The notes under the pieces are model-generated. The model was not told the DNA's origin. It saw nothing but the letters and a program-made list of their open reading frames with translations, and made no database searches. Below are positions 1-64,000 of a stretch of 64,000 bases of DNA, piece after piece. A program made the position numbers and the translations under genes. The number at the start of each line of letters is the position of its first letter. The stretch's first letter is position 1. The DNA lies in contig NZ_CP109444.1 in assembly GCF_036227225.1 (NCBI RefSeq), positions 11,885,501 to 11,949,500 of the forward strand, read 5' to 3'. The DNA comes from Streptomyces sp. NBC_01478. Its GTDB lineage: Bacteria; Actinomycetota; Actinomycetes; Streptomycetales; Streptomycetaceae.

Positions 1-202
1 GCTGGCCCTGTACCGCTCCGGCCGGCAGGCCTCCGCCCTCGACGTCTACCGGCGGTTACGCAGACGGCTGATAGAGGAACTCGGCGTGGAACCCACACCG
101 CAGCTCCAGCGCCTGCACCAGGCCATGCTCGCCGTCGACCCGGAACTCGACGTGATGGCCGGCCCGCGCCGCGGCTCCACCTTCGACCGCTACGCCGCCT
201 AG
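1..202 (+). CDS. SARP-family activator, C-terminal fragment
   Basis: The 3' end of a gene that begins left of the window; the reading frame starts at base 2 and stops with TAG at 200-202. The 66 visible residues carry the end of a bacterial transcriptional activation domain ([16 protein letters not shown], then [19 protein letters not shown]), the signature of Streptomyces antibiotic regulatory proteins such as ActII-ORF4 and DnrI. Such proteins bind direct heptamer repeats spaced 11 bp apart, and arrays of that type are present at 689-717 and 25276-25374. Base 56-58 is an in-frame TTA leucine codon, so translation probably depends on the bldA tRNA. The DNA-binding half is outside the window; whether this protein controls the meroterpenoid genes is inference. 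Confidence 0.85.
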
Positions 203-216
203 GACTTCCCGCCCCG

Positions 217-336
217 GCACCGAGACCGGCACCGAGACCGGCACCGAGACCGGCACCGAGACCGGCACCGAGACCGGCACCGAGACCGGCACCGAGACCG
301 GCACCGAGACCGGTGCCGAGACCGGTGCCGAGACCG
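217..336. repeat. 12-bp tandem repeat, 10 copies
   Basis: Eight perfect copies of GCACCGAGACCG (217-312) are followed by two copies with one or two changes (313-336), starting 15 bp after the SARP stop codon. It is probably a product of replication slippage; no coding role is evident. Confidence 0.95.
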
Positions 337-688
337 GGGCAGGGGCCGGGGCAGGGCCCCCCGGGGGCAGGGCCGGGTGCCGGTTCCCCGCTCCCGCGCC
401 CTCGGGCCGGCCGACGTAAAAACGGGGGAGACGGCGCAGACGGCGGACAGTCGGCGGAGACGGCGGGCGGATGCGATGCGCCCGGCCGGGCCCGGTCCGT
501 GAAAGACGCCGCCACCGCCCCGCCCCCGCCCCGCCCCGCTCCGCTCCGTTGCGCCCGGCCCGGACCGGCCGCCGTTGAGGAAATCCCGTACGACGGGGGC
601 GGGCCGGGGTCCTGTGGCCGCCCGCACCCGCAACGCCCCGCACCCCCGCACCTCGCATCCCGTGCCCCCGGCCGGGAGGGGGCCGGGC

Positions 689-717
689 TCGGGCCGTTCT
701 CGAGTGGGGTTCGAGGG
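689..717 (+). promoter_or_regulatory. SARP-type heptamer direct repeats
   Basis: Three heptamers, TCGGGCC (689), TCGAGTG (700) and TCGAGGG (711), start exactly 11 bp apart. This is the geometry bound by SARP activators (ActII-ORF4 sites contain TCGAG cores). They end 86 bp before the ATG of the thioesterase-like gene, so they probably form the activator site of the rightward operon. Confidence 0.6.
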
Positions 718-803
718 CGTGTGGCGATGCTGGCGGTGCTCGGATTCCGCCCCGCCGCCGTGCCGCCTGCGTGGTGCCGGGAACGGGCACACAGGAGGAT
801 GCC

Positions 804-1556
804 ATGCCGGACGAACCGCCAGTGCGGCTGCACTGTTTCGCACACTCCGCCGAGGGCGTCTCCGTCTTCGACCACTGGGAGGCGAGCGTGGGACCCGGCG
901 TGCAGCCGCTCCCGGTCCTCCTGCCGGGCTGCGCCCCGCGGCGCGCCGAGCCCAGGGTGAGCACGCACCGGGCGCTGCTCGCCGACGTGCTGCCCCGTTT
1001 CACCGGCCCGCACCCGGGCCCCTACGTCCTGTACGGGCACGGGTTCGGCGCGATGCTCGCGCTCACCGTCACCCGCGCCCTGCACGAGGCGGGTCTGCCG
1101 GGCCCGGCGCTGCTGGCCGTCGGCGCCTGGCCGCCGCCGCGGCTGCCGGCCGGCCTGCCCGACGCCCGCCGGGCCACGGACGCCGAACTGCTGCACGTCC
1201 TGGGCGGCCGCGGCGCGGTGCCGGCCGGCAGCGACGAGGGGATCTGGCTGCGGGCCGTCCTGCCGGTGCTGCGCGCCGACCTGGCGCTGGCCCAGTCCCT
1301 GCACGAGGCGGTCCGCAGGCCTTGTCCGCAGGGCCCGCTCACCACCCCGGTCCTCGTCGTCGCCTCCCGGGACAACCCGCTGGCCGCGCCCCGGGCGGGG
1401 GAGGGCTGGCAGCGCTGGACCCGCGGCCCCGTCCGCTCGCGCACCGTCCCCGGCCGGCACTTCTTCGTCCGCGGCGGCCGTGAACTGCCCCGGCTGCTGG
1501 GCCGGGCCTGCCGTGTCGTACGCCGCCTCACCCCCGAGCCCGCCCCCGTCGGCTGA
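804..1556 (+). CDS. Type II thioesterase-like protein lacking the nucleophile Ser
   Basis: A 250-residue alpha/beta-hydrolase resembling the stand-alone editing thioesterases of polyketide and peptide clusters. The start at 804 follows an AGGAGG site at 793-798. The family core GHSxG reads Y-G-H-G-F-G-A here (residues 77-83), so residue 80 is Gly where the catalytic Ser should be; the C-terminal G-R-H-F-F still carries the expected His. Either the protein is catalytically dead or repurposed, or the base call is wrong. It is first in an apparent operon with the aromatase/cyclase and sits behind the SARP-type repeats. Confidence is high for the fold, low for any activity. Confidence 0.75.
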   Translation: MPDEPPVRLHCFAHSAEGVSVFDHWEASVGPGVQPLPVLLPGCAPRRAEPRVSTHRALLADVLPRFTGPHPGPYVLYGHGFGAMLALTVTRALHEAGLPGPALLAVGAWPPPRLPAGLPDARRATDAELLHVLGGRGAVPAGSDEGIWLRAVLPVLRADLALAQSLHEAVRRPCPQGPLTTPVLVVASRDNPLAAPRAGEGWQRWTRGPVRSRTVPGRHFFVRGGRELPRLLGRACRVVRRLTPEPAPVG

Positions 1557-1631
1557 CCCCGCCGGCCGGCCCCGGCCCCGGGGGCGGCTGCCGGAAGAGA
1601 AGAAGCGAAGAAGAGAAGAGAGGTGTCCGGG

Positions 1632-2612
1632 ATGGCTGGTGAGCGGGACGGCGGAGCGGTCCACCGCATACAGGTGGCCGCGCCCGCCGGTGTGGTCTAC
1701 GCCGTGTTGGCCGATGCGGCGCGACTGCCGCTCTACTTCGCCCCGAGCGTCCATGTGGAGCGCCTGGACGGCGACGGCGGGCGGGAACGCCTGCGGATGT
1801 GGTTCCTGGTGGGCGGCCGGCTGGAGTCGTGGACCTCGTGGCGCGATCTGGACCCGGTGGAGCGCCGTATCGAGATCCACCCGGAGGGAGGCCCCGGCTC
1901 CCCGCTGGAGCCGATGCGCGGCGTGGTCAGCATCCGCGACCGGGGCCCGCACGCCAGCGAACTGGAACTGCGCTACGGCTTCGCCGCCCGCCCGGGCCTG
2001 CCCGCCGGCGCCCTGTGGCCGGGACGGGTCGCCGACCTGAACATCCGCACCCAGCTCACCCAGTTGAAACGGTTCGCCGAACGGTGGAGCCGCCTCGACG
2101 ACCTGGTGCTGTCCTGCGAGGACTCGATCCGCGTACAGGGCCCGGCGGAGCTCGCCTACGACTTCCTCTACCGGGCCGGGGACTGGCCCGAGCACGTCGC
2201 CCACATCAGCGCGGCCCGCCTGCGCGAGGAGGCGCCCGGCATCCAGCACCTGACCCTGCGCACCCCGGCCGGCGACGGCGTGCACACCAGCGAATCGGTA
2301 CGGATCTGCTTCCCGCACGCGGGCCGCATCGTCCACAAGCAGACCACGCCGTCCCCGCTGCTGGCGGCCCACACCGGCGAGTGGTCCCTCACCGAGGACG
2401 AACGGGGGGCGACCCTCACCTCGCGGCAGACCGTCGTGCTGTGCGAGGAGGACATCACCGCGGTCCTGGGCGACGGCGCGAGCCTGGCCGACGCCCGCCG
2501 GCAGGTGCGGGCGGCCCTCGGCCGCGACTGCCGGCACCTGCTCACCCTGGCCAGGCAGCACGCGGACAGCGCCGTGCGCATGCTGGTGCCCCCCTCCCGC
2601 CCCGTCTGCTAG
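1632..2612 (+). CDS. Didomain aromatase/cyclase (ActVII type)
   Basis: A 326-residue protein with two SRPBCC (START-like) domains, roughly residues 8-145 and 155-300, the usual size and layout of didomain aromatase/cyclases of type II polyketide synthases such as ActVII. These aromatise the first ring of a nascent polyketide. Phrases such as HRIQVAAPAGVVYAVLAD and DSIRVQGPAELAYDFL mark the starts of the two domains. The ATG at 1632 is preceded by AGAGAGG; a GTG nine bases upstream is possible but badly placed. No ketosynthase pair is visible, so either a type II cluster lies further left or this enzyme was co-opted. Confidence 0.85.
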   Translation: MAGERDGGAVHRIQVAAPAGVVYAVLADAARLPLYFAPSVHVERLDGDGGRERLRMWFLVGGRLESWTSWRDLDPVERRIEIHPEGGPGSPLEPMRGVVSIRDRGPHASELELRYGFAARPGLPAGALWPGRVADLNIRTQLTQLKRFAERWSRLDDLVLSCEDSIRVQGPAELAYDFLYRAGDWPEHVAHISAARLREEAPGIQHLTLRTPAGDGVHTSESVRICFPHAGRIVHKQTTPSPLLAAHTGEWSLTEDERGATLTSRQTVVLCEEDITAVLGDGASLADARRQVRAALGRDCRHLLTLARQHADSAVRMLVPPSRPVC

Positions 2613-2972
2613 AGAACGCCTCGAGCCGGCCCCCGGCCCGCCGCCGGGCACCGGTACCGTGACACCCGCCCCGTCCTCCGCCCGTCCGCCCGTCCGGTGT
2701 GCGGCCGCGGAGGGCCGCGGCGCCTGCGCCGGGACGGCCGGCACCGTCCGGCGGCGACGGGGGCATCCGCGCGGGACACGACGCCGCCCCGCCGCCCATC
2801 GTCGGCCGCCGGCCGCGCACTCCGCGCATCCCCGGCGGGCCGCACTGCCGTCGTTCTCGGGACCTGCTCGCACCCCGCTGCACATCCGCTCGGGGAAACG
2901 GACTCCGGGCGCACAGGGCCATTAACGTGCTCATCTCGACCGTTGTGGACGCAGGCAGGCCAGGAGGCCGTC
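2613..2972. other. Intergenic region before the condensation-like gene
   Basis: About 360 bp of very GC-rich sequence. The large frame downstream remains open through much of it, but the first good ribosome binding site is AGGAGG at 2962-2967. I see no other gene or clear promoter. Confidence 0.55.
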
Positions 2973-5900
2973 ATGGCAGAGAGGCAGCACGGCCCGGACC
3001 GGCCCCCGTGCACCCGGCCCCGCACCGCCCGCGTCACCCCGGCCGGGACCCCGCAGAACCCGCAGAACCCGCCGGGTCCGTGTGCGGCGGGCGGGCCGGC
3101 CGGGAGGAGCCCCGCAGGTCCGCCCGGCGCCCGCAGAGAGGAGACAGAGGGGAACCGGCCTCCCGTACCGGCCCGCACACCCCCGGACAACACCATGACT
3201 GCCAACCCCTTCCCGCACGCGCCGACCGTGGTGGTCCTCGGCCCCGTCCCCGGCTTCCCCGCCCGCACCGCGCCGTGGGACCTCGAACTGCGCGGACCCT
3301 TCGACGCCGCCGCACTGCACCACCTCCTGCGCCGGGCCGCCGCCGACGGGCAGGACCCGGGCACCGGGACCCACCGGCTGCTGCGGCACGCCCCCGACCA
3401 CCACACACTGCGGTGCACGGCGACCGCGGACACCCCGGCCGCCGCCGTGGCGGGCCGCACCGCCGATCTGCTCACCACGGCGGCGTACGGCCACCCGCTC
3501 ACCCCCGCCCAGCGCGCGCTGCTCACCCGCAGGGCCGCCCACGGCTACGAGGCGCTCTTCCTCGAAACCGCCGCCGGGACGGACGCGGAGACGGTACGCC
3601 GGGCCCTGCACACCGTCGTGGCCGCCCACCCGCACCTGTGCTTCCGCCTCGACACCGCGGCCGGCCGCCTGACCGGCCCGGCCGGACCGGGCGGCCAGGA
3701 CCTGCTGACGGAGGGACAGTTCACCGACGAGGCCGGCTTCACCACGGCCGTCACCGCACTGGCCCGCACCCTCGACGCACCCGCCGGCATCCACCTGCGC
3801 GCCCTCCTCGCCCGCGACCACCGCCCCTCCCGCCCCCACACCGACCGCCTCGCCCTCCTCACCCACGAACTCACCGCGGACCCCACCTCCTGGCGAATCC
3901 TCCTCACCGACCTGACCCGGGCCCTGGGGCCGGCGGCGGTCCGGGGTCCGGCGGTGTCCTTGGGCCCGGCGGTGGCTCTGGATCCGGCGGTCGCCGGCCC
4001 GTCCACGACCGCCGGCACGGCTGCGGCCATCGGCTCGGCCACGGTCCCTTGCCCGGCTACGGCACGGGGTCCGGCCGAGGCCCCCTTCCCGGCTGCGGCC
4101 GCCGGCCAGGCTGCGGCTCCTTCCTCGGCTACGGCGCCCGGTCCGGCCGCATCCCTCGGCTCGGCCACGGCCTCCTCCCCGGCCCCGGCGGCAGACCCGG
4201 AACCGGCGCCAGATCAGGCCCCGGTCCCCGGCCCTGAGGTCCCCCCGGACACGGTGCCCGGTCCGGCTGCGGGCCTCTCCTCGGCCCCGGCCGCCGGTTC
4301 GGGTGAGGCCTTCTCCTCGGCTGCACCGGTGCCCGGTCAGGCCGGGGTCTTCCCCTCGGTCCCGGCCGCCGACTCGGGCGTGACCTCCTCCCCGGCTGCA
4401 CCGGCGGCCGGCCCGGCTGGGGCCTTCCCCTCGGTCACGGCGCCGGGACCGGCCTCGGTCCTCTCCCGTGCCTCGGTCCGTACCGAGGCACGGGCGCAGT
4501 GCGCGGGCGACGGCGTGGCCGACTGGGTCGCGGGCCTGCGCGAGTTGGCCCGCGACCCCGCCGAGGCCCGTCACTGGAGCCTGGTCGCCGAGCGCAGGTC
4601 CCGCGCGGCCGCCTCCCGCTCCGCCGCCGGGCTGCCGCCCCGGCCGGGCGGGACGGCCGACGCCGTAGCGTCACCCGGCACCGCCCCGCTGCCGACCTCA
4701 GGCACCACCACCCCGGGCAGCGGACCGGACACCGCCCCGGACATCGCCGCCCCGCCGTCTGCCCTGGAGACCGGGTCGGGTACCGCGGCAGACACCGGGT
4801 CGGGTACCGGGCCGGAAACAGGGCAGGGTGCCGTCTCGGGCAATGGGCCGGGTACCGCGTCCGCGTCAGACACCGCGCCGGGTGCTGCCCCGGGAACCGG
4901 GCCAGGCACCGCCGCCTCACTGCCCGCTCCGGAAGCCGGGCCGGACACCGCCCCGCCGCCGCCCCTGGGCACCACCACCCCGGACACCGGACAGGGCACC
5001 GGGCCGGAAACCGCCTCGGACACCGGACGGGACGCCGCCCCGGAAGCCGGGCCAGGCACCGCCGCTCCACTGACCACCCCGGGAACTGGACCGGAGCCCG
5101 CCCCACTGCCCACCCCGGAAACCGGATCAGGCACCACCCCGGAAACACCCGCGCCCCCTGCCCCGAACCCGGCGCACCGCACCGGCTTCACGCTGGACGA
5201 GGAGCGGACCGAGCGGATCACCCAGCACCTGGCCCGGCGTCTCGCGCTCACCGCGGAGCAGGTGCTGACCGGTGTGTTCGCGCTGGCGCTGGCCCGGTGG
5301 CAGCACACCGACGAGGTCGGGTTCGACGTCTACGGCGATCCCCGGAGCGGTCACCCGGGCCTGTGCCGCCACGTCGGCCGGCTCACCGATGTCCACCCGG
5401 TCCAGCTCACCCTGGATCCCGGCCCCGACGCCCTGGGCCAACTGGCCGCCGCGGCAGGCTTCCTGGCCGCCGGCGCCGGGAAGGCCGTAGGCGGCGCCGG
5501 CTTCGGGGCCTGCCGTGAGTTCAGTCCCGATCCGCTGCTGCGCGCCACCCTGCGCGAACTGCCTCCCGCCCCCACCTGCCTGGTCCTGCACGCCCCGGAC
5601 GAGGCGCCGTACGGCCCGGACGAAGCACTGCCCGCCCCGGCCCACCCCGTCCCCGGCCTGCCGGGACACCGCGCCCACCGCCTCCAGGCACACGCGCAGA
5701 TCACCGGCGGCCGACTGCGCCTCACCCTCGACTGGTTGCCCGATGGGCACACCGACGCCCCGCCGGCCACCGGTCCCGCCACGCTCTCGGTGACCGACGG
5801 TCTACCCGACTTCCCGGGCGCCGACGGCCTCACCACCTCTTCGCCGGCCGACGGCGGGGCCGACCTCTCGGCGTCCGCCGACCTCACCGGCAGCCCGGCG

Positions 5901-8402
5901 TCCGCCGGCCTCACCGACCCCTCGGCGTCCGACGGCCTCCTCGACGCCCCCGGGGCCGAGGACTTCACCACTCCTTCGGCGTCCGCCGACGGCGTCGGGA
6001 TCCCGGCGTCCGACGCCCCGGCGTCCACCGGCCGTACCGCCCCCTCGGCGGTCGCCGGCCTGCCCGACTCCGCGGACACCGACGACCTCACCACCCCCTC
6101 CGAGGCCTCCGGCGTCACCGGGACCTCGGCGACCACCGCCCTCCCCGGCCCCCCTGCGACTCCCGCCCTCCCCGCTCCCGCGACACCCCCCACCCCCTCG
6201 GCGACAGCCCTCGCCCCCCTGCTGCAAGACGTACTGGAAGAACTGGCCGCCACCGCCACCGCCCCGATCCCGTCCGCGTTCGCGCCCACCGCGCAGCAGG
6301 CGGCCCTCTACACCGGGGGCGACGCGCAGCCCGGTACCGGCCGGCATGTCGAGCAGCTCGTGTGGGTCTGGCACGGGCCGCTGGACGCCGAACGGTTCGG
6401 GGCCGCCTGGCAGTCGGTCTTCGACTGCGAGGCGGTCCTGCGCACGGCGTTCACCGGGGCGAACCCGCCGCGGCTGATCGTGCACGGCCGGGTCGTCCCG
6501 GACATCACCCACAAGATCCCCGCCGGCGGGGACTGGGCCCCCTTCCTGGAACGCGACCGGCTGCGCGGCTTCGACCTGCGCTGCCCCGGCCCGCTGCGCC
6601 TGACCGTGCTGGAGACGGAACAGGCCCCGCCCGCCGCCCCCGGCGCGCCCGTCCGGATCGTGCTCACCTACCACCGGGCCCTGCTCGACACCTGGTCCGC
6701 GCACCTCCTGCTGCGCACCTTCTACCGGGCCTACCTCGCCGGAGGCACCCTGCCCGGCGGCGAACGCCGGCCCGACCTGCGCGACTACACCGCCTGGACC
6801 GCCGCCCAGGACCCGCGGCCCGCCCGGGCCCTGTGGGCGCGCTGGACACCGCCCGGCGCCGCCCCCGCGGCCTCCCGGCCGGGCCGCCCGGGCGGTCCCA
6901 CCGGCCTGAGCGGGGTCGGCCGGGCCCGGCTGCGCCTGGACGCCGCCGAGACCGTCCGCCTCGCCCGCTGGGCCGCCGCCCGGGGCACCGCGGAGAGCAG
7001 TGTGCTGCAGGCCGTCTGGGCGATGCTGATCCACCGTGCGTCCGGCGCCACCGGACCGGCCCCGGTGTGCTTCGCGGTGACCGTCCCGGGCCGGGGCATC
7101 GCGCTGGACGGCGCGGCCTGGCTGCCGGGCCCGCTGCGCAACCTGCTGCCGATGTCCCTCGAGGTCGACCCGGCCGACACGGTGTCCCGGCTGCTGCGCC
7201 ACCTGCGCGACCGCGCCCTGGACATGGCCGCCTACGAATGGCTCCCCGCCGACCCGCCCCCCACCCCCACCCATGCCCATGCGCAGGCCGGGCCGGACGC
7301 GGACCGCGCCGAGACCGTCCTGGTCTTCGAGGACCCGCCGCACCCGGTGCAGGGCCTGGAGAACGAACTGGCCGCCCACGGCATCCGGGCCGAGTTCCCC
7401 GGCACCGTGCCCGCCCGCTCCGTGCTGCCCCTGGCCCTGCTCGCCCACCACGACAGCACCGGCGGCCTCGTCCTCACCGGCGTCCACGACCGGGCCCTCC
7501 TCGACGAGGCGGCCGCCGCCGAACTGCTGGTGCAAAGCGCCCTGCTGCTGCGCGAACTCCCCCTGGGAGCAGACGAGTTCACCACCGTCGCCCAGGTCCT
7601 GAAACTCCTCGAGGGCCGCGCCGTACCCCCCATGGCCGACCCTTCGACCACCGGCCCGGCCGACCCGGCCACCCTCACCGACCCGACCAGCGGTCCCACC
7701 GACCCGGCCGGCGCTCCCGGCTCCACCGGACCCGCCGACCCCTCGGCCACCGGTCTGCCCGGCCCGGCCACCACCACCGACTCAGCCCCCGCCCCCGGCT
7801 TCACCGGTCCTGCCGACACCCCGGTTGGTTCGGCCACGGACCTGCCCGGTCCGGCCGCCGCTACAGACTCGGCCGGCACTCCCGGCTCCATCGGTCCTGC
7901 CGACCCCCCGGCTGGCTCGGCCACCACCACCGGCCCAGCCGCCGTTCCTGGTTTCACCGGGCCAGCCGACCCCCCGGCCGCCGGTCCGGCCATCGCCCTG
8001 CCCGGCCCGCCCGGCCCGGGCACCCCACTGACCCTCCTGCGCGCCGCCCGCCACCGGCAGGCGGGCACCATCTGCCTCGTCCCGCCCCCCGGCGCACCGC
8101 CCACCTGCTACGACCTGCTGCCCCCCGCCTACCCCGGCCCCCAGGAACTGCTGCTCCTCACCACCCCCACCGTTCCCGCCGACAGCGCCGCCGCCCTGGC
8201 CGCCCGCACCGCCGGCCGGCCCCTGCTGCTGGCCGGGTTCTCCGGGGCCGGCACGGTGGCCTGCGACCTCGCCCGCCGTCTGGCCGCCGCCGGCGGACGC
8301 CGCCCGCCCCGGGTGGTCCTCACCCCCGCCCCGCCCGGCGAACGCGAACGCGCCCGCGTCCTGGCCCGGGCCCTCCAGGACGCCACCGCACCACCCCCTT
8401 GA
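2973..8402 (+). CDS. Giant NRPS-condensation-like protein with low-complexity linkers
   Basis: A predicted 1,809-residue protein. Two condensation-like domains can be followed. The first is split into an N-terminal lobe (to about residue 318), a short crossover segment (about 510-560) and a C-terminal lobe (about 730-930). The second spans about 1090-1550. Between them lie four Pro/Ala/Thr/Ser/Gly-rich stretches of roughly 100-180 residues. Both HHxxxDG motifs are degenerate: H-E-x3-D at residues 298-303 and H-R-x3-D-T at 1234-1240, losing the second His. The end contains a thioesterase-like GFSGAG but stops soon after, so that domain is truncated. No adenylation or carrier domain is present. 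The start at 2973 is chosen for its AGGAGG site; ATG 3195 is an alternative. It could be a non-catalytic docking or acyl-transfer protein; function unknown. Confidence 0.7.
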
Positions 8403-8670
8403 CCGGGGCCCCGCCACCCCCGAACACCCACCGCACCACCCCCTGGCCAGGGCCGCGCGACCTCCAGCGCACCACCGCGCCACCTCCCTGACCGCGGCCG
8501 CACCACCCCGGACAGGGAGGCCGCACCACCCCTCGACCGCAGCCGCTCCACTCCTGTTCCGCCGCGTTTCGACCCCGCCTCGTCCGCGGCCGGGGACCGT
8601 GGCGGTGGCACGGGCGATCCGGCCCGGCCGCCGACGCAGGCCGCGCCGGGCCGCAACCCTTTGGAGAGCC

Positions 8671-9894
<1,224 letters not shown>

Positions 9895-10076
9895 AACCCC
9901 TGCCCCCGCCCGGCTGTTCACCGATGTTGCCGACCCGGGTTCCCGGCCGCACCGCTCGCCGCAGGCGCGGGACCCCGCCCCCGGCGGCGACCGCCCCCCC
10001 CGGAGCCCGGAGCCCGGGCCCCCGTACAGGCCGGATCACGGCCGTTCCTGATCAGCACCGAGCAGAGGAGGACGCG

Positions 10077-10241
10077 ATGTACGACATCACCGAGGTGGAC
10101 GGCAGGCCGTCCCAGGAGGCGGCGGACGCCCCCCTGCCCCTGTCCCTGCCGTTGTCCCTGTCCGGTACGCCGCCGCTGCTCCTGGCGGGGATCGACGAGG
10201 AGGAGTGGGGGGAGCCGCACGTGGTGCGCGGTATCGACTGA
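10077..10241 (+). CDS. Small acidic peptide, 54 residues
   Basis: A 54-residue open frame beginning at ATG 10077 directly behind a strong AGAGGAGGA site. It has a Leu/Pro-rich centre and an acidic tail (GIDEEEWGEPHVVRGID). I do not recognise it. It lies between metK and a DUF6059 gene on the same strand, and it has no signal peptide or Cys/Ser/Thr-rich core pointing clearly to a modified-peptide precursor. The ribosome binding site is the main support for its being real. Confidence 0.5.
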   Translation: MYDITEVDGRPSQEAADAPLPLSLPLSLSGTPPLLLAGIDEEEWGEPHVVRGID

Positions 10242-10347
10242 CGCCGTCCGCCGCAACCTGGCCCGTGCCGTTCTCAAGCCGTCCGCGAGCCGCTCTTGGC
10301 AGCCTGCGGAGGAAGGAGACGGACAAGACGGCGTGGAGGGGGCGGGC

Positions 10348-10635
10348 ATGGGACGGGTGCTGCGGGGCGGCCGGCGGGCGCTGGCGGACTATGTCGTACG
10401 GCGGCTGTGGCTGTCCCTGGTGGCCTTCGGCGCCTCCTACGAGCCGTTCGCCCAGCAGGCGGAGAGCGCCGGGCAGGAAGGGCGCCGGGCCGCGCAGCGT
10501 CCCGGCGGGCCGCCGCCGGCCCATCCCGAGCGGGTGCGTGAGGATGTCGCGCTGTCCGATCAGGAGGTGCGGATCCTGCGGCAGTTGTGGCCGGCGGGCT
10601 ATGCCGGGCACCGGGCTCCCGACGGAGGCGGCTGA
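10348..10635 (+). CDS. DUF6059-like small protein
   Basis: A 95-residue protein. Its C-terminal pattern HPERVREDVALSDQEVRILRQLW matches my memory of the DUF6059 family, short Streptomyces proteins often found near secondary-metabolite regulators; the function is unknown. ATG 10348 is preceded by GGAGGGGG. A GTG at 10333 in the same frame would add five residues and has a weaker site. It is the last gene of the rightward group before the terminator at 10974. Confidence 0.6.
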   Translation: MGRVLRGGRRALADYVVRRLWLSLVAFGASYEPFAQQAESAGQEGRRAAQRPGGPPPAHPERVREDVALSDQEVRILRQLWPAGYAGHRAPDGGG

Positions 10636-11063
10636 GGCGTCGGCCGCGGGACGCGTTCGCCCCGCCCCCGGGCGGCGCAGGCACGGCGGCCCGGGGCGAG
10701 GAGGTGGAGGTGGACCGGCGGCCGGATGCGGTCGTCGTCGGGGAGCTTTGGCCGGACGCCGGGTGAAGAGGACGTCGGCGGTCTGCGGGAGCGGGCAGGA
10801 GCCGCGGCGGTTGATGCCGTAAATCGTTGGCCCGCGGACGGGCCCGCGGACGGCTGGGCCGCGGCGGGTCTGTCCGCGGTGGCCGGGGCCGTGTGCGGCC
10901 GGGTGTTCGCGGCCGGCGGGGGAGGAGCGGGCCCGGGAACACGGGCGCACCCCCTCTGTGCGGGGGTGGTGGCGGGGCGGCCGGTGGCCGCCCCCCTTTT
11001 TTTTCTTTTCTGCTTCGCGTCCTTTTTCTGGTTCGTGCTGCCGGCCGCCCTTTTTCTTCCTGT
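10636..11063. other. Convergent intergenic region
   Basis: This 428-bp space separates the rightward metK group from the leftward mevalonate operon. It contains the terminator at 10974-11004 and pyrimidine-rich tracts at 10997-11060; no gene is supported. Confidence 0.75.
10974..11004 (+). terminator. Rho-independent terminator
   Basis: A perfect 9-bp stem (GGGGCGGCC at 10974-10982 with GGCCGCCCC at 10986-10994) has a 3-nt loop and is followed by eight T residues. It is oriented to end rightward transcription from the metK group. A second weaker hairpin lies just upstream, around 10948-10968. Confidence 0.85.
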
Positions 11064-12077
11064 TCACCACTCGACGAGGGCGAAGCTGGCGGCCATGCCG
11101 CCGCCGAAGCCGGCCAGCAGGACCAGTTCGCCGGGGCGGATGTCGCCGGCGCGGACGGCGGCGTCCAGGGTGATGGGGATGGAGGCGGCGCCGGTGTTGC
11201 CGTAGTGGGTCACGGTGCGGTGCATGACCGCGTGGGGGAGGGCGAGGTGGGTGAGGACGTCGTCGAGCATGACGCCGTTGGCCTGGTGGGGGACGATGTG
11301 GTGGACGTCGGCGGGCTTGACGCCGGCCTCGTGGAGGAACGCCTCGGTCAGCCCGGGGAGCCGGTCCACGACGAAGTCGCGTACGGCGCGGCCCTGCATC
11401 GCGAAGTAGTGCAGTCCGGTGTCCAGGGCGGCCGTGTCGAGGGGGTGGCGGCTGCCGCCCGCGGGGACCTGGATGAGGCCGGTGAGTTCGCCGAAGGTGT
11501 GCAGGGCGACGTGGCGGACGACGGGGCCGCGGGCGGCGGTGCCCAGCACCATCGCGCCGGCGCCGTCGCCGAAGAGCACGACGGTCCTGCGGTCGGCCGG
11601 GTCCAGGATGCGGGAGTAGATGTCGGCGCCGATGACCAGGGCGTGTCCGCCGCGGCGCAGGATGACGCTGCCGACGGCGGAGAGCGCGAACACGGTGCCC
11701 GAGCAGACGGCGTTGACGTCGAAGGCGGCGGTGCCCGAGGCGCCGAGGTTGTGCTGGACGTAGGCGGCGGTCGGGGGCTGGGGGCGGTCGGGGGTGGAGG
11801 TGGCGACCGCGATCACGGAGAGCTGGTCGGCGGTGATGCCGGCGGCTTCCATGGCGGAGCGGGCGGCGGCGGTGGCCAGGTCGGAGGTGGCCTGGGCGGG
11901 GCCGGCCCAGCGGCGTTCGCGGATGGCGGTCTTGCGGGTGATCCAGGCGTCGTCGACCCCGGCCGGGGCGCCGGCCTCGTCGTTGGAGACGATCCGCTCG
12001 GGCACGTACGCGCCGGTGCCGAGGATCCTGACGTCCCTGATGGGGCTGCCCGTGCTGAGGATCGTCGCGTCGTCCAT
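11064..12077 (-). CDS. nphT7: Acetoacetyl-CoA synthase (NphT7-like, KAS III fold)
   Basis: A 337-residue ketosynthase-III-like enzyme that condenses acetyl-CoA with malonyl-CoA to acetoacetyl-CoA, feeding the mevalonate pathway. The catalytic Cys-His-Asn set is visible in DVNAVCSGTVFAL, HHIVPHQANGV and HYGNTGAAS. The start follows GGGGAGGG on the minus strand. It is the last gene of the mevalonate operon, the same position NphT7 holds in Streptomyces sp. CL190, and that context is why this function is preferred over fatty-acid FabH. A 140-bp gap separates it from the HMG-CoA synthase gene. Confidence 0.9.
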   Translation of the reverse strand: MDDATILSTGSPIRDVRILGTGAYVPERIVSNDEAGAPAGVDDAWITRKTAIRERRWAGPAQATSDLATAAARSAMEAAGITADQLSVIAVATSTPDRPQPPTAAYVQHNLGASGTAAFDVNAVCSGTVFALSAVGSVILRRGGHALVIGADIYSRILDPADRRTVVLFGDGAGAMVLGTAARGPVVRHVALHTFGELTGLIQVPAGGSRHPLDTAALDTGLHYFAMQGRAVRDFVVDRLPGLTEAFLHEAGVKPADVHHIVPHQANGVMLDDVLTHLALPHAVMHRTVTHYGNTGAASIPITLDAAVRAGDIRPGELVLLAGFGGGMAASFALVEW

Positions 12078-12217
12078 GCGGCTGCCCTCCCCTTCGCATG
12101 GTGCGTGAATGGATGAATGAACAGGTGAATGAACAGGTGGACGGGTGAATGGGCGGGTGGGGGGTGGGGGGTGTCCGGTGACCGCCCGCGCTCCCGCGGG
12201 CGGTACGGGCGGTGTGG

Positions 12218-13387
12218 TCAGCGGGTGGTGTAGAGGCGTTTGTGGCCGCTGATGCCGGCCAGCCGGTAGGGGCCGGTGGTCTGGGCGGGGGTGGCGTGGT
12301 CGCCGCCGTCGGCGGGCAGGCGGTGTTCGTGCAGGGCGCGGTAGCCGGCGTAGTCGACCTCGGTGCGCCGGGTGACGGCCTCGCGGTGCGCGGTGGTGCG
12401 CAGGCGGTCCTGGTAGCCGGCGACGACGGTGCCGGCGAAGAACTCCGCCACCGATCCGGAGCCGTAGCTGAGGAAGCCGATGTGGCGGCCGGTGAGGTCG
12501 TCGGCCTGGTCCAGGAGGGCGGCCAGGGCGAGGTAGAGGGAGGCGGTGTAGCTGTTGCCGATGACCCGGTTGTAGGCGGTGGTGTGGCCCAGGGCGGCGG
12601 TGACGGTGTCCGGGTCGGTGTCGCGGCCGCAGTAGTTGAGGAGGTGGCGGTGGGCCTTGTAGGCCATCTTGGTGAACGGCTGGTGGTAGCAGAACGCGGC
12701 GAACTCCTCCAGGGTGCGCCCGCCCTGCTCGGTGTAGTCCTTCCAGGTGCCCTCGACGGCCTGGAGGTAGGCGCCGACGGACTCCTGTCCGTCGACCAGG
12801 GCGGTGTCGCGGTAGTTGGGCCGCCAGAAGTCCATGACGTCGGCGGTGAACACACCGGAGGGGTCCTCGATGCGGACCAGGGCGGGGTCGACGCCGACGA
12901 GCATGGCGACCGCGGCGGCGCCCTGGGTGGCCTCGCCGGGGCTGTCCAGGTCGTAGCGGGAGACGTCGCTGGCGATGACGAGGACCTGCTGGGCGGGGTC
13001 GCGGCGGACCAGGCCGACGGCGAACTGCAGGGCGGCGGTCGCGCCGTAGCAGGCCTGTTTGAGTTCGACGACGCGGGTGGCGGAGGGCAGGCCGATGAGG
13101 GAGTGGACGTAGATGCCGGCGGCCTTGGCCTGGTCGACGGAGGACTCGGTGGCCAGGATGAGGGTGCGGATGCGGTCGGTGCCGTGGCGGGCGACCAGGG
13201 GGGCGGCGGCGGTGGCGGCGAGGGTGACGATGTCCTCGTCGGCCGCGGCCACGCTCATCGACTCCTGGCCGATGCCGACATGGTATTTGCCGATGTCGGT
13301 GCCGTTGTGGGCGGCGAGCGCGGTGTGCGGCAGGACGAACTCGCCGGTGGCGATGGACAGGTCGTGGATTCCGATGGACAGGGACAT
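12218..13387 (-). CDS. mvaS: HMG-CoA synthase
   Basis: A 389-residue hydroxymethylglutaryl-CoA synthase joining acetyl-CoA and acetoacetyl-CoA. The active-site Cys segment (ELKQACYGATAAL) and the His segment (FCYHQPFTKMAYKAH) are present, and the N-terminus (SIGIHDLSIATGEFVL) is typical of bacterial enzymes. It follows HMG-CoA reductase by 2 bp in the same operon. The product HMG-CoA goes to the reductase encoded next to it. Confidence 0.96.
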   Translation of the reverse strand: MSLSIGIHDLSIATGEFVLPHTALAAHNGTDIGKYHVGIGQESMSVAAADEDIVTLAATAAAPLVARHGTDRIRTLILATESSVDQAKAAGIYVHSLIGLPSATRVVELKQACYGATAALQFAVGLVRRDPAQQVLVIASDVSRYDLDSPGEATQGAAAVAMLVGVDPALVRIEDPSGVFTADVMDFWRPNYRDTALVDGQESVGAYLQAVEGTWKDYTEQGGRTLEEFAAFCYHQPFTKMAYKAHRHLLNYCGRDTDPDTVTAALGHTTAYNRVIGNSYTASLYLALAALLDQADDLTGRHIGFLSYGSGSVAEFFAGTVVAGYQDRLRTTAHREAVTRRTEVDYAGYRALHEHRLPADGGDHATPAQTTGPYRLAGISGHKRLYTTR

Positions 13388-13389
13388 GG

Positions 13390-14451
13390 TCAGGCACCAA
13401 CCTTTGCGGTCCGGGGGTCGCGTTCCAACTGGACGTGTGCGCGCATCAGTTCGCCGGGGTTGGTCTGCGCGGCGAGCAGGGACAGTTCCCCGCACAGCAC
13501 GCTCGCGGCGGCGATGACGGCGAGGCGGCGGGCGTTCTCGCCGGGCGCCCGCTCCTCGCGGCAGCCCAGGCGGGTCAGGTTCGTCTCCACGAAGCCCAGG
13601 CCCTTGCCGTTGCCGACGGTGCCGACGATCAGGTTGGGCAGGGTGCAGGCGAAGTAGAGGTCGCCGTCGCGGTCCTCGGCCATCGTCACGCCCTGCGAGC
13701 CCTCGACGATGTTGGCCGCGTCCTGGCCGGTGGCCAGGTAGAAGCCCAGCAGCATGTTGGCGTAGTGGGCGTTGGCCGAGCGCACCCCGCCGGCGAGCAG
13801 GGTGCCCAGCAGGTTCTTGCGCAGGTTGAGCCGGGCGACCTTGGCGGCGGTGGTGTGCAGGACGTCGTGCACCACGTCGCGGGGCACCAGGAGTTCGGTG
13901 ACGACGTTCTTGCCGCGGCCCAGGATGCCGTTGACGGCGCTGGCCTTCTTGTCGGTGCAGTAGTTCCCGGAGATCGAGCCGTAGGAGATGTCCGGGACGG
14001 TGGCCAGGAGGTGGGCCAGCAGGGCGTCGGAGGCGAGGGTGGCCATGTTGTGGCCCGAGGCGTCGCCGGTGGAGAACTCGAAGCGCAGAAACAGCAGGTT
14101 GGCGTTGATCTCGTGGCGCACGCCGAGCAGCCGGGCGTAGCGGCTGCAGCCGCGCACCACCTCCCGCAGTTCCTCGATGCGGGCCTCCACCGTCCGCGCG
14201 GCGCTGTGGGCGGCCTGGGCGTCGGCGGCCTCGACCAGGACGGAGCGGGTCATCCGCTCGTCCACGAGGGTGGCGACGATGCCCTCCTCGACCAGCATGG
14301 AGACCTTCGCGCCGCGGCCCACCGAGGGCCACAGCGGTGACTCGTAGGTGGCCAGCGGGATGCGGGTCTCGGTGCGGGCGACGTTCCCGGAGATGCGCAG
14401 GGGGCCCACCCAGCGCATCGGGATCCCGGCGGTGGCATGGGTGTCGGTCAT
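13390..14451 (-). CDS. mvaA: HMG-CoA reductase
   Basis: A 353-residue reductase that reduces HMG-CoA to mevalonate. Its length, as I recall it, equals that of the CL190 enzyme. Typical segments include RFEFSTGDASGHNMAT, SGNYCTDKKASAVNG and the TVGNGKG loop. The start ATG overlaps the isomerase stop by 4 bp, so translation is probably coupled. Bacterial soluble form; no membrane segments. Confidence 0.96.
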   Translation of the reverse strand: MTDTHATAGIPMRWVGPLRISGNVARTETRIPLATYESPLWPSVGRGAKVSMLVEEGIVATLVDERMTRSVLVEAADAQAAHSAARTVEARIEELREVVRGCSRYARLLGVRHEINANLLFLRFEFSTGDASGHNMATLASDALLAHLLATVPDISYGSISGNYCTDKKASAVNGILGRGKNVVTELLVPRDVVHDVLHTTAAKVARLNLRKNLLGTLLAGGVRSANAHYANMLLGFYLATGQDAANIVEGSQGVTMAEDRDGDLYFACTLPNLIVGTVGNGKGLGFVETNLTRLGCREERAPGENARRLAVIAAASVLCGELSLLAAQTNPGELMRAHVQLERDPRTAKVGA

Positions 14452-15539
14452 CGGGTGCTTCCCGTCGTCGGGGCGCGCAGCGCGCCGGAGCTGGAGCGGC
14501 GGGCGAGGGTGCCCGTGTCGATGCCGCGGTCGGCGCAGAAGGCGCGCAGGGAGCCGTGGATCAGCAGGTCGCAGCGGGTCAGATCGGCCGGGGCGGGGGC
14601 GCCGAGCATCGTCTGCAGGGCCGCCAACTGCTCCAGCCAGCAGGTGAGCTGAGCGGTCAGGGCGTCCACGCCGCCGTCCAGGAGGGTGCGCAGGAAGACG
14701 CCGGAGGCGCCGACCGCGCGGGCTCCCAGGGCCAGGGCGCGGGCGGCGTCCAGCGGGGTGCGCACGCCGCCGGAGGCCAGCAGCGGCATCCCGGTGTCCT
14801 GGGCGTCCAGCAGGCAGGCGGGCGCGGACTGGCCCCAGTCGTGCAGGAAGGCGTACTCGCCCAGCGCCCGGCGGCCGTTCTCGATGCGGGCGAAGTCGGT
14901 GCCGCCGCGGCCGCTGACGTCGGCCGCGGCCACGCCCAGCGTGCCCAGGAGCTGGACGCTCTGGCGGCTCAGCCCGTTGCCGACCTCCTTGACGATCACG
15001 GGGATGTCGACGGCCGCCGCGATCTTCTCGATCTGTCCGGGCCAGGCGGCGAAGGACCGGTCGCCCTCCGGCATCGCGGTCTCCTGCGCGGTGTTGACGT
15101 GGATCTGCAGCGCGTCGGCCCGCAGCAGCTCGATGGCCCGCCACACGTTGTCCACCGACGCCGTCGCGTTGACGTTGGCCAGCACGAACCCGTCCGGGTT
15201 CTCCTCGCGCAGCACCCGGAAGGTGCCCGCGCAGGAGGGGTCCTTGAAGTAGGCGTTCATCGACCCGGACGCGACCGGCACCCCCGTCTCCCGGGCGGCG
15301 GTCGCCAGGTCCCGGTTGATGGCGCCGGTGCGGGCGCTGCCGCCGGTCATCGCGTTGACGTAGAGGGGCACCGGCCAGGACAGGCCGGCGAAGGAGGTGG
15401 CCAGGGACACCTCCCGGCGGTCCAGGCCCGCCAGCGCGTGGTGGACGAACGACACCTCGTCGAACTGGTTGCCCCCCTGCGGGGTGTCCTGCTGCTCGAT
15501 GGCGAGCCGGACGTGGTCGTCCTTGCGTTGAGCGCTCAT
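14448..15539 (-). CDS. fni: Isopentenyl-diphosphate isomerase, type 2
   Basis: A 363-residue FMN-dependent type 2 isomerase interconverting IPP and DMAPP. Recognisable parts are RKDDHVRLAIEQQ at the N-terminus, the YVNAMTGGS motif and the FMN-binding VKEVGNGLS and SGRGGTDFARIE segments. It supplies DMAPP for the prenyl diphosphate synthase at 42434 and overlaps both neighbours by 4 bp. Confidence 0.96.
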   Translation of the reverse strand: MSAQRKDDHVRLAIEQQDTPQGGNQFDEVSFVHHALAGLDRREVSLATSFAGLSWPVPLYVNAMTGGSARTGAINRDLATAARETGVPVASGSMNAYFKDPSCAGTFRVLREENPDGFVLANVNATASVDNVWRAIELLRADALQIHVNTAQETAMPEGDRSFAAWPGQIEKIAAAVDIPVIVKEVGNGLSRQSVQLLGTLGVAAADVSGRGGTDFARIENGRRALGEYAFLHDWGQSAPACLLDAQDTGMPLLASGGVRTPLDAARALALGARAVGASGVFLRTLLDGGVDALTAQLTCWLEQLAALQTMLGAPAPADLTRCDLLIHGSLRAFCADRGIDTGTLARRSSSGALRAPTTGSTR

Positions 15540-17011
15540 GTGTGCCGGTTCCTTCCGGGCTCTCGCGCGGCGGGACGCACCGGCAGGGGCTGCACCCCGG
15601 CCGCGCTCCACTGCCGCCGTACCTGACAGATGTGCCGGTCCGCCGCCGCGTCCAGCAGGGCGATACCGCAGTCGCCGCCGCCGGCCCCCGACGGCTTGGC
15701 CGCGCCGCCGGCGGCCTCGGCCGCCTCGCACAGCCGGGTCAGCCGGTCGGTGAAGATGCCGAGCCCGACCGCCTCGTCCAGCCGCGCCAGCTCCCGGCGG
15801 GCGGCGCGGATCTGCTCCAGCAGCCCGGCGCCGTCGCCCCGCTCCAGCGCGGCCGCCGCCGCCTCCACCAGGTGGTTGGAGGCGGTGGTGTACCGGCCGC
15901 GGGCGGCGCCGTCCGGCCGGCCGCGGCGGTGCAGGCCGGCCACCAGGGACGCGGTGGAGACGGGCTCCCCGGTCCAGCCGACCTCCAGGCGCAGCCCGGC
16001 CGGCGCCGGCAGCCGCCGCACCGTGTGGCCCGGCCAGGGCGCGGCCAGCGCCCGCCCGATGCCGACCCGCCGGGCCAGGTCGAGCACGAAGTCCCGGTCC
16101 GGCGCCCGGTAGAGGATCCAGCCGCCCCAGGCACTGGCGGCCAGATCACCCCCCGAGCCCTTCGGGTCGATCCGCGCGCCGGCCAGCATCGCCAGCCGGT
16201 AGCGCTCACCGGCCGACAGCTCCACCCCGCAGAACCCGGCCACGGCGTCCACCGCCGCCACGGTCACCGCACCGGAGGAGCCCAGCCCGTACTTGCGCCC
16301 GCCCTCGTGCAGCGCACTGCGCACCGACACCCTCAACGCCGGTACGCCCAGCCCGCGTTCGGCCACCAGCGCGGCCACCGTCTCGACGGCCGACACCACA
16401 TACGCCAGCGCGTCCCGGGCCCGGCTCCCGTCACCGTCCCCTTCACTGCCACTGCCACTGTCTCCGGGACCGCCGTCGTAGCCGTGGGCGACCAGCCGCC
16501 CCTCCCGCCAGCGCCAGGCGACGGGCCGGGAGATGAGGTCGCTGGAGATCACTACGTCGGGGGCGGTGAGTGTGGTGGGGGTGGCGGGTTCGTTGGGTGT
16601 GCCGGGTCCGTCGAGGTTGTCGGGTGTGCCGGACCCGCTGGGGTTGCCGGGTGCGCTGGATGCGCCGGATCCGCGGGGTCTGTTGGACACGTGAGGGGCG
16701 CGGGCGCTGCCCGGTCCGCCGGGGCTGCCCGGTCCGGCGGGACTTCCGGGTCCGCCGGGTCCGCAGGGTTCGTTCGATGCGCCGGGTCCGTCGAGGTTGC
16801 CTGGTCCGTCGGGTGTGCCGGTGCTGCCGGACTCGCCGGCTGTCCCGGTGACGGTGACGGTGATGTACCGGTCGACCGCCACCAGGATCGCCGGGTTGCC
16901 CGGCTCCACCACCGCGTACTCGCCCGCGACGAACAGCTTGCCCGGCGCCCGCCGCACCACCGTGCGCCCCGCGGACACCCCTGCCGCCGTCGCCGCTGTC
17001 GTGGCCGTCAT
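15536..17011 (-). CDS. mvaK2: Phosphomevalonate kinase with a low-complexity insertion
   Basis: A GHMP kinase phosphorylating mevalonate 5-phosphate. The N-terminal APGKLFVAGEYAVVEPG, the central GLGSSGAVTVA phosphate loop and the C-terminal SGAGGGDCGIAL are all present. At 491 residues it is about 115 longer than the usual enzyme of roughly 375. The excess is a Gly/Pro/Ser/Asn-rich block at about residues 55-150, just after the strand ending ITVTVTG. The frame and flanking motifs are intact, so the block probably forms a surface loop. Overlaps with the isomerase and decarboxylase genes are 4 bp each. Confidence 0.92.
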   Translation of the reverse strand: MTATTAATAAGVSAGRTVVRRAPGKLFVAGEYAVVEPGNPAILVAVDRYITVTVTGTAGESGSTGTPDGPGNLDGPGASNEPCGPGGPGSPAGPGSPGGPGSARAPHVSNRPRGSGASSAPGNPSGSGTPDNLDGPGTPNEPATPTTLTAPDVVISSDLISRPVAWRWREGRLVAHGYDGGPGDSGSGSEGDGDGSRARDALAYVVSAVETVAALVAERGLGVPALRVSVRSALHEGGRKYGLGSSGAVTVAAVDAVAGFCGVELSAGERYRLAMLAGARIDPKGSGGDLAASAWGGWILYRAPDRDFVLDLARRVGIGRALAAPWPGHTVRRLPAPAGLRLEVGWTGEPVSTASLVAGLHRRGRPDGAARGRYTTASNHLVEAAAAALERGDGAGLLEQIRAARRELARLDEAVGLGIFTDRLTRLCEAAEAAGGAAKPSGAGGGDCGIALLDAAADRHICQVRRQWSAAGVQPLPVRPAAREPGRNRHT

Positions 17012-18144
17012 CGGTCGGCCCCGTCCAGCAGACGGGCCCCGGGCCCCGGGCCGGCGACCAGCACCCGTGCCGCCGGGACGGCCTCGCCGACGGCGTCGGC
17101 CACCCGCCGCGCGTCCGCGCGCCGGCACAGCACCTTCACGTTCGGCCCGGCGTCCATGGTCGCGTACGCCGCCACGCCCTCCCGCCGCAACCCCAGCACC
17201 CGGTCCAGCACGGTGACCGTGGCCGGCGACAGGTAGCGCACCGCGGGCCGCGCCGCCAGCATCGTCGCGTGCATCCCCAGCGCGTTGCGCTCCGCGATCT
17301 CGCCCACCGCCTCCAGGTCACCGCGCCCCAGCGCCGCCCGCATGCCGGCCAGGTCGGCCCGGCTGGAGGCGGCCCACGGCCGGTACAGCGGCGAGGTGTC
17401 CACGGTGCGGCGCATCGCCTCCCGGCTGGAGACCGTCTTGGGGCCCGCGTCGAGCACGGCGACGACCAGCGCCGGGTCCAGGCCGCCGGCGACGGGCACC
17501 GGCTCGGCGTAGGAACCCGCGTCCGCCGCCGCGCCCGTGGCGGAGGGCGCCCCGGCGTGCCAGACGGCGAAGCCGCCGAACACCGACCGCGAGGCCGACC
17601 CCGAACCCCGGCGCGCCAGCCGGGACAGCCCGCCGGCGTCCAGCTCCAGCCCGTAGGCGGCCGCGGTGGCCACGGCCAGCGCGGCGAACCCGCTGGCCGA
17701 GGACGCCAGCCCCGCCCCGGTGGGCACGGTGTTACGGCTGTCCACCACCGCCCGCCACGGCAACCGGGCCCGCTCCCGCACCAGTTCCAGGAACGCGCCG
17801 ACCCGCCGGGCCGCCTCGCCCCTCGCGGGCACCCCGTCGAGCGTCACCTCGTCGCGGCCGGCCGTGGCGTCCAGTCGGACACGGGTGGTGGTCGGGAAGA
17901 CGTCCAGCGTCATCGACAGACTGTCGGTCCAGGGCAGGATCAGCCGCTCGTCCCGCTTGCCCCAGTACTTGACCAGCGCGATGTTCGGATGCGCGACCGC
18001 GGTGACACCGGCGGCGGCGTCCGCCTGCGGCCCGCCCCGCGCCGGGCGCGGGGCGGGCCTCGCCGGGCGGGGCGCGGTGTCCGGCACGCCCGCCGCGGTC
18101 TCCAGCGGGCCCGGCACAGTGGTCGGTCGTTGTTCACGGCGCAT
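17008..18144 (-). CDS. mvaD: Diphosphomevalonate decarboxylase
   Basis: A 378-residue GHMP-family enzyme making IPP from mevalonate diphosphate with ATP. The marks are AVAHPNIALVKYWGKRD, SLSMTLD, the phosphate loop TGAGLASSASGFAAL and the late MDAGPNVKVLC. The first 45 residues are a Pro/Arg-rich extension of no known role. The start at 18144 overlaps the mevalonate kinase end by 11 bp. Confidence 0.95.
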   Translation of the reverse strand: MRREQRPTTVPGPLETAAGVPDTAPRPARPAPRPARGGPQADAAAGVTAVAHPNIALVKYWGKRDERLILPWTDSLSMTLDVFPTTTRVRLDATAGRDEVTLDGVPARGEAARRVGAFLELVRERARLPWRAVVDSRNTVPTGAGLASSASGFAALAVATAAAYGLELDAGGLSRLARRGSGSASRSVFGGFAVWHAGAPSATGAAADAGSYAEPVPVAGGLDPALVVAVLDAGPKTVSSREAMRRTVDTSPLYRPWAASSRADLAGMRAALGRGDLEAVGEIAERNALGMHATMLAARPAVRYLSPATVTVLDRVLGLRREGVAAYATMDAGPNVKVLCRRADARRVADAVGEAVPAARVLVAGPGPGARLLDGADR

Positions 18145-19171
18145 GGTTGTCGAGCCCCTTCAGCGGTACGAGCCATGTCTGTACGGCGCCTGCCTCGTGC
18201 AGCCGCCGGGTGACCTCGCGGGCCCGCTGCGGCGGGGCCAGCGCGATCATGCAGCCGCCCAGACCACCGCCGGTGATCTTGGCGCCGAGGCTGCCCGCCC
18301 CCAGCGCGGCGTCGACCAGCCGCTCGATGGGGCCGGTGCTCAGGCGGGCCGCCCGCAGCAGCGCGTGATAGTCCGTCATCCGCCGGCCCAGGTCACCGGC
18401 CCGGCCCTCGGCGAGGGCCAGCCGGGCCTCCTCGGCCAGCCCCGAGGCCCGCCGCACGAACCGTGCCCGCGCCCCGGGCCGGCGCCCGAACCCCTCCCGC
18501 AGCAGCTCGACCGCCTCCCGGGTACTGCCCGGCTCACCGCTGTCCGCGACGATGAACAGGCCCTCGCAGCCCAGCTTCAGCTCCCGTGTCCGGCCCGCCT
18601 GGAACAGCAGCGGGCGCAGCGCGCCGACGGTCATGGCGTCGACACCGCTGGCCCTGCCGTGCGCCATGTTCTCGGCCGTCTGCACCAGTTCGAACGCCGT
18701 GGCCTCGTCCAGCTCCCGGCCGAAGAGGTCGGCCAGCGCGAACGCGATCGCCCGCGAACTGGCCGCGCTGGAGCCCAGCCCCCGGCCGTGCGGGATCGCA
18801 CCGTCGAGGATCACGTCCAGATGCGGCCGGCCGCTCACGCCCATCCGCGTCTTGAACTCCGCGGTCAGCCGGCGCAGGCCGTCGGAGGCCTGCGTCACCA
18901 TCGCCCGCGAGGGGGAACCGGTCACCGTGTAGGACAAGTCGCCCTGCCCGTCGCCGGGTTGGGAGGACCATCCGGCACTGGCGGTGACCGTGAGCTGCGG
19001 GATGGGCAGGGCGAGCGCCGGGGCTCCGTAGACGACCGCGTGCTCTCCCAGCAGGATCGCCTTGGCGTGGGCGCGGCCGATGCCGACCGAGCGGGTCCGG
19101 CGGCTGTCCGGCACCCCCTCCGCCGAGGTCGGTAGAGTCAACGCACTCAGCTCCCTATGTCTGTTGTGCAC
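18134..19171 (-). CDS. mvaK1: Mevalonate kinase
   Basis: A 345-residue kinase, the first enzyme of the operon, phosphorylating mevalonate. GRAHAKAILLGEHAVVYG, IPHGRGLGSSAASSRA and KITGGGLGGCMIAL are the GHMP motifs. I chose the GTG at 19171 because the protein then begins VHNRHRELSALTLP, aligning residue for residue with the start I recall for the CL190 enzyme and giving the same 345-residue length. An in-frame ATG at 19207 would add 12 residues. Neither has a clear ribosome binding site, so the message may be nearly leaderless. A 14-bp direct repeat overlaps the start. Confidence 0.93.
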   Translation of the reverse strand: MHNRHRELSALTLPTSAEGVPDSRRTRSVGIGRAHAKAILLGEHAVVYGAPALALPIPQLTVTASAGWSSQPGDGQGDLSYTVTGSPSRAMVTQASDGLRRLTAEFKTRMGVSGRPHLDVILDGAIPHGRGLGSSAASSRAIAFALADLFGRELDEATAFELVQTAENMAHGRASGVDAMTVGALRPLLFQAGRTRELKLGCEGLFIVADSGEPGSTREAVELLREGFGRRPGARARFVRRASGLAEEARLALAEGRAGDLGRRMTDYHALLRAARLSTGPIERLVDAALGAGSLGAKITGGGLGGCMIALAPPQRAREVTRRLHEAGAVQTWLVPLKGLDNHAP

Positions 19172-19189
19172 GGAGATGTCTGTTGTGCA
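19157..19189 (-). promoter_or_regulatory. 14-bp direct repeat at the mevalonate operon start
   Basis: ATGTCTGTTGTGCA occurs at 19157-19170 and again at 19176-19189 with a 5-bp gap. It lies across the first codons of mevalonate kinase and just upstream. It could be an operator for the operon or a chance duplication; which of the two is not shown by the sequence. Confidence 0.5.
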
Positions 19190-19207
19190 GAGAGGCCGCA
19201 CGGCCAT

Positions 19208-19898
19208 GCCGGACCGCCCCGCCCCGAGACGCGGAGACCCGGAGGTCCGGAGGTCCGGAGGCCGGAGAGGGGTGGAGGCGGGGGTGGGGCGGGGCCTGCG
19301 AGGGTGTACGGCGGCAACTGCCGTACACGGCAGGGGACTTCGGGGACTTCACCGGCGGCACGGCGGCGGCGCGGCATCGGCGACAGCGCCCGGGTGCGCC
19401 GGGCGGCGGAACGGATGCGGTGAAAGAAGCAGTGAGAGAAGTAGTGAAAGAAAAAGTGCCGCCCGCCGGATGACGGACGGCTGCGGCACGCGCCCCCTGC
19501 CGCGGTACGGCCTCGCGGCGGCTTTTGGGCAGGGGGGATGTAGGGAGATAGTGACACGGGGTCAGGCCCCCCGCCAACACCGCACCGAAGTGACGTGGGT
19601 CACTCGAATGGGGGGTGGATCCGCGACCGGCACAACCGGCGCAGCCGCGGCTGCCAGGGCAGTCGCGGCGGGCACGGCGGGGGTTCTTCGGGCGTACGGA
19701 GCACGGAAGTTGAGGCACCGTCAGAAGCTCGGACGGCCCGGAAACCGGAGCCGGAAACCAGAAGCCGGAGTCGGGACCGGGAGCCGGGAGCCGGGAGCCG
19801 GGAGCCGGGACCGGAGCGGCGAGGGCCGAGGTCCGGGAGCCGGAGTGTGAGGGGCGTAGTACGGGCTCCGTGCTCCGTGCTCCTGGGCCGGTGTCCGG
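19208..19898. other. Long intergenic region with short repeats and a palindrome
   Basis: About 690 bp without a supported gene between the start of the mevalonate operon and the end of a small HTH gene. It holds an inverted repeat at 19589-19604 and a run of GAGCCGG-like heptamers at about 19780-19812. Its open frames are arginine-rich and have no ribosome binding sites. Confidence 0.65.
19589..19604. promoter_or_regulatory. Inverted repeat AGTGAC-N4-GTCACT
   Basis: A perfect 6-bp inverted repeat with a 4-bp spacer, about 420 bp upstream of the mevalonate kinase start. A closely related element (GTGAC-N4-GTCAC) occurs at 35316-35329 in the MFS/AraC divergent region, which suggests one regulator could recognise both. 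Confidence 0.4.
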
Positions 19899-20084
19899 TC
19901 AGGGCCGGCGGTGCAGGGCGATCTCGGTGAGTTCCTCGATGTCGAACTCGGAGCGGCGGTTCGGGGCGCCGTAGCGGGTGATCTTCCCGCGGCTGACCCA
20001 CTTGCGGATGGTCGCCTCGGACACCCCCATGGCGAGGGCGGCCACTTTGGTGGGGACGAGCCGGTGGCTCGGTGGCTTGATCAT
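19899..20084 (-). CDS. Small helix-turn-helix (excisionase/MerR-like) protein
   Basis: A 61-residue DNA-binding protein. KVAALAMGVSEATIRKWVSRGKITRYG is a classic excisionase/MerR-type helix-turn-helix with a following wing. Its ATG overlaps the stop of the upstream zinc-ribbon gene (ATGA), so the two are translationally coupled. Such small proteins are frequent in actinobacterial phages and integrative plasmids, but no integrase lies nearby, so it may equally be a cluster regulator. Confidence 0.8.
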   Translation of the reverse strand: MIKPPSHRLVPTKVAALAMGVSEATIRKWVSRGKITRYGAPNRRSEFDIEELTEIALHRRP

Positions 20085-20746
20085 GCGCTGACACCCTTCC
20101 GCTGCCGTTCCATCAGTGTGCGCAGCCCCAGCCACTCGCCCACGTTCCAGGCGTGCCCCGAGGAACAGCGGATGCTGCCGCCCGACCCCGAACCGGCACC
20201 GCTGCCGGTACTGCCGCCGCCCGTGCCGGTGGCGCGCTGCGGGAGGGCGCTGATCGTCCCCGGGCAGCCGTCCACCACGCAGCCGCGGATGAGGGCGTGC
20301 AGGGGATGGGGGTCGGGGTCGATGGTCTGGCGCAGTTCGCCGACGAGGCGTTCGATCTCCTCGGCGAAGTCGTCCGCCGGGGGCTGGCCGGCGAGCCATT
20401 CCAGATGCCGGGTCAGAAACCGTGCCAGGGAGGGAACGGCCCGCGGCGGAGTGGTGATTCCGCGTTTTTCCGCGACCATCGACGACCACGACTCGAGAAT
20501 GGTCTCGATGTTGTGCCGGGCGTCGAGCACGGTGATGTCCAGGTGGTCCCTGCGGCGGCTGCCGGAGACCTTGGTGGGATTCGTGCGCCGGCCCGTCAGG
20601 GACGCCTGGTGCAGGCATTCCTGATGCAGGGCGGGAAGCACCCGCAGATGCTGCGCCGCCCTTCGCACGCACGGGGCGCAGAGGACGGACCCGGCGGCGG
20701 CGACGCTTTCCTGGGAGTGGCTCCTGAGGCATGACTGGGAATTCAT
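20081..20746 (-). CDS. Hypothetical protein with Cys-pair motifs
   Basis: A 221-residue protein of unknown function. The N-terminal 45 residues contain several Cys and His (VLCAPCVRRA, ALHQECLHQ), and the C-terminus has a CVVDGCPG ... CSSGHAW arrangement that could bind zinc. A Gly/Ser-rich linker (about residues 180-197) precedes the last motif. The start follows GAAGGAG. It is coupled to the HTH gene downstream and divergent from the CreE-like gene, so a regulatory pair is a reasonable guess. Confidence 0.7.
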   Translation of the reverse strand: MNSQSCLRSHSQESVAAAGSVLCAPCVRRAAQHLRVLPALHQECLHQASLTGRRTNPTKVSGSRRRDHLDITVLDARHNIETILESWSSMVAEKRGITTPPRAVPSLARFLTRHLEWLAGQPPADDFAEEIERLVGELRQTIDPDPHPLHALIRGCVVDGCPGTISALPQRATGTGGGSTGSGAGSGSGGSIRCSSGHAWNVGEWLGLRTLMERQRKGVSA

Positions 20747-20803
20747 CGAAACTCCTTCACGAGGCGCCTGGGCCCCGCAACCGCTGTCCACAACTCCGTT
20801 TTT

Positions 20804-20823
20804 TGATATCCCGTGATATCCCG
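20804..20823. promoter_or_regulatory. Tandem GATATC-containing 10-bp repeat
   Basis: TGATATCCCG is repeated twice back to back, each copy containing the palindrome GATATC. It lies 58-77 bp upstream of the zinc-ribbon/HTH gene pair and within the 311-bp divergent region before the CreE-like gene (20747-21057). That region also has TTGACG at 20894 and a GACTCGAGTC palindrome at 20922-20931. This is a candidate operator for one or both directions. Confidence 0.45.
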
Positions 20824-21057
20824 TGCCGATCAAGGCAGTTGACCCGGCGCTTTCCTCCGCCGGAGGCGGGCGCAACAGCCCCTGGCGGTCCCTTGACGGT
20901 TCCTTCCATTACCCGACGGGTGACTCGAGTCCCGATACAGCCCCGTTCGCGAACACGCCGGTGAAATGCGCTCCCCGATTCCTCAAGGCCTTTTCCACCC
21001 GCAGCCGAGCCCTGGTCGAGCGCCGGCGCCCACGGTGGCCGCAGGAAGGGAGGAACT

Positions 21058-23307
21058 GTGGACGGTACGCACGCAGGCGAACGCGCAGTAGACGCCGGAC
21101 TCCTCGCAGGGCCGCTCGTCACGACGGCTGATACGACGGCCGATGCGACGGCCGGTCGGTTTCCCCCGGGCGGGGCCCGTCCGCCCGGGGACCCCCACCC
21201 GCGCGCCGCCGCACCGCCGCCCGGCGGCGGCACCGCGGCGGCGCATCTGGAGGTGTGCCTGGTCGGTGCCGGACCCCGGGGCCTTTCCGTACTGGAACGG
21301 CTGTGCGCGCAGGAACGGAAGTCGCCCCGATGGGACACCGTCACCGTGCATGTCGTCGACCCCGACCCGCCGGGCTCGGGCCGGGTGTGGCGCCCCAGCC
21401 AGTCGCGGCACCTGCTGATGAACACCGTCGCCTCGCAGGTGACGGTCTACACCGACGCCAGCGTCCGCATCGACGGCCCGCTGGAGGAGGGGCCGAGCCT
21501 GTACGAGTGGGCCCGCGCCCTGGAGTCGGGCACCCTGGAGAGCTGCCCCGGACCGGTGGCCGGCGCGGACATCCTCACCGAGGCGCGCGCCCTGGGCCCC
21601 GACACCTATCCCACCCGCGCCCTCTACGGCTCCTATCTCACCTGGGCGTTCGGGCGGGTCGTCGCGAACGCCGCCGCGCATGTGCGGGTGCGTGTCCACG
21701 CGGCGCGCGCCGTCGCCCTCACCGACGCCGACGGCCGGCGGGCCGGGCGCCAGAGCGTCACCCTGGAGGACGGCACCCGGCTGGGCGCTCTGTCCGCGGT
21801 CGTCCTGGCGCAGGGCCACGTACCGGCACGGCTCTCGCCCACCGAGCGGCGGCTGGACCGTTTCGCCGCCCGGCACGGCCTGACCTACGTGGCCCCCGCC
21901 AACCCGGCCGACGTGGACCTCTCCTTCGTACGGCCCGGCGAGAGCGTGCTGCTGCGCGGGCTGGGCCTCAACTTCTTCGACCACATGGCCCTGTTCACCC
22001 GGGGCCGGGGCGGCGTCTTCACCCGCACCGGCGGGCGTCTGGTCTACCGGCCCTCGGGCCGCGAGCCGCGCCTGTACGCCGGATCGCGGCGCGGGGTGCC
22101 CTACCAGGCGCGCGGCGAGAACGAGAAGGGCGCCCACGGCCGCCACCGCCCCCGGCTGCTGACGGCCGGCTGCATCGCCGCCCTGCGCGCGGGGGACCGG
22201 CGCAGCACGGCCGTCGACTTCGCCGCCGACCTGTGGCCGCTGATCTCCAAGGAGGTGTGCGCCGTCTACTACGCCGCCCTGCTGGTGCGGCGCGGCGAGG
22301 CGGCCGCGGCGGCCGAGGAGTTCACCGAGCGCTACCTGCACGCCGAGCCGGGCGCGGCCGAGGACCGCCTGCTCGACGAAGCCGGCATCGCCGCGGCCGA
22401 GCGCTGGGACTGGGAGCGCCTGGCCCGCCCCTACGGCACCCGCGGCTTCCGCGACCTGGCGGCCTTCCGCACCTGGCTGCGCGGGCATCTCGACGAGGAC
22501 GTCCGCCTGGCCCGCCAGGGCAACGTCAGCGGACCGGTCAAGGCGGCCCTGGACGTGCTGCGCGACCTGCGCAACGAGGTCCGGCTCGCCGTCGACCACG
22601 CCGGCCTGTCCGCCGCCTCCCACCGCGAGGACCTGGAGGGCTGGTACACCCCGCTCAACGCCTACCTCTCCATCGGCCCGCCGGCCTCGCGGATCGAGGA
22701 GATGGCCGCGCTCATCGACGCCGGCGTCCTGGAGGTGACCGGCCCCGGCCTGCGGGTGAGCGCCCAGGCGGACGACCCGGAGGGCCCCTGCTTCCTGGCG
22801 ACCTCCGACATCCCCGGCGTACAGGTCCGGGCCGGCGTCCTCATCGAGGCCCGGCTGCCCGCGATCGACCTGCGGCGCACCGCCGACCCGCTGATGAACC
22901 AACTGCTGCGCACCGGCCAGTGCCGCCCCTACCGCATCCCCGCCGCCGACGGCCCCGGCACCGGCCCCGGCAGCACCGACACCGGCAGCGGAACGGGGTA
23001 CGAGACGGGGGGACTGGAGGTGTCCGAGCGGCCCTACCGCCTCGTCGACGCCCGCGGGGTGCCCCACCCGCGCCGCTTCGCCTACGGGGTGCCCACCGAG
23101 TCCGTGCACTGGGTGACCGCCGCGGGCATCCGGCCCGGCGTCGGCTCGGTCACCCTGGAGGACTCCGACGCCATCGCGGCGGCGGTCCTCGCCGTGCCCC
23201 AGGCACCCGCGCCCCTGCGCCGGCCGGCCTGGGCCGGAACAACTCCCGTGCCCCCAAGCCCCGTCACGGCCCCGGTCACGGCCCCGAGCGCGAAGGCAGG
23301 CGCATGA
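21058..23307 (+). CDS. creE: CreE-like FAD monooxygenase (aspartate to nitrosuccinate)
   Basis: A 749-residue flavoprotein. After a Gly/Pro/Ala-rich N-terminal extension of about 60 residues comes the dinucleotide fold (EVCLVGAGPRGLSVLERL), then GRVWRPSQSRHLLMNTVASQVTVY and a long Ala-rich C-terminal part. This layout matches the N-oxygenases of cremeomycin (CreE) and related clusters that oxidise the amine of L-aspartate to nitrosuccinate. The GTG start follows GGAAGGGAGG. The decisive context is the overlapping CreD-like lyase (ATGA), since the pair together produces nitrous acid. Family membership is inferred from sequence style and pairing, not from a search. Confidence 0.82.
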   Translation: MDGTHAGERAVDAGLLAGPLVTTADTTADATAGRFPPGGARPPGDPHPRAAAPPPGGGTAAAHLEVCLVGAGPRGLSVLERLCAQERKSPRWDTVTVHVVDPDPPGSGRVWRPSQSRHLLMNTVASQVTVYTDASVRIDGPLEEGPSLYEWARALESGTLESCPGPVAGADILTEARALGPDTYPTRALYGSYLTWAFGRVVANAAAHVRVRVHAARAVALTDADGRRAGRQSVTLEDGTRLGALSAVVLAQGHVPARLSPTERRLDRFAARHGLTYVAPANPADVDLSFVRPGESVLLRGLGLNFFDHMALFTRGRGGVFTRTGGRLVYRPSGREPRLYAGSRRGVPYQARGENEKGAHGRHRPRLLTAGCIAALRAGDRRSTAVDFAADLWPLISKEVCAVYYAALLVRRGEAAAAAEEFTERYLHAEPGAAEDRLLDEAGIAAAERWDWERLARPYGTRGFRDLAAFRTWLRGHLDEDVRLARQGNVSGPVKAALDVLRDLRNEVRLAVDHAGLSAASHREDLEGWYTPLNAYLSIGPPASRIEEMAALIDAGVLEVTGPGLRVSAQADDPEGPCFLATSDIPGVQVRAGVLIEARLPAIDLRRTADPLMNQLLRTGQCRPYRIPAADGPGTGPGSTDTGSGTGYETGGLEVSERPYRLVDARGVPHPRRFAYGVPTESVHWVTAAGIRPGVGSVTLEDSDAIAAAVLAVPQAPAPLRRPAWAGTTPVPPSPVTAPVTAPSAKAGA

Positions 23308-24866
23308 CCTCCTCCTGGCAGTCCCCGCAGTCCCCGCAGTCCCCGCAGTCCCCGCAGTCCGGGCGGTCTCCGCGGTCCCTGCCGCCCGCGGCCCTGTCCG
23401 CCCATCTGGACGCCGGGCTGCTGTCACCGGTGCGGGCGGGCACCCCGGTCGAGGCGGCCGTCGGCGACGGCGCGTGGCTGCAGGCGATGCTGGACGCGGA
23501 GGCGGCGCTGGCCCGCGCGCAGGCCCGCCTGGGCACGGTGCCCGCCCGGGCGGCGGCCGCCGTCACCGCGGCGGCCCGCGCGGAGCTGTTCGACGTACGC
23601 GAACTCGCCCTGGCCGCGCGGGAGACCGCCAACCCGGTGGTGGGCCTGGTCAAGGCGCTGACCGCGCGGGTCGCCCAGGACTGCCCGGCCGCGGCCGAGT
23701 ACGTGCACCGCGGCTCCACCAGCCAGGACGTCCTGGACACCGGCGCGATGCTGGTGGCCGCCCGCGCGCTGCGCCTGATCGTCGCGGACCTGCGGGCCGT
23801 CGCCGACGCCCTGGCCGCCCTGGCGGCCGGGCACCGCGACACGGTGATGGCGGGCCGCACCCTGGCCCTGCACGCGGTGCCCACGACCTTCGGTCTCAAG
23901 GCGGCCGGCTGGCGCCGCCTCGTCCTGGACGCCGCCGACCGCCTCGGCCGCCTCGCCGACGGCGGGCTCCCGGTGTCGCTCGGCGGCGCGGCCGGCACCC
24001 TGGCCGGCTATCTGCAGTACGCGGATCCGGGCACCGACCCTGCCGTCCTGGCGACGGCCCTGACCGAGGCCTTCGCCGAGGAGACGGGCCTGGCCGCACC
24101 GGTGCTGCCCTGGCACGCGCTGCGCACCCCCCTCGCCGATCTGGCGGCCGGCCTCGCGCACGCGGCCGGGGCGCTCGGCAAGATCGCCGCGGACGTGCTG
24201 GTGCTGGCCCGTACCGAGATCGGCGAGGTGGCCGAGCCCGCCGTCGCCGGACGGGGCGCGTCCTCGGCGATGCCGCACAAACGCAACCCCGTGCTGGCGA
24301 CCCTGATCCGCTCCGCCGCCCTGCAGGTGCCCGCGCAGGCGACCGTCCTGATGCAGTGCCTGGCCGCCGAGGACGAACGCTCGGCCGGGGTGTGGCACGC
24401 GGAGTGGCAGCCGCTGCGCGAGTGCCTGCGGCTGACCGGCGGCGCCGCGCACACGGCCCTCGAACTCGCCCGCGGCCTGACCGTCCGCCCCGAACGGATG
24501 CGCGCCAACCTCACGGCCACCGGCGGACAGCTCCTCTCGGAGCGCGTCTCGGCCGTCCTGGCCCCCCGGCTGGGCCGGACGGCGGCCCGGGAACTCCTCA
24601 CCCGCGCCTCCCTGCTCGCCACCCGCACCGGCCTCCCGCTCGCCGACGTCCTGGCCGGCCTCCCGGAACTGGCCGGCGTCCTCACCCCCCAGGAGGCGAC
24701 GGCCCTGTTCGACCCGGCCGGCTACACCGGCGCCGCCGCGGCCCTGGTGGACCGCTCCCTCGCCCTGCCCGGCCCCACCGCCACCGGCCCCGCCACGGGC
24801 TCCGGCCAGGGCATGGGTTCCGGTACGGGTGCGGTGGCGGCGCCGTCCGGCGGACACGGCGCCTGA
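23304..24866 (+). CDS. creD: CreD-like nitrosuccinate lyase (fumarase superfamily)
   Basis: A 520-residue member of the fumarase/adenylosuccinate lyase superfamily. The signature GASSAMPHKRNPV contains the mobile catalytic-loop Ser, and VHRGSTSQDVLDT is the second conserved region. In CreE/CreD pairs the lyase splits nitrosuccinate into fumarate and nitrous acid; alone it could be mistaken for a carboxymuconate cycloisomerase. It overlaps creE by 4 bp. A 9-bp tandem DNA repeat (four copies at 23321-23356) adds a Gln-Ser-Pro repeat near the N-terminus, and a Gly/Thr tail extends the C-terminus. Confidence 0.85.
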   Translation: MTSSWQSPQSPQSPQSPQSGRSPRSLPPAALSAHLDAGLLSPVRAGTPVEAAVGDGAWLQAMLDAEAALARAQARLGTVPARAAAAVTAAARAELFDVRELALAARETANPVVGLVKALTARVAQDCPAAAEYVHRGSTSQDVLDTGAMLVAARALRLIVADLRAVADALAALAAGHRDTVMAGRTLALHAVPTTFGLKAAGWRRLVLDAADRLGRLADGGLPVSLGGAAGTLAGYLQYADPGTDPAVLATALTEAFAEETGLAAPVLPWHALRTPLADLAAGLAHAAGALGKIAADVLVLARTEIGEVAEPAVAGRGASSAMPHKRNPVLATLIRSAALQVPAQATVLMQCLAAEDERSAGVWHAEWQPLRECLRLTGGAAHTALELARGLTVRPERMRANLTATGGQLLSERVSAVLAPRLGRTAARELLTRASLLATRTGLPLADVLAGLPELAGVLTPQEATALFDPAGYTGAAAALVDRSLALPGPTATGPATGSGQGMGSGTGAVAAPSGGHGA

Positions 24867-25453
24867 CGGCGCCTCACCCGCCGGGCCGGACGGCTTCGCC
24901 CACTGGACCTGCTGGACCCGCTGCCCGCGACGGCGCCTGCGGCATCCACCGGCCGGCCCGGCACCCGGGTGCCCGCCGGTCCGGCCGCCGGCGTCCGTCG
25001 TACCTGCCGTCCGCGACGGTGCTCCGCCTGCGACGGCGCCCCGGGCACCCCGGCCCTGCGCCCGGGTGTCCACCGGGCCCGGCACTCGGCCCGCCCCCCG
25101 GGCGTGCGCCCCCGATCCGGCACCGGACCGACGCGCGGGCCCCGGCCCCGGCCTCCGGGCCCCCGCCCGGGCCCCCGCAACGGGGGCCGGCACCGCCCCT
25201 CGGCCCGCCCCCCCCGCAACCGGCCCCGGAATACGTCCCGGCCCGGTTTTCCCCCTGGTCGCGCCCCTGTCGCCGGAGTCCTGCCGGAGTCCTTCTCGAA
25301 TCCTCCCGGAGTCCGTCCACAGCCTCGCCGGAGTCCGGCTCGAGGCGTGCTGGAGGCGTGCTGGAGAGGTGGTCCCCGGGCGGTCGAAGCGGCCGTCGGG
25401 GGGTGTCGGGGCGCCGCATGATGAAGGCACAACGAGCAGGGAGGGCAGCCGAG
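24867..25453. other. Intergenic region carrying the 11-bp repeat array
   Basis: About 590 bp between the CreD-like gene and the FAD oxygenase. Its first 400 bp are GC-rich with no supported gene; then comes the phased repeat array at 25276-25374 and a probable ribosome binding site at 25438-25444. Confidence 0.7.
25276..25374 (+). promoter_or_regulatory. Nine-unit 11-bp-phased repeat array (SARP-type operator)
   Basis: Nine successive 11-bp units begin GAGTCC, GAGTCC, GAATCC, GAGTCC, CAGCCT, GAGTCC, GAGGCG, GAGGCG and GAGAGG at 25276, 25287, 25298, 25309, 25320, 25331, 25342, 25353 and 25364. The flanks often read CCG before the unit. Direct repeats spaced one helical turn apart are the hallmark of SARP binding sites, though three or four copies are usual. 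The array ends 79 bp before the TTG start of the FAD oxygenase. Confidence 0.7.
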
Positions 25454-27085
25454 TTGAGTGCATACGCGGGGGCCGGCGCGGGTGGTGGCCACGGGCGTGC
25501 CGTGGTGATCGGCGCCGGTCTCGCCGGGCTCACCGCGGCACGGGCCCTGGCCGGCTTCATGGACCACGTCACGGTGATCGAGCGCGACTGGGTGCCCTCC
25601 GGACCGGGGCGGCGTCCGGGTGTGCCCCAGGCCCGGCACACCCATGTGCTGGTGCCGGCCGCCCATCAGGGGCTGGAGCGGCTGTTCCCCGGCATCGGCC
25701 AGGACCTGGCCGCCGCCGGGGCGGTCCGCGTCACCGTGCCCAAGGACATGCTGGTGCTGGGGCCGGGCGGCTGGCTGCCCCGCTTCGACGCCGGCCTGCC
25801 GCTGCTCTGCGCCGGCCGCGACCTGATCGACGCGGTGGTGCGGGCGCGGCTGCGCGCCGACCCGAAGGTGGACTTCCTGCCCGGGCACGAGGCCGTCGCC
25901 CTGCGCGGCGGCCGCCACGACACCGTCACCGGCGTGTGGATACGCGGCCGCGACCGCACCGCCCCCGACAGCAGGGGCGGGCCGGGCGTACGGCGTCTGC
26001 TGCCGGCCGAGTTCGTGGTGGACGCCTCCGGCCGCGGCTCCCAGGCCTCCCGCTGGCTGGCCGAACTCGGCTACGGGCAGCCCCCGTTGAGCGTGGCCGC
26101 CGCCCCGGCCGCCTTCGCCACCGCCGTGTTCGCCCCGCCGGTGGGCCATGTCGCCGACTGGAAGAGCCTGCTGCTCATGGCCGCGCCCGGCCATCCGCGC
26201 CAGGGCGTCCTGCACCCCGTCGAGGGCGGCCGCTGGTCGGTGACCCTCACCGCCGCCGGCACCGCCCGCCCGCCGGCCGGCCACGCCGGGCTGCTGCACG
26301 CCGCGCGCGCCCTGCGCCACCCGCTGCTGCACGACGTCCTCGAGGCCGCCACCCCGCTGGGCCCGGTCTACGGCTGCACCCGCGCCGGCGTCCGCTGGCA
26401 CCGCTACGAGAAACTGCGCCGCTGGCCCGACCAGTTCCTGGTGGTCGGCGACGCGCTGGCGGACCTGGACGCGGCCGGCGGCCAGGGCATGGCGCTGGCC
26501 GTGCGGTGCGCGCTGGCGCTGGAGCAGTTACTGGCCGGCCACGGCACGGCCGTCGGCATCAGCCACCGGCTGCGCCACGCCCTGGCCCGCGAGGTGGCCC
26601 CCGCCTGGCGGACGGCCCGCCGCACCCCCGGCACGGCACACCCCCCGCACGCCCCGAACACCCCGGGAACGGCAGGCACTTGGGACACGGCGGGCACGGC
26701 GGCCGCGGACCGGCAGGCGGCGGCGGCGTCGCAGGACGGCCCGCCGCGCCCCCCTCTCACCGCCCGGTACACGGCCTGGTACGCGGCCCGTGTCGCGGCC
26801 GCCGCGACCACCGACCCGTACGCGGCCACCCTGCTGCTGCGCACCCTGCACGCCCCCGGCACCCCGCCGGCCCCGGCCGCGGCGCTGCGGCCGCGCGCGC
26901 TGCGGGCCGCCCTGCGCACCCCGCGCGGCCCCGCCCCGTACGCGCCCCCCAGCACCACCCACGGCCCCGACGCGCCCCGCCGCCGCACCGCACCGGCACC
27001 CGCCCGCCCGGTCCCGGCCGGTGCCCCGCGCCCCGCCGCACCCGCGCCCGCGGCGGCCCCCGCCGGTGAGCGGAGGCGGCCGTGA
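25454..27085 (+). CDS. FAD-dependent aromatic/polyprenyl monooxygenase
   Basis: A 543-residue flavoprotein. AVVIGAGLAGLTAARALAG is the FAD-binding fold and GDALADLDAAGGQGMALA the second FAD contact; RRPGVPQARHTHVLVPAA places it with the 2-polyprenyl-6-methoxyphenol-hydroxylase-like enzymes. The last 120 residues are Ala/Pro-rich. The TTG at 25454 is chosen because AGGGAGGG lies 9 bp upstream; ATG 25421 is possible but has no site. Codon 26528-26530 is TTA, so expression may require bldA. Likely roles are hydroxylation of the naphthoquinone or oxidation of the prenyl chain. Confidence 0.8.
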   Translation: MSAYAGAGAGGGHGRAVVIGAGLAGLTAARALAGFMDHVTVIERDWVPSGPGRRPGVPQARHTHVLVPAAHQGLERLFPGIGQDLAAAGAVRVTVPKDMLVLGPGGWLPRFDAGLPLLCAGRDLIDAVVRARLRADPKVDFLPGHEAVALRGGRHDTVTGVWIRGRDRTAPDSRGGPGVRRLLPAEFVVDASGRGSQASRWLAELGYGQPPLSVAAAPAAFATAVFAPPVGHVADWKSLLLMAAPGHPRQGVLHPVEGGRWSVTLTAAGTARPPAGHAGLLHAARALRHPLLHDVLEAATPLGPVYGCTRAGVRWHRYEKLRRWPDQFLVVGDALADLDAAGGQGMALAVRCALALEQLLAGHGTAVGISHRLRHALAREVAPAWRTARRTPGTAHPPHAPNTPGTAGTWDTAGTAAADRQAAAASQDGPPRPPLTARYTAWYAARVAAAATTDPYAATLLLRTLHAPGTPPAPAAALRPRALRAALRTPRGPAPYAPPSTTHGPDAPRRRTAPAPARPVPAGAPRPAAPAPAAAPAGERRRP

Positions 27086-27645
27086 ACACCCCGCCCCGCA
27101 CCCGGTCCCACGAGGTGTCCCGCACGACGAGAGTGGAGAAAGTGAACCGACCAGCCGCCCAGGAAGCCGGACCGGCGGGCCCCGCCCCGGCCCGCACCCC
27201 CGACAGGGCAGACAGCACAGGCCAGTTGGGCACAGAGGAGAGCGGCACACCCCCGCGACACCCCCACCCCGCCCGCCGACCGGCCCCGCCGTATGCCCGC
27301 CGTGTCCCGGCCGCGCCGCATCATCCCTGCGGCCCGGTCCTGCCGTACCACCACGGTGTCCCGTCCCCGGCCGTCTTCCCGCCCGGCGGCAGGGCCCGTC
27401 CCGTACCGCCGCAGGCAGCCCGCGCCGCCCGGCGGCCGGCCCCGCCGTACCACCACCGCGGCCTGTTCCCGCCGTACGGCCACCGTGTCCCGGCCCCGGC
27501 CGTCCGCCCGCCCGCGGGCCGGACCGGCCGGCCGGCGCCGCCGCAGACCACCCGCGCCACCCGCACCACTCATGTCACCGGTATCACCTGTACGACCCGT
27601 ACCGGCCACAGCGTCCGGCGGTCAGAGGAAGGGGCACGGGCATGA
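27082..27645 (+). CDS. Pro/Arg-rich protein coupled at both ends
   Basis: A 187-residue frame whose GTG overlaps the FAD oxygenase stop (GTGA) and whose TGA overlaps the qcrB start (ATGA). GGAGGCGGCC precedes the GTG. The protein is rich in Pro, Arg, Ala, His and Tyr, with repeated RRPAPPY and PPYHH/PPYGH units and no recognisable domain. The double overlap is what argues that it is translated, perhaps chiefly to couple qcrB to the oxygenase; composition alone would not. Confidence 0.45.
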   Translation: MNTPPRTRSHEVSRTTRVEKVNRPAAQEAGPAGPAPARTPDRADSTGQLGTEESGTPPRHPHPARRPAPPYARRVPAAPHHPCGPVLPYHHGVPSPAVFPPGGRARPVPPQAARAARRPAPPYHHRGLFPPYGHRVPAPAVRPPAGRTGRPAPPQTTRATRTTHVTGITCTTRTGHSVRRSEEGARA

Positions 27646-29450
27646 CCGGCACCGATGCATCCCCCCGCAGCTCGCGCACCGCGCCCTCGCGGGGTGAGCG
27701 GGTCGCCGACTGGACCGACGGGCGGCTGGGGATCTACAACTTCCGTTTCCTGGTGCGCAAGGTGTTCCCCGAGCACTGGTCGTTCATGTTCGGCGAGATC
27801 GCCCTCTACAGCTTCGTCGTGCTGCTGGTGACCGGGATCTGGCTCACGCTCTTCTTCGACCCGAGCATGTCCGAGACGGTCTACAACGGCTCCTACGCCC
27901 CGCTGCACGGCGTACGGATGTCGCAGGCCTACGCCTCCACCGTGCACATCAGCTTCGAGGTGCGCGGCGGCCTGTTCATCCGCCAACTGCACCACTGGTC
28001 GGCGCTGACCATGATCGGCGCGCTGTGCCTGCACACCCTGCGCCACTTCCTGACCGGCTCGTTCCGCAAGCCGCGCGAGCTGAACTGGCTGTTCGGCTTC
28101 ACGCTGCTGGTGCTGGTCACCCTGGAGGGCTTCGTGGGCTACTCGCTCCCCGACGACCTGCTCTCCGGCACCGGCCTGCGCATCGCCGAGGGCGTCACCC
28201 TGGCCATCCCGCTGGTGGGCACGTACCTGTCGATGTTCCTGTTCGGCGGGGAGTTCCCGGGCCACAACGTGATCGGCCGGTTCTACGGCTTCCACATCCT
28301 GCTGATCCCGGGCATCGTCGTGGCGCTGCTGACCGTGCACCTGATCCTGGTCTTCTACCACAAGCACACCCAGTTCCGGGGGCCTGCCCGCACCGAGAAG
28401 AACGTCGTGGGCCAGCCCCTGTTCCCGCACTACACGGCCAAGGCCGGCGGCTTCTTCTTCATCATCGCCGGGGTGCTCTCGCTGCTGGCGGGCATCGCGC
28501 AGATCAACCCGGTGTGGACCTACGGCCCCTACCGCGCGGACCAGATCTCCCAGGGCTCCCAGCCCGACTGGTACATGGGTTTCCTGGAGGGCGCCCTGCG
28601 GGCCATGCCGGCCTGGGAGTTCAGCCTCGGCGGGTACACCGTCAACCTCGGCATCCTGATCCCCGCCGTCATCGTGCCCACCCTGATGATGGCCGTGATC
28701 GCGCTGTGGCCGTTCCTGGAGGCCTGGGCCACCGGGGACCGGCGCGAGCACCATCTCCTGGACCGGCCGCGCGACCACCCCACCCGCACCGCGTTCGGCG
28801 TCGGCTTCGTCGCCCTGTACCTGGTGCTGTTCTTCGGCGGCGCCAACGACGTGCTGGCCCAGGAGTTCCACCTGTCCCTGAACCAGATCACCTGGTCGGT
28901 GCGGATCGGCGTGTTCGCCGTCCCCGCGCTCACCTATGTCCTCACCCGGCGGATCTGCCTGGGCCTGCAGCGCCGTGAACGCGACACCCTCCTGCACGGC
29001 CGCGAGACCGGCCGGATCCGGCGGCTGCCCGACGGCGAGTTCGTCGAGGTCCACGAACGCCTGGACCGGCAGCGGGAGTACGCGCTGCTGGCCCGCAGGG
29101 CCTACACCCCGCTGCCCGCCCCCACCGCCGAACACGACGGCGTCCCCAACCCCGCCCGGCGCGGCCAGGCGCTGCGCCACCGCCTCAGCCGCTGGCTCTA
29201 CGGCAACCAGATCGCCAAGCCCACCCCGCAGGAGATGCGGGAGGCCCTGGCCCACCTCGGCCACCCGGACGACGGCCACGCCGCGCTCGGGGGCCCCGCC
29301 GCCTCCAACGGCCACATCTCCTCGCCCAACGGCAACGCCAACGGCCACGGCCCGACCGCGTCCGAGCCCGCGTCCGCGTCCGCGTCCGCGGATTCCGGCG
29401 TACGGCGGGGCCGCGCCGGGGAGCGGGAGGCGGACCAGGAACTGCACTGA
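27642..29450 (+). CDS. qcrB: Cytochrome b subunit of the bc1 complex, stand-alone paralogue
   Basis: A 602-residue membrane protein of the actinobacterial QcrB type, the quinol-binding subunit of the respiratory bc1 complex. Haem-ligand pairs are visible at H118/H131 and H218/H233, and the Qo-site motif reads P-D-W-Y (residues 308-311), as usual in actinobacteria. About eight hydrophobic segments are followed by the conserved LGLQRRERDTLLHGRETG tail. The C-terminus has an extra Gly/Asn/His/Ala-rich 70 residues. No qcrA, qcrC or oxidase genes accompany it, so it is a second copy inside a biosynthetic cluster. Prenylated hydroxynaphthoquinones are known bc1 inhibitors, so self-resistance is a strong inference. 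ATG 27642 follows GAGGAAGGGG. Confidence 0.93.
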   Translation: MTGTDASPRSSRTAPSRGERVADWTDGRLGIYNFRFLVRKVFPEHWSFMFGEIALYSFVVLLVTGIWLTLFFDPSMSETVYNGSYAPLHGVRMSQAYASTVHISFEVRGGLFIRQLHHWSALTMIGALCLHTLRHFLTGSFRKPRELNWLFGFTLLVLVTLEGFVGYSLPDDLLSGTGLRIAEGVTLAIPLVGTYLSMFLFGGEFPGHNVIGRFYGFHILLIPGIVVALLTVHLILVFYHKHTQFRGPARTEKNVVGQPLFPHYTAKAGGFFFIIAGVLSLLAGIAQINPVWTYGPYRADQISQGSQPDWYMGFLEGALRAMPAWEFSLGGYTVNLGILIPAVIVPTLMMAVIALWPFLEAWATGDRREHHLLDRPRDHPTRTAFGVGFVALYLVLFFGGANDVLAQEFHLSLNQITWSVRIGVFAVPALTYVLTRRICLGLQRRERDTLLHGRETGRIRRLPDGEFVEVHERLDRQREYALLARRAYTPLPAPTAEHDGVPNPARRGQALRHRLSRWLYGNQIAKPTPQEMREALAHLGHPDDGHAALGGPAASNGHISSPNGNANGHGPTASEPASASASADSGVRRGRAGEREADQELH

Positions 29451-29733
29451 CCCGCTGCCCCGGCGCCGCGGTGCGCGAGGGGCAGGGCCGGGTGGGGCCG
29501 GCGCGGGCGGCGCGGGTGATCGGGGGACGGTCACCCGCGCCGCCGCCGTTCCACGACACCCCTGCTGCCCTGACGAACCGTCACTGTCCGCTGACCGCAG
29601 GCCAGTTGCCGTAGAACACGGCGGACACGGGCGCGGAGACGGCCGGCCGCCGTGCCCCGCTCCCGCCGCACCCCCGCCCCTTTTTTGTCCGGTTGTCCGG
29701 TGTGTTCGTGCCGGAGTGTCCGCGGAGGCCCCG

Positions 29734-30075
29734 ATGAGCAGAGTTCCCCGGCGCCCGGCCCCGGCCGAGTCCATCACCCGGGCGCGTACCGGTCTGACGC
29801 GTGACCTGCGCGGCCGGCAGCGCCGTTACCTCATGGCGATGCTGGTGCGCACCGTGTGCGTGGTGCTGATGGCCGCGACCTGGAACCGCTGGCCCGTCCT
29901 CGCGGCCTGCGCACTGGCCGGCGCGGTCGTCATCCCGTATGTCGCGGTGGTCCTGGCCCAGGCGCACTGGCGCCAGCAGCGCGGCCCGCGCCACGCCGTG
30001 GCCAGGGCGGTCCGCGAGGAACCCGCCGCCCGTGTCGTCCTGGAGCCCACCCTGATCCTGCCGCCGGAACGATGA
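29734..30075 (+). CDS. DUF3099 family membrane protein
   Basis: A 113-residue protein with two transmembrane segments, preceded by the characteristic TRARTGLTRDLRGRQRRYLMAMLVRT stretch and followed by a basic tail. This is the usual DUF3099 layout, a small Streptomyces membrane family without known function. GCGGAGG precedes the ATG. It is probably unrelated to the biosynthetic genes. The 283 bp between qcrB and this gene hold no gene. Confidence 0.8.
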   Translation: MSRVPRRPAPAESITRARTGLTRDLRGRQRRYLMAMLVRTVCVVLMAATWNRWPVLAACALAGAVVIPYVAVVLAQAHWRQQRGPRHAVARAVREEPAARVVLEPTLILPPER

Positions 30076-30979
30076 TGCCGCTGGGGGGCGGCACGGGGTG
30101 CTCAGTGAGGATCGGCGGTTCCACCCGACAGGGGAATCAGCACGTCTGATGCCCCGATCTCCTGCAGCCGATGGCTGACGTCCTGCCACTCGTGCAGCGA
30201 AGGGGAGGGGTGGGGCGGTGACCTGGGGTTTCTTGGCGGGATGTGCGCTTACCTGCGGAAACAGCTCACGGTAGTTCTCACTGGTCGGCGCCGTTTCCCA
30301 GGCTCATGTGCCCTGGATGTGCCCTGGGCCGCTCACTCGGCGACTGGGCGCGGGAGTCGAGTGGCTGAGCTGATTTGGTGGAGGTGCCGAATCCTCCTCC
30401 GCGAGCCTTCCTCAAGTACCTCAGTGGAGGTTCCGCCTGCGACACCCGCTTTGGAGTTTTCTCCGGGCGGGGCTGTGACCTGCGGAAACTTCGACGTTGA
30501 CGTGTCTGGCCTGGGGAAACACTCCGCCGTAGTTCTCACGTGTGCACGGCGCTTCCCTGCCTCGTGTGTGCTGAGTCCATGCCGGCGGGCCCTTCCCTGA
30601 CAGGCGCTTGGCGGCCAGGTCGTCGGCAGGGGAGTCGATGGCATCGTGAACCACGAACTAGTTGGGGAGTCGTTCGAGGGCGTCAGGGGCTCGGCGGGTC
30701 CCGGAGCGCTCAGATATCGAGGGCCTGGACGGGCCCACCGATGCGGAAGGATCGGGTCCCGTGAATGCGCTTCCCCCGTCCGGTGCGGGTACGGCAGGCG
30801 GCGGTGAACTGCGACGTGTTCTGGAGCGCTTTGACGTCGGCGTCGTGGTGCGCCGGGTTCGGCCGGTTGCCGGCCTTCTGGCTGGAACCGCACGACGAGC
30901 CACTTGATCCGGCTCATGCCGCCCTGTACCGGGCCGTCCGCTCACGCATCGCTCACGCGCTGCCGGCAGCAGCGCGTGG
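30076..30979. other. Gene-poor region with degenerate duplicated segments
   Basis: About 900 bp with no supported gene and lower GC than its surroundings. Two diverged copies of one segment can be recognised (about 30246-30310 and 30478-30560), each containing ACCTGCGGAAAC, then GTAGTTCTCAC, then a GGCGC-TTCCC block. A third repeat pair is listed separately. This looks like decayed mobile-element DNA. Confidence 0.6.
30113..30155. repeat. Dispersed repeat, copy A
   Basis: A 43-bp segment ending in CACGTCTGATGCCCC that recurs at 31725-31768 with about 80 percent identity by eye. Copy B abuts an IS5-like transposase remnant, so both are probably pieces of the same element. Confidence 0.6.
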
Positions 30980-31546
30980 TCAGACCTGGCCGAGGTCGAT
31001 CTCCACGGGGAAGGGGGCCGCTGCCTTGAGGGCGCCGGTGAACACCTCTCCGTCCCGGTAGGTCTTCGTCGCGGGGTCGAGAACGTAGGTGTACACGAGA
31101 GGAACGCCTGTCGCGGCCTGCTCGATCCGCCAGTAGAAGCCGATGCCTGCCTTGGCGTACTGGTCGACCTTCACGATCCGGTCGGTGGTCTCCGAGCCCG
31201 GCGACACCACCTCCGCGACCAGCAGCACGTGCTCAGGGCGGGTGGGGGTGATGTCGATCGTGTCCGCGCGGTACACGACGACGTCCGGGCGGCGATTGGT
31301 GAGCGGGACATCCTGAAGCCGGACGTCGAAGTCCGTGTCGGCGTTCCATTCCGGGCCCGCGGCGGCATCCAGGGCGTTGGCCAGGATCCGAGCCAGCCGG
31401 TTGTGCCGCTTGGACGCACTCGGACTCACCACGACCATCCCGTCCACGATCTCGATGCCGGCGCACTGCTCCTCGGACCAGGACTCGTATTCCTCTGCCG
31501 TGATCTGCTCATGCATCCACGCCGGGGCCACCATCTCGGCCGTCAT
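30980..31546 (-). CDS. Uma2-family (DUF820) putative nuclease
   Basis: A 188-residue protein of the Uma2 family, which has a PD-(D/E)XK nuclease-like fold. Visible motifs are EIVDGMVVVSPSASKRHNRLARIL, the RPDVVVY segment with the active-site Asp, and LLVAEVVSPGSETTDRIVK with the catalytic Glu and Lys. ATG 31546 follows GGGAGG on the minus strand; a longer start exists without a site. Function in Streptomyces is unknown. These genes are numerous and often lie in variable DNA. Confidence 0.88.
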   Translation of the reverse strand: MTAEMVAPAWMHEQITAEEYESWSEEQCAGIEIVDGMVVVSPSASKRHNRLARILANALDAAAGPEWNADTDFDVRLQDVPLTNRRPDVVVYRADTIDITPTRPEHVLLVAEVVSPGSETTDRIVKVDQYAKAGIGFYWRIEQAATGVPLVYTYVLDPATKTYRDGEVFTGALKAAAPFPVEIDLGQV

Positions 31547-31724
31547 GAAGCACCTCCCGGACACTGCGCTGCGGGCCCGATCCCGCTGGACTCAGCCTAC
31601 TGTCCGCCGTCCGTCCGGCAGGCTGATCTTGCTCACGCCGCTTTCCCGTCGGTCGGCATCCGACCAGCGGGGCCCACAACAAGTGAGGAACCCCGGCAGG
31701 CCCCTGGCACGACTCCTTTGATGA

Positions 31725-31768
31725 CCGCCGGTTCCATCCGGCACGGGAATCAACACGTCTGGTGCCCC
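31725..31768. repeat. Dispersed repeat, copy B
   Basis: This 44-bp segment ending in CACGTCTGGTGCCCC is the partner of the copy at 30113-30155. It overlaps the edge of the transposase remnant. The rest of the 472-bp gap (31547-32018) holds an AT-richer stretch at about 31940-32000 that probably contains the promoter of the next gene. Confidence 0.6.
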
Positions 31769-31905
31769 GCGATGATTCTTCGACTGCTCGGAGGCCCGGT
31801 GGCCGCGGGTGGGGACCAGGTGCCGTCCACGATCAGTACGCCGCCGGCCGAGTGCCGGAGGGGGCCGAGGCCGTCGATGACCCGGTCGGCGGCGGGCTCC
31901 GGGAC
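31726..31905 (-). pseudogene. IS5-family transposase remnant
   Basis: Reading the minus strand, DRVIDGLGPLRHSAGGVLIVDGT is followed, one frame over, by LVPTRGHRASEQSKNHRG. Together these match the DG-T-LVPTRDH-x-EQSKNYR region of Streptomyces IS5-family transposases. The frame change and the loss of both ends show that it is a decayed fragment. Confidence 0.6.
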
Positions 31906-32018
31906 ACCGAAAAGCGCGGCGGGCTGTCACAGCGAGAGCGGAAAATTCCAGTGCGACACAATCTGTCGAAGTAGACTTAGTCGTATTGCGTCGCAGTCGA
32001 TGTGCAGGAGAGCGAGTG

Positions 32019-33521
32019 ATGAAGGACCTGCCGGTCAAACCGGACGACGTGATCGACCGGGACCGGGAGTGGGGTCTGCTTGCGGAATTCCTCACTGATC
32101 CGGATCCGGCGATGCGGCTCGGCATCGTGTCGGGGCGGCGTCGGCATGGGAAGTCGTACCTTCTGCAGGCTCTGTCCGAGCAGGTCGGCGGCCTCTACGT
32201 CACCGCCGTCCGGGAGGAGGGGCGACTTCCCGCGATCCAGCGGTTCAGTGATGCAGTTGCCGCCCACGCCGGCCTGCGGCCAGGGAGCCTGCGCCTGACC
32301 GACTGGCGTGACGTTCTGTCCAATGCCCTTGATGTGACCGCCCGTTCGCCGGACCCGCTCCTGGTGATCGACGAATTGCCGTATCTGCTTCGGCACTCAC
32401 CCGAAATCCCGGGTCTGCTTCAGCAGCTCTACGACGAGCGTCAGCGGGGTGCCCGGCCCAGTGCCGGGCCGGGTCCGAGGCTGATCCTGTGCGGCTCCGC
32501 GATGAGCGTCATGCACGAACTGCTCTCGGGGACCAAGCCGCTGCGGGGACGGGCCGTGGTCGATCTGCGGCTGGGCGCTTTCGACTACCGTGACAGCAAG
32601 ACCTTCTGGCGGATTGCCGACCCGCTGACCGCGCTGAAGGTGCACGCGGTCCTGGGCGGGGCCCCCGGCTACCGGCCGGTGGCTGCCCGGCCGCATCCGG
32701 ACGACGGCTTCGACACCTGGCTGGCCCGGACACTGCTCGATCCGGGCAGGGCGGTGTACTCGCGTACCGAGACCGAGTACCTGTTGCGCGAGGACCCGAG
32801 GATCACGCAGCACACGCTGTACTACGACATCCTCACCGCGATCGCGAACGGCGCCACCACACCCAGCAAGATCGGTGCCGCTCTGGAACGCCCGCGCAAC
32901 GCCGTCGCCCACCCTCTCGGAGTGCTGGAGTCCACTGGCTACATCCGGCGGGAACAGGACATCCTCCGCGCCAAGCACCCCGTTATCACCCTCGCGGACC
33001 CGGTCATTCGCTTCAACCAGCTCATCACCCTCCCGCAGGCCGCCGCCGTGGAGCAGGGTTTCGCCGAACAGGTGTGGCAGCAGGCCGCTCCGACCTTCAA
33101 CTCCAAGATCCTCGGGCCGCACTTCGAGGACCTTGCCCGCGACTTCACCCGGCGTTACGCCCACACCCTGTTGCCCGGCGGACTGCCCGGCCCGGTCGGT
33201 ACCACCGAGGTTGCCGACCAGGCCGCCCGGACAAAGCACGAGGTCGATGTCATCGCCCTGGCCGCCGGCGAGCGCCCGCAGGGTCCCCGCGCGAAGATCG
33301 CCCTGCTGGGCGAGGCCAAGGCGACCGCCGCCCGCCGTGGGACCGGTGACCTGGAACGCCTGGAACGCATTCGTGCCCTGCTCGCCGACCAGGGGTACGG
33401 CACAGATGCCACGACCTTGGCCCTGTATTCCCTGCATGGCTTCTACCCCGATCTGATCGACCTGGCCGACCGCCGTGACGACCTTCTCCTGGTCGATCTG
33501 CCCACCCTCTACGGGGGCTGA
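32019..33521 (+). CDS. AAA ATPase with C-terminal DUF234-like nuclease region
   Basis: A 500-residue protein of the archaeal-type ATPase family. The Walker A is GRRRHGKS, the Walker B is LLVIDELPYL, and the C-terminal part has the winged-helix-like ITQHTLYYDILTAIANG and a DUF234-like region ending in IALLGEAKAT. A CAGGAG site precedes the ATG at 32019 (GTG 32016 is possible). These proteins are scattered by horizontal transfer; some are thought to act in defence or repair, without a settled function. Its codon use is a little less GC-extreme than the cluster genes. Confidence 0.85.
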   Translation: MKDLPVKPDDVIDRDREWGLLAEFLTDPDPAMRLGIVSGRRRHGKSYLLQALSEQVGGLYVTAVREEGRLPAIQRFSDAVAAHAGLRPGSLRLTDWRDVLSNALDVTARSPDPLLVIDELPYLLRHSPEIPGLLQQLYDERQRGARPSAGPGPRLILCGSAMSVMHELLSGTKPLRGRAVVDLRLGAFDYRDSKTFWRIADPLTALKVHAVLGGAPGYRPVAARPHPDDGFDTWLARTLLDPGRAVYSRTETEYLLREDPRITQHTLYYDILTAIANGATTPSKIGAALERPRNAVAHPLGVLESTGYIRREQDILRAKHPVITLADPVIRFNQLITLPQAAAVEQGFAEQVWQQAAPTFNSKILGPHFEDLARDFTRRYAHTLLPGGLPGPVGTTEVADQAARTKHEVDVIALAAGERPQGPRAKIALLGEAKATAARRGTGDLERLERIRALLADQGYGTDATTLALYSLHGFYPDLIDLADRRDDLLLVDLPTLYGG

Positions 33522-33886
33522 CATCAAGAGCGGCCGTCTTCGGAAGCCGAGACCGGTGACCTCGACGGCTTCGTTGTCCTGCTGGTCGGGGTGGCGGTCG
33601 CGGCCTGGTGCCAGAGGCCGGCCTGTGCCGGCCCGGCCGGGCGGAACGCGCTCCTGCCGCCCCAACCGCCCAGCGCACCAACGAATATGACAGATCGTCA
33701 ACTTCCGTGTGCCGTCGGCGGGAACGCGGCTGTGCCGCACTCTGCCACCGGAACCGCCCCGTACACCCCCCCCGCCCCTGACCACCCCGGCCGTCCCTGC
33801 CCCCGACGCCCCGGCAGCCCCCGCCGGCCGCCAAAGCGGTCCGCGGGGGCTGCCTGCCTGCCCGGGGGAGGGGCGGCCGGGGGTGG
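33522..33886. other. Intergenic region
   Basis: About 365 bp between the convergent ATPase and MFS genes. It is GC-rich, and I see no gene, clear hairpin with a T run, or repeat. Confidence 0.6.
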
Positions 33887-35194
33887 TCAGGGGCGGGTCT
33901 CCTGTTCGGGCAGGGTCTGCCAGGGGCGGCACATGAGCAGGAGGGAGGTGATCGCGGCGAGTGCGCTGCCGGTCTGGACGGCGGCCATGGGCACGGCCGT
34001 GCCCTTGCCGGCGATGCCGACGAGGAGGGTGGCGACGGCGCCCATGGCGAAGCAGGAGGTGCCCACCAGTGCGGAGGCGGAGCCCGCGGCGTGCGGGGTG
34101 CGCATCAGGGCGAGTGCGTTGGTGTTGGGCAGGACCAGTCCCAGCGCGGAGATCATGACGAAGAGGCAGCAGGCGACCGGGATCGTGCCGGCGTCGCCGA
34201 AGACGCCCTGCGCCACCAGCAGCAGTACCGTCCCGGCCGCGGCGATGACGCCGAGCCCGGCGCCCAGTGCCCGGTCCAGGCGGACCCGGCCGACCAGGAG
34301 TTTGCCGTTGACCCGGCCGACGATCATCATGCCGAGCGAGTTGAGGCCGTAGAGGAGGGAGAAGGTCTGCGGGGAGGCGCCGTAGATGCCCTGGATGACG
34401 AACGGGGAGGCGGCGATGTAGGAGAACAGGGCGCCGTAGGCGAAGCCGTTGACCATGACGTAGCCGGCGAAGACCCGGTCGGCGAGCAGGCCGCGCATGA
34501 TGAACAGGGCTCCCAGCACGCCGCCGCCGCGGCGCCGGGCGGGGGGCAGGGTCTCGGGCAGCCTGCGCCACACCAGCGCGGTGAGCGCGATGCCGATCGC
34601 GGCCAGGACGAGGAAGACGCCCCGCCAGGCGGTGAAGCGCAGCACCTGTCCGCCCAGGACGGGCGCGGCGACCGGGGCGAGGCTGGAGACCAGCAGCAGG
34701 GTGGAGAAGAAGCGGGCCATCTCCAGGCCGTCGTAGAGGTCGCGCACGACGGCGCGGGCGATGACGATGCCGGCCGCCCCCGCCAGGCCCTGCAGCAGCC
34801 GGCAGCCGATCAGCAGCGCGGCGTCGGGCGCCAGGGCGCAGCTCACGGAGGCCAGGACGTAGACGAGCAGGCCGATCAGCAGCGGCCGGCGCCGGCCCCA
34901 CCGGTCGCTCATCGGGCCGACGACGAGCTGGCCCAGCGCCATGCCGGTCAGGCACGCGGTCAGGGTGAGCTGGCCGCTGGTGGCGGAGGTGTGCAGGGTG
35001 CGGGTGACGTCCGGCAGGGCGGGCAGGTACATGTCCATCGACAGCGGCGGCACCGCGGACAGGGCGCCGAGCATGAAGGTGATCAGGGCCCCGGTCCGGC
35101 GCAGCCCCTCCAGCCGGCCGGCTGAGCCGCCGGCCCGCGCCGGTGGTGCGGTCGACCGCTTGGTCCTGACGGTGGCTTCCTCGGCGCGAGACAT
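33887..35194 (-). CDS. Bcr/CflA-type MFS drug exporter
   Basis: A 435-residue membrane protein with about 12 hydrophobic segments. SMDMYLPALPDVTRTL in helix 1 and GPMSDRWGRRRPLLIG in the first cytoplasmic loop are typical of the Bcr/CflA drug-efflux family. It lies divergent from an AraC-type regulator and next to the core biosynthetic operon, so product export or self-protection is likely. GGAGGG precedes the start at 35194. Confidence 0.88.
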   Translation of the reverse strand: MSRAEEATVRTKRSTAPPARAGGSAGRLEGLRRTGALITFMLGALSAVPPLSMDMYLPALPDVTRTLHTSATSGQLTLTACLTGMALGQLVVGPMSDRWGRRRPLLIGLLVYVLASVSCALAPDAALLIGCRLLQGLAGAAGIVIARAVVRDLYDGLEMARFFSTLLLVSSLAPVAAPVLGGQVLRFTAWRGVFLVLAAIGIALTALVWRRLPETLPPARRRGGGVLGALFIMRGLLADRVFAGYVMVNGFAYGALFSYIAASPFVIQGIYGASPQTFSLLYGLNSLGMMIVGRVNGKLLVGRVRLDRALGAGLGVIAAAGTVLLLVAQGVFGDAGTIPVACCLFVMISALGLVLPNTNALALMRTPHAAGSASALVGTSCFAMGAVATLLVGIAGKGTAVPMAAVQTGSALAAITSLLLMCRPWQTLPEQETRP

Positions 35195-35311
35195 TCGCCC
35201 TCCGTGTCCGGTCGTGTGGGTCTGCGCCGATGGTGGCAGCAGGCCGCTACAGAACCGGTCGGGTGCCGGTGGCGTGATCCGCGCGCCAACTCCGCACTCC
35301 CCGCCCGCAGT

Positions 35312-35329
35312 TGACGTGACCTACGTCAC
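35312..35329. promoter_or_regulatory. Inverted repeat TGACGT-N5-ACGTCA
   Basis: TGACGT (35312-35317) and ACGTCA (35323-35328) form a perfect inverted repeat. Read one step over, GTGAC-N4-GTCAC (35316-35329) matches the element at 19589-19604. It lies 118 bp upstream of the exporter start and is a candidate operator for the exporter, the AraC-type gene or both. Confidence 0.5.
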
Positions 35330-35402
35330 TTCGGGGGAGTCTTGGCGTGCGCGCACCGGCCGTGTCACTATTTCGGCACGCCCCTCCTGCCCGAAAACAT
35401 TT

Positions 35403-35424
35403 CGTACGGCAGACAGTCCGTACG
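35403..35424. promoter_or_regulatory. Inverted repeat CGTACGG-N8-CCGTACG
   Basis: A perfect 7-bp inverted repeat with an 8-bp spacer, placed between the previous palindrome and the hairpin at 35438. Its 22-bp span is the size of a typical dimeric-repressor operator. Confidence 0.5.
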
Positions 35425-35437
35425 GCGGGGGAGCGGC

Positions 35438-35477
35438 GGGGAGTTGAGGGGCCGGGCGTCCCGACTCCCCTTTTTTT
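35438..35477 (+). terminator. Hairpin with T-run upstream of the AraC-type gene
   Basis: GGGGAGT (35438-35444) pairs with ACTCCCC (35464-35470), followed by seven T residues. No rightward gene precedes it, so it would end a short leader transcript started in the divergent region; it may work as an attenuator for the regulator downstream. Confidence 0.55.
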
Positions 35478-35694
35478 GTGCCCCTGTTGTTCTCCCCGCC
35501 TGACCGCCTGATTCTTCCCGCGCCCCCCGCGCGCGGCGGCGGCCGTGACCCCGTGACCCCGTCCGGGTCTCCCGCCGGTCGCCCTCGTCACCCTCGTCAC
35601 CTTCGTCGGCACCCCGTCAGTCCCCTGTCACCGGCCGGTCCGCGGCCGGGTTTCGGCATGCCCGGCCGGGCGGCGGTCTCTGTCAGGAGCCCTC

Positions 35695-36474
35695 ATGGAG
35701 CAGCTCATGGAGCACCTTGTGCGGCATGCCGTCACCACGATCCGCGAACGCTTCTGGGAACCGCTGAGCCTGGAGGAGCTGGCGCGTGGCGCGATGGTCA
35801 GCAAGTACCACTTCCTGCGCGTGTTCACCAAGGTCACCGGTGTCACCCCGGGACGGTTCCTGTGCGCGGTGCGACTGCAGGAGGCCAAAGTCCTGCTGCT
35901 GGGCACCCGGCTGACCGTCGCCGACATCGCGGTACGGGTCGGCTACAGCAGCACCGGCAGTTTCACCCGCCGCTTCACCGAGCTGGTGGGACTGTCCCCC
36001 ACGCGCTACCGCATGCTCTCCCTCGCCCCGCCCGTGCCCGAACCCCCGGTATCCCAGCCGGACATGCCCGCGGCCGGGCCGGTGCCGCGGGCGTCCGGGA
36101 CGGTGACGGGACTCCTGCACACCACCACCAACACCACCAACACCGGTGGTGGCGGGCGGGCGGTGCGGGTCGGTGTCTTCGCCAGCCCGCTGCTGCAGGG
36201 CGCCCCCGTCCGCCTCGTCCACGCCCGCGCGCCCGGGCACTTCACGCTGGACGGTGTCCCCGCGGGCGTCTGGTACGTCCACGCGGTGACCCGTCCCCGG
36301 CCCCCCGCCGCCGGTACCGCACCGCCGGTGCGGCTGACGGCGGCCGCCGGCCCGGTACGGGTCAAGGACGGCGCCGCGCGCCGTCTGGAACTCACCCTGA
36401 GCGCGCCGGACTGGAGCAGGCCGCCGGTCCTGTGCGCCCTGATGGACCTCGCCCCGCACCCCGCGGCGGCGTGA
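35695..36474 (+). CDS. AraC-family regulator with N-terminal HTH
   Basis: A 259-residue regulator. The AraC double helix-turn-helix occupies the N-terminus (about residues 8-105; LSLEELARGAMVSKYHFLRVF and LTVADIAVRVGYSSTGSFTRRF), unlike classic AraC proteins in which it is C-terminal. The remainder contains a Thr/Asn repeat (TTTNTTNT) and a beta-rich region without a named domain that could sense a ligand. It is transcribed toward the tetrahydroxynaphthalene synthase gene, 143 bp away, and is the probable local regulator. CAGGAG precedes the ATG. Confidence 0.85.
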   Translation: MEQLMEHLVRHAVTTIRERFWEPLSLEELARGAMVSKYHFLRVFTKVTGVTPGRFLCAVRLQEAKVLLLGTRLTVADIAVRVGYSSTGSFTRRFTELVGLSPTRYRMLSLAPPVPEPPVSQPDMPAAGPVPRASGTVTGLLHTTTNTTNTGGGGRAVRVGVFASPLLQGAPVRLVHARAPGHFTLDGVPAGVWYVHAVTRPRPPAAGTAPPVRLTAAAGPVRVKDGAARRLELTLSAPDWSRPPVLCALMDLAPHPAAA

Positions 36475-36616
36475 CCCCGGCCCGGCCGTTCCCCCCCCCG
36501 TGCCGGACCCGGCACACCCACGCCCACCCCCGCACCACCCACACCCACACCCACACCCACAGGTACGTGGACACGCACATTTCCCCAGGCAGACCCTAGA
36601 GAAAGCGGACCCGGAC

Positions 36617-37684
36617 ATGGCCAGGCTATGCAAGCCCGCGGTGCAGGCGCCCGAACACGTCATCACGATGGAGGAGACGCTGGAGTTCGCCCGGCGGGTG
36701 CACGCGGGGAAGGACCAACTGCCGCTCGCGCTGCGCCTGATACGCAACACGGGCGTGCAGAAGCGCCACCTCGTCCAGCCCATCGAGCAGACCCTGCGCC
36801 ACCCGGGCCTGACCGAACGCAACCGCATCTACGAGGCCGAGTCGAAGAAGCGCACCCCCCAGGTCGTCGAGGAGGCCCTGAAGAACGCCGACGTCGCGGC
36901 CCGCGACATCGACGCGATCATCTACGTGTCGTGCACCGGGTTCCTGATGCCGTCGCTGACGGCGTGGCTCATCAACACGATGGGGCTGCGCCCCGACACC
37001 CGGCAGATCCCCATCGCCCAGTTGGGCTGCGCGGCCGGCGGCGCCGCCGTCAACCGCGCCCACGACTTCTGCATGGCCCACCCGGGCAGCAACGTCCTGA
37101 TCGTGTCGGCCGAGTTCTGCTCGCTGTGCTACCAGCCCGACATGGACGACATCGGCTCGCTGCTCTCCGACGGCCTGTTCGGGGACGCGGTCGCGGCCGC
37201 GGTGGTGCGCGGCACCGGCGGCACCGGCATCGAGCTGGAGCGCAACGCCTCCTACCTCATCCCGCACACCGAGGACTGGATTTCCTACGCGGTGCGCGAG
37301 ACGGGTTTCCACTTCCAGTTGGACCGGCGGGTGCCGGGCACGATGGAGCCGCTGGCGCCGGTGCTGCGGGAGTTCGCCAAGGACCACAGCTGGGACGCGG
37401 GCAGCCTCGACTTCTACATCGTGCACGCGGGCGGCCCGCGGATCCTGGACGACCTCGCGAAGTTCCTGGAGGTCGACCGCAGCGTGTTCCGCCACAGTTG
37501 GGCCACGCTCAGCGAGTACGGCAACATCGCCAGCGCGGTGGTCCTGGAGGCGGCCCGCCGGCTGTTCGAGGAGGACCCGCCGGCCCCCGACGCCACCGGT
37601 CTGATCGCGGGCTTCGGCCCCGGCATCACCGCCGAGATGGCCCTGGGCCGCTGGAACGACGGCGCCCGCGCCGACGTGGACTGA
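36617..37684 (+). CDS. rppA: 1,3,6,8-Tetrahydroxynaphthalene synthase (type III PKS)
   Basis: A 355-residue type III polyketide synthase of the RppA kind, condensing five malonyl-CoA to tetrahydroxynaphthalene. The catalytic triad falls at C138 (IAQLGCAAGG), H270 (YIVHAGGP) and N303 (SEYGNIAS), the positions I recall for the Streptomyces enzyme, and C106 of the CTGF motif is kept too. It opens the core operon of six genes (to 43087). In napyradiomycin, furaquinocin and merochlorin clusters the same enzyme makes the aromatic core. The upstream 143 bp contain a short ACACCC tandem repeat at about 36539-36561. Confidence 0.97.
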   Translation: MARLCKPAVQAPEHVITMEETLEFARRVHAGKDQLPLALRLIRNTGVQKRHLVQPIEQTLRHPGLTERNRIYEAESKKRTPQVVEEALKNADVAARDIDAIIYVSCTGFLMPSLTAWLINTMGLRPDTRQIPIAQLGCAAGGAAVNRAHDFCMAHPGSNVLIVSAEFCSLCYQPDMDDIGSLLSDGLFGDAVAAAVVRGTGGTGIELERNASYLIPHTEDWISYAVRETGFHFQLDRRVPGTMEPLAPVLREFAKDHSWDAGSLDFYIVHAGGPRILDDLAKFLEVDRSVFRHSWATLSEYGNIASAVVLEAARRLFEEDPPAPDATGLIAGFGPGITAEMALGRWNDGARADVD

Positions 37685-37768
37685 CCCCTGCTCGGGCTGC
37701 CGCCCCTCCCGCGGTCCCTGCCGCCGCTGTCCCCGCCGCGGCTGTCTCTGCCGAAGGAACGGATTCAG

Positions 37769-38386
37769 ATGACTGGCCTCATCGTCCCGCCCGGCCAGGG
37801 CCGGAAACTGGTCACCAAGGCGCAGGAAGTCACCTTCAAGGCCACGAAGGACCAGGGCTCCTCCCTGTCCGTCTTCGAGGTGGTCGTCCCGCCCGGCTTC
37901 GACGTGGGGGCGCATGTCCACCACGACGCGCAGGAGTTCTTCTACGTCCTGGAGGGCGAGCTGGAGCTCCTGGCGTTCGAACCGGAGCGGCGCACCGGGG
38001 ACTCCTGGCACCGGTGGACCTCCCCGGACGGGGACAGGATCGCCGCCGCGACCGAGGGCGCCTTCATGTTCGTCCCCCCGGGCACCCCGCACGCCTTCCG
38101 CAACGCCTCCGACAGGCCCGCCCGCATGCTCTTCCAGTGCTACCCCTCGCCGTACCACGAGTTCTATTTCGAGGAGATCGCCGAGATCTGGCAGGCGGGC
38201 GGCGCGATCGACCAGGAGGCGGTGGAGCGCATGCGCCGGCGCTACGACGTCCACCAGCTCACCCCGCTGCGCTACGAACCCCCCGCACTCGCACCCGAAC
38301 CTGCCCCCGTATCCGCCCCTGCCCCTGTTTCTGCCCCTGTTCCTGAACCTGTTTCTTCCCCCCGGGCCGCCGAGCGCGGAGCGTGA
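37769..38386 (+). CDS. Cupin quinone-forming monooxygenase (MomA-like)
   Basis: A 205-residue single-cupin protein. Metal ligands are visible as H49, H51, E56 (HVHHDAQEF) and H108 (PPGTPHAFRN). Cupins next to tetrahydroxynaphthalene synthases, such as MomA, oxidise the naphthol to the quinone flaviolin, which is what this position implies. The C-terminal 35 residues are Pro/Ala/Val repeats with no domain. The ATG follows CCGAAGGAACGG. Confidence 0.85.
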   Translation: MTGLIVPPGQGRKLVTKAQEVTFKATKDQGSSLSVFEVVVPPGFDVGAHVHHDAQEFFYVLEGELELLAFEPERRTGDSWHRWTSPDGDRIAAATEGAFMFVPPGTPHAFRNASDRPARMLFQCYPSPYHEFYFEEIAEIWQAGGAIDQEAVERMRRRYDVHQLTPLRYEPPALAPEPAPVSAPAPVSAPVPEPVSSPRAAERGA

Positions 38387-38401
38387 ACGGAGATGACCAC
38401 G

Positions 38402-39556
38402 ATGGACGCGATTCCCCTGGTGCACGCGAGCCTGGGCGAGCGGGAACTGGCCGCCGTCGCCGAGGTGTTCGCCTCCGGCTGGCCGGCCGGGCAGGGACCC
38501 AGGGGCAAGGAGCTGGAGGCACGGCTGGCGGCGGAGTACGCCGTCGGTGACGCGGTCGCGGTGAGCAACTGCGGCGCCGCCCTGCACCTGGCCATGCTCG
38601 CCCTGGGGGTGGGGCCCGGTGACGAGGTCATCGTCGCCGACTACGGCTTCCCCGCCCCCGCCCAGGCCGCCCGCTACGTCGGCGCCACCCCCGTCTTCGC
38701 CGACGTGCGCCCCGACACCTACACCGTCGACCCGCGGGCGGTGGCCGACCTGGTGACCGCCCGCACCGCCGGGATCGTCGCGGTCGACACGGTGGGCCTG
38801 CCCGCCGACTACACCGAGCTGCAGGAGATCGCCGACCGCCACGGCCTGTTCCTGGTCGAGGACGCCGCCTGCGCCGTCGGCGCCACCTACCAGGGGCGCA
38901 GGGCGGGCGCGCTGGCGGAGGTGGGCTGCCTGTCCTTCCACGGCCGCAAGGGCGCCAGCAGCGGCGAGGGCGGCGCCCTGCTCGCCGCCGATCCGAAGAT
39001 CGGGGCGGACGCGCGGCTGCGCTCGTCCTTCGGCATCGGCAGCATCTTCGACATGGGCAACGTCGTGGGCCTGCCGATCCCGGTGTTCACCGAGATCGGC
39101 TACAACTTCAAGCTGTCCGACATCGCCGCCGCGATCCTCCAGGTGCAGCTGGGCCGGATCGGCGAGCTCCTGGACCGCCGCGCCGCGGTCGCCGCGCAGT
39201 ACGGCGAACTCCTGGCCGGCGAGGAGCTGCTGGCGCTGCCGCACGTGCCCGCCGACCGCACCCACGCCTGGCAGACCTACATGGTCACCCTGGACGGGCG
39301 GGTGGACCGGGGGGCGGTGGCCACCGCGCTGCGCGGCCAGGGCATCGGCTGCGGGCACGGCACGTTCGCCGGCCACATCCAGCCCGTGTTCCGGGCGGAG
39401 CAGCGCTGCCCCGTCTCCCTGGACCTGGCCACCCGCCAGCTCGCGATCCCCATGCACGCCGAGCTGACCGAGGACCAGGTCACCCGCGTCGCCCGCGCCC
39501 TGCGCACCGCGGTCCGCGCCCACACCGGCACCGGCACCGCCCGTCACGCCGCCTGA
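38402..39556 (+). CDS. DegT/DnrJ-type PLP aminotransferase
   Basis: A 384-residue aminotransferase of the DegT/DnrJ/EryC1 family. The PLP-binding Lys is K183 in LSFHGRKGASSGEGG. These enzymes usually aminate keto sugars, but in furaquinocin and napyradiomycin clusters a homologue puts an amino group on flaviolin to give 8-aminoflaviolin. I place the start at ATG 38402 because GGAG ends 9 bp upstream; ATG 38393 directly abuts that site. The amino product is the expected substrate for diazotisation by the CreE/CreD/ligase set. Confidence 0.92.
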   Translation: MDAIPLVHASLGERELAAVAEVFASGWPAGQGPRGKELEARLAAEYAVGDAVAVSNCGAALHLAMLALGVGPGDEVIVADYGFPAPAQAARYVGATPVFADVRPDTYTVDPRAVADLVTARTAGIVAVDTVGLPADYTELQEIADRHGLFLVEDAACAVGATYQGRRAGALAEVGCLSFHGRKGASSGEGGALLAADPKIGADARLRSSFGIGSIFDMGNVVGLPIPVFTEIGYNFKLSDIAAAILQVQLGRIGELLDRRAAVAAQYGELLAGEELLALPHVPADRTHAWQTYMVTLDGRVDRGAVATALRGQGIGCGHGTFAGHIQPVFRAEQRCPVSLDLATRQLAIPMHAELTEDQVTRVARALRTAVRAHTGTGTARHAA

Positions 39557-39688
39557 CCCCCGCCCCGTCACCCCCGACACGCCCGTGGTCCTGCGGTTTC
39601 GGCGCCCCCCCCGCACCGCATGCCGCCGCCCCGCATGCGGCCCCGCCCCGCCCGCCCCGCAGCGTGCCCCCGAAGGAGACACACCCCT

Positions 39689-41332
39689 ATGAAGGGCTCC
39701 ACCGCCTACCGATCGATCCAACAACGCGGCCTGCACATCGGCCTCCTGCCCGAGACGGCCGCGGCCGTGAACCCCTCGACGCCGATCACCCTGGACCACG
39801 ACCTGGACGTCCTGCCCGAGGCGGGACGCCGGCTGACGGTGAGCCAGTACGCCGGGCACGTCGAGGACCTGGCCGCCCGCCTGTGGGCGGGCGGGGTACG
39901 GCCCGGCGAACACGTCGTGATCTACAAGAGGGCCAACGCCGACCACTGGATGCTGGCCTGTGCCGTCTCCCGGATCGGCGCGGTCGTGGTGAACCTCTCG
40001 CCGGCCCTGGACGCGGCGACCGTGGGCGTCCTGCTGGGCCGCCTGGGCCGCCCGACGCTGCTCACCGACGGCCCCACCCTGGACCGCCTGGCCGGGGTGG
40101 AGCTCGCCGGCCTCACCCGCCGGGTGGTCACCTCCGCCGGCGACCGCCCCGGCACCGTCTCCCTCACCGCACTGGCGGGCGCGCCGCGCGTGCGGCCGGT
40201 GCTGCGGGGGCTGGACGAGGCCGCCGTCATCACCCACACCTCCGGCACCACCGGCATCCCCAAGCTCGTCGTCCACACCCCCCGCACCCAGGCCGTCCGG
40301 CTGGTGCCGCAGTGGCGGCTGCTGGCACTGATGCGCCGCCGGGAGACCGTCGCCATCCACGTGCCCTTCGTCCACTCCCGGATGGTCGCGGCGATGTCGC
40401 TGGCGCTGCTGAAGCAGTACCCGGTGCTGCTGCTGCGCGAGAGTGACCCCGCCGTCGTCGCCGAGCACCTCCTGGCCCACCGCCCGGCCTTCGTCGAGGC
40501 CCTGCCCAACTCCCTGATGGAATGGGAACAGCTCACCCGCGACCCCAGGATGCCGTTCGCGTCGGTGAAGGTCTTCTCCAGCACCTTCGACGCCATCCAC
40601 CCCTCCACCATGAGCCGGCTGCTGAAGTCCTCGGCCCGCCGCGGCGCCCTGTTCTTCCAGATCTACGGCCAGAGCGAGGTCGGGCCGGCCGTCGGCCGCG
40701 CCTATCTGCGCCCCTTCGCCCACAAGGCCAACGGCCGCTGCGTGGGCTGGCCCATGCCCCGGGGCGCGGCCCGGATCCGCGTCGTGGGCCAGGGCGGGAA
40801 ACGCCCCAGCGAACGCCACCCCGGCCGTATCGAGGTCGCCTGGCCGGGACTTGCCCAGACCTACCACGGCGAGCAGGAGCGCTACGACAGCAACCGCAGG
40901 GGCGAGTGGTGGGGGACCGGCGACGTCGGCTACGTCACCCGCCTGGGCTGCCTGCACCTGCTGGACCGGGAGGTCGACATGATCCCCGGGGTGCGCAGCT
41001 CCCTGCAGATCGAGGACGTCGTCCTGGGCGCGCTGGAGGAGCTGAGCGAACTGGTCGTGGTCCAGGGCCCCGCCGGAGAGGCGGTCCCGGTGGTCTGCAC
41101 CCACGACGACACCCCCCTGGACGCGGAGCGCTGGCGCACGGCCGCCGCGGCCTTCCCCCAGCTCGCCGACCCCGTCCAGATCCCGCAGGCCGAACTGCCC
41201 AGGACCGCCACCCTCAAGGTGCAGCGCCTGGAACTGGCCCGCCGCTTCACCCGCCCGCCCGGGCAGAGCCCCGCGCACCGTCCCGGGCCGGCCGGCCCGG
41301 CACCCCGCCCCACCGACGACCCGAAAGGCTGA
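39689..41332 (+). CDS. AMP-forming acyl-CoA-synthetase-like ligase (diazotase candidate)
   Basis: A 547-residue adenylate-forming enzyme. The phosphate loop THTSGTTGIPK (K192), the YGQSEVGPA and GTGDVGY motifs, LLDREVDMI and the late Lys K510 (TATLKVQRL) are all present, so it should be active. No obvious carboxylic acid needs activation in this pathway. ATP-dependent ligases of this family (CreM in cremeomycin, and a homologue in furaquinocin biosynthesis) use nitrite to diazotise aryl amines, which fits the aminotransferase beside it and the CreE/CreD pair at 21-25 kb. AAGGAG precedes the ATG. Confidence 0.8.
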   Translation: MKGSTAYRSIQQRGLHIGLLPETAAAVNPSTPITLDHDLDVLPEAGRRLTVSQYAGHVEDLAARLWAGGVRPGEHVVIYKRANADHWMLACAVSRIGAVVVNLSPALDAATVGVLLGRLGRPTLLTDGPTLDRLAGVELAGLTRRVVTSAGDRPGTVSLTALAGAPRVRPVLRGLDEAAVITHTSGTTGIPKLVVHTPRTQAVRLVPQWRLLALMRRRETVAIHVPFVHSRMVAAMSLALLKQYPVLLLRESDPAVVAEHLLAHRPAFVEALPNSLMEWEQLTRDPRMPFASVKVFSSTFDAIHPSTMSRLLKSSARRGALFFQIYGQSEVGPAVGRAYLRPFAHKANGRCVGWPMPRGAARIRVVGQGGKRPSERHPGRIEVAWPGLAQTYHGEQERYDSNRRGEWWGTGDVGYVTRLGCLHLLDREVDMIPGVRSSLQIEDVVLGALEELSELVVVQGPAGEAVPVVCTHDDTPLDAERWRTAAAAFPQLADPVQIPQAELPRTATLKVQRLELARRFTRPPGQSPAHRPGPAGPAPRPTDDPKG

Positions 41333-41336
41333 CGCC

Positions 41337-42407
41337 GTGACACCTCACGCCACGCTCGCCCGACTGCGCGAGTACATGGTCGGACCCTCGCGGTTCATGA
41401 GCCTGCTCTCCAGCTTCGAACTCGGCATCATCGACGCCCTGCGCGAACGCGGCGCCCAGAGCGCCGCCCAGTTGGGCGAGGTCGCCGGCACCAAGCCCGA
41501 CGCCGTGGAACAGCTCCTGTTCCTCCTCGTCAAGGAGGGCTTCGTCGCCCACGACGAGGACACCGACACCTACACCCTCGACGCGCTCGCCGGCGTCCCC
41601 ACCGCCGACCTCGACCGGGCCCTGGCCTACATGGACCTCATCAAGGTCACCGCGCTGCGCCAGTTGTTCTACCTCACCGAGTCCGCCCGCACCGGCACCG
41701 TCGTCGGCCTCAAGGAGCTCTACGGCGCCGAGGGCACCCTCTACGACGCGGTCGCCGACCACCCCGACCTCAACCGGTCCTGGCTGCGGCTGATGAACAG
41801 CGTCACCGCCAACATCGACCCCTGGTTCTTCGACAACATCGACGTCCCGGCCGGCTCCCGCGTCCTGGACGTCGCCGGCAACACCGGCCTGGGCGCGATC
41901 CACACCTACCGCCACAAGGCCTCCGAAGGCCTGACGGTGACCACCTTCGACCTGCCCGACAAGGAGAGCGAGGCGCTGGCCAACTTCCGCGCCGAAGGCC
42001 TCCAGGATCACCTGTCGTTCATCGGCGGCAACGTCTTCGACGAGATCCCCCAGGGCTACGACGTCGTCCTGGTCAAGCACTTCCTGGACATGTTCGACAA
42101 GGACGACGTGGTCAGGATCCTGCAGGGCGTCCACAAGTCCCTCGAGGTCGGCGGCACGGTCAACATCCTGGTGCCGGTCTACCCGGAGGACATCAAGGAC
42201 ACCGACAACTACAACGTCGACTTCTTCCCGGCCTTCTTCATCGGCGCCACCATGGGCCAGGGCGGCCCGCAGAAACTGTCGGTCTACGAGCGCTGGCTGC
42301 GCGAGTGCGGCTTCGAGGTGACCCGCACGCTCACCAAGGACTCCGCCGAGATCCCCCCGGACGTCATCCCCGTCCAGGCCCTCCTGACCGCCCGCAAAGC
42401 CGCCTGA
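41337..42407 (+). CDS. SAM-dependent methyltransferase
   Basis: A 356-residue methyltransferase with an N-terminal winged-helix dimerisation domain (about 1-110) and a Rossmann domain starting at [38 protein letters not shown] follows. The SAM loop is D-V-A-G-N-T-G, slightly unlike the usual G-G-G. This is the O-methyltransferase type used on polyketide phenols, though some C-methylating quinone enzymes look similar. The GTG start lies 4 bp after the ligase stop. Substrate: most likely the (amino)flaviolin core. Confidence 0.9.
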
Positions 42408-42433
42408 GCCGGCACCCGACCGAAGGAGCAACG

Positions 42434-43087
42434 GTGTCCAACTTCATGCTGCTGCCGGACGGGATGCGCCGCTGGTCCCAGAACCAGGGCGTCTCCCTCC
42501 AGGAGAGCTACCGGGCGATGGCGGACAAGATCGTCGAGTTCACCGGCTGGGTCCGTGAGGAAGGCTTCACGAACTTCTACATCGCCACCAACTCCGCCCA
42601 GAACTACACCCGCCCCGAGGCCGCGGTGACCACGTTCCTGGGCGCGTTCAACGACGTGGCGCGCCGTCTGCACGGCGAGGTCAACTTCGAGTTCTCCGGA
42701 CTGCTCGACCTGGTGCCCGACCTCTACCGCACCGAACTGGAGGACCTGCGGGAGAAGTCGGCCAAGGACGCGGACTTCACCCTGCACTTCGTGCTGGGCA
42801 TGTCCCTGTCCCGGGAGATCACCGGCATCTTCAACAAGCTCAACGGCAAGATCCCCGAGCTGACCGAGGAGATCCTGGCCGCCCACGCCTATGTGCCCGA
42901 GCCGGTCGACTACGTGCTGCGCACCGGCGGCCATGTGCGGCTGTCGAACTTCTACCCGCTGATGTCCCCCTTCGCCGAGCTGTACTTCTCCGACGCCCTG
43001 ATGCCCGACATCACCCGCGCCGAGTTCGACACCGCCCTGCGCGACCTGCGCGCCCGCGACCGCCGCTACGGCGCCTACCCCGCCTGA
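42434..43087 (+). CDS. Cyclolavandulyl/lavandulyl-type cis-prenyl diphosphate synthase
   Basis: A 217-residue member of the undecaprenyl diphosphate synthase fold, short and without the long-chain region. The phosphate-binding start is [10 protein letters not shown] (D9) and the C-terminal motif is [11 protein letters not shown] (R163-F173), where chain-elongating enzymes have RTSGExRLSNF; the Glu is replaced by His. This resembles closely what I recall of the cyclolavandulyl diphosphate synthase of Streptomyces sp. CL190 ([10 protein letters not shown] ... [10 protein letters not shown] ... RDRRFGGYPA). Mcl22 of merochlorin is a related enzyme giving an isosesquilavandulyl unit. It would make an irregular, branched or cyclic prenyl diphosphate from DMAPP (and perhaps GPP). 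The GTG follows GAAGGAG. Confidence 0.9.
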
Positions 43088-43119
43088 CCCCCGCACCCCG
43101 CGCGCCTCTGCGCGCCGCG

Positions 43120-43162
43120 CGCGAAACCCGGTGACCACACACAGTGGGCGCCGGGTTTCGCG
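43120..43162 (+). terminator. Terminator hairpin after the core operon
   Basis: CGCGAAACCCGG (43120-43131) pairs perfectly with CCGGGTTTCGCG (43151-43162) across a 19-nt loop and is followed by TCTTTCCC. It closes the THN synthase to prenyl-synthase operon. Confidence 0.8.
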
Positions 43163-43260
43163 TCTTTCCCGCCCCCGCACCGCCGCCCGCCGCCGCCGGC
43201 GCCGCGGCGTCACCCTAGCTCTGCTCCCGGGCCGGACCCCACCCTACGGAGACCACCGCC

Positions 43261-44532
43261 ATGACCACCCATCAGACCTCCTCCCTCCTCCTGGGCCTGG
43301 CCGCCATCGTGCTGCTGGCCCGCCTGCTGGGCGCGCTGGCCCGGCGGCTGAACCAGCCCGCGGTGATCGGCGAGGTCCTCGCCGGCATCGCGCTGGGCCC
43401 GACCCTCTTCCACGGCGCGCTCTCCGACGCGCTCTTCCCGGCCGGCATCCGGCCGCTGCTGGGCGCCCTGGCCGCGGTCGGCGTCGCGGCCTTCATGTTC
43501 CTGGTCGGCCTGGAGTGGGACGCCGCGATGATCCGCGGCAGCGGAAGCCTCGCCGCGACCGTCTCCTTCAGCTCCATCCTGCTGCCGTTCGGCCTGGGCA
43601 CGCTGCTCGCGCTGTACCTGATGGACGACTACGGCACCGGCGACCGGACGGCGTTCATGCTGTTCATGGGCATCGCCATGTCGATCACCGCGTTCCCGGT
43701 GCTGGCCCGCATCCTCACCGACCGGGGCATGACCCGCTCCCCGCTCGGCGTGGTGGCGCTGGCCTGCGCCTCCATCGACGACGTCCTGGCCTGGTCGCTG
43801 CTGGCCGGCGTGGTCGCCGTCAGCGGTTCGGCCGGCCCCGACCAGTGGCGCATCCTGCTCGCCGTCCCCTACCTGCTGGGCATGCTCTTCGTCCTGCGGC
43901 CGCTGCTGCGCCGCTTCGTGGCCCGCCGCCCCGCCCTCACCCTGACCCCGACCGTGTTCGCGGCCGTCCTGGTGGGCCTGCTGCTGTCGGCCGCCGCCAC
44001 CGAGTGGGTGGGCCTGCACTACATCTTCGGCGCGTTCCTCTTCGGCGTGATCCTGCCGCGCACCGGCGGCGAGCGGCTGCGCGCCGACGTCCACGAGCGG
44101 CTGGGCGAACTGAGCGGCACCCTGCTGCTGCCGGTGTTCTTCCTGGTCGCCGGTCTCCAGGTCGACCTGTCCCATCTGGACGCCGGAGCGCTGGGCACGC
44201 TGGGGCTCATCCTGCTGGTGGCCGTCGGCGGCAAGTTCACCGGCGCGTTCACCGCGGCCCGCCTCAACCGGATGCCGCTGCGGCAGTCCGCCGCGCTCGC
44301 GACGCTGATGAACACCCGCGGCCTGACCGAGCTCATCGTCCTCAACGTCGGCCTGCAACTGGGCTTCCTGGGGAAGGACCTGTACTCGCTGATGGTCGTC
44401 ATGGCCATCGTCACCACCGCGATGGCGGGCCCGCTGCTGAGCTGGATCATCGGCCGCCCCGCGGACACCGCCCGCCCGCGGGAGGCCGCCGTACCCGGGC
44501 ACACGGCGGACACCGTGAGCACGGCCGTATAA
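43261..44532 (+). CDS. CPA2-family cation/proton antiporter
   Basis: A 423-residue membrane protein with 12 or 13 hydrophobic segments, including NQPAVIGEVLAGIALGPTLF and SIDDVLAWSLLAG (the paired Asp of the ion site). It belongs with Na+/H+ and K+/H+ antiporters of the KefB type. Such genes recur in naphthoquinone meroterpenoid clusters and may help cells cope with a product that disturbs membrane energetics, or move the product; the substrate is not known. Confidence 0.88.
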   Translation: MTTHQTSSLLLGLAAIVLLARLLGALARRLNQPAVIGEVLAGIALGPTLFHGALSDALFPAGIRPLLGALAAVGVAAFMFLVGLEWDAAMIRGSGSLAATVSFSSILLPFGLGTLLALYLMDDYGTGDRTAFMLFMGIAMSITAFPVLARILTDRGMTRSPLGVVALACASIDDVLAWSLLAGVVAVSGSAGPDQWRILLAVPYLLGMLFVLRPLLRRFVARRPALTLTPTVFAAVLVGLLLSAAATEWVGLHYIFGAFLFGVILPRTGGERLRADVHERLGELSGTLLLPVFFLVAGLQVDLSHLDAGALGTLGLILLVAVGGKFTGAFTAARLNRMPLRQSAALATLMNTRGLTELIVLNVGLQLGFLGKDLYSLMVVMAIVTTAMAGPLLSWIIGRPADTARPREAAVPGHTADTVSTAV

Positions 44533-44649
44533 CACCCCCCCGACACCCCCCAGAAAAAGAAGGCCTGCCCCGTACCCGCCCGGCCCTGAGCGGATTTCCA
44601 GCGGTTCTCAAGGGGTCCCGCGCTATGTTCGGACAGCGACAGAGCACGG

Positions 44650-44790
44650 GATTCCCGAGGGAATCAGAAACCGGAAACCGGAAACCGGGAAATCAGGAAC
44701 CGGAGATCCGGTATTCGGAATCAGAGATGCCCGGAATCAGAGATGCCGGAATCCCGGATCCGGAATCCCGGATCTCTGATTCCGGGGAAT
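44650..44790 (+). promoter_or_regulatory. GGAATC-rich repeat leader upstream of the prenyltransferase
   Basis: This 140-bp stretch carries six GGAATC and two GATTCC elements. It includes a GATTCCC-GA-GGGAATC palindrome (44650-44665), three AAACCGG units (44668-44688), a 16-bp direct repeat CGGAATCAGAGATGCC (44716 and 44732), a repeated GGAATCCCGGATC, and a 13-nt inverted repeat pairing 44732-44744 with 44772-44784. It could be an operator array or a structured leader. The region 44533-44649 has no gene. Confidence 0.6.
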
Positions 44791-44821
44791 CGACGGCCGG
44801 CGCCGACCACTTGGAGTTTTG

Positions 44822-45742
44822 ATGTCCGCGGACACCGAGGCGGAAAAACTGTATGCGGCCATCGAGGAATCGGCCCGGCTGGTGGGCGCACCCTGCTCCC
44901 GGGAGAAAGTCCGGCCGGTCCTGACCGCGTTCGGGGGATCCTTCGAGAACGCCATGGTCGTCTTCAGCGTCCTGACCGGGAAACACCATGCCGGACAGCT
45001 CGACTACTGCTTCACGATATCCCCCGACACCGGCGACCCGTACGCCCGGGCGGTGGCGAGCGGACTGACCGCCGCCACGGACCACCCCGTCGCCTCCCTC
45101 CTGGCCGACATCCACGCCCAGGGCTGGGAGATCACCGAACACTTCACCGACTGCTCGGCCGTCGCCGGCTTCAAGAAGATCTACGCCCACTTCCCCCGCG
45201 ACCTGCAGAAACCCGCCGCGCTGGCGGCCCTGCCGTCGATGCCGCCCGCCGTCGCCCACAACCTCGGCCTCTTCGCCCGCCACGGCCTGGACGAGGTCGC
45301 GATGACAGGCATCGACTACCGCAGCCGCACGGTGAGCCTCTACTTCCAGTTCACCGAGAACAACAGCCCCCCGCCCGCCGCCCTCGCCTCGCTGCTGCGC
45401 GAGACCGGGCTGCCCGCCGCGAGCGGACCGATGCTGGAGTTCGCCCGCACCGCCTTCCGCGCGAATGTGACCCTCGGCTGGGACAGCCCCGACATCGCCC
45501 GGGTCGCGTTCGCCCCGCCGCTGGGCCCCGGCCTGGACCTGGCGGCGATCCCGGCCCCGGTGGAAGCCCCCCTCGCCCGCTTCGCGGCCACCGCCCCGCG
45601 CACCTACACCGGCGACCGCATGAACCTCTTCGCCGTCAAATGGCTGCCCACGGGCGAGTTCCTGGAGATCTGCTCCTACTACCGCCTCCCGGCGGCCTAC
45701 GAACCCGTCCGGCTGATGCAGACCCGCACCCCCCACCCGTAA
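44822..45742 (+). CDS. ABBA aromatic prenyltransferase (NphB/CloQ family)
   Basis: A 306-residue aromatic prenyltransferase of the NphB/Fnq26 type, which attaches a prenyl group to phenols and naphthoquinones. The N-terminus (TEAEKLYAAIEESARLVGAPCSREKVRPVLTAFG) and the C-terminal MNLFAVKWLPTGEFLEICSYY are typical, and the length is standard. It would transfer the product of the cis-prenyl synthase (or geranyl diphosphate) to the aminated flaviolin core. ATG 44822 is preceded by TTGGAG. The gene stands alone behind the GGAATC-rich leader, so it may be controlled separately from the core operon. Confidence 0.94.
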   Translation: MSADTEAEKLYAAIEESARLVGAPCSREKVRPVLTAFGGSFENAMVVFSVLTGKHHAGQLDYCFTISPDTGDPYARAVASGLTAATDHPVASLLADIHAQGWEITEHFTDCSAVAGFKKIYAHFPRDLQKPAALAALPSMPPAVAHNLGLFARHGLDEVAMTGIDYRSRTVSLYFQFTENNSPPPAALASLLRETGLPAASGPMLEFARTAFRANVTLGWDSPDIARVAFAPPLGPGLDLAAIPAPVEAPLARFAATAPRTYTGDRMNLFAVKWLPTGEFLEICSYYRLPAAYEPVRLMQTRTPHP

Positions 45743-45794
45743 CCCCCGCCGGCGGACACCGGGGGCAGCGGATGCGCCGCCCCCGCGGAGGGCG

Positions 45795-45822
45795 TGTCAC
45801 AGCCCGGCCGCCCCGTCTCGTC
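45795..45822 (+). promoter_or_regulatory. ECF41-type promoter
   Basis: TGTCACA (45795-45801) and CGTC (45819-45822) are separated by 17 bp, matching the published ECF41 promoter pattern of TGTCACA and CGTC at 16-17 bp. It lies 54 bp before the DHA2-type exporter ATG. The same pair occurs before both sigma-factor genes at 51084 and 52113. Confidence 0.75.
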
Positions 45823-45875
45823 CAAGGGGGTGACGCCCGACATCCGCACCATGCGACACCACAAGGGAGAAGACC

Positions 45876-47399
45876 ATGGAGACACAGAGCGCGGCACCCG
45901 CGGCCGGGCCGAGCTCGGGGCCGGCCGCCGCCAACCCGCGACGGTGGCTGATCCTCGCCGTCATCTGCACCGCCTACCTCATGGTCGGTGTCGACCTGAC
46001 CGTGGTGAACCTCGCCCTGCCCTCCGCACAGCAGGCCCTGCACTTCACCGACGCCGACCGGCAGTGGATCGTCACCGCCTACGCGCTGCCCTTCGGCAGC
46101 CTCCTGCTGTTCTGCGGACGCCTGTCCGACCTGATCGGCCGCAAGCAGACCTTCCTCATCGGCCTCAGCGGCTTCGCGGCCGCCTCCGCCGTCGGCGGCG
46201 CCGCCACCAGCTTCGGGATGCTGGTCACCGCCCGCGCCTTCCAGGGCGCCTTCGCCGCGATGCTGGCACCGGCCGCACTGGCCCTGCTGGCGACGACGTT
46301 CACCGACCCGAAGGAGAAGGGCAAGGCCTTCGGCATCTTCAGCGCGGTCGCCGCCGCCGGCACCGGCCTGGGACTCATCCTCGGCGGGGCACTGACCTCC
46401 GGCCTGAACTGGCGCTGGTGCCTCTACATCAACCTCCTGTTCGCCGGCCTCGCCCTCGTCGGCGGCCTGCTCCTGCTGGAGCGCCAGCCCAAGACCGGCG
46501 CCCGGATGGACATCCCCGGCGTCCTGCTGGCCTCGGGCGGCATGTTCTGCGTGGTCTACGGCTTCTCCAACGCCGCCGAGCACAGCTGGCACACCCCCTC
46601 CACCTGGGGCGTCCTGGCTGCCGGCGCGGCACTGCTGCTGCTGTTCTCCTTCTGGCAGACCCGCGCCTCCCACCCGCTGCTGCCGCCCCGGGTCGTCCTG
46701 GACCGCAACCGCGCAGGCGCCTACCTCACCACCCTGTTCGTGGGCACCGGCACCTTCGGCGTGATGCTGTTCCTCGTCTACTACATGCAGACCGACCTCG
46801 GGTACTCGGCCATCGAGTCCGGCATCGCCCTGCTGCCGATGCTCGTGTTCACCGCGGTCGGCGCCAACGTCAGCGCCGTCAAACTCATGCCGAAGTACGG
46901 ACCGCGCCCGCTGGTCACCACCGGCCTGCTGCTGGGCGCGGCCGGCATGGCCTGGCTGACCGGCATCGGCCTCGACTCCGGCTACGCCGCCCACCTGATG
47001 GGCCCGGTCACCGCCGTGGGCCTGGGCCTGGGCCTCATCTACGGCGCGGCCCTGCGCACCGGCACCGCCGGAGTGGCCCTCAAGGACACCGGCATCGCCT
47101 CCGCGTGCGTGAGCACCGGCCAGCAGCTCGGCGGCGCCATCGGCACCGCCCTGCTCAACACGATCGCCGCGACCGCGACCGGCACCTGGTTCGAGGACCA
47201 CGTCCAGTCCACCCCCACCGCGCGCCAGGTCCACCTCGCCTCCATCCACGGCTACACCACCGTCTTCTGGTGGTGCACCGCCGTCTTCGTCGCCGGCGCG
47301 GTCATCGCCGGCCTGATGCTGCGCAGCGGCCCGCTGCCCGCACCCCAGGCCGCCCCGGCCGCCCGGCCCGCCACGAAGCCCGAGGCCGCACAGGCCTGA
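45876..47399 (+). CDS. DHA2-type (EmrB/QacA) MFS exporter
   Basis: A 507-residue, 14-segment MFS protein. WLILAVICTAYLMVGVDLTVVNLALPSAQQAL is the typical first segment (motif D) and GRLSDLIGRKQTF the loop 2-3 motif A. This family exports antibiotics by proton antiport, so product efflux is the likely task. It carries its own ECF41-type promoter, linking it to the sigma factor at 52113. AGGGAGA precedes the ATG. Confidence 0.93.
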   Translation: METQSAAPAAGPSSGPAAANPRRWLILAVICTAYLMVGVDLTVVNLALPSAQQALHFTDADRQWIVTAYALPFGSLLLFCGRLSDLIGRKQTFLIGLSGFAAASAVGGAATSFGMLVTARAFQGAFAAMLAPAALALLATTFTDPKEKGKAFGIFSAVAAAGTGLGLILGGALTSGLNWRWCLYINLLFAGLALVGGLLLLERQPKTGARMDIPGVLLASGGMFCVVYGFSNAAEHSWHTPSTWGVLAAGAALLLLFSFWQTRASHPLLPPRVVLDRNRAGAYLTTLFVGTGTFGVMLFLVYYMQTDLGYSAIESGIALLPMLVFTAVGANVSAVKLMPKYGPRPLVTTGLLLGAAGMAWLTGIGLDSGYAAHLMGPVTAVGLGLGLIYGAALRTGTAGVALKDTGIASACVSTGQQLGGAIGTALLNTIAATATGTWFEDHVQSTPTARQVHLASIHGYTTVFWWCTAVFVAGAVIAGLMLRSGPLPAPQAAPAARPATKPEAAQA

Positions 47400-47615
47400 C
47401 ACCTCCACCCTCCACCACCCGCCCCCTCCGGCAGGCCCGCGGGCCGGTGATCCCCGGCCACCACACCGGGCGTCACCGGCCCGCACCGCCGTCCGGCACC
47501 ACCCCGTCCGGCACCGCACGGCCCCTCCCGTACGGCCCTTCCCGCACCGCCACCCGCCCCCGGCACCCCTGCCGCAGCCGCCCCTGCCCCGCCCCAAGAA
47601 GGATGAGGACGCACC

Positions 47616-49058
47616 ATGACGACGCCCCCGCGCTCTCCCGCCGGCTTCGCCTTCGACTTCGACCGCGGCAACTTCTACCGGGACCTGATCGCCGCCGCCG
47701 GCGACTCCTCCGGGCAGCAGCAGGCCATCGCCCCCCAGGACGTGTCCCTGATCGTCTGGGTCCAGGCCGTCATGTGGGCCGCGCGCTTCGACGCCCTGGC
47801 GCCCTACCACCCCACCGCCGTCGGCGTCCACGCCCGCATCGAGCGCCGTCCCGCCGCCGAACGGGCCACCAACCGCAACAAGAACATCGCCGCCCTGTAC
47901 GCCTCCTCCCACGTGGCCAACGCCGTCTATCCCGAACGCGAACACGTCATGCGCCAGATGATGACCGTGCTGGGCCTGGACCCCGACGACACCGCACCCG
48001 ACCCCACCACCCCGGCCGGCATCGGCACCCTCGCCGCAGCGGCCGCCGTCCGCGCACACGCCCACGACGGCATGAACTTCCTCGGCGACCAGGGCCGCAC
48101 CCACCACGGCCACCCCTTCGAGGACTACACCGGCTACCGGCCCGCCAACACCGCCCACGAGCTGACCGACCCGGCCCGCTGGCAGCCCGCGTCCCGCCCG
48201 CACCGCCGCCGCGCCGGCGGCGGACCCGGCGACAAAGGCGCCTTCACCGTCCAGCAGTTCCTCACCCCGCAACTGCGCCTGACCACCCCCTACACCTACC
48301 GGGACCCCGCCCGCTTCGAGCTGGCCCCGCCCGAGCACACCCGCCACCCCGACGCCCCCGCCTACCGGCACAGCGCCGACGAGGTCCTGGCCGCCTCGGC
48401 CGCGCTCGGCGACGAGCAGAAGGCGGCCGCGGAGTTCTTCGACAACACCTACCTCAGCGTCCTGCAGTCGACGAAGGCCGCCGGCCTGGCCCACGACGCG
48501 GACCTCGACCTGGACGGCTGGGTCCAGTTGCTGTTCACCAGCTCCGTCGCCCAGCTCGACGCGCTGATCGCCGCCTGGCACCACAAGCACGCCCACGACG
48601 CCGTCCGCCCCTTCAGCGCGATCCGGCACGTGCACGGCGACAGCCCGGTCACCGCCTGGGGCGGCCCCGGCAGGGGCACGGTCGAGGACCTGCCCGCGAG
48701 CGAGTGGGCCGGCTATCTGCCCCCGGGGGACAGCCCCGAGTACCCCTGCGGCACCACGACCCTGATCGCCGCCGAAGGCCAGGCCGCACGGCGCTTCCTC
48801 GGCGACGACATCCTGGACTGGACCCACACCGTCCCCGCCGGCTCCACCCTGACCGAACCCGGGACCACCCCCGAGAAGGACGTCGACCTGCACTACGCCA
48901 CCTGGAGCGACTTCGCCCGGGAGTGCGCCCGCAGCCGCGTCTGGGCCGGCTCCCACTTCCCCGAGACCACCGAACGCTCCCTCCGCTTCGGCACCCAGTT
49001 CGGCGACCGGGCCCACGACTTCGTCCAGCGCCACGTCAACGGCGACCCCGGCCACTGA
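47616..49058 (+). CDS. Vanadium-dependent haloperoxidase (NapH/Mcl24 type)
   Basis: A 480-residue protein of the vanadium haloperoxidase/PAP2 superfamily. Of the consensus motifs KX6RP, PSGH and SRX5HX3D, the first is intact (K324 to R331-P332), the second reads Y-P-C-G-T at residues 376-380, and the third is S440-R441-x5-H447-x2-E450. In napyradiomycin and merochlorin pathways such enzymes chlorinate naphthoquinones and drive terpene cyclisation with H2O2 and chloride. Only one is present here. The altered second motif may mean a changed reaction. AAGGATGAGG precedes the ATG. Confidence 0.9.
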   Translation: MTTPPRSPAGFAFDFDRGNFYRDLIAAAGDSSGQQQAIAPQDVSLIVWVQAVMWAARFDALAPYHPTAVGVHARIERRPAAERATNRNKNIAALYASSHVANAVYPEREHVMRQMMTVLGLDPDDTAPDPTTPAGIGTLAAAAAVRAHAHDGMNFLGDQGRTHHGHPFEDYTGYRPANTAHELTDPARWQPASRPHRRRAGGGPGDKGAFTVQQFLTPQLRLTTPYTYRDPARFELAPPEHTRHPDAPAYRHSADEVLAASAALGDEQKAAAEFFDNTYLSVLQSTKAAGLAHDADLDLDGWVQLLFTSSVAQLDALIAAWHHKHAHDAVRPFSAIRHVHGDSPVTAWGGPGRGTVEDLPASEWAGYLPPGDSPEYPCGTTTLIAAEGQAARRFLGDDILDWTHTVPAGSTLTEPGTTPEKDVDLHYATWSDFARECARSRVWAGSHFPETTERSLRFGTQFGDRAHDFVQRHVNGDPGH

Positions 49059-49224
49059 CCCCCCGGGCAGGACACCCACCGCCGCGCCCGCGCAGGACGC
49101 GTGAGACGCCGCCGTACGACGGGACGTGACGTCGTACGGCACGCCCCGCACACCCGCCCGTGGCAAAAGAGCACAGCGGCGCACCCGACGGAAGGAAGAC
49201 GGAAGGAGACGCCGTTGACTTCCT

Positions 49225-49244
49225 CCCCCTCCTGAAGGAGGGGG
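49225..49244 (-). ncRNA. Right-end hairpin, probable 3' part of the omega RNA
   Basis: CCCCCTCCT and AGGAGGGGG pair around GA. In IS605-group elements the guide (omega) RNA overlaps the end of tnpB and runs through the right end, so the RNA here should cover roughly 49420 to 49214 on the minus strand. The extent is inference from the family. Confidence 0.5.
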
Positions 49245-49248
49245 ATTC

Positions 49249-50439
49249 CTACGGCTCGCGCTGTAGGGGTTCCTGCTTCAACGCCGACTGCCCGCCAGGA
49301 GAACTCCCTTGAGGTCTTGCACCGGCTCCACAGGCCGAGACGGCCAGCCCGGCCGCCTTGATGTTGCAGGCCGCGTTGATGTCGCGGTCATGTACGGCGC
49401 CGCAGTCGCACGTCCACGCGCGGACGTTCAGCGGCATTTTCGCCGCGACCGTGCCGCAGGCCCCGCACAGCTTCGAGCTGGGGAACCAGCGGTCGATCAC
49501 GACGAGTTCGCGCCCGTACCAGGCGCACTTGTACTCCAGCATCGACCGGAGTTCCGTCCACGACGCGTCCGAGACGGTGCGCGCCAGGGTGTGGTTCTTC
49601 AGCAGGTTACGGACGGTGAGGTCCTCGATCACGACCGTTTGGTTCTCACGGACGAGACGAGTCGACAGCTTGTGCAGGAAGTCGCGGCGCCGGTCGGCGA
49701 TCCGCGCATGCACGCGGGCGACCCTGCGGCAGGCCTTCTCCCGGTTCACCGAGCCCTTCGCCTTGCGCGACAACTCACGCTGCGCCCGGGCCAGCCGCGC
49801 GCGGTCACGCCTCTCATGCTTGGGGTTGGCGACTTTCTCCCCGGTGGACAGCGTCACGAGGGAGGTGATGCCGGCGTCGATGCCAACCGCGTTCTCCGTA
49901 TCCGGAGCCGGGGTAATGCAGTCGTCGCACAGCAGCGACACGAACCAGCGGCCCGCACGGTCACGGGACACGGTCGCCGTGGTCGGCTCGCTGCCCTCCG
50001 GGAGGGGACGCGACCAGCGGATGTCCAGCGGACCGGCCGTCTTGGCCAGCGTCAGACGGCCCTCGCGCCACGTGAAGGCGGAGCGGGTGTACTCGGCCGA
50101 CGCGCGGGATTTCTTCCGGGACTTGAAGCGCGGGTACTTCGTGCGCTTGGCGAAGAAGTTCCCGAACGCCGTCTGGAGGTGGCGCAGCGCCTGCTGGAGC
50201 GGAACCGAGGACACCTCCGTCAGGAAGGCGAGTTCCTCGGTCTTCTTCCACTCCGTCAGCGCGGCCGACGACTGGACGTAGGAGATGCGGCGCTGCTCTC
50301 CGTACCAGGCCCGTGTGCGCTCTTCCAGCGCCTTGTTGTAGACGAAGCGGACGCAGCCGAACGTGCGCGACAGCTCGGCCGCCTGCTCGTCCGTGGGGTA
50401 AAAGCGGTACTTGAACGCCCGCTTGACCTGCCGCGCCAT
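49249..50439 (-). CDS. tnpB: TnpB RNA-guided nuclease
   Basis: A 396-residue TnpB with an intact RuvC triad: D187 (VGIDAGIT), E272 (VVIEDLTV) and D353 (CGAVHDRDINAA). A CxxC ... CxC zinc ribbon (KLCGACG, WTCDCG) lies between the last two. The N-terminus MARQVKRAFKYRFYPTDEQ is typical. TnpB proteins are programmable nucleases that protect their transposon and are ancestors of Cas12. All catalytic residues are present, so it may be active. Start ATG 50439. Confidence 0.95.
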   Translation of the reverse strand: MARQVKRAFKYRFYPTDEQAAELSRTFGCVRFVYNKALEERTRAWYGEQRRISYVQSSAALTEWKKTEELAFLTEVSSVPLQQALRHLQTAFGNFFAKRTKYPRFKSRKKSRASAEYTRSAFTWREGRLTLAKTAGPLDIRWSRPLPEGSEPTTATVSRDRAGRWFVSLLCDDCITPAPDTENAVGIDAGITSLVTLSTGEKVANPKHERRDRARLARAQRELSRKAKGSVNREKACRRVARVHARIADRRRDFLHKLSTRLVRENQTVVIEDLTVRNLLKNHTLARTVSDASWTELRSMLEYKCAWYGRELVVIDRWFPSSKLCGACGTVAAKMPLNVRAWTCDCGAVHDRDINAACNIKAAGLAVSACGAGARPQGSSPGGQSALKQEPLQREP

Positions 50440-50559
50440 GCCTCACGTTCTATCAACTCCCGTGTGAGTGGCGGGTGCCGGCCGGTAGACGGTGGACGCC
50501 GGTCTGCCCTGACGGCGAACCGGCATTCCCTGCCCTGCTTCGCAGGAGCTTCGTTTCCT

Positions 50560-50579
50560 CCCCCGGCTGAAGCCGGGGG
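50560..50579. repeat. Left-end hairpin of the tnpB element
   Basis: CCCCCGGCT and AGCCGGGGG form a 9-bp stem around GA, upstream of tnpB in its own orientation and 21 bp before the ATG of the next + strand gene. Confidence 0.75.
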
Positions 50580-50600
50580 TATCCACGAAGGAGAGCCCCG

Positions 50601-50945
50601 ATGAGCCCCGCCCCACCGCCGCCCCCCGAGCCGCGCACCCACCGCGCCGACCTGACGTCCCGGGCCTGGGCCGAGGCCCTCTCCATGACCCACCCCCATC
50701 CCGATCCCCGTACCCGCTCCGGCTCCGGTTCCGGCCGCGCGCAGCACCCGTACGGCGAACTGGCCGCCGCCGCACTGCACGAGCACAGCGCGCTGTCGGC
50801 GGCCCTGGGCCGGAGCGTCCCGCTCACCGCGCTGGGACCGGCCGGCGGCGGGGTGCGCGCGCTGGCCGCCTTCCTCGCGGTCTACGCCGCCCGGCACGAA
50901 CAGCGCACGGCCCCCGGGCGGCGCGGCGGACGTGACGCCCGCTGA
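50601..50945 (+). CDS. Hypothetical small protein
   Basis: A 114-residue protein of unknown function. The first half is Pro/His/Ser-rich; the second half is Ala-rich and helical (AAAALHEHSALSAALG, VRALAAFLAVYAARHE). The start is well supported by GAAGGAGA, but this site abuts the inserted tnpB element, which may have cut it from its old promoter. It could belong to the haloperoxidase operon. Confidence 0.55.
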   Translation: MSPAPPPPPEPRTHRADLTSRAWAEALSMTHPHPDPRTRSGSGSGRAQHPYGELAAAALHEHSALSAALGRSVPLTALGPAGGGVRALAAFLAVYAARHEQRTAPGRRGGRDAR

Positions 50946-51007
50946 CAGCGCCCGGGACCAGGCGCCCGCGTCCGCCCGCCTCCCCCGCGCGGGCGGACGC
51001 GGGGCCG

Positions 51008-51034
51008 TGTCACCGCCGCGGGGGCTGTCTCGTC
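51008..51034 (+). promoter_or_regulatory. ECF41-type promoter
   Basis: TGTCACC (51008-51014) and CGTC (51031-51034) are 16 bp apart, within the sequence GTGTCAC ... CTCGTCC shared with the sites at 45795 and 51891. It lies 49 bp before the degenerate sigma-like gene. Confidence 0.7.
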
Positions 51035-51083
51035 CGGTGGGGGAGAGGGCACACACCCGGCAGCCGGGCGAGGAGGGGACCGC

Positions 51084-51836
51084 GTGAGCAGGACCGAGGA
51101 GTTCGAGCAGGCACGGCCCCTGCTCTTCGCGATCGCCTACCGGATCCTGGGCAGCCTCGACGGGGCCCGGGACGCCGTGCACACCGCCCGGCAGCGCTAC
51201 GAGGCCGCCCCCGCCGTGCCCGCCGAGCCGCGGGCCTTCCTGTCGGACCTGGTCACCCGGATCGCGGCGGACATGCCGCGCACGGCCCCCGTCCGGGACG
51301 GGGAACACACCGGGCCGCCCCCGCCCGCACCCCCGCCCGCCGACCCCTTCCAGGACCTGGGAGAGCCGGCCGGGCCGCTGTCGGCGTCGGCGGCGGCCGC
51401 CCTGCTGCTGGAGCGGCTGCCCCCGCCCGCCCGCGCGTTCTTCGTCCTGCGGGAGGTCTTCGGACGCACCCTCGCGCAGACCGCGTCGGTGGTGGGCTGC
51501 TCACCGGCGGTCTGCCGCCGTCTGGCCGCCGCCGTCGCCGAGGCGGGCGACACGGTGGGCGGGGCACGGCCCTGGCCCGGACTGATCGCCGGCTCCGCAC
51601 CGGTGGCCCGAGTCCTGGCCGCCGTCGTCCCGGCACTGCTCGCCGTCGGCGTCACCATGGAGCCGCGGCCCCACGGCTCCCGCCCCGGCGCGGTCTTCCG
51701 CGGCACGGACGGCACCGTCCTGGGCGCCCTGACCCTCGACATCCTCGACGGCCGCATCCAGACGGTCCGCTGGGGCGCACCCCCCGCCCCGCCGGCCGTA
51801 CCGGCCCGCCCCCCGCTCCCGGATTCCGCCCCGTGA
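51084..51836 (+). CDS. Degenerate ECF41 sigma-factor paralogue
   Basis: A 250-residue protein whose start (MSRTEEFEQARPLLFAIAYRILGS) and end (VTMEPRPHGSRPGAVF ... TLDILDGRIQTVRWG) clearly match the sigma factor encoded next. Region 2 is poorly kept, the WLPEP and DGGGK motifs of ECF41 are absent, and the first half of the C-terminal SnoaL-like domain is missing; region 4 (RAFFVLREVFGRTLAQTASVVGCSPAVCRRLA) remains. The frame is open, so it may be a working antagonist or decoy rather than debris. The GTG start follows AGGAGGGG. Confidence 0.8.
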   Translation: MSRTEEFEQARPLLFAIAYRILGSLDGARDAVHTARQRYEAAPAVPAEPRAFLSDLVTRIAADMPRTAPVRDGEHTGPPPPAPPPADPFQDLGEPAGPLSASAAAALLLERLPPPARAFFVLREVFGRTLAQTASVVGCSPAVCRRLAAAVAEAGDTVGGARPWPGLIAGSAPVARVLAAVVPALLAVGVTMEPRPHGSRPGAVFRGTDGTVLGALTLDILDGRIQTVRWGAPPAPPAVPARPPLPDSAP

Positions 51837-51890
51837 CCCGCGCCCCGCCCGGCACCCGGGACGGCGGGACCCGCCGCCACCGGCCGGCCG

Positions 51891-51917
51891 TGTCACAGCC
51901 GGCCGGGCTGCCTCGTC
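51891..51917 (+). promoter_or_regulatory. ECF41-type promoter (autoregulatory)
   Basis: TGTCACA (51891-51897) and CGTC (51914-51917) are 16 bp apart and lie 196 bp before the sigma-factor ATG. ECF41 factors typically control their own gene through such a site. Confidence 0.75.
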
Positions 51918-52112
51918 CCGGACTCAGAACACCCCGCCCCGCCCAGCCCCGCGACGACCACCGCCAAGAAGGCCGATATGCCGCACCCCGACCACCGCTC
52001 CCGCACCACCGCCGACCCGCTACGCTCCCGGCAGACAGCACCGGGGCGGCCGGCGCCGGACAGGGCGGGCGCCGCGCACCCGGCGGCGCCAGGGCTTCCC
52101 GAAGGAGCCGGC

Positions 52113-53063
52113 ATGAGCAGGACCGAGGAGTTCGAGGAACTGCGGCCCCTGCTGTTCTCGATCGCCTACCGCATCCTGGGCAGCGTCAGCGAGGCCGAGG
52201 ACGCGGTCCAGGAGTCCTGGCTGCGCTTCACCGCCTCCCCGACCCAGCCCCGCTCCACCAAGGCCTTCCTGTCGACCACCGTCACCCGCATCTCCATCGA
52301 CGTGCTGCGCTCGGCCCGCGCACGGCGCGAGGTGTACGTCGGCCAGTGGCTGCCCGAGCCCCTGCTGGCCGACCCCTACGAGGACCCGGCACGCTCCGCG
52401 GAACTGGCCGACTCGCTCTCCATGGCGGCCCTGCTGCTGCTGGAGAGGCTCTCCCCGCTGGAGCGGGCGGTGTTCGTCCTGCGGGAGGTGTTCTCCTTCG
52501 GCTTCCCCGAGATCGCCTCGGCCCTGGACCGCTCCGAGGCCGCCTGCCGCCAGCTCGTGGTCCGCGCACGGCGCCACATGGAAGAGGGCCGGCCCCGCTT
52601 CGAGGCCGACCGCCAGGAACGCGAGCACCTCGCCGGGCGCTTCTTCGACGCCGTCCGCGACGGCGACGTCGCGTGCCTGCGCGACCTGCTCGCCGCCGAC
52701 GCGCAGATCGTCGGGGACGGCGGCGGCAAGTCCCCGCAGTTGGCGAAGGCCGTCGTCGGCGCCGACAACGTCGCCCGCCTCCTCGCCTCCTACTTCCCGC
52801 CGCTGCTGAGCGTCGACGTCACCATGGAGCCGCACGAGGTCAACGGCCAGCCCGGCGCGATCTTCCGCGACCGCGACGGCAGGGTCCTCAACACCTGGAC
52901 CCTCGACGTCCTGGACGGACGGATCCAGACGATCCGCTCGGTCAGCAACCCCGACAAGCTCGGCCACCTGGGCCCGGTCGCGGACGCCTGGGCCGTCAGC
53001 CGCGAGGCCAACCGGGCCCGCAGGCAGGCCGGCCGGGAATTCCCGCCCGGGGAAAACGGATAA
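52113..53063 (+). CDS. sigJ: ECF41-type sigma factor (SigJ-like)
   Basis: A 316-residue ECF sigma factor with region 2 (about 15-85), region 4 (about 120-175; EREVFSFGFPEIASAL-type helix-turn-helix) and a SnoaL-like C-terminal extension. The ECF41 hallmarks WLPEP (GQWLPEPLL) in the linker and DGGGK in the extension are present. In this group the extension tunes activity without a classic anti-sigma factor, and the genomic partner is often a carboxymuconolactone-decarboxylase-like or oxidoreductase gene; one lies at 56255-56728. GAAGGAG precedes the ATG. Confidence 0.92.
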   Translation: MSRTEEFEELRPLLFSIAYRILGSVSEAEDAVQESWLRFTASPTQPRSTKAFLSTTVTRISIDVLRSARARREVYVGQWLPEPLLADPYEDPARSAELADSLSMAALLLLERLSPLERAVFVLREVFSFGFPEIASALDRSEAACRQLVVRARRHMEEGRPRFEADRQEREHLAGRFFDAVRDGDVACLRDLLAADAQIVGDGGGKSPQLAKAVVGADNVARLLASYFPPLLSVDVTMEPHEVNGQPGAIFRDRDGRVLNTWTLDVLDGRIQTIRSVSNPDKLGHLGPVADAWAVSREANRARRQAGREFPPGENG

Positions 53064-53268
53064 ACCCCTGGGAAACAACGGAGGAGCAATCGAGAAAAAG
53101 CGGGGCGGTAACTGAGCAATATCGGCGGTGACACCACCCCGACGCCCCCTGCACCCTGGTTCATGAACGCGCTCGGCGGCCGGAAGAGAACTCCCCACCG
53201 GAACCTTCCGCACGGAAACTCTTCACGCGACCCGCGAGCGCCGCCACATCGACTGGGGAAGGTCTCGT

Positions 53269-54543
53269 ATGTCGTCCACTCTGCTCGGGATTTCTGACGA
53301 TTTCGACGTCATCGTCATCGGCGGCGGACCCGCCGGTGCGACCACCGCGGGGCTGCTCGCCCAGCGCGGGCGCCGCGTTCTCGTACTCGACCGTGAACGC
53401 TTTCCCCGCTATCACGTCGGGGAGTCCCTCATCCCCGGATTCATGCTGCCCATGGAGGAACTCGGCCTGACCGAGCGCATGGAAGCCAGGGGATTCGAAC
53501 GCAAATACGGCGGCACACTGGTGTGGGGAAACAACGAGATCCCCTGGAACTTCTCGTTCTCCACCGGCGGCCGCATCCCGTACTCCTACCACACACGCCG
53601 CGCCGACCTGGACACGATGATCCTGGACCGGGCCCGCGAACTCGGCGTCACCGTCGTCGAGGAAGCGACCGTCAAGGACACCCTCGAACAGGACGGCCGC
53701 GTCGTCGGCGTCACCTACACACTGCGCGGCCTGCCCGGCGTCCAGGAGGCCAGGGCGTCCCTGGTCATCGACGCCTCCGGCCAGGCCCGCGTCATCGGCC
53801 GCAGGTACTCCGAGATCAACTGGCACGACCAGTTGCAGAACGTCGCGGTGTGGACGTACTTCGACGGCTGCCACCGCCTGCCCGGCGACGAGTGGAGCAA
53901 CATCCTCATCGAGGGCATCAAGGACGGCTGGTTCTGGGGCATCCCCATCGACAAGGGCGTCTTCAGCGTCGGCTACGTGACCCGCTCCGCCACCGCCAGC
54001 GCCGCCGACGCCTCCATGGAAGACCTCTTCGCCTCCGAACTCGCCCAGACCACCAAGCTCAAGGAACTCCTCAAGGACGCCCACCAGACCTCGGGCTACC
54101 GCACCGCCCGCGACTGGTCCTACACCAACGAGCGTTTCTACGGCAACGGCTGGGTCCTGGTCGGCGACGCCGCCGCCTTCGTCGACCCGCTCTTCTCCAC
54201 CGGCGTCGCCCTGGCGACCATGGCCGGCAGCACCCTGTCGAAGATCGTCGACACCATCCTCGAACACCCGGAGATCGAGGAGAAGGCACTGGACCGCTAC
54301 GCCACCGCCTACCGCGACTTCTTCGGCGACATCCGCTACTTCGTGGAGCAGTTCTACGACCGCTCCAAGAGCAAGGGCTTCTACTGGAGCCTGGCCCAGG
54401 AGATCACCGACCCCGGCCGGGAGAACGCCAACGAGGTCGACTTCGTCAAGCTGATCTCCGGGCTCAGCGGCAAACACGCCCTGTTCAACCTCGAGTTCGA
54501 CGACCTCATCGCGGACGCCGAAGCGGCCCCCGCCGCCGGCTGA
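53269..54543 (+). CDS. FADH2-dependent halogenase (NapH2/CmlS-like)
   Basis: A 424-residue flavoprotein. VIVIGGGPAGATTAGLLAQRG is the FAD fold; the halogenase signature WxWxIP is present as WFWGIP (about residues 221-226), followed by the GDAAAFVDPLFSTGVALA segment. The similarity is to halogenases acting on carrier-bound or phenolic substrates and to NapH2 of napyradiomycin, whose task is unsettled. It could chlorinate the naphthoquinone alongside the vanadium enzyme. GGGGAAGG precedes the ATG. The 205 bp upstream (53064-53268) show no promoter I can name. Confidence 0.85.
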   Translation: MSSTLLGISDDFDVIVIGGGPAGATTAGLLAQRGRRVLVLDRERFPRYHVGESLIPGFMLPMEELGLTERMEARGFERKYGGTLVWGNNEIPWNFSFSTGGRIPYSYHTRRADLDTMILDRARELGVTVVEEATVKDTLEQDGRVVGVTYTLRGLPGVQEARASLVIDASGQARVIGRRYSEINWHDQLQNVAVWTYFDGCHRLPGDEWSNILIEGIKDGWFWGIPIDKGVFSVGYVTRSATASAADASMEDLFASELAQTTKLKELLKDAHQTSGYRTARDWSYTNERFYGNGWVLVGDAAAFVDPLFSTGVALATMAGSTLSKIVDTILEHPEIEEKALDRYATAYRDFFGDIRYFVEQFYDRSKSKGFYWSLAQEITDPGRENANEVDFVKLISGLSGKHALFNLEFDDLIADAEAAPAAG

Positions 54544-54760
54544 CACCCCTTCTCACCCCGGGCCGGCCCCCGCCGGACGACGACAGCCCCGGCCCCCGGC
54601 CCACAGCCGGGGGCCGGCGCCGCCCGCCCCCGGCACGCCGTACGGGCGGCCCCGGGCGGGGCCGCGGGACACCCCGCACCACCACGAACGGCCACGGCCA
54701 CGAACGGCCACCAACGACCCACGGCCACGGCTACGACCACGCGCGCGAAAGGGCCCGCTC

Positions 54761-56170
54761 ATGACCACGGACACCTCGCCACGGCTGAGCCCGCAGGAGT
54801 TCATCGACCGCGGCCCGATGAGCCGCCGGCAGTGGCTCATCGTGACCCTGGGCCTGCTCATGATGATCGCCGAAGGCCTCGACGCCACCGTCGCCGCCTT
54901 CGTCTACCCCCTGATCAAGAAGGACTGGGGGACCGGCATCGACGCCGTGACCGCCACCGTGACCCTGGGCATCGTGGCGATGGTCGCCGGCGGCGTGGCC
55001 ACCGGCCCGCTCGCCGACCGGCACGGCCGCAAAGGCATCACCGTCACCGGCATCGCCGTCTTCGGCCTGGGCACGGCCGCCATGGCACTCACCCACAGCA
55101 TCACCACCCTCGCCGCCCTGCGCACCGTGGCCTGCCTGGGACTGGGAGCCGTCCTGCCCGGCGTGATGGCCCTGGTCGCGGACTGGACACCGGCCCGGCG
55201 CAGAAGCCAGATGGTCGCCCTGTCCTTCACCGGCGTCACCGCCGGCACCACCCTCGGCGGCGTCCTGTCCGCACTCCTGATCCCCGCGTTCGGCTGGCGC
55301 ACCCTCCTGGCCGTGGCCGGCCTGGCCCCGCTCCTGCTCCTGCCCGCCGTCCTGCGCCTGGTCCCCGAGTCGGTGAGCGTCCTCGCCGCCCGGGGCCGCC
55401 CGGAAGCAGTGCACCGCGCCCTCGCCGCCGTCGCCCCCCACCAGGACCTCACCCACCTCACCCACCCCGCCCCGGGCCGGCCCGCCACCCCCCTCCCCGC
55501 ACGCCCCTCCCCGCGCACCCTCCTGGCCAAGGGCCTGGCCGCCACCACCCTCCTGCTGTGGCTGTGCTTCTTCGTCGGCCTCGGCGTCGTCTTCGTGATC
55601 CTCAGCTACCTGCCCCTGCTCGGCGAACGCACGGGCCTGAGCTCCGCACAGGCCGGCGCGGCCGTCGCCCTGTTCGGATGGGGCGGCCTGGCCGGACAGC
55701 TCTCGGTGTCCTTCGCCCTCAAACGCCTCGACCGCTTCCGGGTCCTGACCACCCTGTGGACCATGAGCACCCTCGCCCTCCTGGCGGCGGCCCTGTGGGC
55801 CGTGCAGTTCACCGCACTGCTCGCCGCCGCCTTCGTCCTGGGCTGCTGCCTCCCGGCCGCCAACGCCACCCTGCAGGCGATCACCGCCCTCGCCTACCCG
55901 TCCTCCGCCCGCGCCACCGGCATGAGCTGGGCGAGCAGCATGGGCAAACTGGGCCCCGTCCTGTGCGGCCTCCTCGGCGGCCTGATGGTCAGAGCCGGCT
56001 GGACCCTCTCCACCGTCCTGCTCACCCTCGCCGCCCCCGTCGCCCTGTGCGTCCTGGCCGCCCTCACCCTCCAGTCCCGACACCGCACCCCCCGGGCGGC
56101 CGAACTCCACACCGCCGAGCCCCACCCCGCCCCCCGGCCGCTCCCGCTCCCCGTCCCCGAACAGCAGTGA
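54761..56170 (+). CDS. MFS transporter, aromatic-acid/H+ symporter type
   Basis: A 469-residue, 12-segment MFS protein of the AAHS family (MSRRQWLIVTLGLLMMIAEGLDATVAAFVYP; GPLADRHGRKGITVTG). Members import or export aromatic acids; here it may move the product or an intermediate. The C-terminal tail is Pro/His-rich. It follows the halogenase after 217 bp and points the same way. Confidence 0.88.
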   Translation: MTTDTSPRLSPQEFIDRGPMSRRQWLIVTLGLLMMIAEGLDATVAAFVYPLIKKDWGTGIDAVTATVTLGIVAMVAGGVATGPLADRHGRKGITVTGIAVFGLGTAAMALTHSITTLAALRTVACLGLGAVLPGVMALVADWTPARRRSQMVALSFTGVTAGTTLGGVLSALLIPAFGWRTLLAVAGLAPLLLLPAVLRLVPESVSVLAARGRPEAVHRALAAVAPHQDLTHLTHPAPGRPATPLPARPSPRTLLAKGLAATTLLLWLCFFVGLGVVFVILSYLPLLGERTGLSSAQAGAAVALFGWGGLAGQLSVSFALKRLDRFRVLTTLWTMSTLALLAAALWAVQFTALLAAAFVLGCCLPAANATLQAITALAYPSSARATGMSWASSMGKLGPVLCGLLGGLMVRAGWTLSTVLLTLAAPVALCVLAALTLQSRHRTPRAAELHTAEPHPAPRPLPLPVPEQQ

Positions 56171-56254
56171 GACACAGGCCCCAACACCGGCACCCCGGGC
56201 GCCAGGAGGCGCTGCCGGGGTGCCGCCGCCGTCACGGAGTCCGCGCCCGCGGCA

Positions 56255-56728
56255 TCAGTGGAACTGGCCGACCTCATACCCCCCGGCGGGCTGACGGGTG
56301 ATGACGTTCCCGCGGTTGAACGCGTTGATCACCGCGATCTGGGTCACCAGAGCGGCGAGCTGGTCCTCGTCGTAGTGCTTGGCGGCATTCGCCCACACCT
56401 CGTCCGACACCCCGCCGGCCGCGTCCGCGATCCGGGTCCCCTCCTCCGCCAGCTCCAGCGCCGCCCGCTCGGCATCGGTGAACACCGTCGCCTCCCGCCA
56501 CACCGCGACCAGGTTGAGCCGCAGCGCCGTCTCACCGGCCGCCGCCGCGTCCTTGGTGTGCATGTCCACACACCCCCCGCAGCCGTTGATCTGACTGGCA
56601 CGCAGCATCACCAGCTCCCGCGTCGAAGCCGGCACCGTCGACTCCGCCAGCGCCCCGGCCGCCGCGACGATGTGCTTCATGGCCTTGGCCGCCACCGCAC
56701 TGGCCATGATGTTCAACCGGGCTTCCAT
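56255..56728 (-). CDS. AhpD/carboxymuconolactone decarboxylase-like protein
   Basis: A 157-residue AhpD-type protein with the redox CxxC in SQINGCGGCVDMHTKDA. Members are peroxidase partners or decarboxylases. It is a frequent partner gene of ECF41 sigma factors, one of which lies 3 kb away, although I found no TGTCACA-CGTC promoter just upstream. It may help against oxidative stress from naphthoquinone cycling. It is convergent with the MFS gene. Confidence 0.9.
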   Translation of the reverse strand: MEARLNIMASAVAAKAMKHIVAAAGALAESTVPASTRELVMLRASQINGCGGCVDMHTKDAAAAGETALRLNLVAVWREATVFTDAERAALELAEEGTRIADAAGGVSDEVWANAAKHYDEDQLAALVTQIAVINAFNRGNVITRQPAGGYEVGQFH

Positions 56729-57008
56729 GCCGCACTCCTGTGTCCTCGTCGATACCCACCCCCGAGAAAAGAAGAAAAAGGGGAGGGGAGGGCACCTGAC
56801 CAGCCGTCAGGCCCTCACGAGTGTTATATCCGCTCCACCGCGGCACACCGGCACGGACCGGCGACGAGTCCACCGCCCACACCGCCACCACCACACAATC
56901 CGGCCACCCCCGGCCCGGGGAAGCGGGGAAGCGGGGGAGAGGGACACAGCAGACGTACGACAGCGGGACACAGCAGACATACGACGGCCAGGCCCCCGCA
57001 CCGTCCCG

Positions 57009-58625
57009 TCAGCCGCCCCGGGGATGCGACGGCCCGGCCAGCACCACGGCCTCGACCGCCTCGTACCGGCCGCGATCCCGCGCCGCCGCCCTCCTGCCCG
57101 ACACCACGGTCCCCACCACACCGCACAGAAAACCCGCCGGCACCGACACCAGGGCGGTGGTCGTGAAGGGGAACCAGTTGAAGTCGGCCCCCGGGAACGC
57201 CGACTGAGGAGAACCGGAGACGAGATTGGTGCCGCTCATCAGCACCAGCACACTGACACTCCCGCCGATCAGCGTCCACAGCAGACCCGCACGCGTATAA
57301 CGCCGCCAGAACAGACCGAGCACCAGCGCCGGCGCGATCGCCGAGGCACCCAGACAGAACGACACAATGGCCAACGGCTGCAGACTGCGATGCTGCGCGA
57401 GCACCGCCAGCCCGATCACCGGCACCCCCACCCCCAGCGCGGCCAGCCGCGCCAACGCCATCTCCCGCAACGGCGCCGTACCCGCACGGGCCAGCACATC
57501 GTGCGCCAGCGAATTCGCACACGCCAGCGTCATGCTCGCCACCGACGCCAGCAGCGTCAGAAAAATGGCCGTGGTGACCGTGGTGAACAACAACCCCTCC
57601 GCACGCGAGAGATCCGCCCCGAACGCGGCCCGCGCCCCCAGCAGATACGCGGTATTGCCCCGCGGATCCGCCGCCGCGATCTCCCTGCCCCCGATCAACG
57701 CCGTCGCCCCGACCGCCACCACCGTCATCACCCCCATGAACAGGGCGACCGCCGACACCGCCCAGGACATCGCCCGGCGCACCTGCCGCGTACTGCCCGC
57801 CGTGTACATCCGCATCGTCACATGCGGCAGACAGGCACCCCCCAGCACGATCGCGCACTGCGTACTCACCATGTCCCACGCCGGATAACGCCCCCCGGCG
57901 AACTGCAGCCCGTACCGCAGATACCCCGCCCCCGCACCACTGTGCGCCGCGGCCGCCCCGAACAACGCCCGGGGACTCCACCCGAACGTGTGCAGCACCA
58001 GAGCGGCCACCACCAGACCCGAACCCAGCAGGATCACCGTCTTCAGGATCTGGATCAACGCCGTCCCCCGCATCCCCCCGATCGCCGCATACGTGATCAT
58101 CAGCGCCCCCGCCCCCACCACACACCCCGTACGCATCGCACCGTCGGAGAACCCCAGGACGAACGCCAACAACTGCCCCACACCGGCCAGTTGCACCACC
58201 ATCATCGGCACCAGCGCCGCGAGCGTGACCCCGCACGCCGTGATCCGCACCGCCCGCCCCGGCATACGACGCCCCAGCACATCACCCATCGTGAACCGGC
58301 CCGTGTGATGCAGCGGCTCCGCCAGCACGAACATCAGCAGCAGCAGCGACAACAGCGTGCTCAGCGCCAGCACCACACCGTCGTACCCGCACAACGCGAT
58401 GATCCCGCCCACCGTCAGCACCGTGGCCGCCGAAATGTAGTCACCGGCGATCGCCAGACCATTGCGCAACGGCGACAGGAACCGGTACCCGGTATAGAAC
58501 TCGTCCAGATCCTCCCGGTCGGGACCCGTGATCACACACAACAGCAGCGTCAGCGTCACCACACTGCAGAACGCCACCAGCGACCAGGACTGCGCGGCAC
58601 CCTCGAAATCCGTCACCGCCGCCAC
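57009..58625 (-). CDS. Sodium/solute symporter (ActP-like)
   Basis: A 538-residue, 13-segment symporter of the SSS family (DEFYTGYRFLSPLRNGLAIAGDYISAATVLTVGG is the typical helix 1-2 region). Together with the DUF485 gene upstream it forms the pairing seen with the acetate permease ActP, so acetate or another short acid is the probable substrate. The GTG start overlaps the DUF485 gene by 13 bp. It probably lies outside the biosynthetic cluster. The 280 bp downstream to the AhpD gene hold no gene. Confidence 0.9.
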   Translation of the reverse strand: MAAVTDFEGAAQSWSLVAFCSVVTLTLLLCVITGPDREDLDEFYTGYRFLSPLRNGLAIAGDYISAATVLTVGGIIALCGYDGVVLALSTLLSLLLLMFVLAEPLHHTGRFTMGDVLGRRMPGRAVRITACGVTLAALVPMMVVQLAGVGQLLAFVLGFSDGAMRTGCVVGAGALMITYAAIGGMRGTALIQILKTVILLGSGLVVAALVLHTFGWSPRALFGAAAAHSGAGAGYLRYGLQFAGGRYPAWDMVSTQCAIVLGGACLPHVTMRMYTAGSTRQVRRAMSWAVSAVALFMGVMTVVAVGATALIGGREIAAADPRGNTAYLLGARAAFGADLSRAEGLLFTTVTTAIFLTLLASVASMTLACANSLAHDVLARAGTAPLREMALARLAALGVGVPVIGLAVLAQHRSLQPLAIVSFCLGASAIAPALVLGLFWRRYTRAGLLWTLIGGSVSVLVLMSGTNLVSGSPQSAFPGADFNWFPFTTTALVSVPAGFLCGVVGTVVSGRRAAARDRGRYEAVEAVVLAGPSHPRGG

Positions 58626-59011
58626 TCCCCGTCACGCCCCTGCCGCCGCACCCGCCGCGCCAGCGGATCCACGAACCGGCGCGCGGTGAGCTCGTAGAAC
58701 ACCACCGCCAGCCAGGTCACCGGCAACTGCACCAGCGCCAGCACCAGCCCCAACGGCAGCCCGCCCGGCGCCGGACGACCCATCAGCGAAGGCATCTCGA
58801 CGGTCAGCGCCAGAAACACCGCGAAATAACCGAGCGCCGCCAGCGCCGCGACCCGCCGCTGCCACCGGCACGCCCGCCGCAACAGCCGCAGATCCCGGTG
58901 CGGCCCGGTCCACGGACGGACCCGGCCCACCGCCCACCCCGGCGCAACAGCGGAAGCGTGCCGCCCGGCCCGATGCGGCAGCGGACGTAACTCGGAGCTG
59001 TCGGAAGACAT
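58613..59011 (-). CDS. DUF485 membrane protein
   Basis: A 132-residue protein with two hydrophobic segments (VAALAALGYFAVFLALTVEM and LGLVLALVQLPVTWLAVVFYEL), the DUF485/YjcH layout. It is translated with the symporter and thought to assist it. TAGGAGAT precedes the ATG at 59011; the longer open frame upstream is Cys/Arg-rich and unlikely to be translated. Confidence 0.85.
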   Translation of the reverse strand: MSSDSSELRPLPHRAGRHASAVAPGWAVGRVRPWTGPHRDLRLLRRACRWQRRVAALAALGYFAVFLALTVEMPSLMGRPAPGGLPLGLVLALVQLPVTWLAVVFYELTARRFVDPLARRVRRQGRDGEWRR

Positions 59012-59554
59012 CCCAAGATCTCCTAGAGGGTCGGGGGCCCCACAAGGCACGGACCGCGAAACGCGGGGAAAACGGCCCGGATCACCGCACGCTATGCGCC
59101 TCCCGCACCGGGCGCAGCACTTCCGACAAACTCCCTGAACAAACCACCACACCGCGCCTGACCTCGGATGTTGCGCATGAGGAGAGGGGGACGGGGGAGC
59201 ACGGCAGTGCCCAGTGAGCCCCCACCTCACCACCCCCTCCGCCTGGGCCACCGAACCCACCCCCGAGGCTTCATGCACCGCCTCGCACCCCGGCGACCTC
59301 CGGACCGACAGAACAACCCTTCAAAAAATTCCACCAGCCCTACGCGACACCCGACAAAAAGCCATCACCGAAGAAGACGAAGAAATTCTCGAATACGCGA
59401 AATACATGTATTCTAAGTCCGTGCGCGGCACGGGAACCCACGAACTACACATCACCGGCGACCGGCGAAAAACCCCCAGGGAAAGGCGCGACGTGACACA
59501 GTCAAAAACAAAAGAAAACCACGCCCCCCACACCAGCCCACGCTAAGAGCACCC
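59012..59554. other. Intergenic region at the edge of the plasmid-like segment
   Basis: About 540 bp. GC content falls from about 59300 onward. It contains a perfect 12-bp palindrome at 59401-59412 and no gene I can support; a 110-codon frame here ends in a Lys/Arg-rich stretch without a ribosome binding site. Confidence 0.6.
59401..59412. promoter_or_regulatory. Palindrome AATACATGTATT
   Basis: A perfect, AT-rich 12-bp palindrome, unusual in this GC-rich DNA, about 140 bp before the ATG of the gene at 59555. It is a candidate operator or promoter element for that gene. Confidence 0.45.
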
Positions 59555-60124
59555 ATGCCCGACAGGACACACGACTTCGGACACTACGGCGCCCAAGGCG
59601 ACCGAGGCAGCGAAGCCGCAGCCCGCGTACTCGACACCCTCGCCGGCGGCATCACCTCACCCGTCACCACCCCCCGCGGCCTCTCCGCCCGCCTGCGCTA
59701 CCTCACCCGCTCCACCACCGGCCACAACGCCATGAACCAAGCCGGTATCAGCGTCACCCCCCGCACCCTCAAAGCCTGGCTCACCGGAAAACAACGCCCC
59801 AACAAAGCCAACCTCGCCAAAATCGACACCGCATACCGCACACTCCGCCGCCACAACGTCGCCCGATACCTACTCAAACGCCTGAACGCCAACGGCGGAA
59901 CACGAGTAGAAATCCACCCCCTCGACCAAAGCCACGTACCCACCCCCCACCAACGCGTCCTCGAATACCGCAGACTCAACATCCGCAACTGGGACGCCAT
60001 CATCGAAGCCTGGGCCACAACAAACGCCCCAGCCCTCGACGACGCCTGGATCGACCAGATGGTCAACCTCGGCTCGCAATGGGGAAAATACGAGTACGTG
60101 ACCTCCGTGGGATTCGCGGCCTGA
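59555..60124 (+). CDS. Plasmid-type helix-turn-helix protein
   Basis: A 189-residue protein. VTPRTLKAWLTGKQRPNKANLAKIDTAY is a helix-turn-helix; the remainder (TRVEIHPLDQSHV, RRLNIRNWDAIIEAWA, LGSQWGKYEYVTSVGFAA) belongs to a family I have seen annotated as a transcriptional regulator on actinobacterial plasmids and integrative elements. Size and layout also recall the Tpg telomere proteins, but the match is not close enough to name it so. It uses more A-ending codons than the cluster genes, which suggests foreign origin. Confidence 0.7.
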   Translation: MPDRTHDFGHYGAQGDRGSEAAARVLDTLAGGITSPVTTPRGLSARLRYLTRSTTGHNAMNQAGISVTPRTLKAWLTGKQRPNKANLAKIDTAYRTLRRHNVARYLLKRLNANGGTRVEIHPLDQSHVPTPHQRVLEYRRLNIRNWDAIIEAWATTNAPALDDAWIDQMVNLGSQWGKYEYVTSVGFAA

Positions 60125-60176
60125 CGACTCGGCCCACACGGTGAACCAACCGACCGCTGTCAGTGCAGACAGCGCC

Positions 60177-60302
60177 ATGACCACCTGCATCCGGTGCGCC
60201 TTCCCGGTATGCCTGGTCTGCCAGACAGCTCCCGTCGAGCGAGACTTGGACATGTGCGATCCATGCGGGCAAGAGGAGCTCGTCGCCCGCATGTCTTCGT
60301 GA
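60177..60302 (+). CDS. Small Cys-rich zinc-ribbon peptide
   Basis: A 41-residue frame with three CxxC pairs (C4/C7, C12/C15, C27/C30), suggesting zinc binding. It lies 52 bp after the previous gene on the same strand. The ribosome binding site is weak, so the cysteine pattern is the main evidence. Confidence 0.5.
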   Translation: MTTCIRCAFPVCLVCQTAPVERDLDMCDPCGQEELVARMSS

Positions 60303-60407
60303 ACGTGAGGCAACGCTCGGGGCAGCACGGCTTCAACCTCACCGCGCAGACAACAAGCAACGTTCCTTCCATGCAATAAATAGATGGAACAGCTAGAGTT
60401 TGCAGGC

Positions 60408-60938
60408 ATGACGACGTCTACAGAAGAGACGCTGCGCCTCACCGTCGCGGCTCTGATGCACGCCACCGGGGAATCAAAGACCGACCTCGCGGCCGGAACC
60501 GGGCTGACCCAACCAAAAGTCTCCCGCCGTCAACTCGGCCAAACCTCCTGGACCCTGGCCGACTGCGACGCACTGGCCGCCCACTACGGGATGAACGTAC
60601 TGCAGCTACTGGCCGGCCCAACCGTGGCATGCGAATCCCTTCCCCCGGAACGCCGCCGCTCATCCAACACCTCTCAACCCCCCAAACAGGCCGCAGACCA
60701 GGCCACCCCCTCAACACCGACTGGCCAACTCCAAAAACCAAAGCCACTACAACCTGAACTCGCCAGACCATGCATTTTGTGTGGCCAGCCCGCCACAGAA
60801 CAAATCGAAGGATTCCCCCAGCACCTGGACCAAGCAGAATGCGCTCGCGCTGCCACAAGCACCCCCACCTCACTCACTGAAATCCCCCCCGACCCAACGC
60901 GCGAGACATCGCAGCACACAGCCCGAACGGCCTGGTAA
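60408..60938 (+). CDS. XRE-type helix-turn-helix regulator
   Basis: A 176-residue protein whose first 70 residues are a Cro/C1-like domain (LRLTVAALMHATGESKTDLAAGTGLTQPKVSRRQLG ... WTLADCDALAAHYGM). The remainder is Gln/Pro/Thr-rich with a CILCGQP zinc-ribbon-like motif. Such regulators are frequent on actinobacterial plasmids. ATG 60384 in frame is an alternative start. The codon mix again differs from the cluster. Confidence 0.75.
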   Translation: MTTSTEETLRLTVAALMHATGESKTDLAAGTGLTQPKVSRRQLGQTSWTLADCDALAAHYGMNVLQLLAGPTVACESLPPERRRSSNTSQPPKQAADQATPSTPTGQLQKPKPLQPELARPCILCGQPATEQIEGFPQHLDQAECARAATSTPTSLTEIPPDPTRETSQHTARTAW

Positions 60939-60939
60939 C

Positions 60940-61073
60940 TCGCGTGAAAGTGTCCGGGTCGTCTTGCGTGAAAGTGTCCGCTAAAAACGTTCTGTGACCT
61001 GCTTCTTTGGCGTGGCGAATGTCTTTGTGGGCCGGACATTTTCGCGCAAGATCCCAGGACACTTTCGTGCAAG
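60940..61073. repeat. Four 17-bp repeats, two direct and two inverted
   Basis: Copies of CTTGCGTGAAAGTGTCCG-like sequence lie at 60940-60956 and 60963-60980 (direct) and, inverted, at 61033-61050 and 61057-61073. They may be ends of a small mobile element or binding sites of a plasmid protein. CRISPR spacer 5 (61423-61454) resembles the inverted pair. Confidence 0.7.
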
Positions 61074-61152
61074 TCCTGATAGGCGGAGGAGCTGCTGAAC
61101 AGGAGTTTTATGCTCGGGAACAACGCAGTTCGGCGACGGCGGCAAGTGGTCC

Positions 61153-61912
61153 GAACGGGCCCTCACGCGTAGGGACTGGATTGCTGGATCGGCTGGCGCT
61201 CCAGGTGAGTGGGGGACTGACCCCTACGCGCAGGGACTGGATGGAACGTCGCGCTGTTCCTGCTCGATGTGCGTGGACTGACCCCTGCACGTAGGGACTG
61301 GACTTGTTGCGGGCGGCGACGGCGGTCGGTGTGGACTGACCCCCACGCGTAGGGATGGGACCTCGTCGACCGTTTCCAGCACGTGGCCGATCCGGGCTCA
61401 CCCCCATGTGTAGGGACGGGACTCACGCAAGATACCTTGCACACTTTCGCGCTAGGGCTGACCTCCACGTGTGGGGACGGGACCAGGCCCAGATCACCCC
61501 CGCGGTCTGCCACACCGACTGACCCCCACGTTTAGGGACGGGACTACATCGACACGGACCTTCAGCCGGATGCCTCGGACTGACCTCCACGTGTAGGGGA
61601 CGGGACAGCGAGTCGACGATCTCCTCGATCCGTGAGTGCGACTGACCCCAACGCGTAGGGACGGGACGCCGCGGGGACGATCGCCCTCGGTCGGTTCCCA
61701 CGACTGACCCTCACGCGTAGGGACGGGACCGGCGGTAGGCCGGGGAGTTCAGCGGCGCGGTGGACTGACCCCCACGCGTAGGGACGGGACGCCGCCGCGG
61801 TCGTCTATCTGTCCGCTCCCATCGACTGACCCCCACGTGTAGGGACTGGACAATGCGGACAACTCCGAAAAGGGCCTGATCACGGACTGACCCCCATGTG
61901 TAGGGACTGGAC
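61153..61912 (-). CRISPR. CRISPR array, 13 repeats and 12 spacers
   Basis: The 29-nt repeats start at 61153 (degenerate), 61214, 61275, 61333, 61394, 61455, 61516, 61577 (one extra G), 61639, 61701, 61762, 61823 and 61884. Spacers are 32 nt except number 3 (29) and number 9 (33). The core ACCCCCACGCGTAGGG is partly palindromic, fitting a type I-E-like class. The first repeat is the most decayed and AT-rich sequence follows the last one, so the leader is probably on the right and transcription leftward. Several repeats differ by 1-4 bases (GGACTGG against GGACGGG). No cas gene is in the window. Confidence 0.95.
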
Positions 61913-62290
61913 CCTTGTTGACCTGCACGATTGTGACCGCGCAGAGAGAATTTTACTGTCTTTCATGTGGGTGTGAGGGGTTCTTCCTTGATCTCGTGCA
62001 CATGCACGTGGTGGCCGGCCGGCTGTCGGTGGCGCGATGCGGTCAGAGGAGGTGGCATGCGAGTGGCGGAGCCGGGCGGTCTCGTGACGGGTTGGGCGTG
62101 AGATGGGTTTGTTCTCGGCGTCGACGGTACGTAGGAGGCCGCTGTGGTCGGGCGGCGCGCTGGTTGTCGGTGGCTGCTGCGAAACTCTCACCCGACGCCG
62201 GTTCAGCGCGGGAAGTCTGTTTGTGTCGGCATGCCGGGGCGAGGGACCGGGCTGGACGCTTCCCTCGGGGGCTGGCCGGAGCAGGCAGAG
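61913..62290. other. Probable CRISPR leader and gap before the last gene
   Basis: About 380 bp. The first 100 bp include an AT-richer tract (GAGAATTTTACTGTCTTTCA, around 61945) suited to a leader; the remainder is ordinary GC-rich sequence without a supported gene. Confidence 0.5.
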
Positions 62291-64000
62291 ATGAGGCGGG
62301 GCGGCGTGGCGGATGCAGGTCAACAGGTGGCGGCACAGATCGAGTTCCTTCGGAGGCAGTTGGCGGATCGAGAGCCGGGATCGCTGCGGGACGCGTACCT
62401 GGCCGTGCCGGTCCCGGGGCGGCCCGTCCTCGAGGGGACGACGGCTCCCGCGCTCACCCCGCAGTGGCAGCAGCAGCCGAGCGGGCTGATCACCCCGGCC
62501 ACGGCGCCGACTCAGCCGATAGACCTCCTGGGGGTCTATCTCACCTTCAGCGAGATCTTCGGCTTCCCCGCCGATTCCGGCTATACCGTGCGGCAGCTTC
62601 GTGTGCTTCCCCTCGGTGTGGTGCTGCAGTTCTGCGCCGAGCTCCTCAACGCTCTCAGCCAGCCCGGGGCCTCGCGTGCCGACCTCGACCGGCACTTCGC
62701 GACACAGTGGCTGCGTGATCCGTTCCGCACGCGCGTGCTCAACCTGCTGCGTGATCCGCGCCGGGCTCTCCTGGTGCCCCAGGCCCTGATGCTCCTGGCC
62801 CGCGCGGCTGTCGAGCACAGCCCCGACACGCTGCCCGAGGACACCGAGCAGGGCAACCTGGTCGGGGCGCTGTTGACGTTTTCCGACCTGACCGGGGCCT
62901 CCGGTCGGCAGGGCCCGACGGTGATCACCGACCAGCCGGGCGAGCTGGGCCGGGAGATCATCGCGAACCAGTACTTCAACAACAGCACCTCCGTCGCGCA
63001 CACCCTCACCCGCTACGTGCGGCGGTGGCGCCATGGACTCCCGCAGGTGGACAACATCGGCGGCCTGGTCGACCTCGCCGCTGTCTACGAGGAATGCACC
63101 GGTGTCACCCTGGACGACCTCACGATCGTCGCGGGCGCCCTGTGGATCGCCGCCTGCCACGGGGAGGTGCTCACACCGGCCGCCGAACTGGAGACCCTCC
63201 TGCCGGCCGGGCGGGCGGCAGGCGCCCTGTCCCTCATCAGCGCCCATCCGGACACGCTGCGCGAGGCCGTGCAGGCGGAGCGGGCGCAGCGCCGCACCGA
63301 ATGGACTTTCGACGCCTTCCAGCAGTACCCCGTGGTCCGCCTCGGCGATCTCCTCCTGGTGGTGGACCAGCGCTACCTCATCGACCGCGCCTTCGGATGG
63401 CTGCCGATCAACGACATCCGCTTCCCGCCCCGTACCCGCTCCCGGCCTGCCGGCCACAAGAAACGCGCCGAGCAGGCGGTCCACACCCTGCGCCGGCTCA
63501 GCGAACTGTACGTATCGGAGATCCTGCACAGCATCACCGGGCAGGGAGGTGCACGTCGCGTCTACGACGACGCCGAACTCAAGACGGCATTCCAGGAAAA
63601 GAAGCAGAAGATCGCAGACGCGGCCATCGACTACGGCGACACCTGGATCGTCGTCGAGGTCACCACCAGCCAGCTCCAGCGAGACGCCGCCACAGCCGTC
63701 CCCGGCGACGCGCAGGTCAACGACATCGACAAACTCCTCGATGAGGTCCACCAGATCGACGCCACGATCCAGGCCCTGCGCCGGGACGAATCCCGCCTCA
63801 CCGGCGTCGCCGGCCCTGTCCGGCGCAGATACCTGCCGCTTCTCCTGCTCACCGAAGGGTTCCCGGTCAACCCGGTCACCATGACCGTGATCAGGGAACG
63901 CGCCGACCGCGACGGCCTGCTCCAGGGCCAGGACGTCATGCCGCTCGAAGTCCTCGACGTCGAAGAACTCGAGCTGATCGAGGCTCTCCAGGAACAACAG
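62291..64000 (+). CDS. Large hypothetical protein, possible nuclease, cut by the window end
   Basis: An open frame of at least 570 codons continues past the right edge. I do not recognise the family. The C-terminal visible part contains AIDYGDTWIVVEVTTSQLQ, an Asp ... Glu-x-Thr pattern that could be a PD-(D/E)XK-like nuclease core; the N-terminal 300 residues are helical (LRVLPLGVVLQFCAELLNAL). The ATG at 62291 has only a weak site (AGCAGG), so the start is uncertain. It lies next to a CRISPR array and plasmid-type genes, so a defence role is possible but unproven. Confidence 0.75.
   Translation, partial: MRRGGVADAGQQVAAQIEFLRRQLADREPGSLRDAYLAVPVPGRPVLEGTTAPALTPQWQQQPSGLITPATAPTQPIDLLGVYLTFSEIFGFPADSGYTVRQLRVLPLGVVLQFCAELLNALSQPGASRADLDRHFATQWLRDPFRTRVLNLLRDPRRALLVPQALMLLARAAVEHSPDTLPEDTEQGNLVGALLTFSDLTGASGRQGPTVITDQPGELGREIIANQYFNNSTSVAHTLTRYVRRWRHGLPQVDNIGGLVDLAAVYEECTGVTLDDLTIVAGALWIAACHGEVLTPAAELETLLPAGRAAGALSLISAHPDTLREAVQAERAQRRTEWTFDAFQQYPVVRLGDLLLVVDQRYLIDRAFGWLPINDIRFPPRTRSRPAGHKKRAEQAVHTLRRLSELYVSEILHSITGQGGARRVYDDAELKTAFQEKKQKIADAAIDYGDTWIVVEVTTSQLQRDAATAVPGDAQVNDIDKLLDEVHQIDATIQALRRDESRLTGVAGPVRRRYLPLLLLTEGFPVNPVTMTVIRERADRDGLLQGQDVMPLEVLDVEELELIEALQEQQ

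Follow-up and report, generated by a model that had tools for sequence, protein, structure and literature searches.

Gene content of the cluster

The DNA analysed, a 64,000-nt stretch of contig NZ_CP109444.1 of Streptomyces sp. NBC_01478 (positions 11,885,501–11,949,500, forward strand; hereafter the window), holds a single 1,3,6,8-tetrahydroxynaphthalene (THN) meroterpenoid cluster at 11064–56170. Searches of the window with profiles and for relatives in the PDB recovered, at the right places, every gene family named in a first-pass annotation, and the hybrid it described is supported: a THN meroterpenoid pathway that includes amination, a supply of nitrous acid and an irregular prenyl synthase, with the flavin enzyme as a plausible halogenase. 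This gene content exceeds chance: the scores of most families far exceed the curated cut-offs, and S. actinomycinicus RCU-197 has counterparts of 26 of the 31 window genes tested, with gene order kept (57–92% identity). DH24 has 25 of the 31 and S. fructofermentans 22. Annotated counterparts in the same order also stand on a Streptomyces sp. NBC_00493 plasmid (NZ_CP107868), the cupin being without an entry in its partial gene table. A plasmid of Streptomyces sp. AD2-2 carries the cis-prenyl synthase (94%), QcrB (91%) and halogenase (98%), and differs from the window in a CreD match split into four pieces and a THN synthase coverage of 73%. The syntenic copies in S. actinomycinicus and NBC_00493, of which we found no description in the literature searched, show that the gene set, for which the first-pass annotation knew of no characterised counterpart, is not unique; unlike the window, both are without a TnpB element between the vanadium peroxidase and sigma factor genes. 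The pieces of the cluster that we tested also have 100% matches near the opposite chromosome end, which makes a second copy of the cluster in its own chromosome probable.

The mevalonate operon reported earlier is indeed complete, but it lies outside the coordinates then given to the cluster (20747–54543). It runs from 11064 to 19207 on the reverse strand and encodes a FabH-like condensing enzyme that, from its position, is probably an acetoacetyl-CoA synthase (11064–12050, start approximate; Pfam ACP_syn_III_C, 97 bits), HMG-CoA synthase (12218–13393, start approximate; Pfam HMG_CoA_synt N and C domains inside ORF 12218–14332, and a counterpart annotated likewise on NZ_CP107868), HMG-CoA reductase (13390–14451; PF00368, 262.8 bits), a type 2 IPP isomerase (14448–15731; Pfam FMN_dh, with fni annotated in the syntenic plasmid), phosphomevalonate kinase (15536–17128, N-terminus over-extended), diphosphomevalonate decarboxylase (17008–18144; PF22700, 199.9 bits) and mevalonate kinase (18134–19207), the two kinases being assigned from GHMP kinase domains and orthologue annotation. 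The operon would supply DMAPP and IPP. Upstream of it, on the same strand, a small protein (20081–20743) is conserved at 63–70% identity in four clusters and at 58% in G266; a Pfam search with it gave no match.

Transport and regulation are represented by a Bcr/CflA-type MFS exporter on the reverse strand (33887–35194; TIGR00710, 321 bits, cut-off 200.9; 87, 79 and 74% identity in S. actinomycinicus, DH24 and G266, respectively) and, on the forward strand like all genes described below, by an AraC-family regulator (35695–36474; PF12833), a cation:proton antiporter (43261–44532; PF00999; 82–94% in 7 of 18 cis-prenyl synthase loci), a DHA2-type MFS exporter recognised by profile matches (45876–47399), a sigma-like helix-turn-helix protein (51084–51836; PF08281; 57, 51 and 52% in L021, L024 and DH24), a SigJ-type sigma factor (51978–53063; TIGR02957, 369 bits) with a SnoaL-like domain (SnoaL_2, below cut-off) and an aromatic-acid type MFS transporter (54761–56170; 67–77% in S. 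actinomycinicus, DH24 and S. fructofermentans). A DUF3099 protein is encoded at 29773–30075 (start approximate; PF11298, 65.3 bits).

The naphthalene core and its prenyl chain

The THN synthase, a type III polyketide synthase (36617–37684, with 36617 the likely start), has PDB 1u0m as its best solved relative (558.7 bits) and carries C138, H270 and N303, the Cys-His-Asn triad already noted in the first-pass annotation; it would form 1,3,6,8-tetrahydroxynaphthalene, and a THN-derived end product is predicted from the genes. A cupin oxygenase (37769–38386; PF07883) and a DegT aminotransferase (38393–39556; PF01041, 309 bits), whose roles we assign by analogy, that of the cupin with furaquinocin and napyradiomycin biosynthesis, would oxidise and aminate this compound to 8-aminoflaviolin. 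Among 392 genomes of the genus, all seven with the cis-prenyl synthase also hold the aminotransferase somewhere in the genome. The putative aspartate N-oxygenase, or nitrosuccinate synthase, CreE (21058–23307) has a FAD-NAD(P) domain as its sole domain match (NAD_binding_9, 141 bits) and matches no NCBIfam model; it adjoins a CreD nitrosuccinate lyase (23304–24866) that scores 794.7 bits against NF052556 (equivalog cut-off 650). The two genes are neighbours in all six compared clusters that have both, while S. galbus L036 has a CreE-like gene with no adjoining CreD. The pair would generate nitrous acid, with which an AMP-forming ligase (39620–41332; PF00501) would diazotise the amine, a role that we propose from its position; its score with the curated AvaA6 model for ATP-dependent diazotases stays below the threshold (82.8 bits, cut-off 975). 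The methyltransferase (41337–42407) is 73% identical over 99% of its length to the C-methyltransferase Fur6, and the methylation foreseen earlier is therefore expected to be on carbon.

The cis-prenyl diphosphate synthase (42431–43087) scores 332 bits with Mcl22 (PDB 5xk3) and 320 bits with CLDS, the next class following at 75 bits; this places it on the irregular, head-to-middle Mcl22/CLDS branch. In a midpoint-rooted tree of 121 rows, in which the Mcl22 and CLDS sides separate with support of 92/88, it falls in a 35-row group with Mcl22 (98/94), apart from the CLDS of CL190 and from the named CLDS sequences P0086 and P0030; its earlier description as CLDS-like is not supported. Among the names listed for its own subclade there is none of a characterised enzyme. 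The synthase would yield a branched C10 or C15 diphosphate, to be attached by an ABBA aromatic prenyltransferase (44819–45742; PF11468, 157 bits; PDB 7fhe and 1zb6, about 187 bits) which, like its isoprenoid supply, is encoded inside the cluster. A flavin-dependent epoxidase related to MonCI (202.6 bits) and Lsd18/LasC (174.7 bits) is encoded at 25418–27085 and would probably epoxidise the prenyl chain. Neither this gene nor the QcrB gene discussed below figured in the first-pass annotation.

Halogenation and the fate of the nitrogen

The vanadium peroxidase homologue (47616–49058) is closer to NapH3 (660 bits) than to NapH1 (513 bits). In the alignment it has Thr at both positions of the catalytic Lys and Ser of NapH1, and Cys for the Ser of the PSG motif. 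Given the two threonines it is probably non-halogenating, so that where two halogenation systems had been claimed the flavin enzyme alone is plausible. Excerpts of PMC12871659 identify halogenating NapH1-type peroxidases by that Lys and Ser, both replaced here, and describe NapH3- or MarH2-like sequences as close non-halogenase homologues. The vanadium enzyme retains the peroxidase domains, the KxxxxxxRP stretch and, in the last motif, the His, as would suit halogenation alongside the flavin enzyme to give a polychlorinated product, but with Thr for both catalytic residues, Cys in the PSG motif and NapH3 as nearest solved relative we regard such a product as very improbable. A NapH3-like enzyme would instead shift the prenyl group by an alpha-hydroxyketone rearrangement. 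The flavin-dependent halogenase candidate (53269–54543; PDB 8zop, 400 bits; 3e1t, which we take to be CndH, 258 bits; PF04820, 144 bits) combines the FAD fold with Lys79 and GWFWGIP, presumably the active-site Lys and WxWxIP-type motif that mark flavin halogenases, and its predicted activity may add chlorine. It is linked to the cluster rather than placed there by accident, since of 18 genomes that have the cis-prenyl synthase 12 hold an orthologue of at least 66% identity, and in L023 the gene lies directly behind that of the synthase. Were it instead part of something else, this would accord with the TnpB element and two sigma-like genes that separate it from the vanadium peroxidase gene, with the six of those 18 genomes that have no such match, and with the 6 of 11 halogenase-bearing genomes of the genus that are without DegT; we consider this improbable, as the gene occupies the same place in S. 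actinomycinicus (92%), lies downstream in L033 and L036, and in plasmids is found at 75% identity or more in seven records, all belonging to the 14 that carry QcrB and THN synthase.

The first-pass annotation proposed an aminonaphthoquinone or diazonaphthoquinone, or its deaminated form, as product. The combination of amination and diazotisation is not surprising. According to excerpts of PMC12670698, this module is a conserved part of the clusters for furaquinocin, naphterpin and furanonaphthoquinone and also occurs in those for napyradiomycin; in furaquinocin biosynthesis it serves reductive deamination, and the reported substrate of Fur6 is the deaminated pentahydroxynaphthalene. Here too the diazotised nitrogen would be lost reductively, or be retained in side products, and the Fur6-type enzyme would add its methyl group to carbon. 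The presence of CreE/CreD, DegT and the AMP ligase in one cluster is compatible with a nitrogen-bearing end product, and precedents exist in flaviogeranin B and B1, which retain the C8 amino group (PMC7463872, excerpts), and in the diazo-napyradiomycins (PMC10897937, excerpts). Since furaquinocin uses the same module for deamination, and the methyltransferase here belongs to the Fur6 family, such a product is possible but not favoured, and we rate it as unlikely.

A linked QcrB

A stand-alone cytochrome bc1 subunit QcrB (cytochrome b) is encoded at 27639–29450 (NF050120, 732 bits, cut-off 500), with PDWY and histidines 118, 132, 219 and 234, which we take to be the haem ligands, intact. The 14 cluster-type QcrB sequences from genomes form one clade (support 100/99). 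Ten of the 12 genomes with cis-prenyl synthase loci hold a QcrB 73–92% identical to that of the window, with a CreD match at most about 5 kb away on the same contig in eight of them; other QcrBs in the 12 are at most 63% identical, except for the tail piece of the G405 cluster copy. Cluster-type QcrB is found at 74% identity or more on 14 plasmids. THN synthase, DegT and CreD are present in every one of these records, whose cargo otherwise differs (cis-prenyl synthase in five, halogenase in seven). In the genus sample DegT occurs in 6 of 7 genomes with cluster-type QcrB versus 25 of 392 overall (P = 2.4e-7, Fisher). The Fisher tests ignore relatedness, and among the plasmid records some nearly duplicate others. 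A further copy of the proposed target, a housekeeping protein, is in this way both co-localised with the cluster and conserved with it. Thr313 of M. tuberculosis QcrB is a hot spot for Q203 (PMC8616580, excerpts); at the matching position, 316, all 14 cluster copies have Leu and all 11 copies of the clade holding the genome's own housekeeping qcrB have Ser or Ala; Leu also occurs there in two non-cluster copies. Relative to these 11 copies, differences fall at 7 of 17 menaquinol-site positions versus 69 of 395 (P = 0.017); relative to all 24 other QcrB copies they fall at 1 of the 17, with no enrichment (P = 0.75).

This QcrB could also be a passenger of an ordinary THN meroterpenoid cluster, or a gene of electron transfer or respiratory adaptation that is carried along near chromosome ends and on plasmids, a reading that we take seriously while holding it to be somewhat improbable. 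The NBC_01478 genome has three stand-alone QcrB copies of other clades, and such copies are common, so the presence of an additional QcrB does not by itself imply self-resistance; G301 carries an orphan of the cluster-type clade, with no other cluster genes in the 77 kb examined apart from two weak MFS matches; enrichment at the pocket is weak; and 19 of the 25 DegT genomes of the sample are without cluster-type QcrB, which thus marks a subfamily and not the whole class. A mere passenger, however, fits poorly with a single clade that tracks the cluster in ten of the 12 genomes, and by identity across all 14 plasmid records despite their different cargo, and that adjoins the epoxidase gene in seven of the eight QcrB-bearing stretches read (six clusters and G399, not G301).

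Proposed product and target

From the gene families, the conserved gene order and a distinct QcrB clade linked to the cluster we infer the reactions, their order, the product, its target and the protection of the producer. On balance we lean towards a cluster that makes a menaquinone-mimicking naphthoquinone, a blocker of cytochrome bc1, with QcrB conferring self-resistance. A 2-hydroxy-naphthoquinone with a branched prenyl group would resemble menaquinone and block the menaquinol-oxidising site of bc1, and the cluster's QcrB would replace the housekeeping subunit, shielding the producer. More tentatively, and short of calling it probable, we suggest that a widespread, partly plasmid-borne Streptomyces family makes 2-hydroxy-3-(branched or cyclic prenyl)-naphthoquinones that block the actinobacterial menaquinol site, each cluster having its own resistant QcrB, with the irregular prenyl synthase exchanged between members to vary the side chain: some would have one of the CLDS side, others one of the Mcl22 type or of the window's type, and others none. 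On the same tentative reading these compounds would be natural counterparts of the atovaquone/buparvaquone type. If QcrB is a self-resistance gene, the prenylated naphthoquinones gain a directly testable predicted target, cytochrome bc1, and qcrB beside a THN synthase becomes a genomic handle for further members. The anti-tuberculosis candidates Q203 and TB47 have cytochrome bc1 as their target (PMC8616580, excerpts). The exchange of several irregular prenyl synthase types in one conserved backbone amounts to a natural experiment in side-chain variation.

Comparison with characterised clusters

The napyradiomycin cluster, in excerpts of PMC12670698 and PMC10897937, has in common with the window the THN synthase, the 8-aminoflaviolin and diazo genes napB1-4, the C-methyltransferase NapB5, vanadium peroxidase-type enzymes, of which NapH3 is closest to ours, and the mevalonate pathway. 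Compared by published description, the window differs in having an irregular cis-prenyl synthase, a MonCI-like epoxidase, a flavin halogenase and a linked QcrB, and in a vanadium enzyme without the Lys and Ser of NapH1. The furaquinocin cluster, to our knowledge, is without the irregular prenyl synthase, vanadium peroxidase, halogenase, epoxidase and QcrB that set the window apart from it. Common to both are the C-methyltransferase and the aminoflaviolin/diazo module (PMC12670698, excerpts). With the merochlorin cluster the window shares a cis-prenyl synthase of the Mcl22 lineage and, from excerpts, a THN synthase (Mcl17). That cluster holds vanadium peroxidase genes, and by description the window differs from it in a cis-prenyl synthase of another subclade, in a single vanadium enzyme without halogenating residues plus a flavin halogenase, and in its QcrB and epoxidase. 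Mcl21 belongs to the same C-methyltransferase family (PMC12670698, excerpts). The marfuraquinocin (mfq) cluster has a phenazine half, unlike the window; the main text of PMC12814520 has no occurrence of "qcrB", and its excerpts give no irregular prenyl synthase. Those excerpts do describe a T4HN meroterpenoid pathway in which 8-amino-flaviolin was detected, and in MfqQ a sigma factor with a SnoaL-like domain like the one encoded here.

Gene Content of the Cluster and Its Probable Second Copy

The THN (1,3,6,8-tetrahydroxynaphthalene) meroterpenoid cluster (11064–56170 of the window) is real and complete, and its most informative new feature is a linked gene for QcrB, a stand-alone cytochrome bc1 subunit (27639–29450, plus strand). 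Pfam and NCBIfam scans of the window confirmed every gene family named in the first-pass annotation; gene calls were made from GC-frame and open reading frames, with approximate start positions. The mevalonate operon (~11064–19207, minus strand) encodes a FabH-like protein, HMGS, HMGR, IDI-2, PMK, MVD and MVK; just beyond it, the plus strand encodes an S-adenosylmethionine synthetase (8599–9894) and a large protein in which an NRPS condensation domain was recognised (2697–8402). After the operon, all on the plus strand, come a CreE-like gene, then CreD (794.7 bits as a nitrosuccinate lyase equivalog, cut-off 650), a flavin enzyme and QcrB (732 bits, cut-off 500); among solved structures the flavin enzyme matches the polyether epoxidases MonCI (202.6 bits) and LasC/Lsd18 (174.7 bits) best. 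The stretch from QcrB to the core holds DUF3099, a Uma2 gene and further genes, followed by an MFS exporter and an AraC regulator; the DUF3099 matches in relatives are rough (the query was in the wrong frame, with five stops), and this assignment leans on the Pfam scan and on plasmid annotations. The core itself runs THN synthase (THNS, 36617–37684), cupin, DegT aminotransferase (38393–39556), AMP ligase, methyltransferase, irregular cis-prenyl synthase (cis-PT, 42431–43087), antiporter, ABBA prenyltransferase, MFS and a vanadium peroxidase (VCPO) homologue (47616–49058), beyond which are TnpB, two sigma-like genes, a flavin halogenase (53269–54543) and an MFS gene. The TnpB (49249–50439, minus strand) is of IS605 type, with the VCPO gene on one side and the sigma genes on the other; it had no tblastn match across 18 related loci, with a 25% match in genome G266, and the cluster on the NBC_00493 plasmid has a TnpB, but at a different place.

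The THNS scored 558.7 bits against 1u0m, presumably the S. coelicolor THNS, and has C138, H270 and N303, and the methyltransferase and Fur6 share 73% identity. Amination and nitrous-acid chemistry are an early pathway common to known clusters and hold no novelty. With the AvaA6 diazotase model (cut-off 975) the AMP ligase scored no more than 82.8 bits, and the diazotase step is the weak link of the core module here.

The genome of NBC_01478 is a single contig of 12,124,816 bases, in which the window occupies C1:11885501–11949500. Six pieces within 300–54543 of the window (300–1500, QcrB at 27639–29450, DegT at 38393–39556, cis-PT and 43261–44532, both inside 42305–44532, and the halogenase at 53269–54543) have inverted 100% copies towards the opposite end of the chromosome, the innermost at C1:237808–239008 (minus strand). 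Judged from these six pieces, the chromosome ends would be a terminal inverted repeat, at least ~239 kb long, that holds the cluster twice.

Linkage of QcrB to the Cluster

Among 12 Streptomyces genomes with cis-PT loci, ten have a QcrB 73–92% identical to that of the window, and the remaining QcrBs found in those 12 genomes are at most 63% identical, the one exception being a tail fragment that belongs to the cluster copy of G405. In eight of the ten, this cluster-type QcrB lies within ~5 kb of a CreD match on one contig; in S. fructofermentans the distance is 16 kb, and in B93 QcrB adjoins THNS. No cluster-type QcrB was found in G400 (CNH099, which we take to be a MAR4 strain) or G406 (S. 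aculeolatus), both of which carry extra QcrBs of a different clade, away from window-type genes. The 14 cluster-type QcrBs form one clade (support 100/99) in a 38-sequence tree. In a sample of 392 genomes, drawn from the larger genus, cluster-type QcrB occurs in seven, with DegT in six and cis-PT in four of these; 19 of the 25 DegT genomes in this sample are without it. A search of 72,556 plasmid records identified cluster-type QcrB (≥74% identity, a threshold set after a gap was seen, the next match being at 61%) in 14, of which the two from S. xanthophaeus seem to be nearly duplicates; 18 records in all reach ≥60% by identity bands. All 14 also carry THNS (≥84%), DegT (≥77%) and CreD (≥65%), the four genes lying within ~26 kb in 13 records and DegT being ~84 kb from QcrB in that of S. 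camelliae. The cis-PT was found in five plasmid records and the halogenase in seven, every one of them among these 14, and a single DegT record of 15, NZ_CP109481, is without such a QcrB. A linkage of QcrB to CreE/CreD alone can be rejected, as CreD at ≥65% occurs in 30 plasmid records and 16 of these have no cluster-type QcrB. The linkage between QcrB and the cluster is strong.

There is also an orphan cluster-type QcrB (L108, G301:C135:48540–50192, 83%) with no further cluster gene, save weak MFS matches, in the 77 kb covered; it is perhaps left over, or was acquired as protection. The NBC_01478 genome has its housekeeping qcrB at 3.44 Mb, adjoining ctaE-like and trpD-like genes (named by eye from translations), and three further stand-alone copies besides this and the cluster gene. 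Further stand-alone clades occur in Streptomyces (L009–L011 of this genome, L087, L088, L096 and L102), and L010 and L011 adjoin a nitroreductase-like gene (by eye). Such clades might mark other bc1-directed metabolites.

Possible Role of QcrB in Self-Resistance

Menaquinol, the substrate that bc1 oxidises in actinobacteria, is a prenylated naphthoquinone, and known inhibitors of bc1 include the hydroxynaphthoquinones atovaquone and buparvaquone. One reading, to which we give close to an even chance, is that the product of the cluster targets bc1 and that the cluster QcrB protects the producer. In M. tuberculosis, a change of QcrB Thr313 to Ala gives Q203 resistance, according to PMC8616580; the matching position, 316, is Leu in all 14 cluster copies and Ser or Ala in all 11 housekeeping-type QcrBs (neighbours were checked by eye for one of these, L115, and the other ten belong to the same clade). 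With M. tuberculosis numbering placed by hand from an M. smegmatis alignment and residues named in that paper, and with residues near a C-terminal gap and Leu180 left out of the mapping, 7 of 17 mapped site positions differ from the housekeeping-type QcrBs versus 69 of 395 overall (P = 0.017), and at the other quinone site none of six differ. This excess is gone when all 24 non-cluster QcrBs are taken as the reference (1/17, P = 0.75), and the pocket evidence for an altered site, as read from the sequences, is weak. In the open PMC papers covered we found no qcrB described as a self-resistance gene of a biosynthetic cluster.

Prenyl Synthase, Vanadium Peroxidase Homologue and Flavin Halogenase

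The first-pass annotation had called the prenyl synthase CLDS-like. Against solved structures the cis-PT scored slightly higher with Mcl22 (5xk3, 332 bits) than with CLDS (320 bits), the next class being at 75 bits; 5XK9, named as Mcl22 in PMC7839719, and 5xk3 are one sequence row in this search. A 121-row tree with a midpoint root has two sides (split support 92/88), one of 83 rows that holds the named CLDS sequences P0086 (CL190) and P0030, and one of 38 rows in which the window cis-PT and Mcl22 fall together in a 35-row group (98/94); on this tree the CLDS assignment is rejected. Within it the window cis-PT belongs to a 13-row subclade with support of only 84/76 (inner 5-row clade, 100/97), and Mcl22 to a separate 21-row subclade (100/99). 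The product of the window cis-PT may be C10 or C15, and open or cyclic. A metagenomic protein, P0107, has both PTase_Orf2 and cis-prenyltransferase domains; its sequence looks like that of two adjacent genes run together by a frameshift, and less like a genuine fusion.

The nearest solved relative of the VCPO homologue is NapH3 (660 bits), followed by NapH1 (513 bits). By counting in the alignment, it has Thr and Thr where NapH1 has Lys324 and Ser427 (which we take to be the residue numbers of the positions compared), and its PSG motif reads PCG, as it also does in the L021, L024 and G399 copies, with PSGS copies at many other loci. The NapH1 Lys and Ser serve, in PMC12871659, as a filter to exclude NapH3- and MarH2-like non-halogenase homologues, and on all these grounds we predict a rearrangement enzyme and no halogenase. 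The two halogenation systems proposed earlier are rejected, given these residues and the nearness to NapH3. The flavin halogenase (400 bits against 8zop, 258 bits against 3e1t) has Lys79 and GWFWGIP, and orthologues (≥66%) occur in 12 of the 18 genomes with cis-PT. It was found in 11 of the 392 genomes, of which five carry DegT (P = 2.5e-4), six lack DegT, and four carry cis-PT (P = 1.1e-5); it is a member of the cluster family, but optional and found elsewhere too.

Related Clusters

A GTDB genome scan gave 18 loci, with flanks of at most 10 kb, which we searched by tblastn with 31 window genes; contig ends and short flanks conceal genes in many. S. actinomycinicus has 26 of the 31 with their order kept (without Uma2, g31986, TnpB, CMD and SSF), DH24 has 25 and S. 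fructofermentans 22. The NBC_00493 plasmid (87.6 kb), read like that of AD2-2 from annotation rather than gene by gene, has annotated counterparts for the whole cluster except the cupin, absent from its gene table. Close uncharacterised copies of the cluster exist, and uniqueness of the gene set is rejected, since it recurs in S. actinomycinicus, at other loci and on plasmids; we found no description of the cluster itself in the open PMC papers searched. By the tree, CLDS-side prenyl synthases are present in DH24, S. galbus, MMG1121 and MZ04, Mcl22-type ones in S. fructofermentans and B93, and the window's subclade also in S. actinomycinicus, YIM 130001 and S. justiciae, and G266 has the backbone with no prenyl synthase match. 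Since one conserved backbone carries differing prenyl synthase types or none, the side-chain gene is swapped within it. In S. galbus, a CreE-like gene (L036, 6637–8589, 80%) lies directly ahead of AraC and the prenyl synthase without an adjoining CreD, and CreD and QcrB are on a different contig. The cis-PT-only genomes G047, G104 and G183 do carry DegT, 33–54 kb off.

The loci of CNH099 (L029), G047 (L137–L138) and G183 (L143–L144) each have a CLDS-side prenyl synthase, an ABBA prenyltransferase, a Fur6-type methyltransferase and three VCPO genes, and THNS was seen in G047 and G183, where DegT is 33–40 kb off. A MAR4 review (PMC10897937) describes arromycin as THN with a cyclolavandulyl group and reports that no cluster had been associated with it. 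Because their prenyl synthase is CLDS-side, relatives such as the clusters of CNH099, G047 and G183 are better candidates for arromycin than that of the window.
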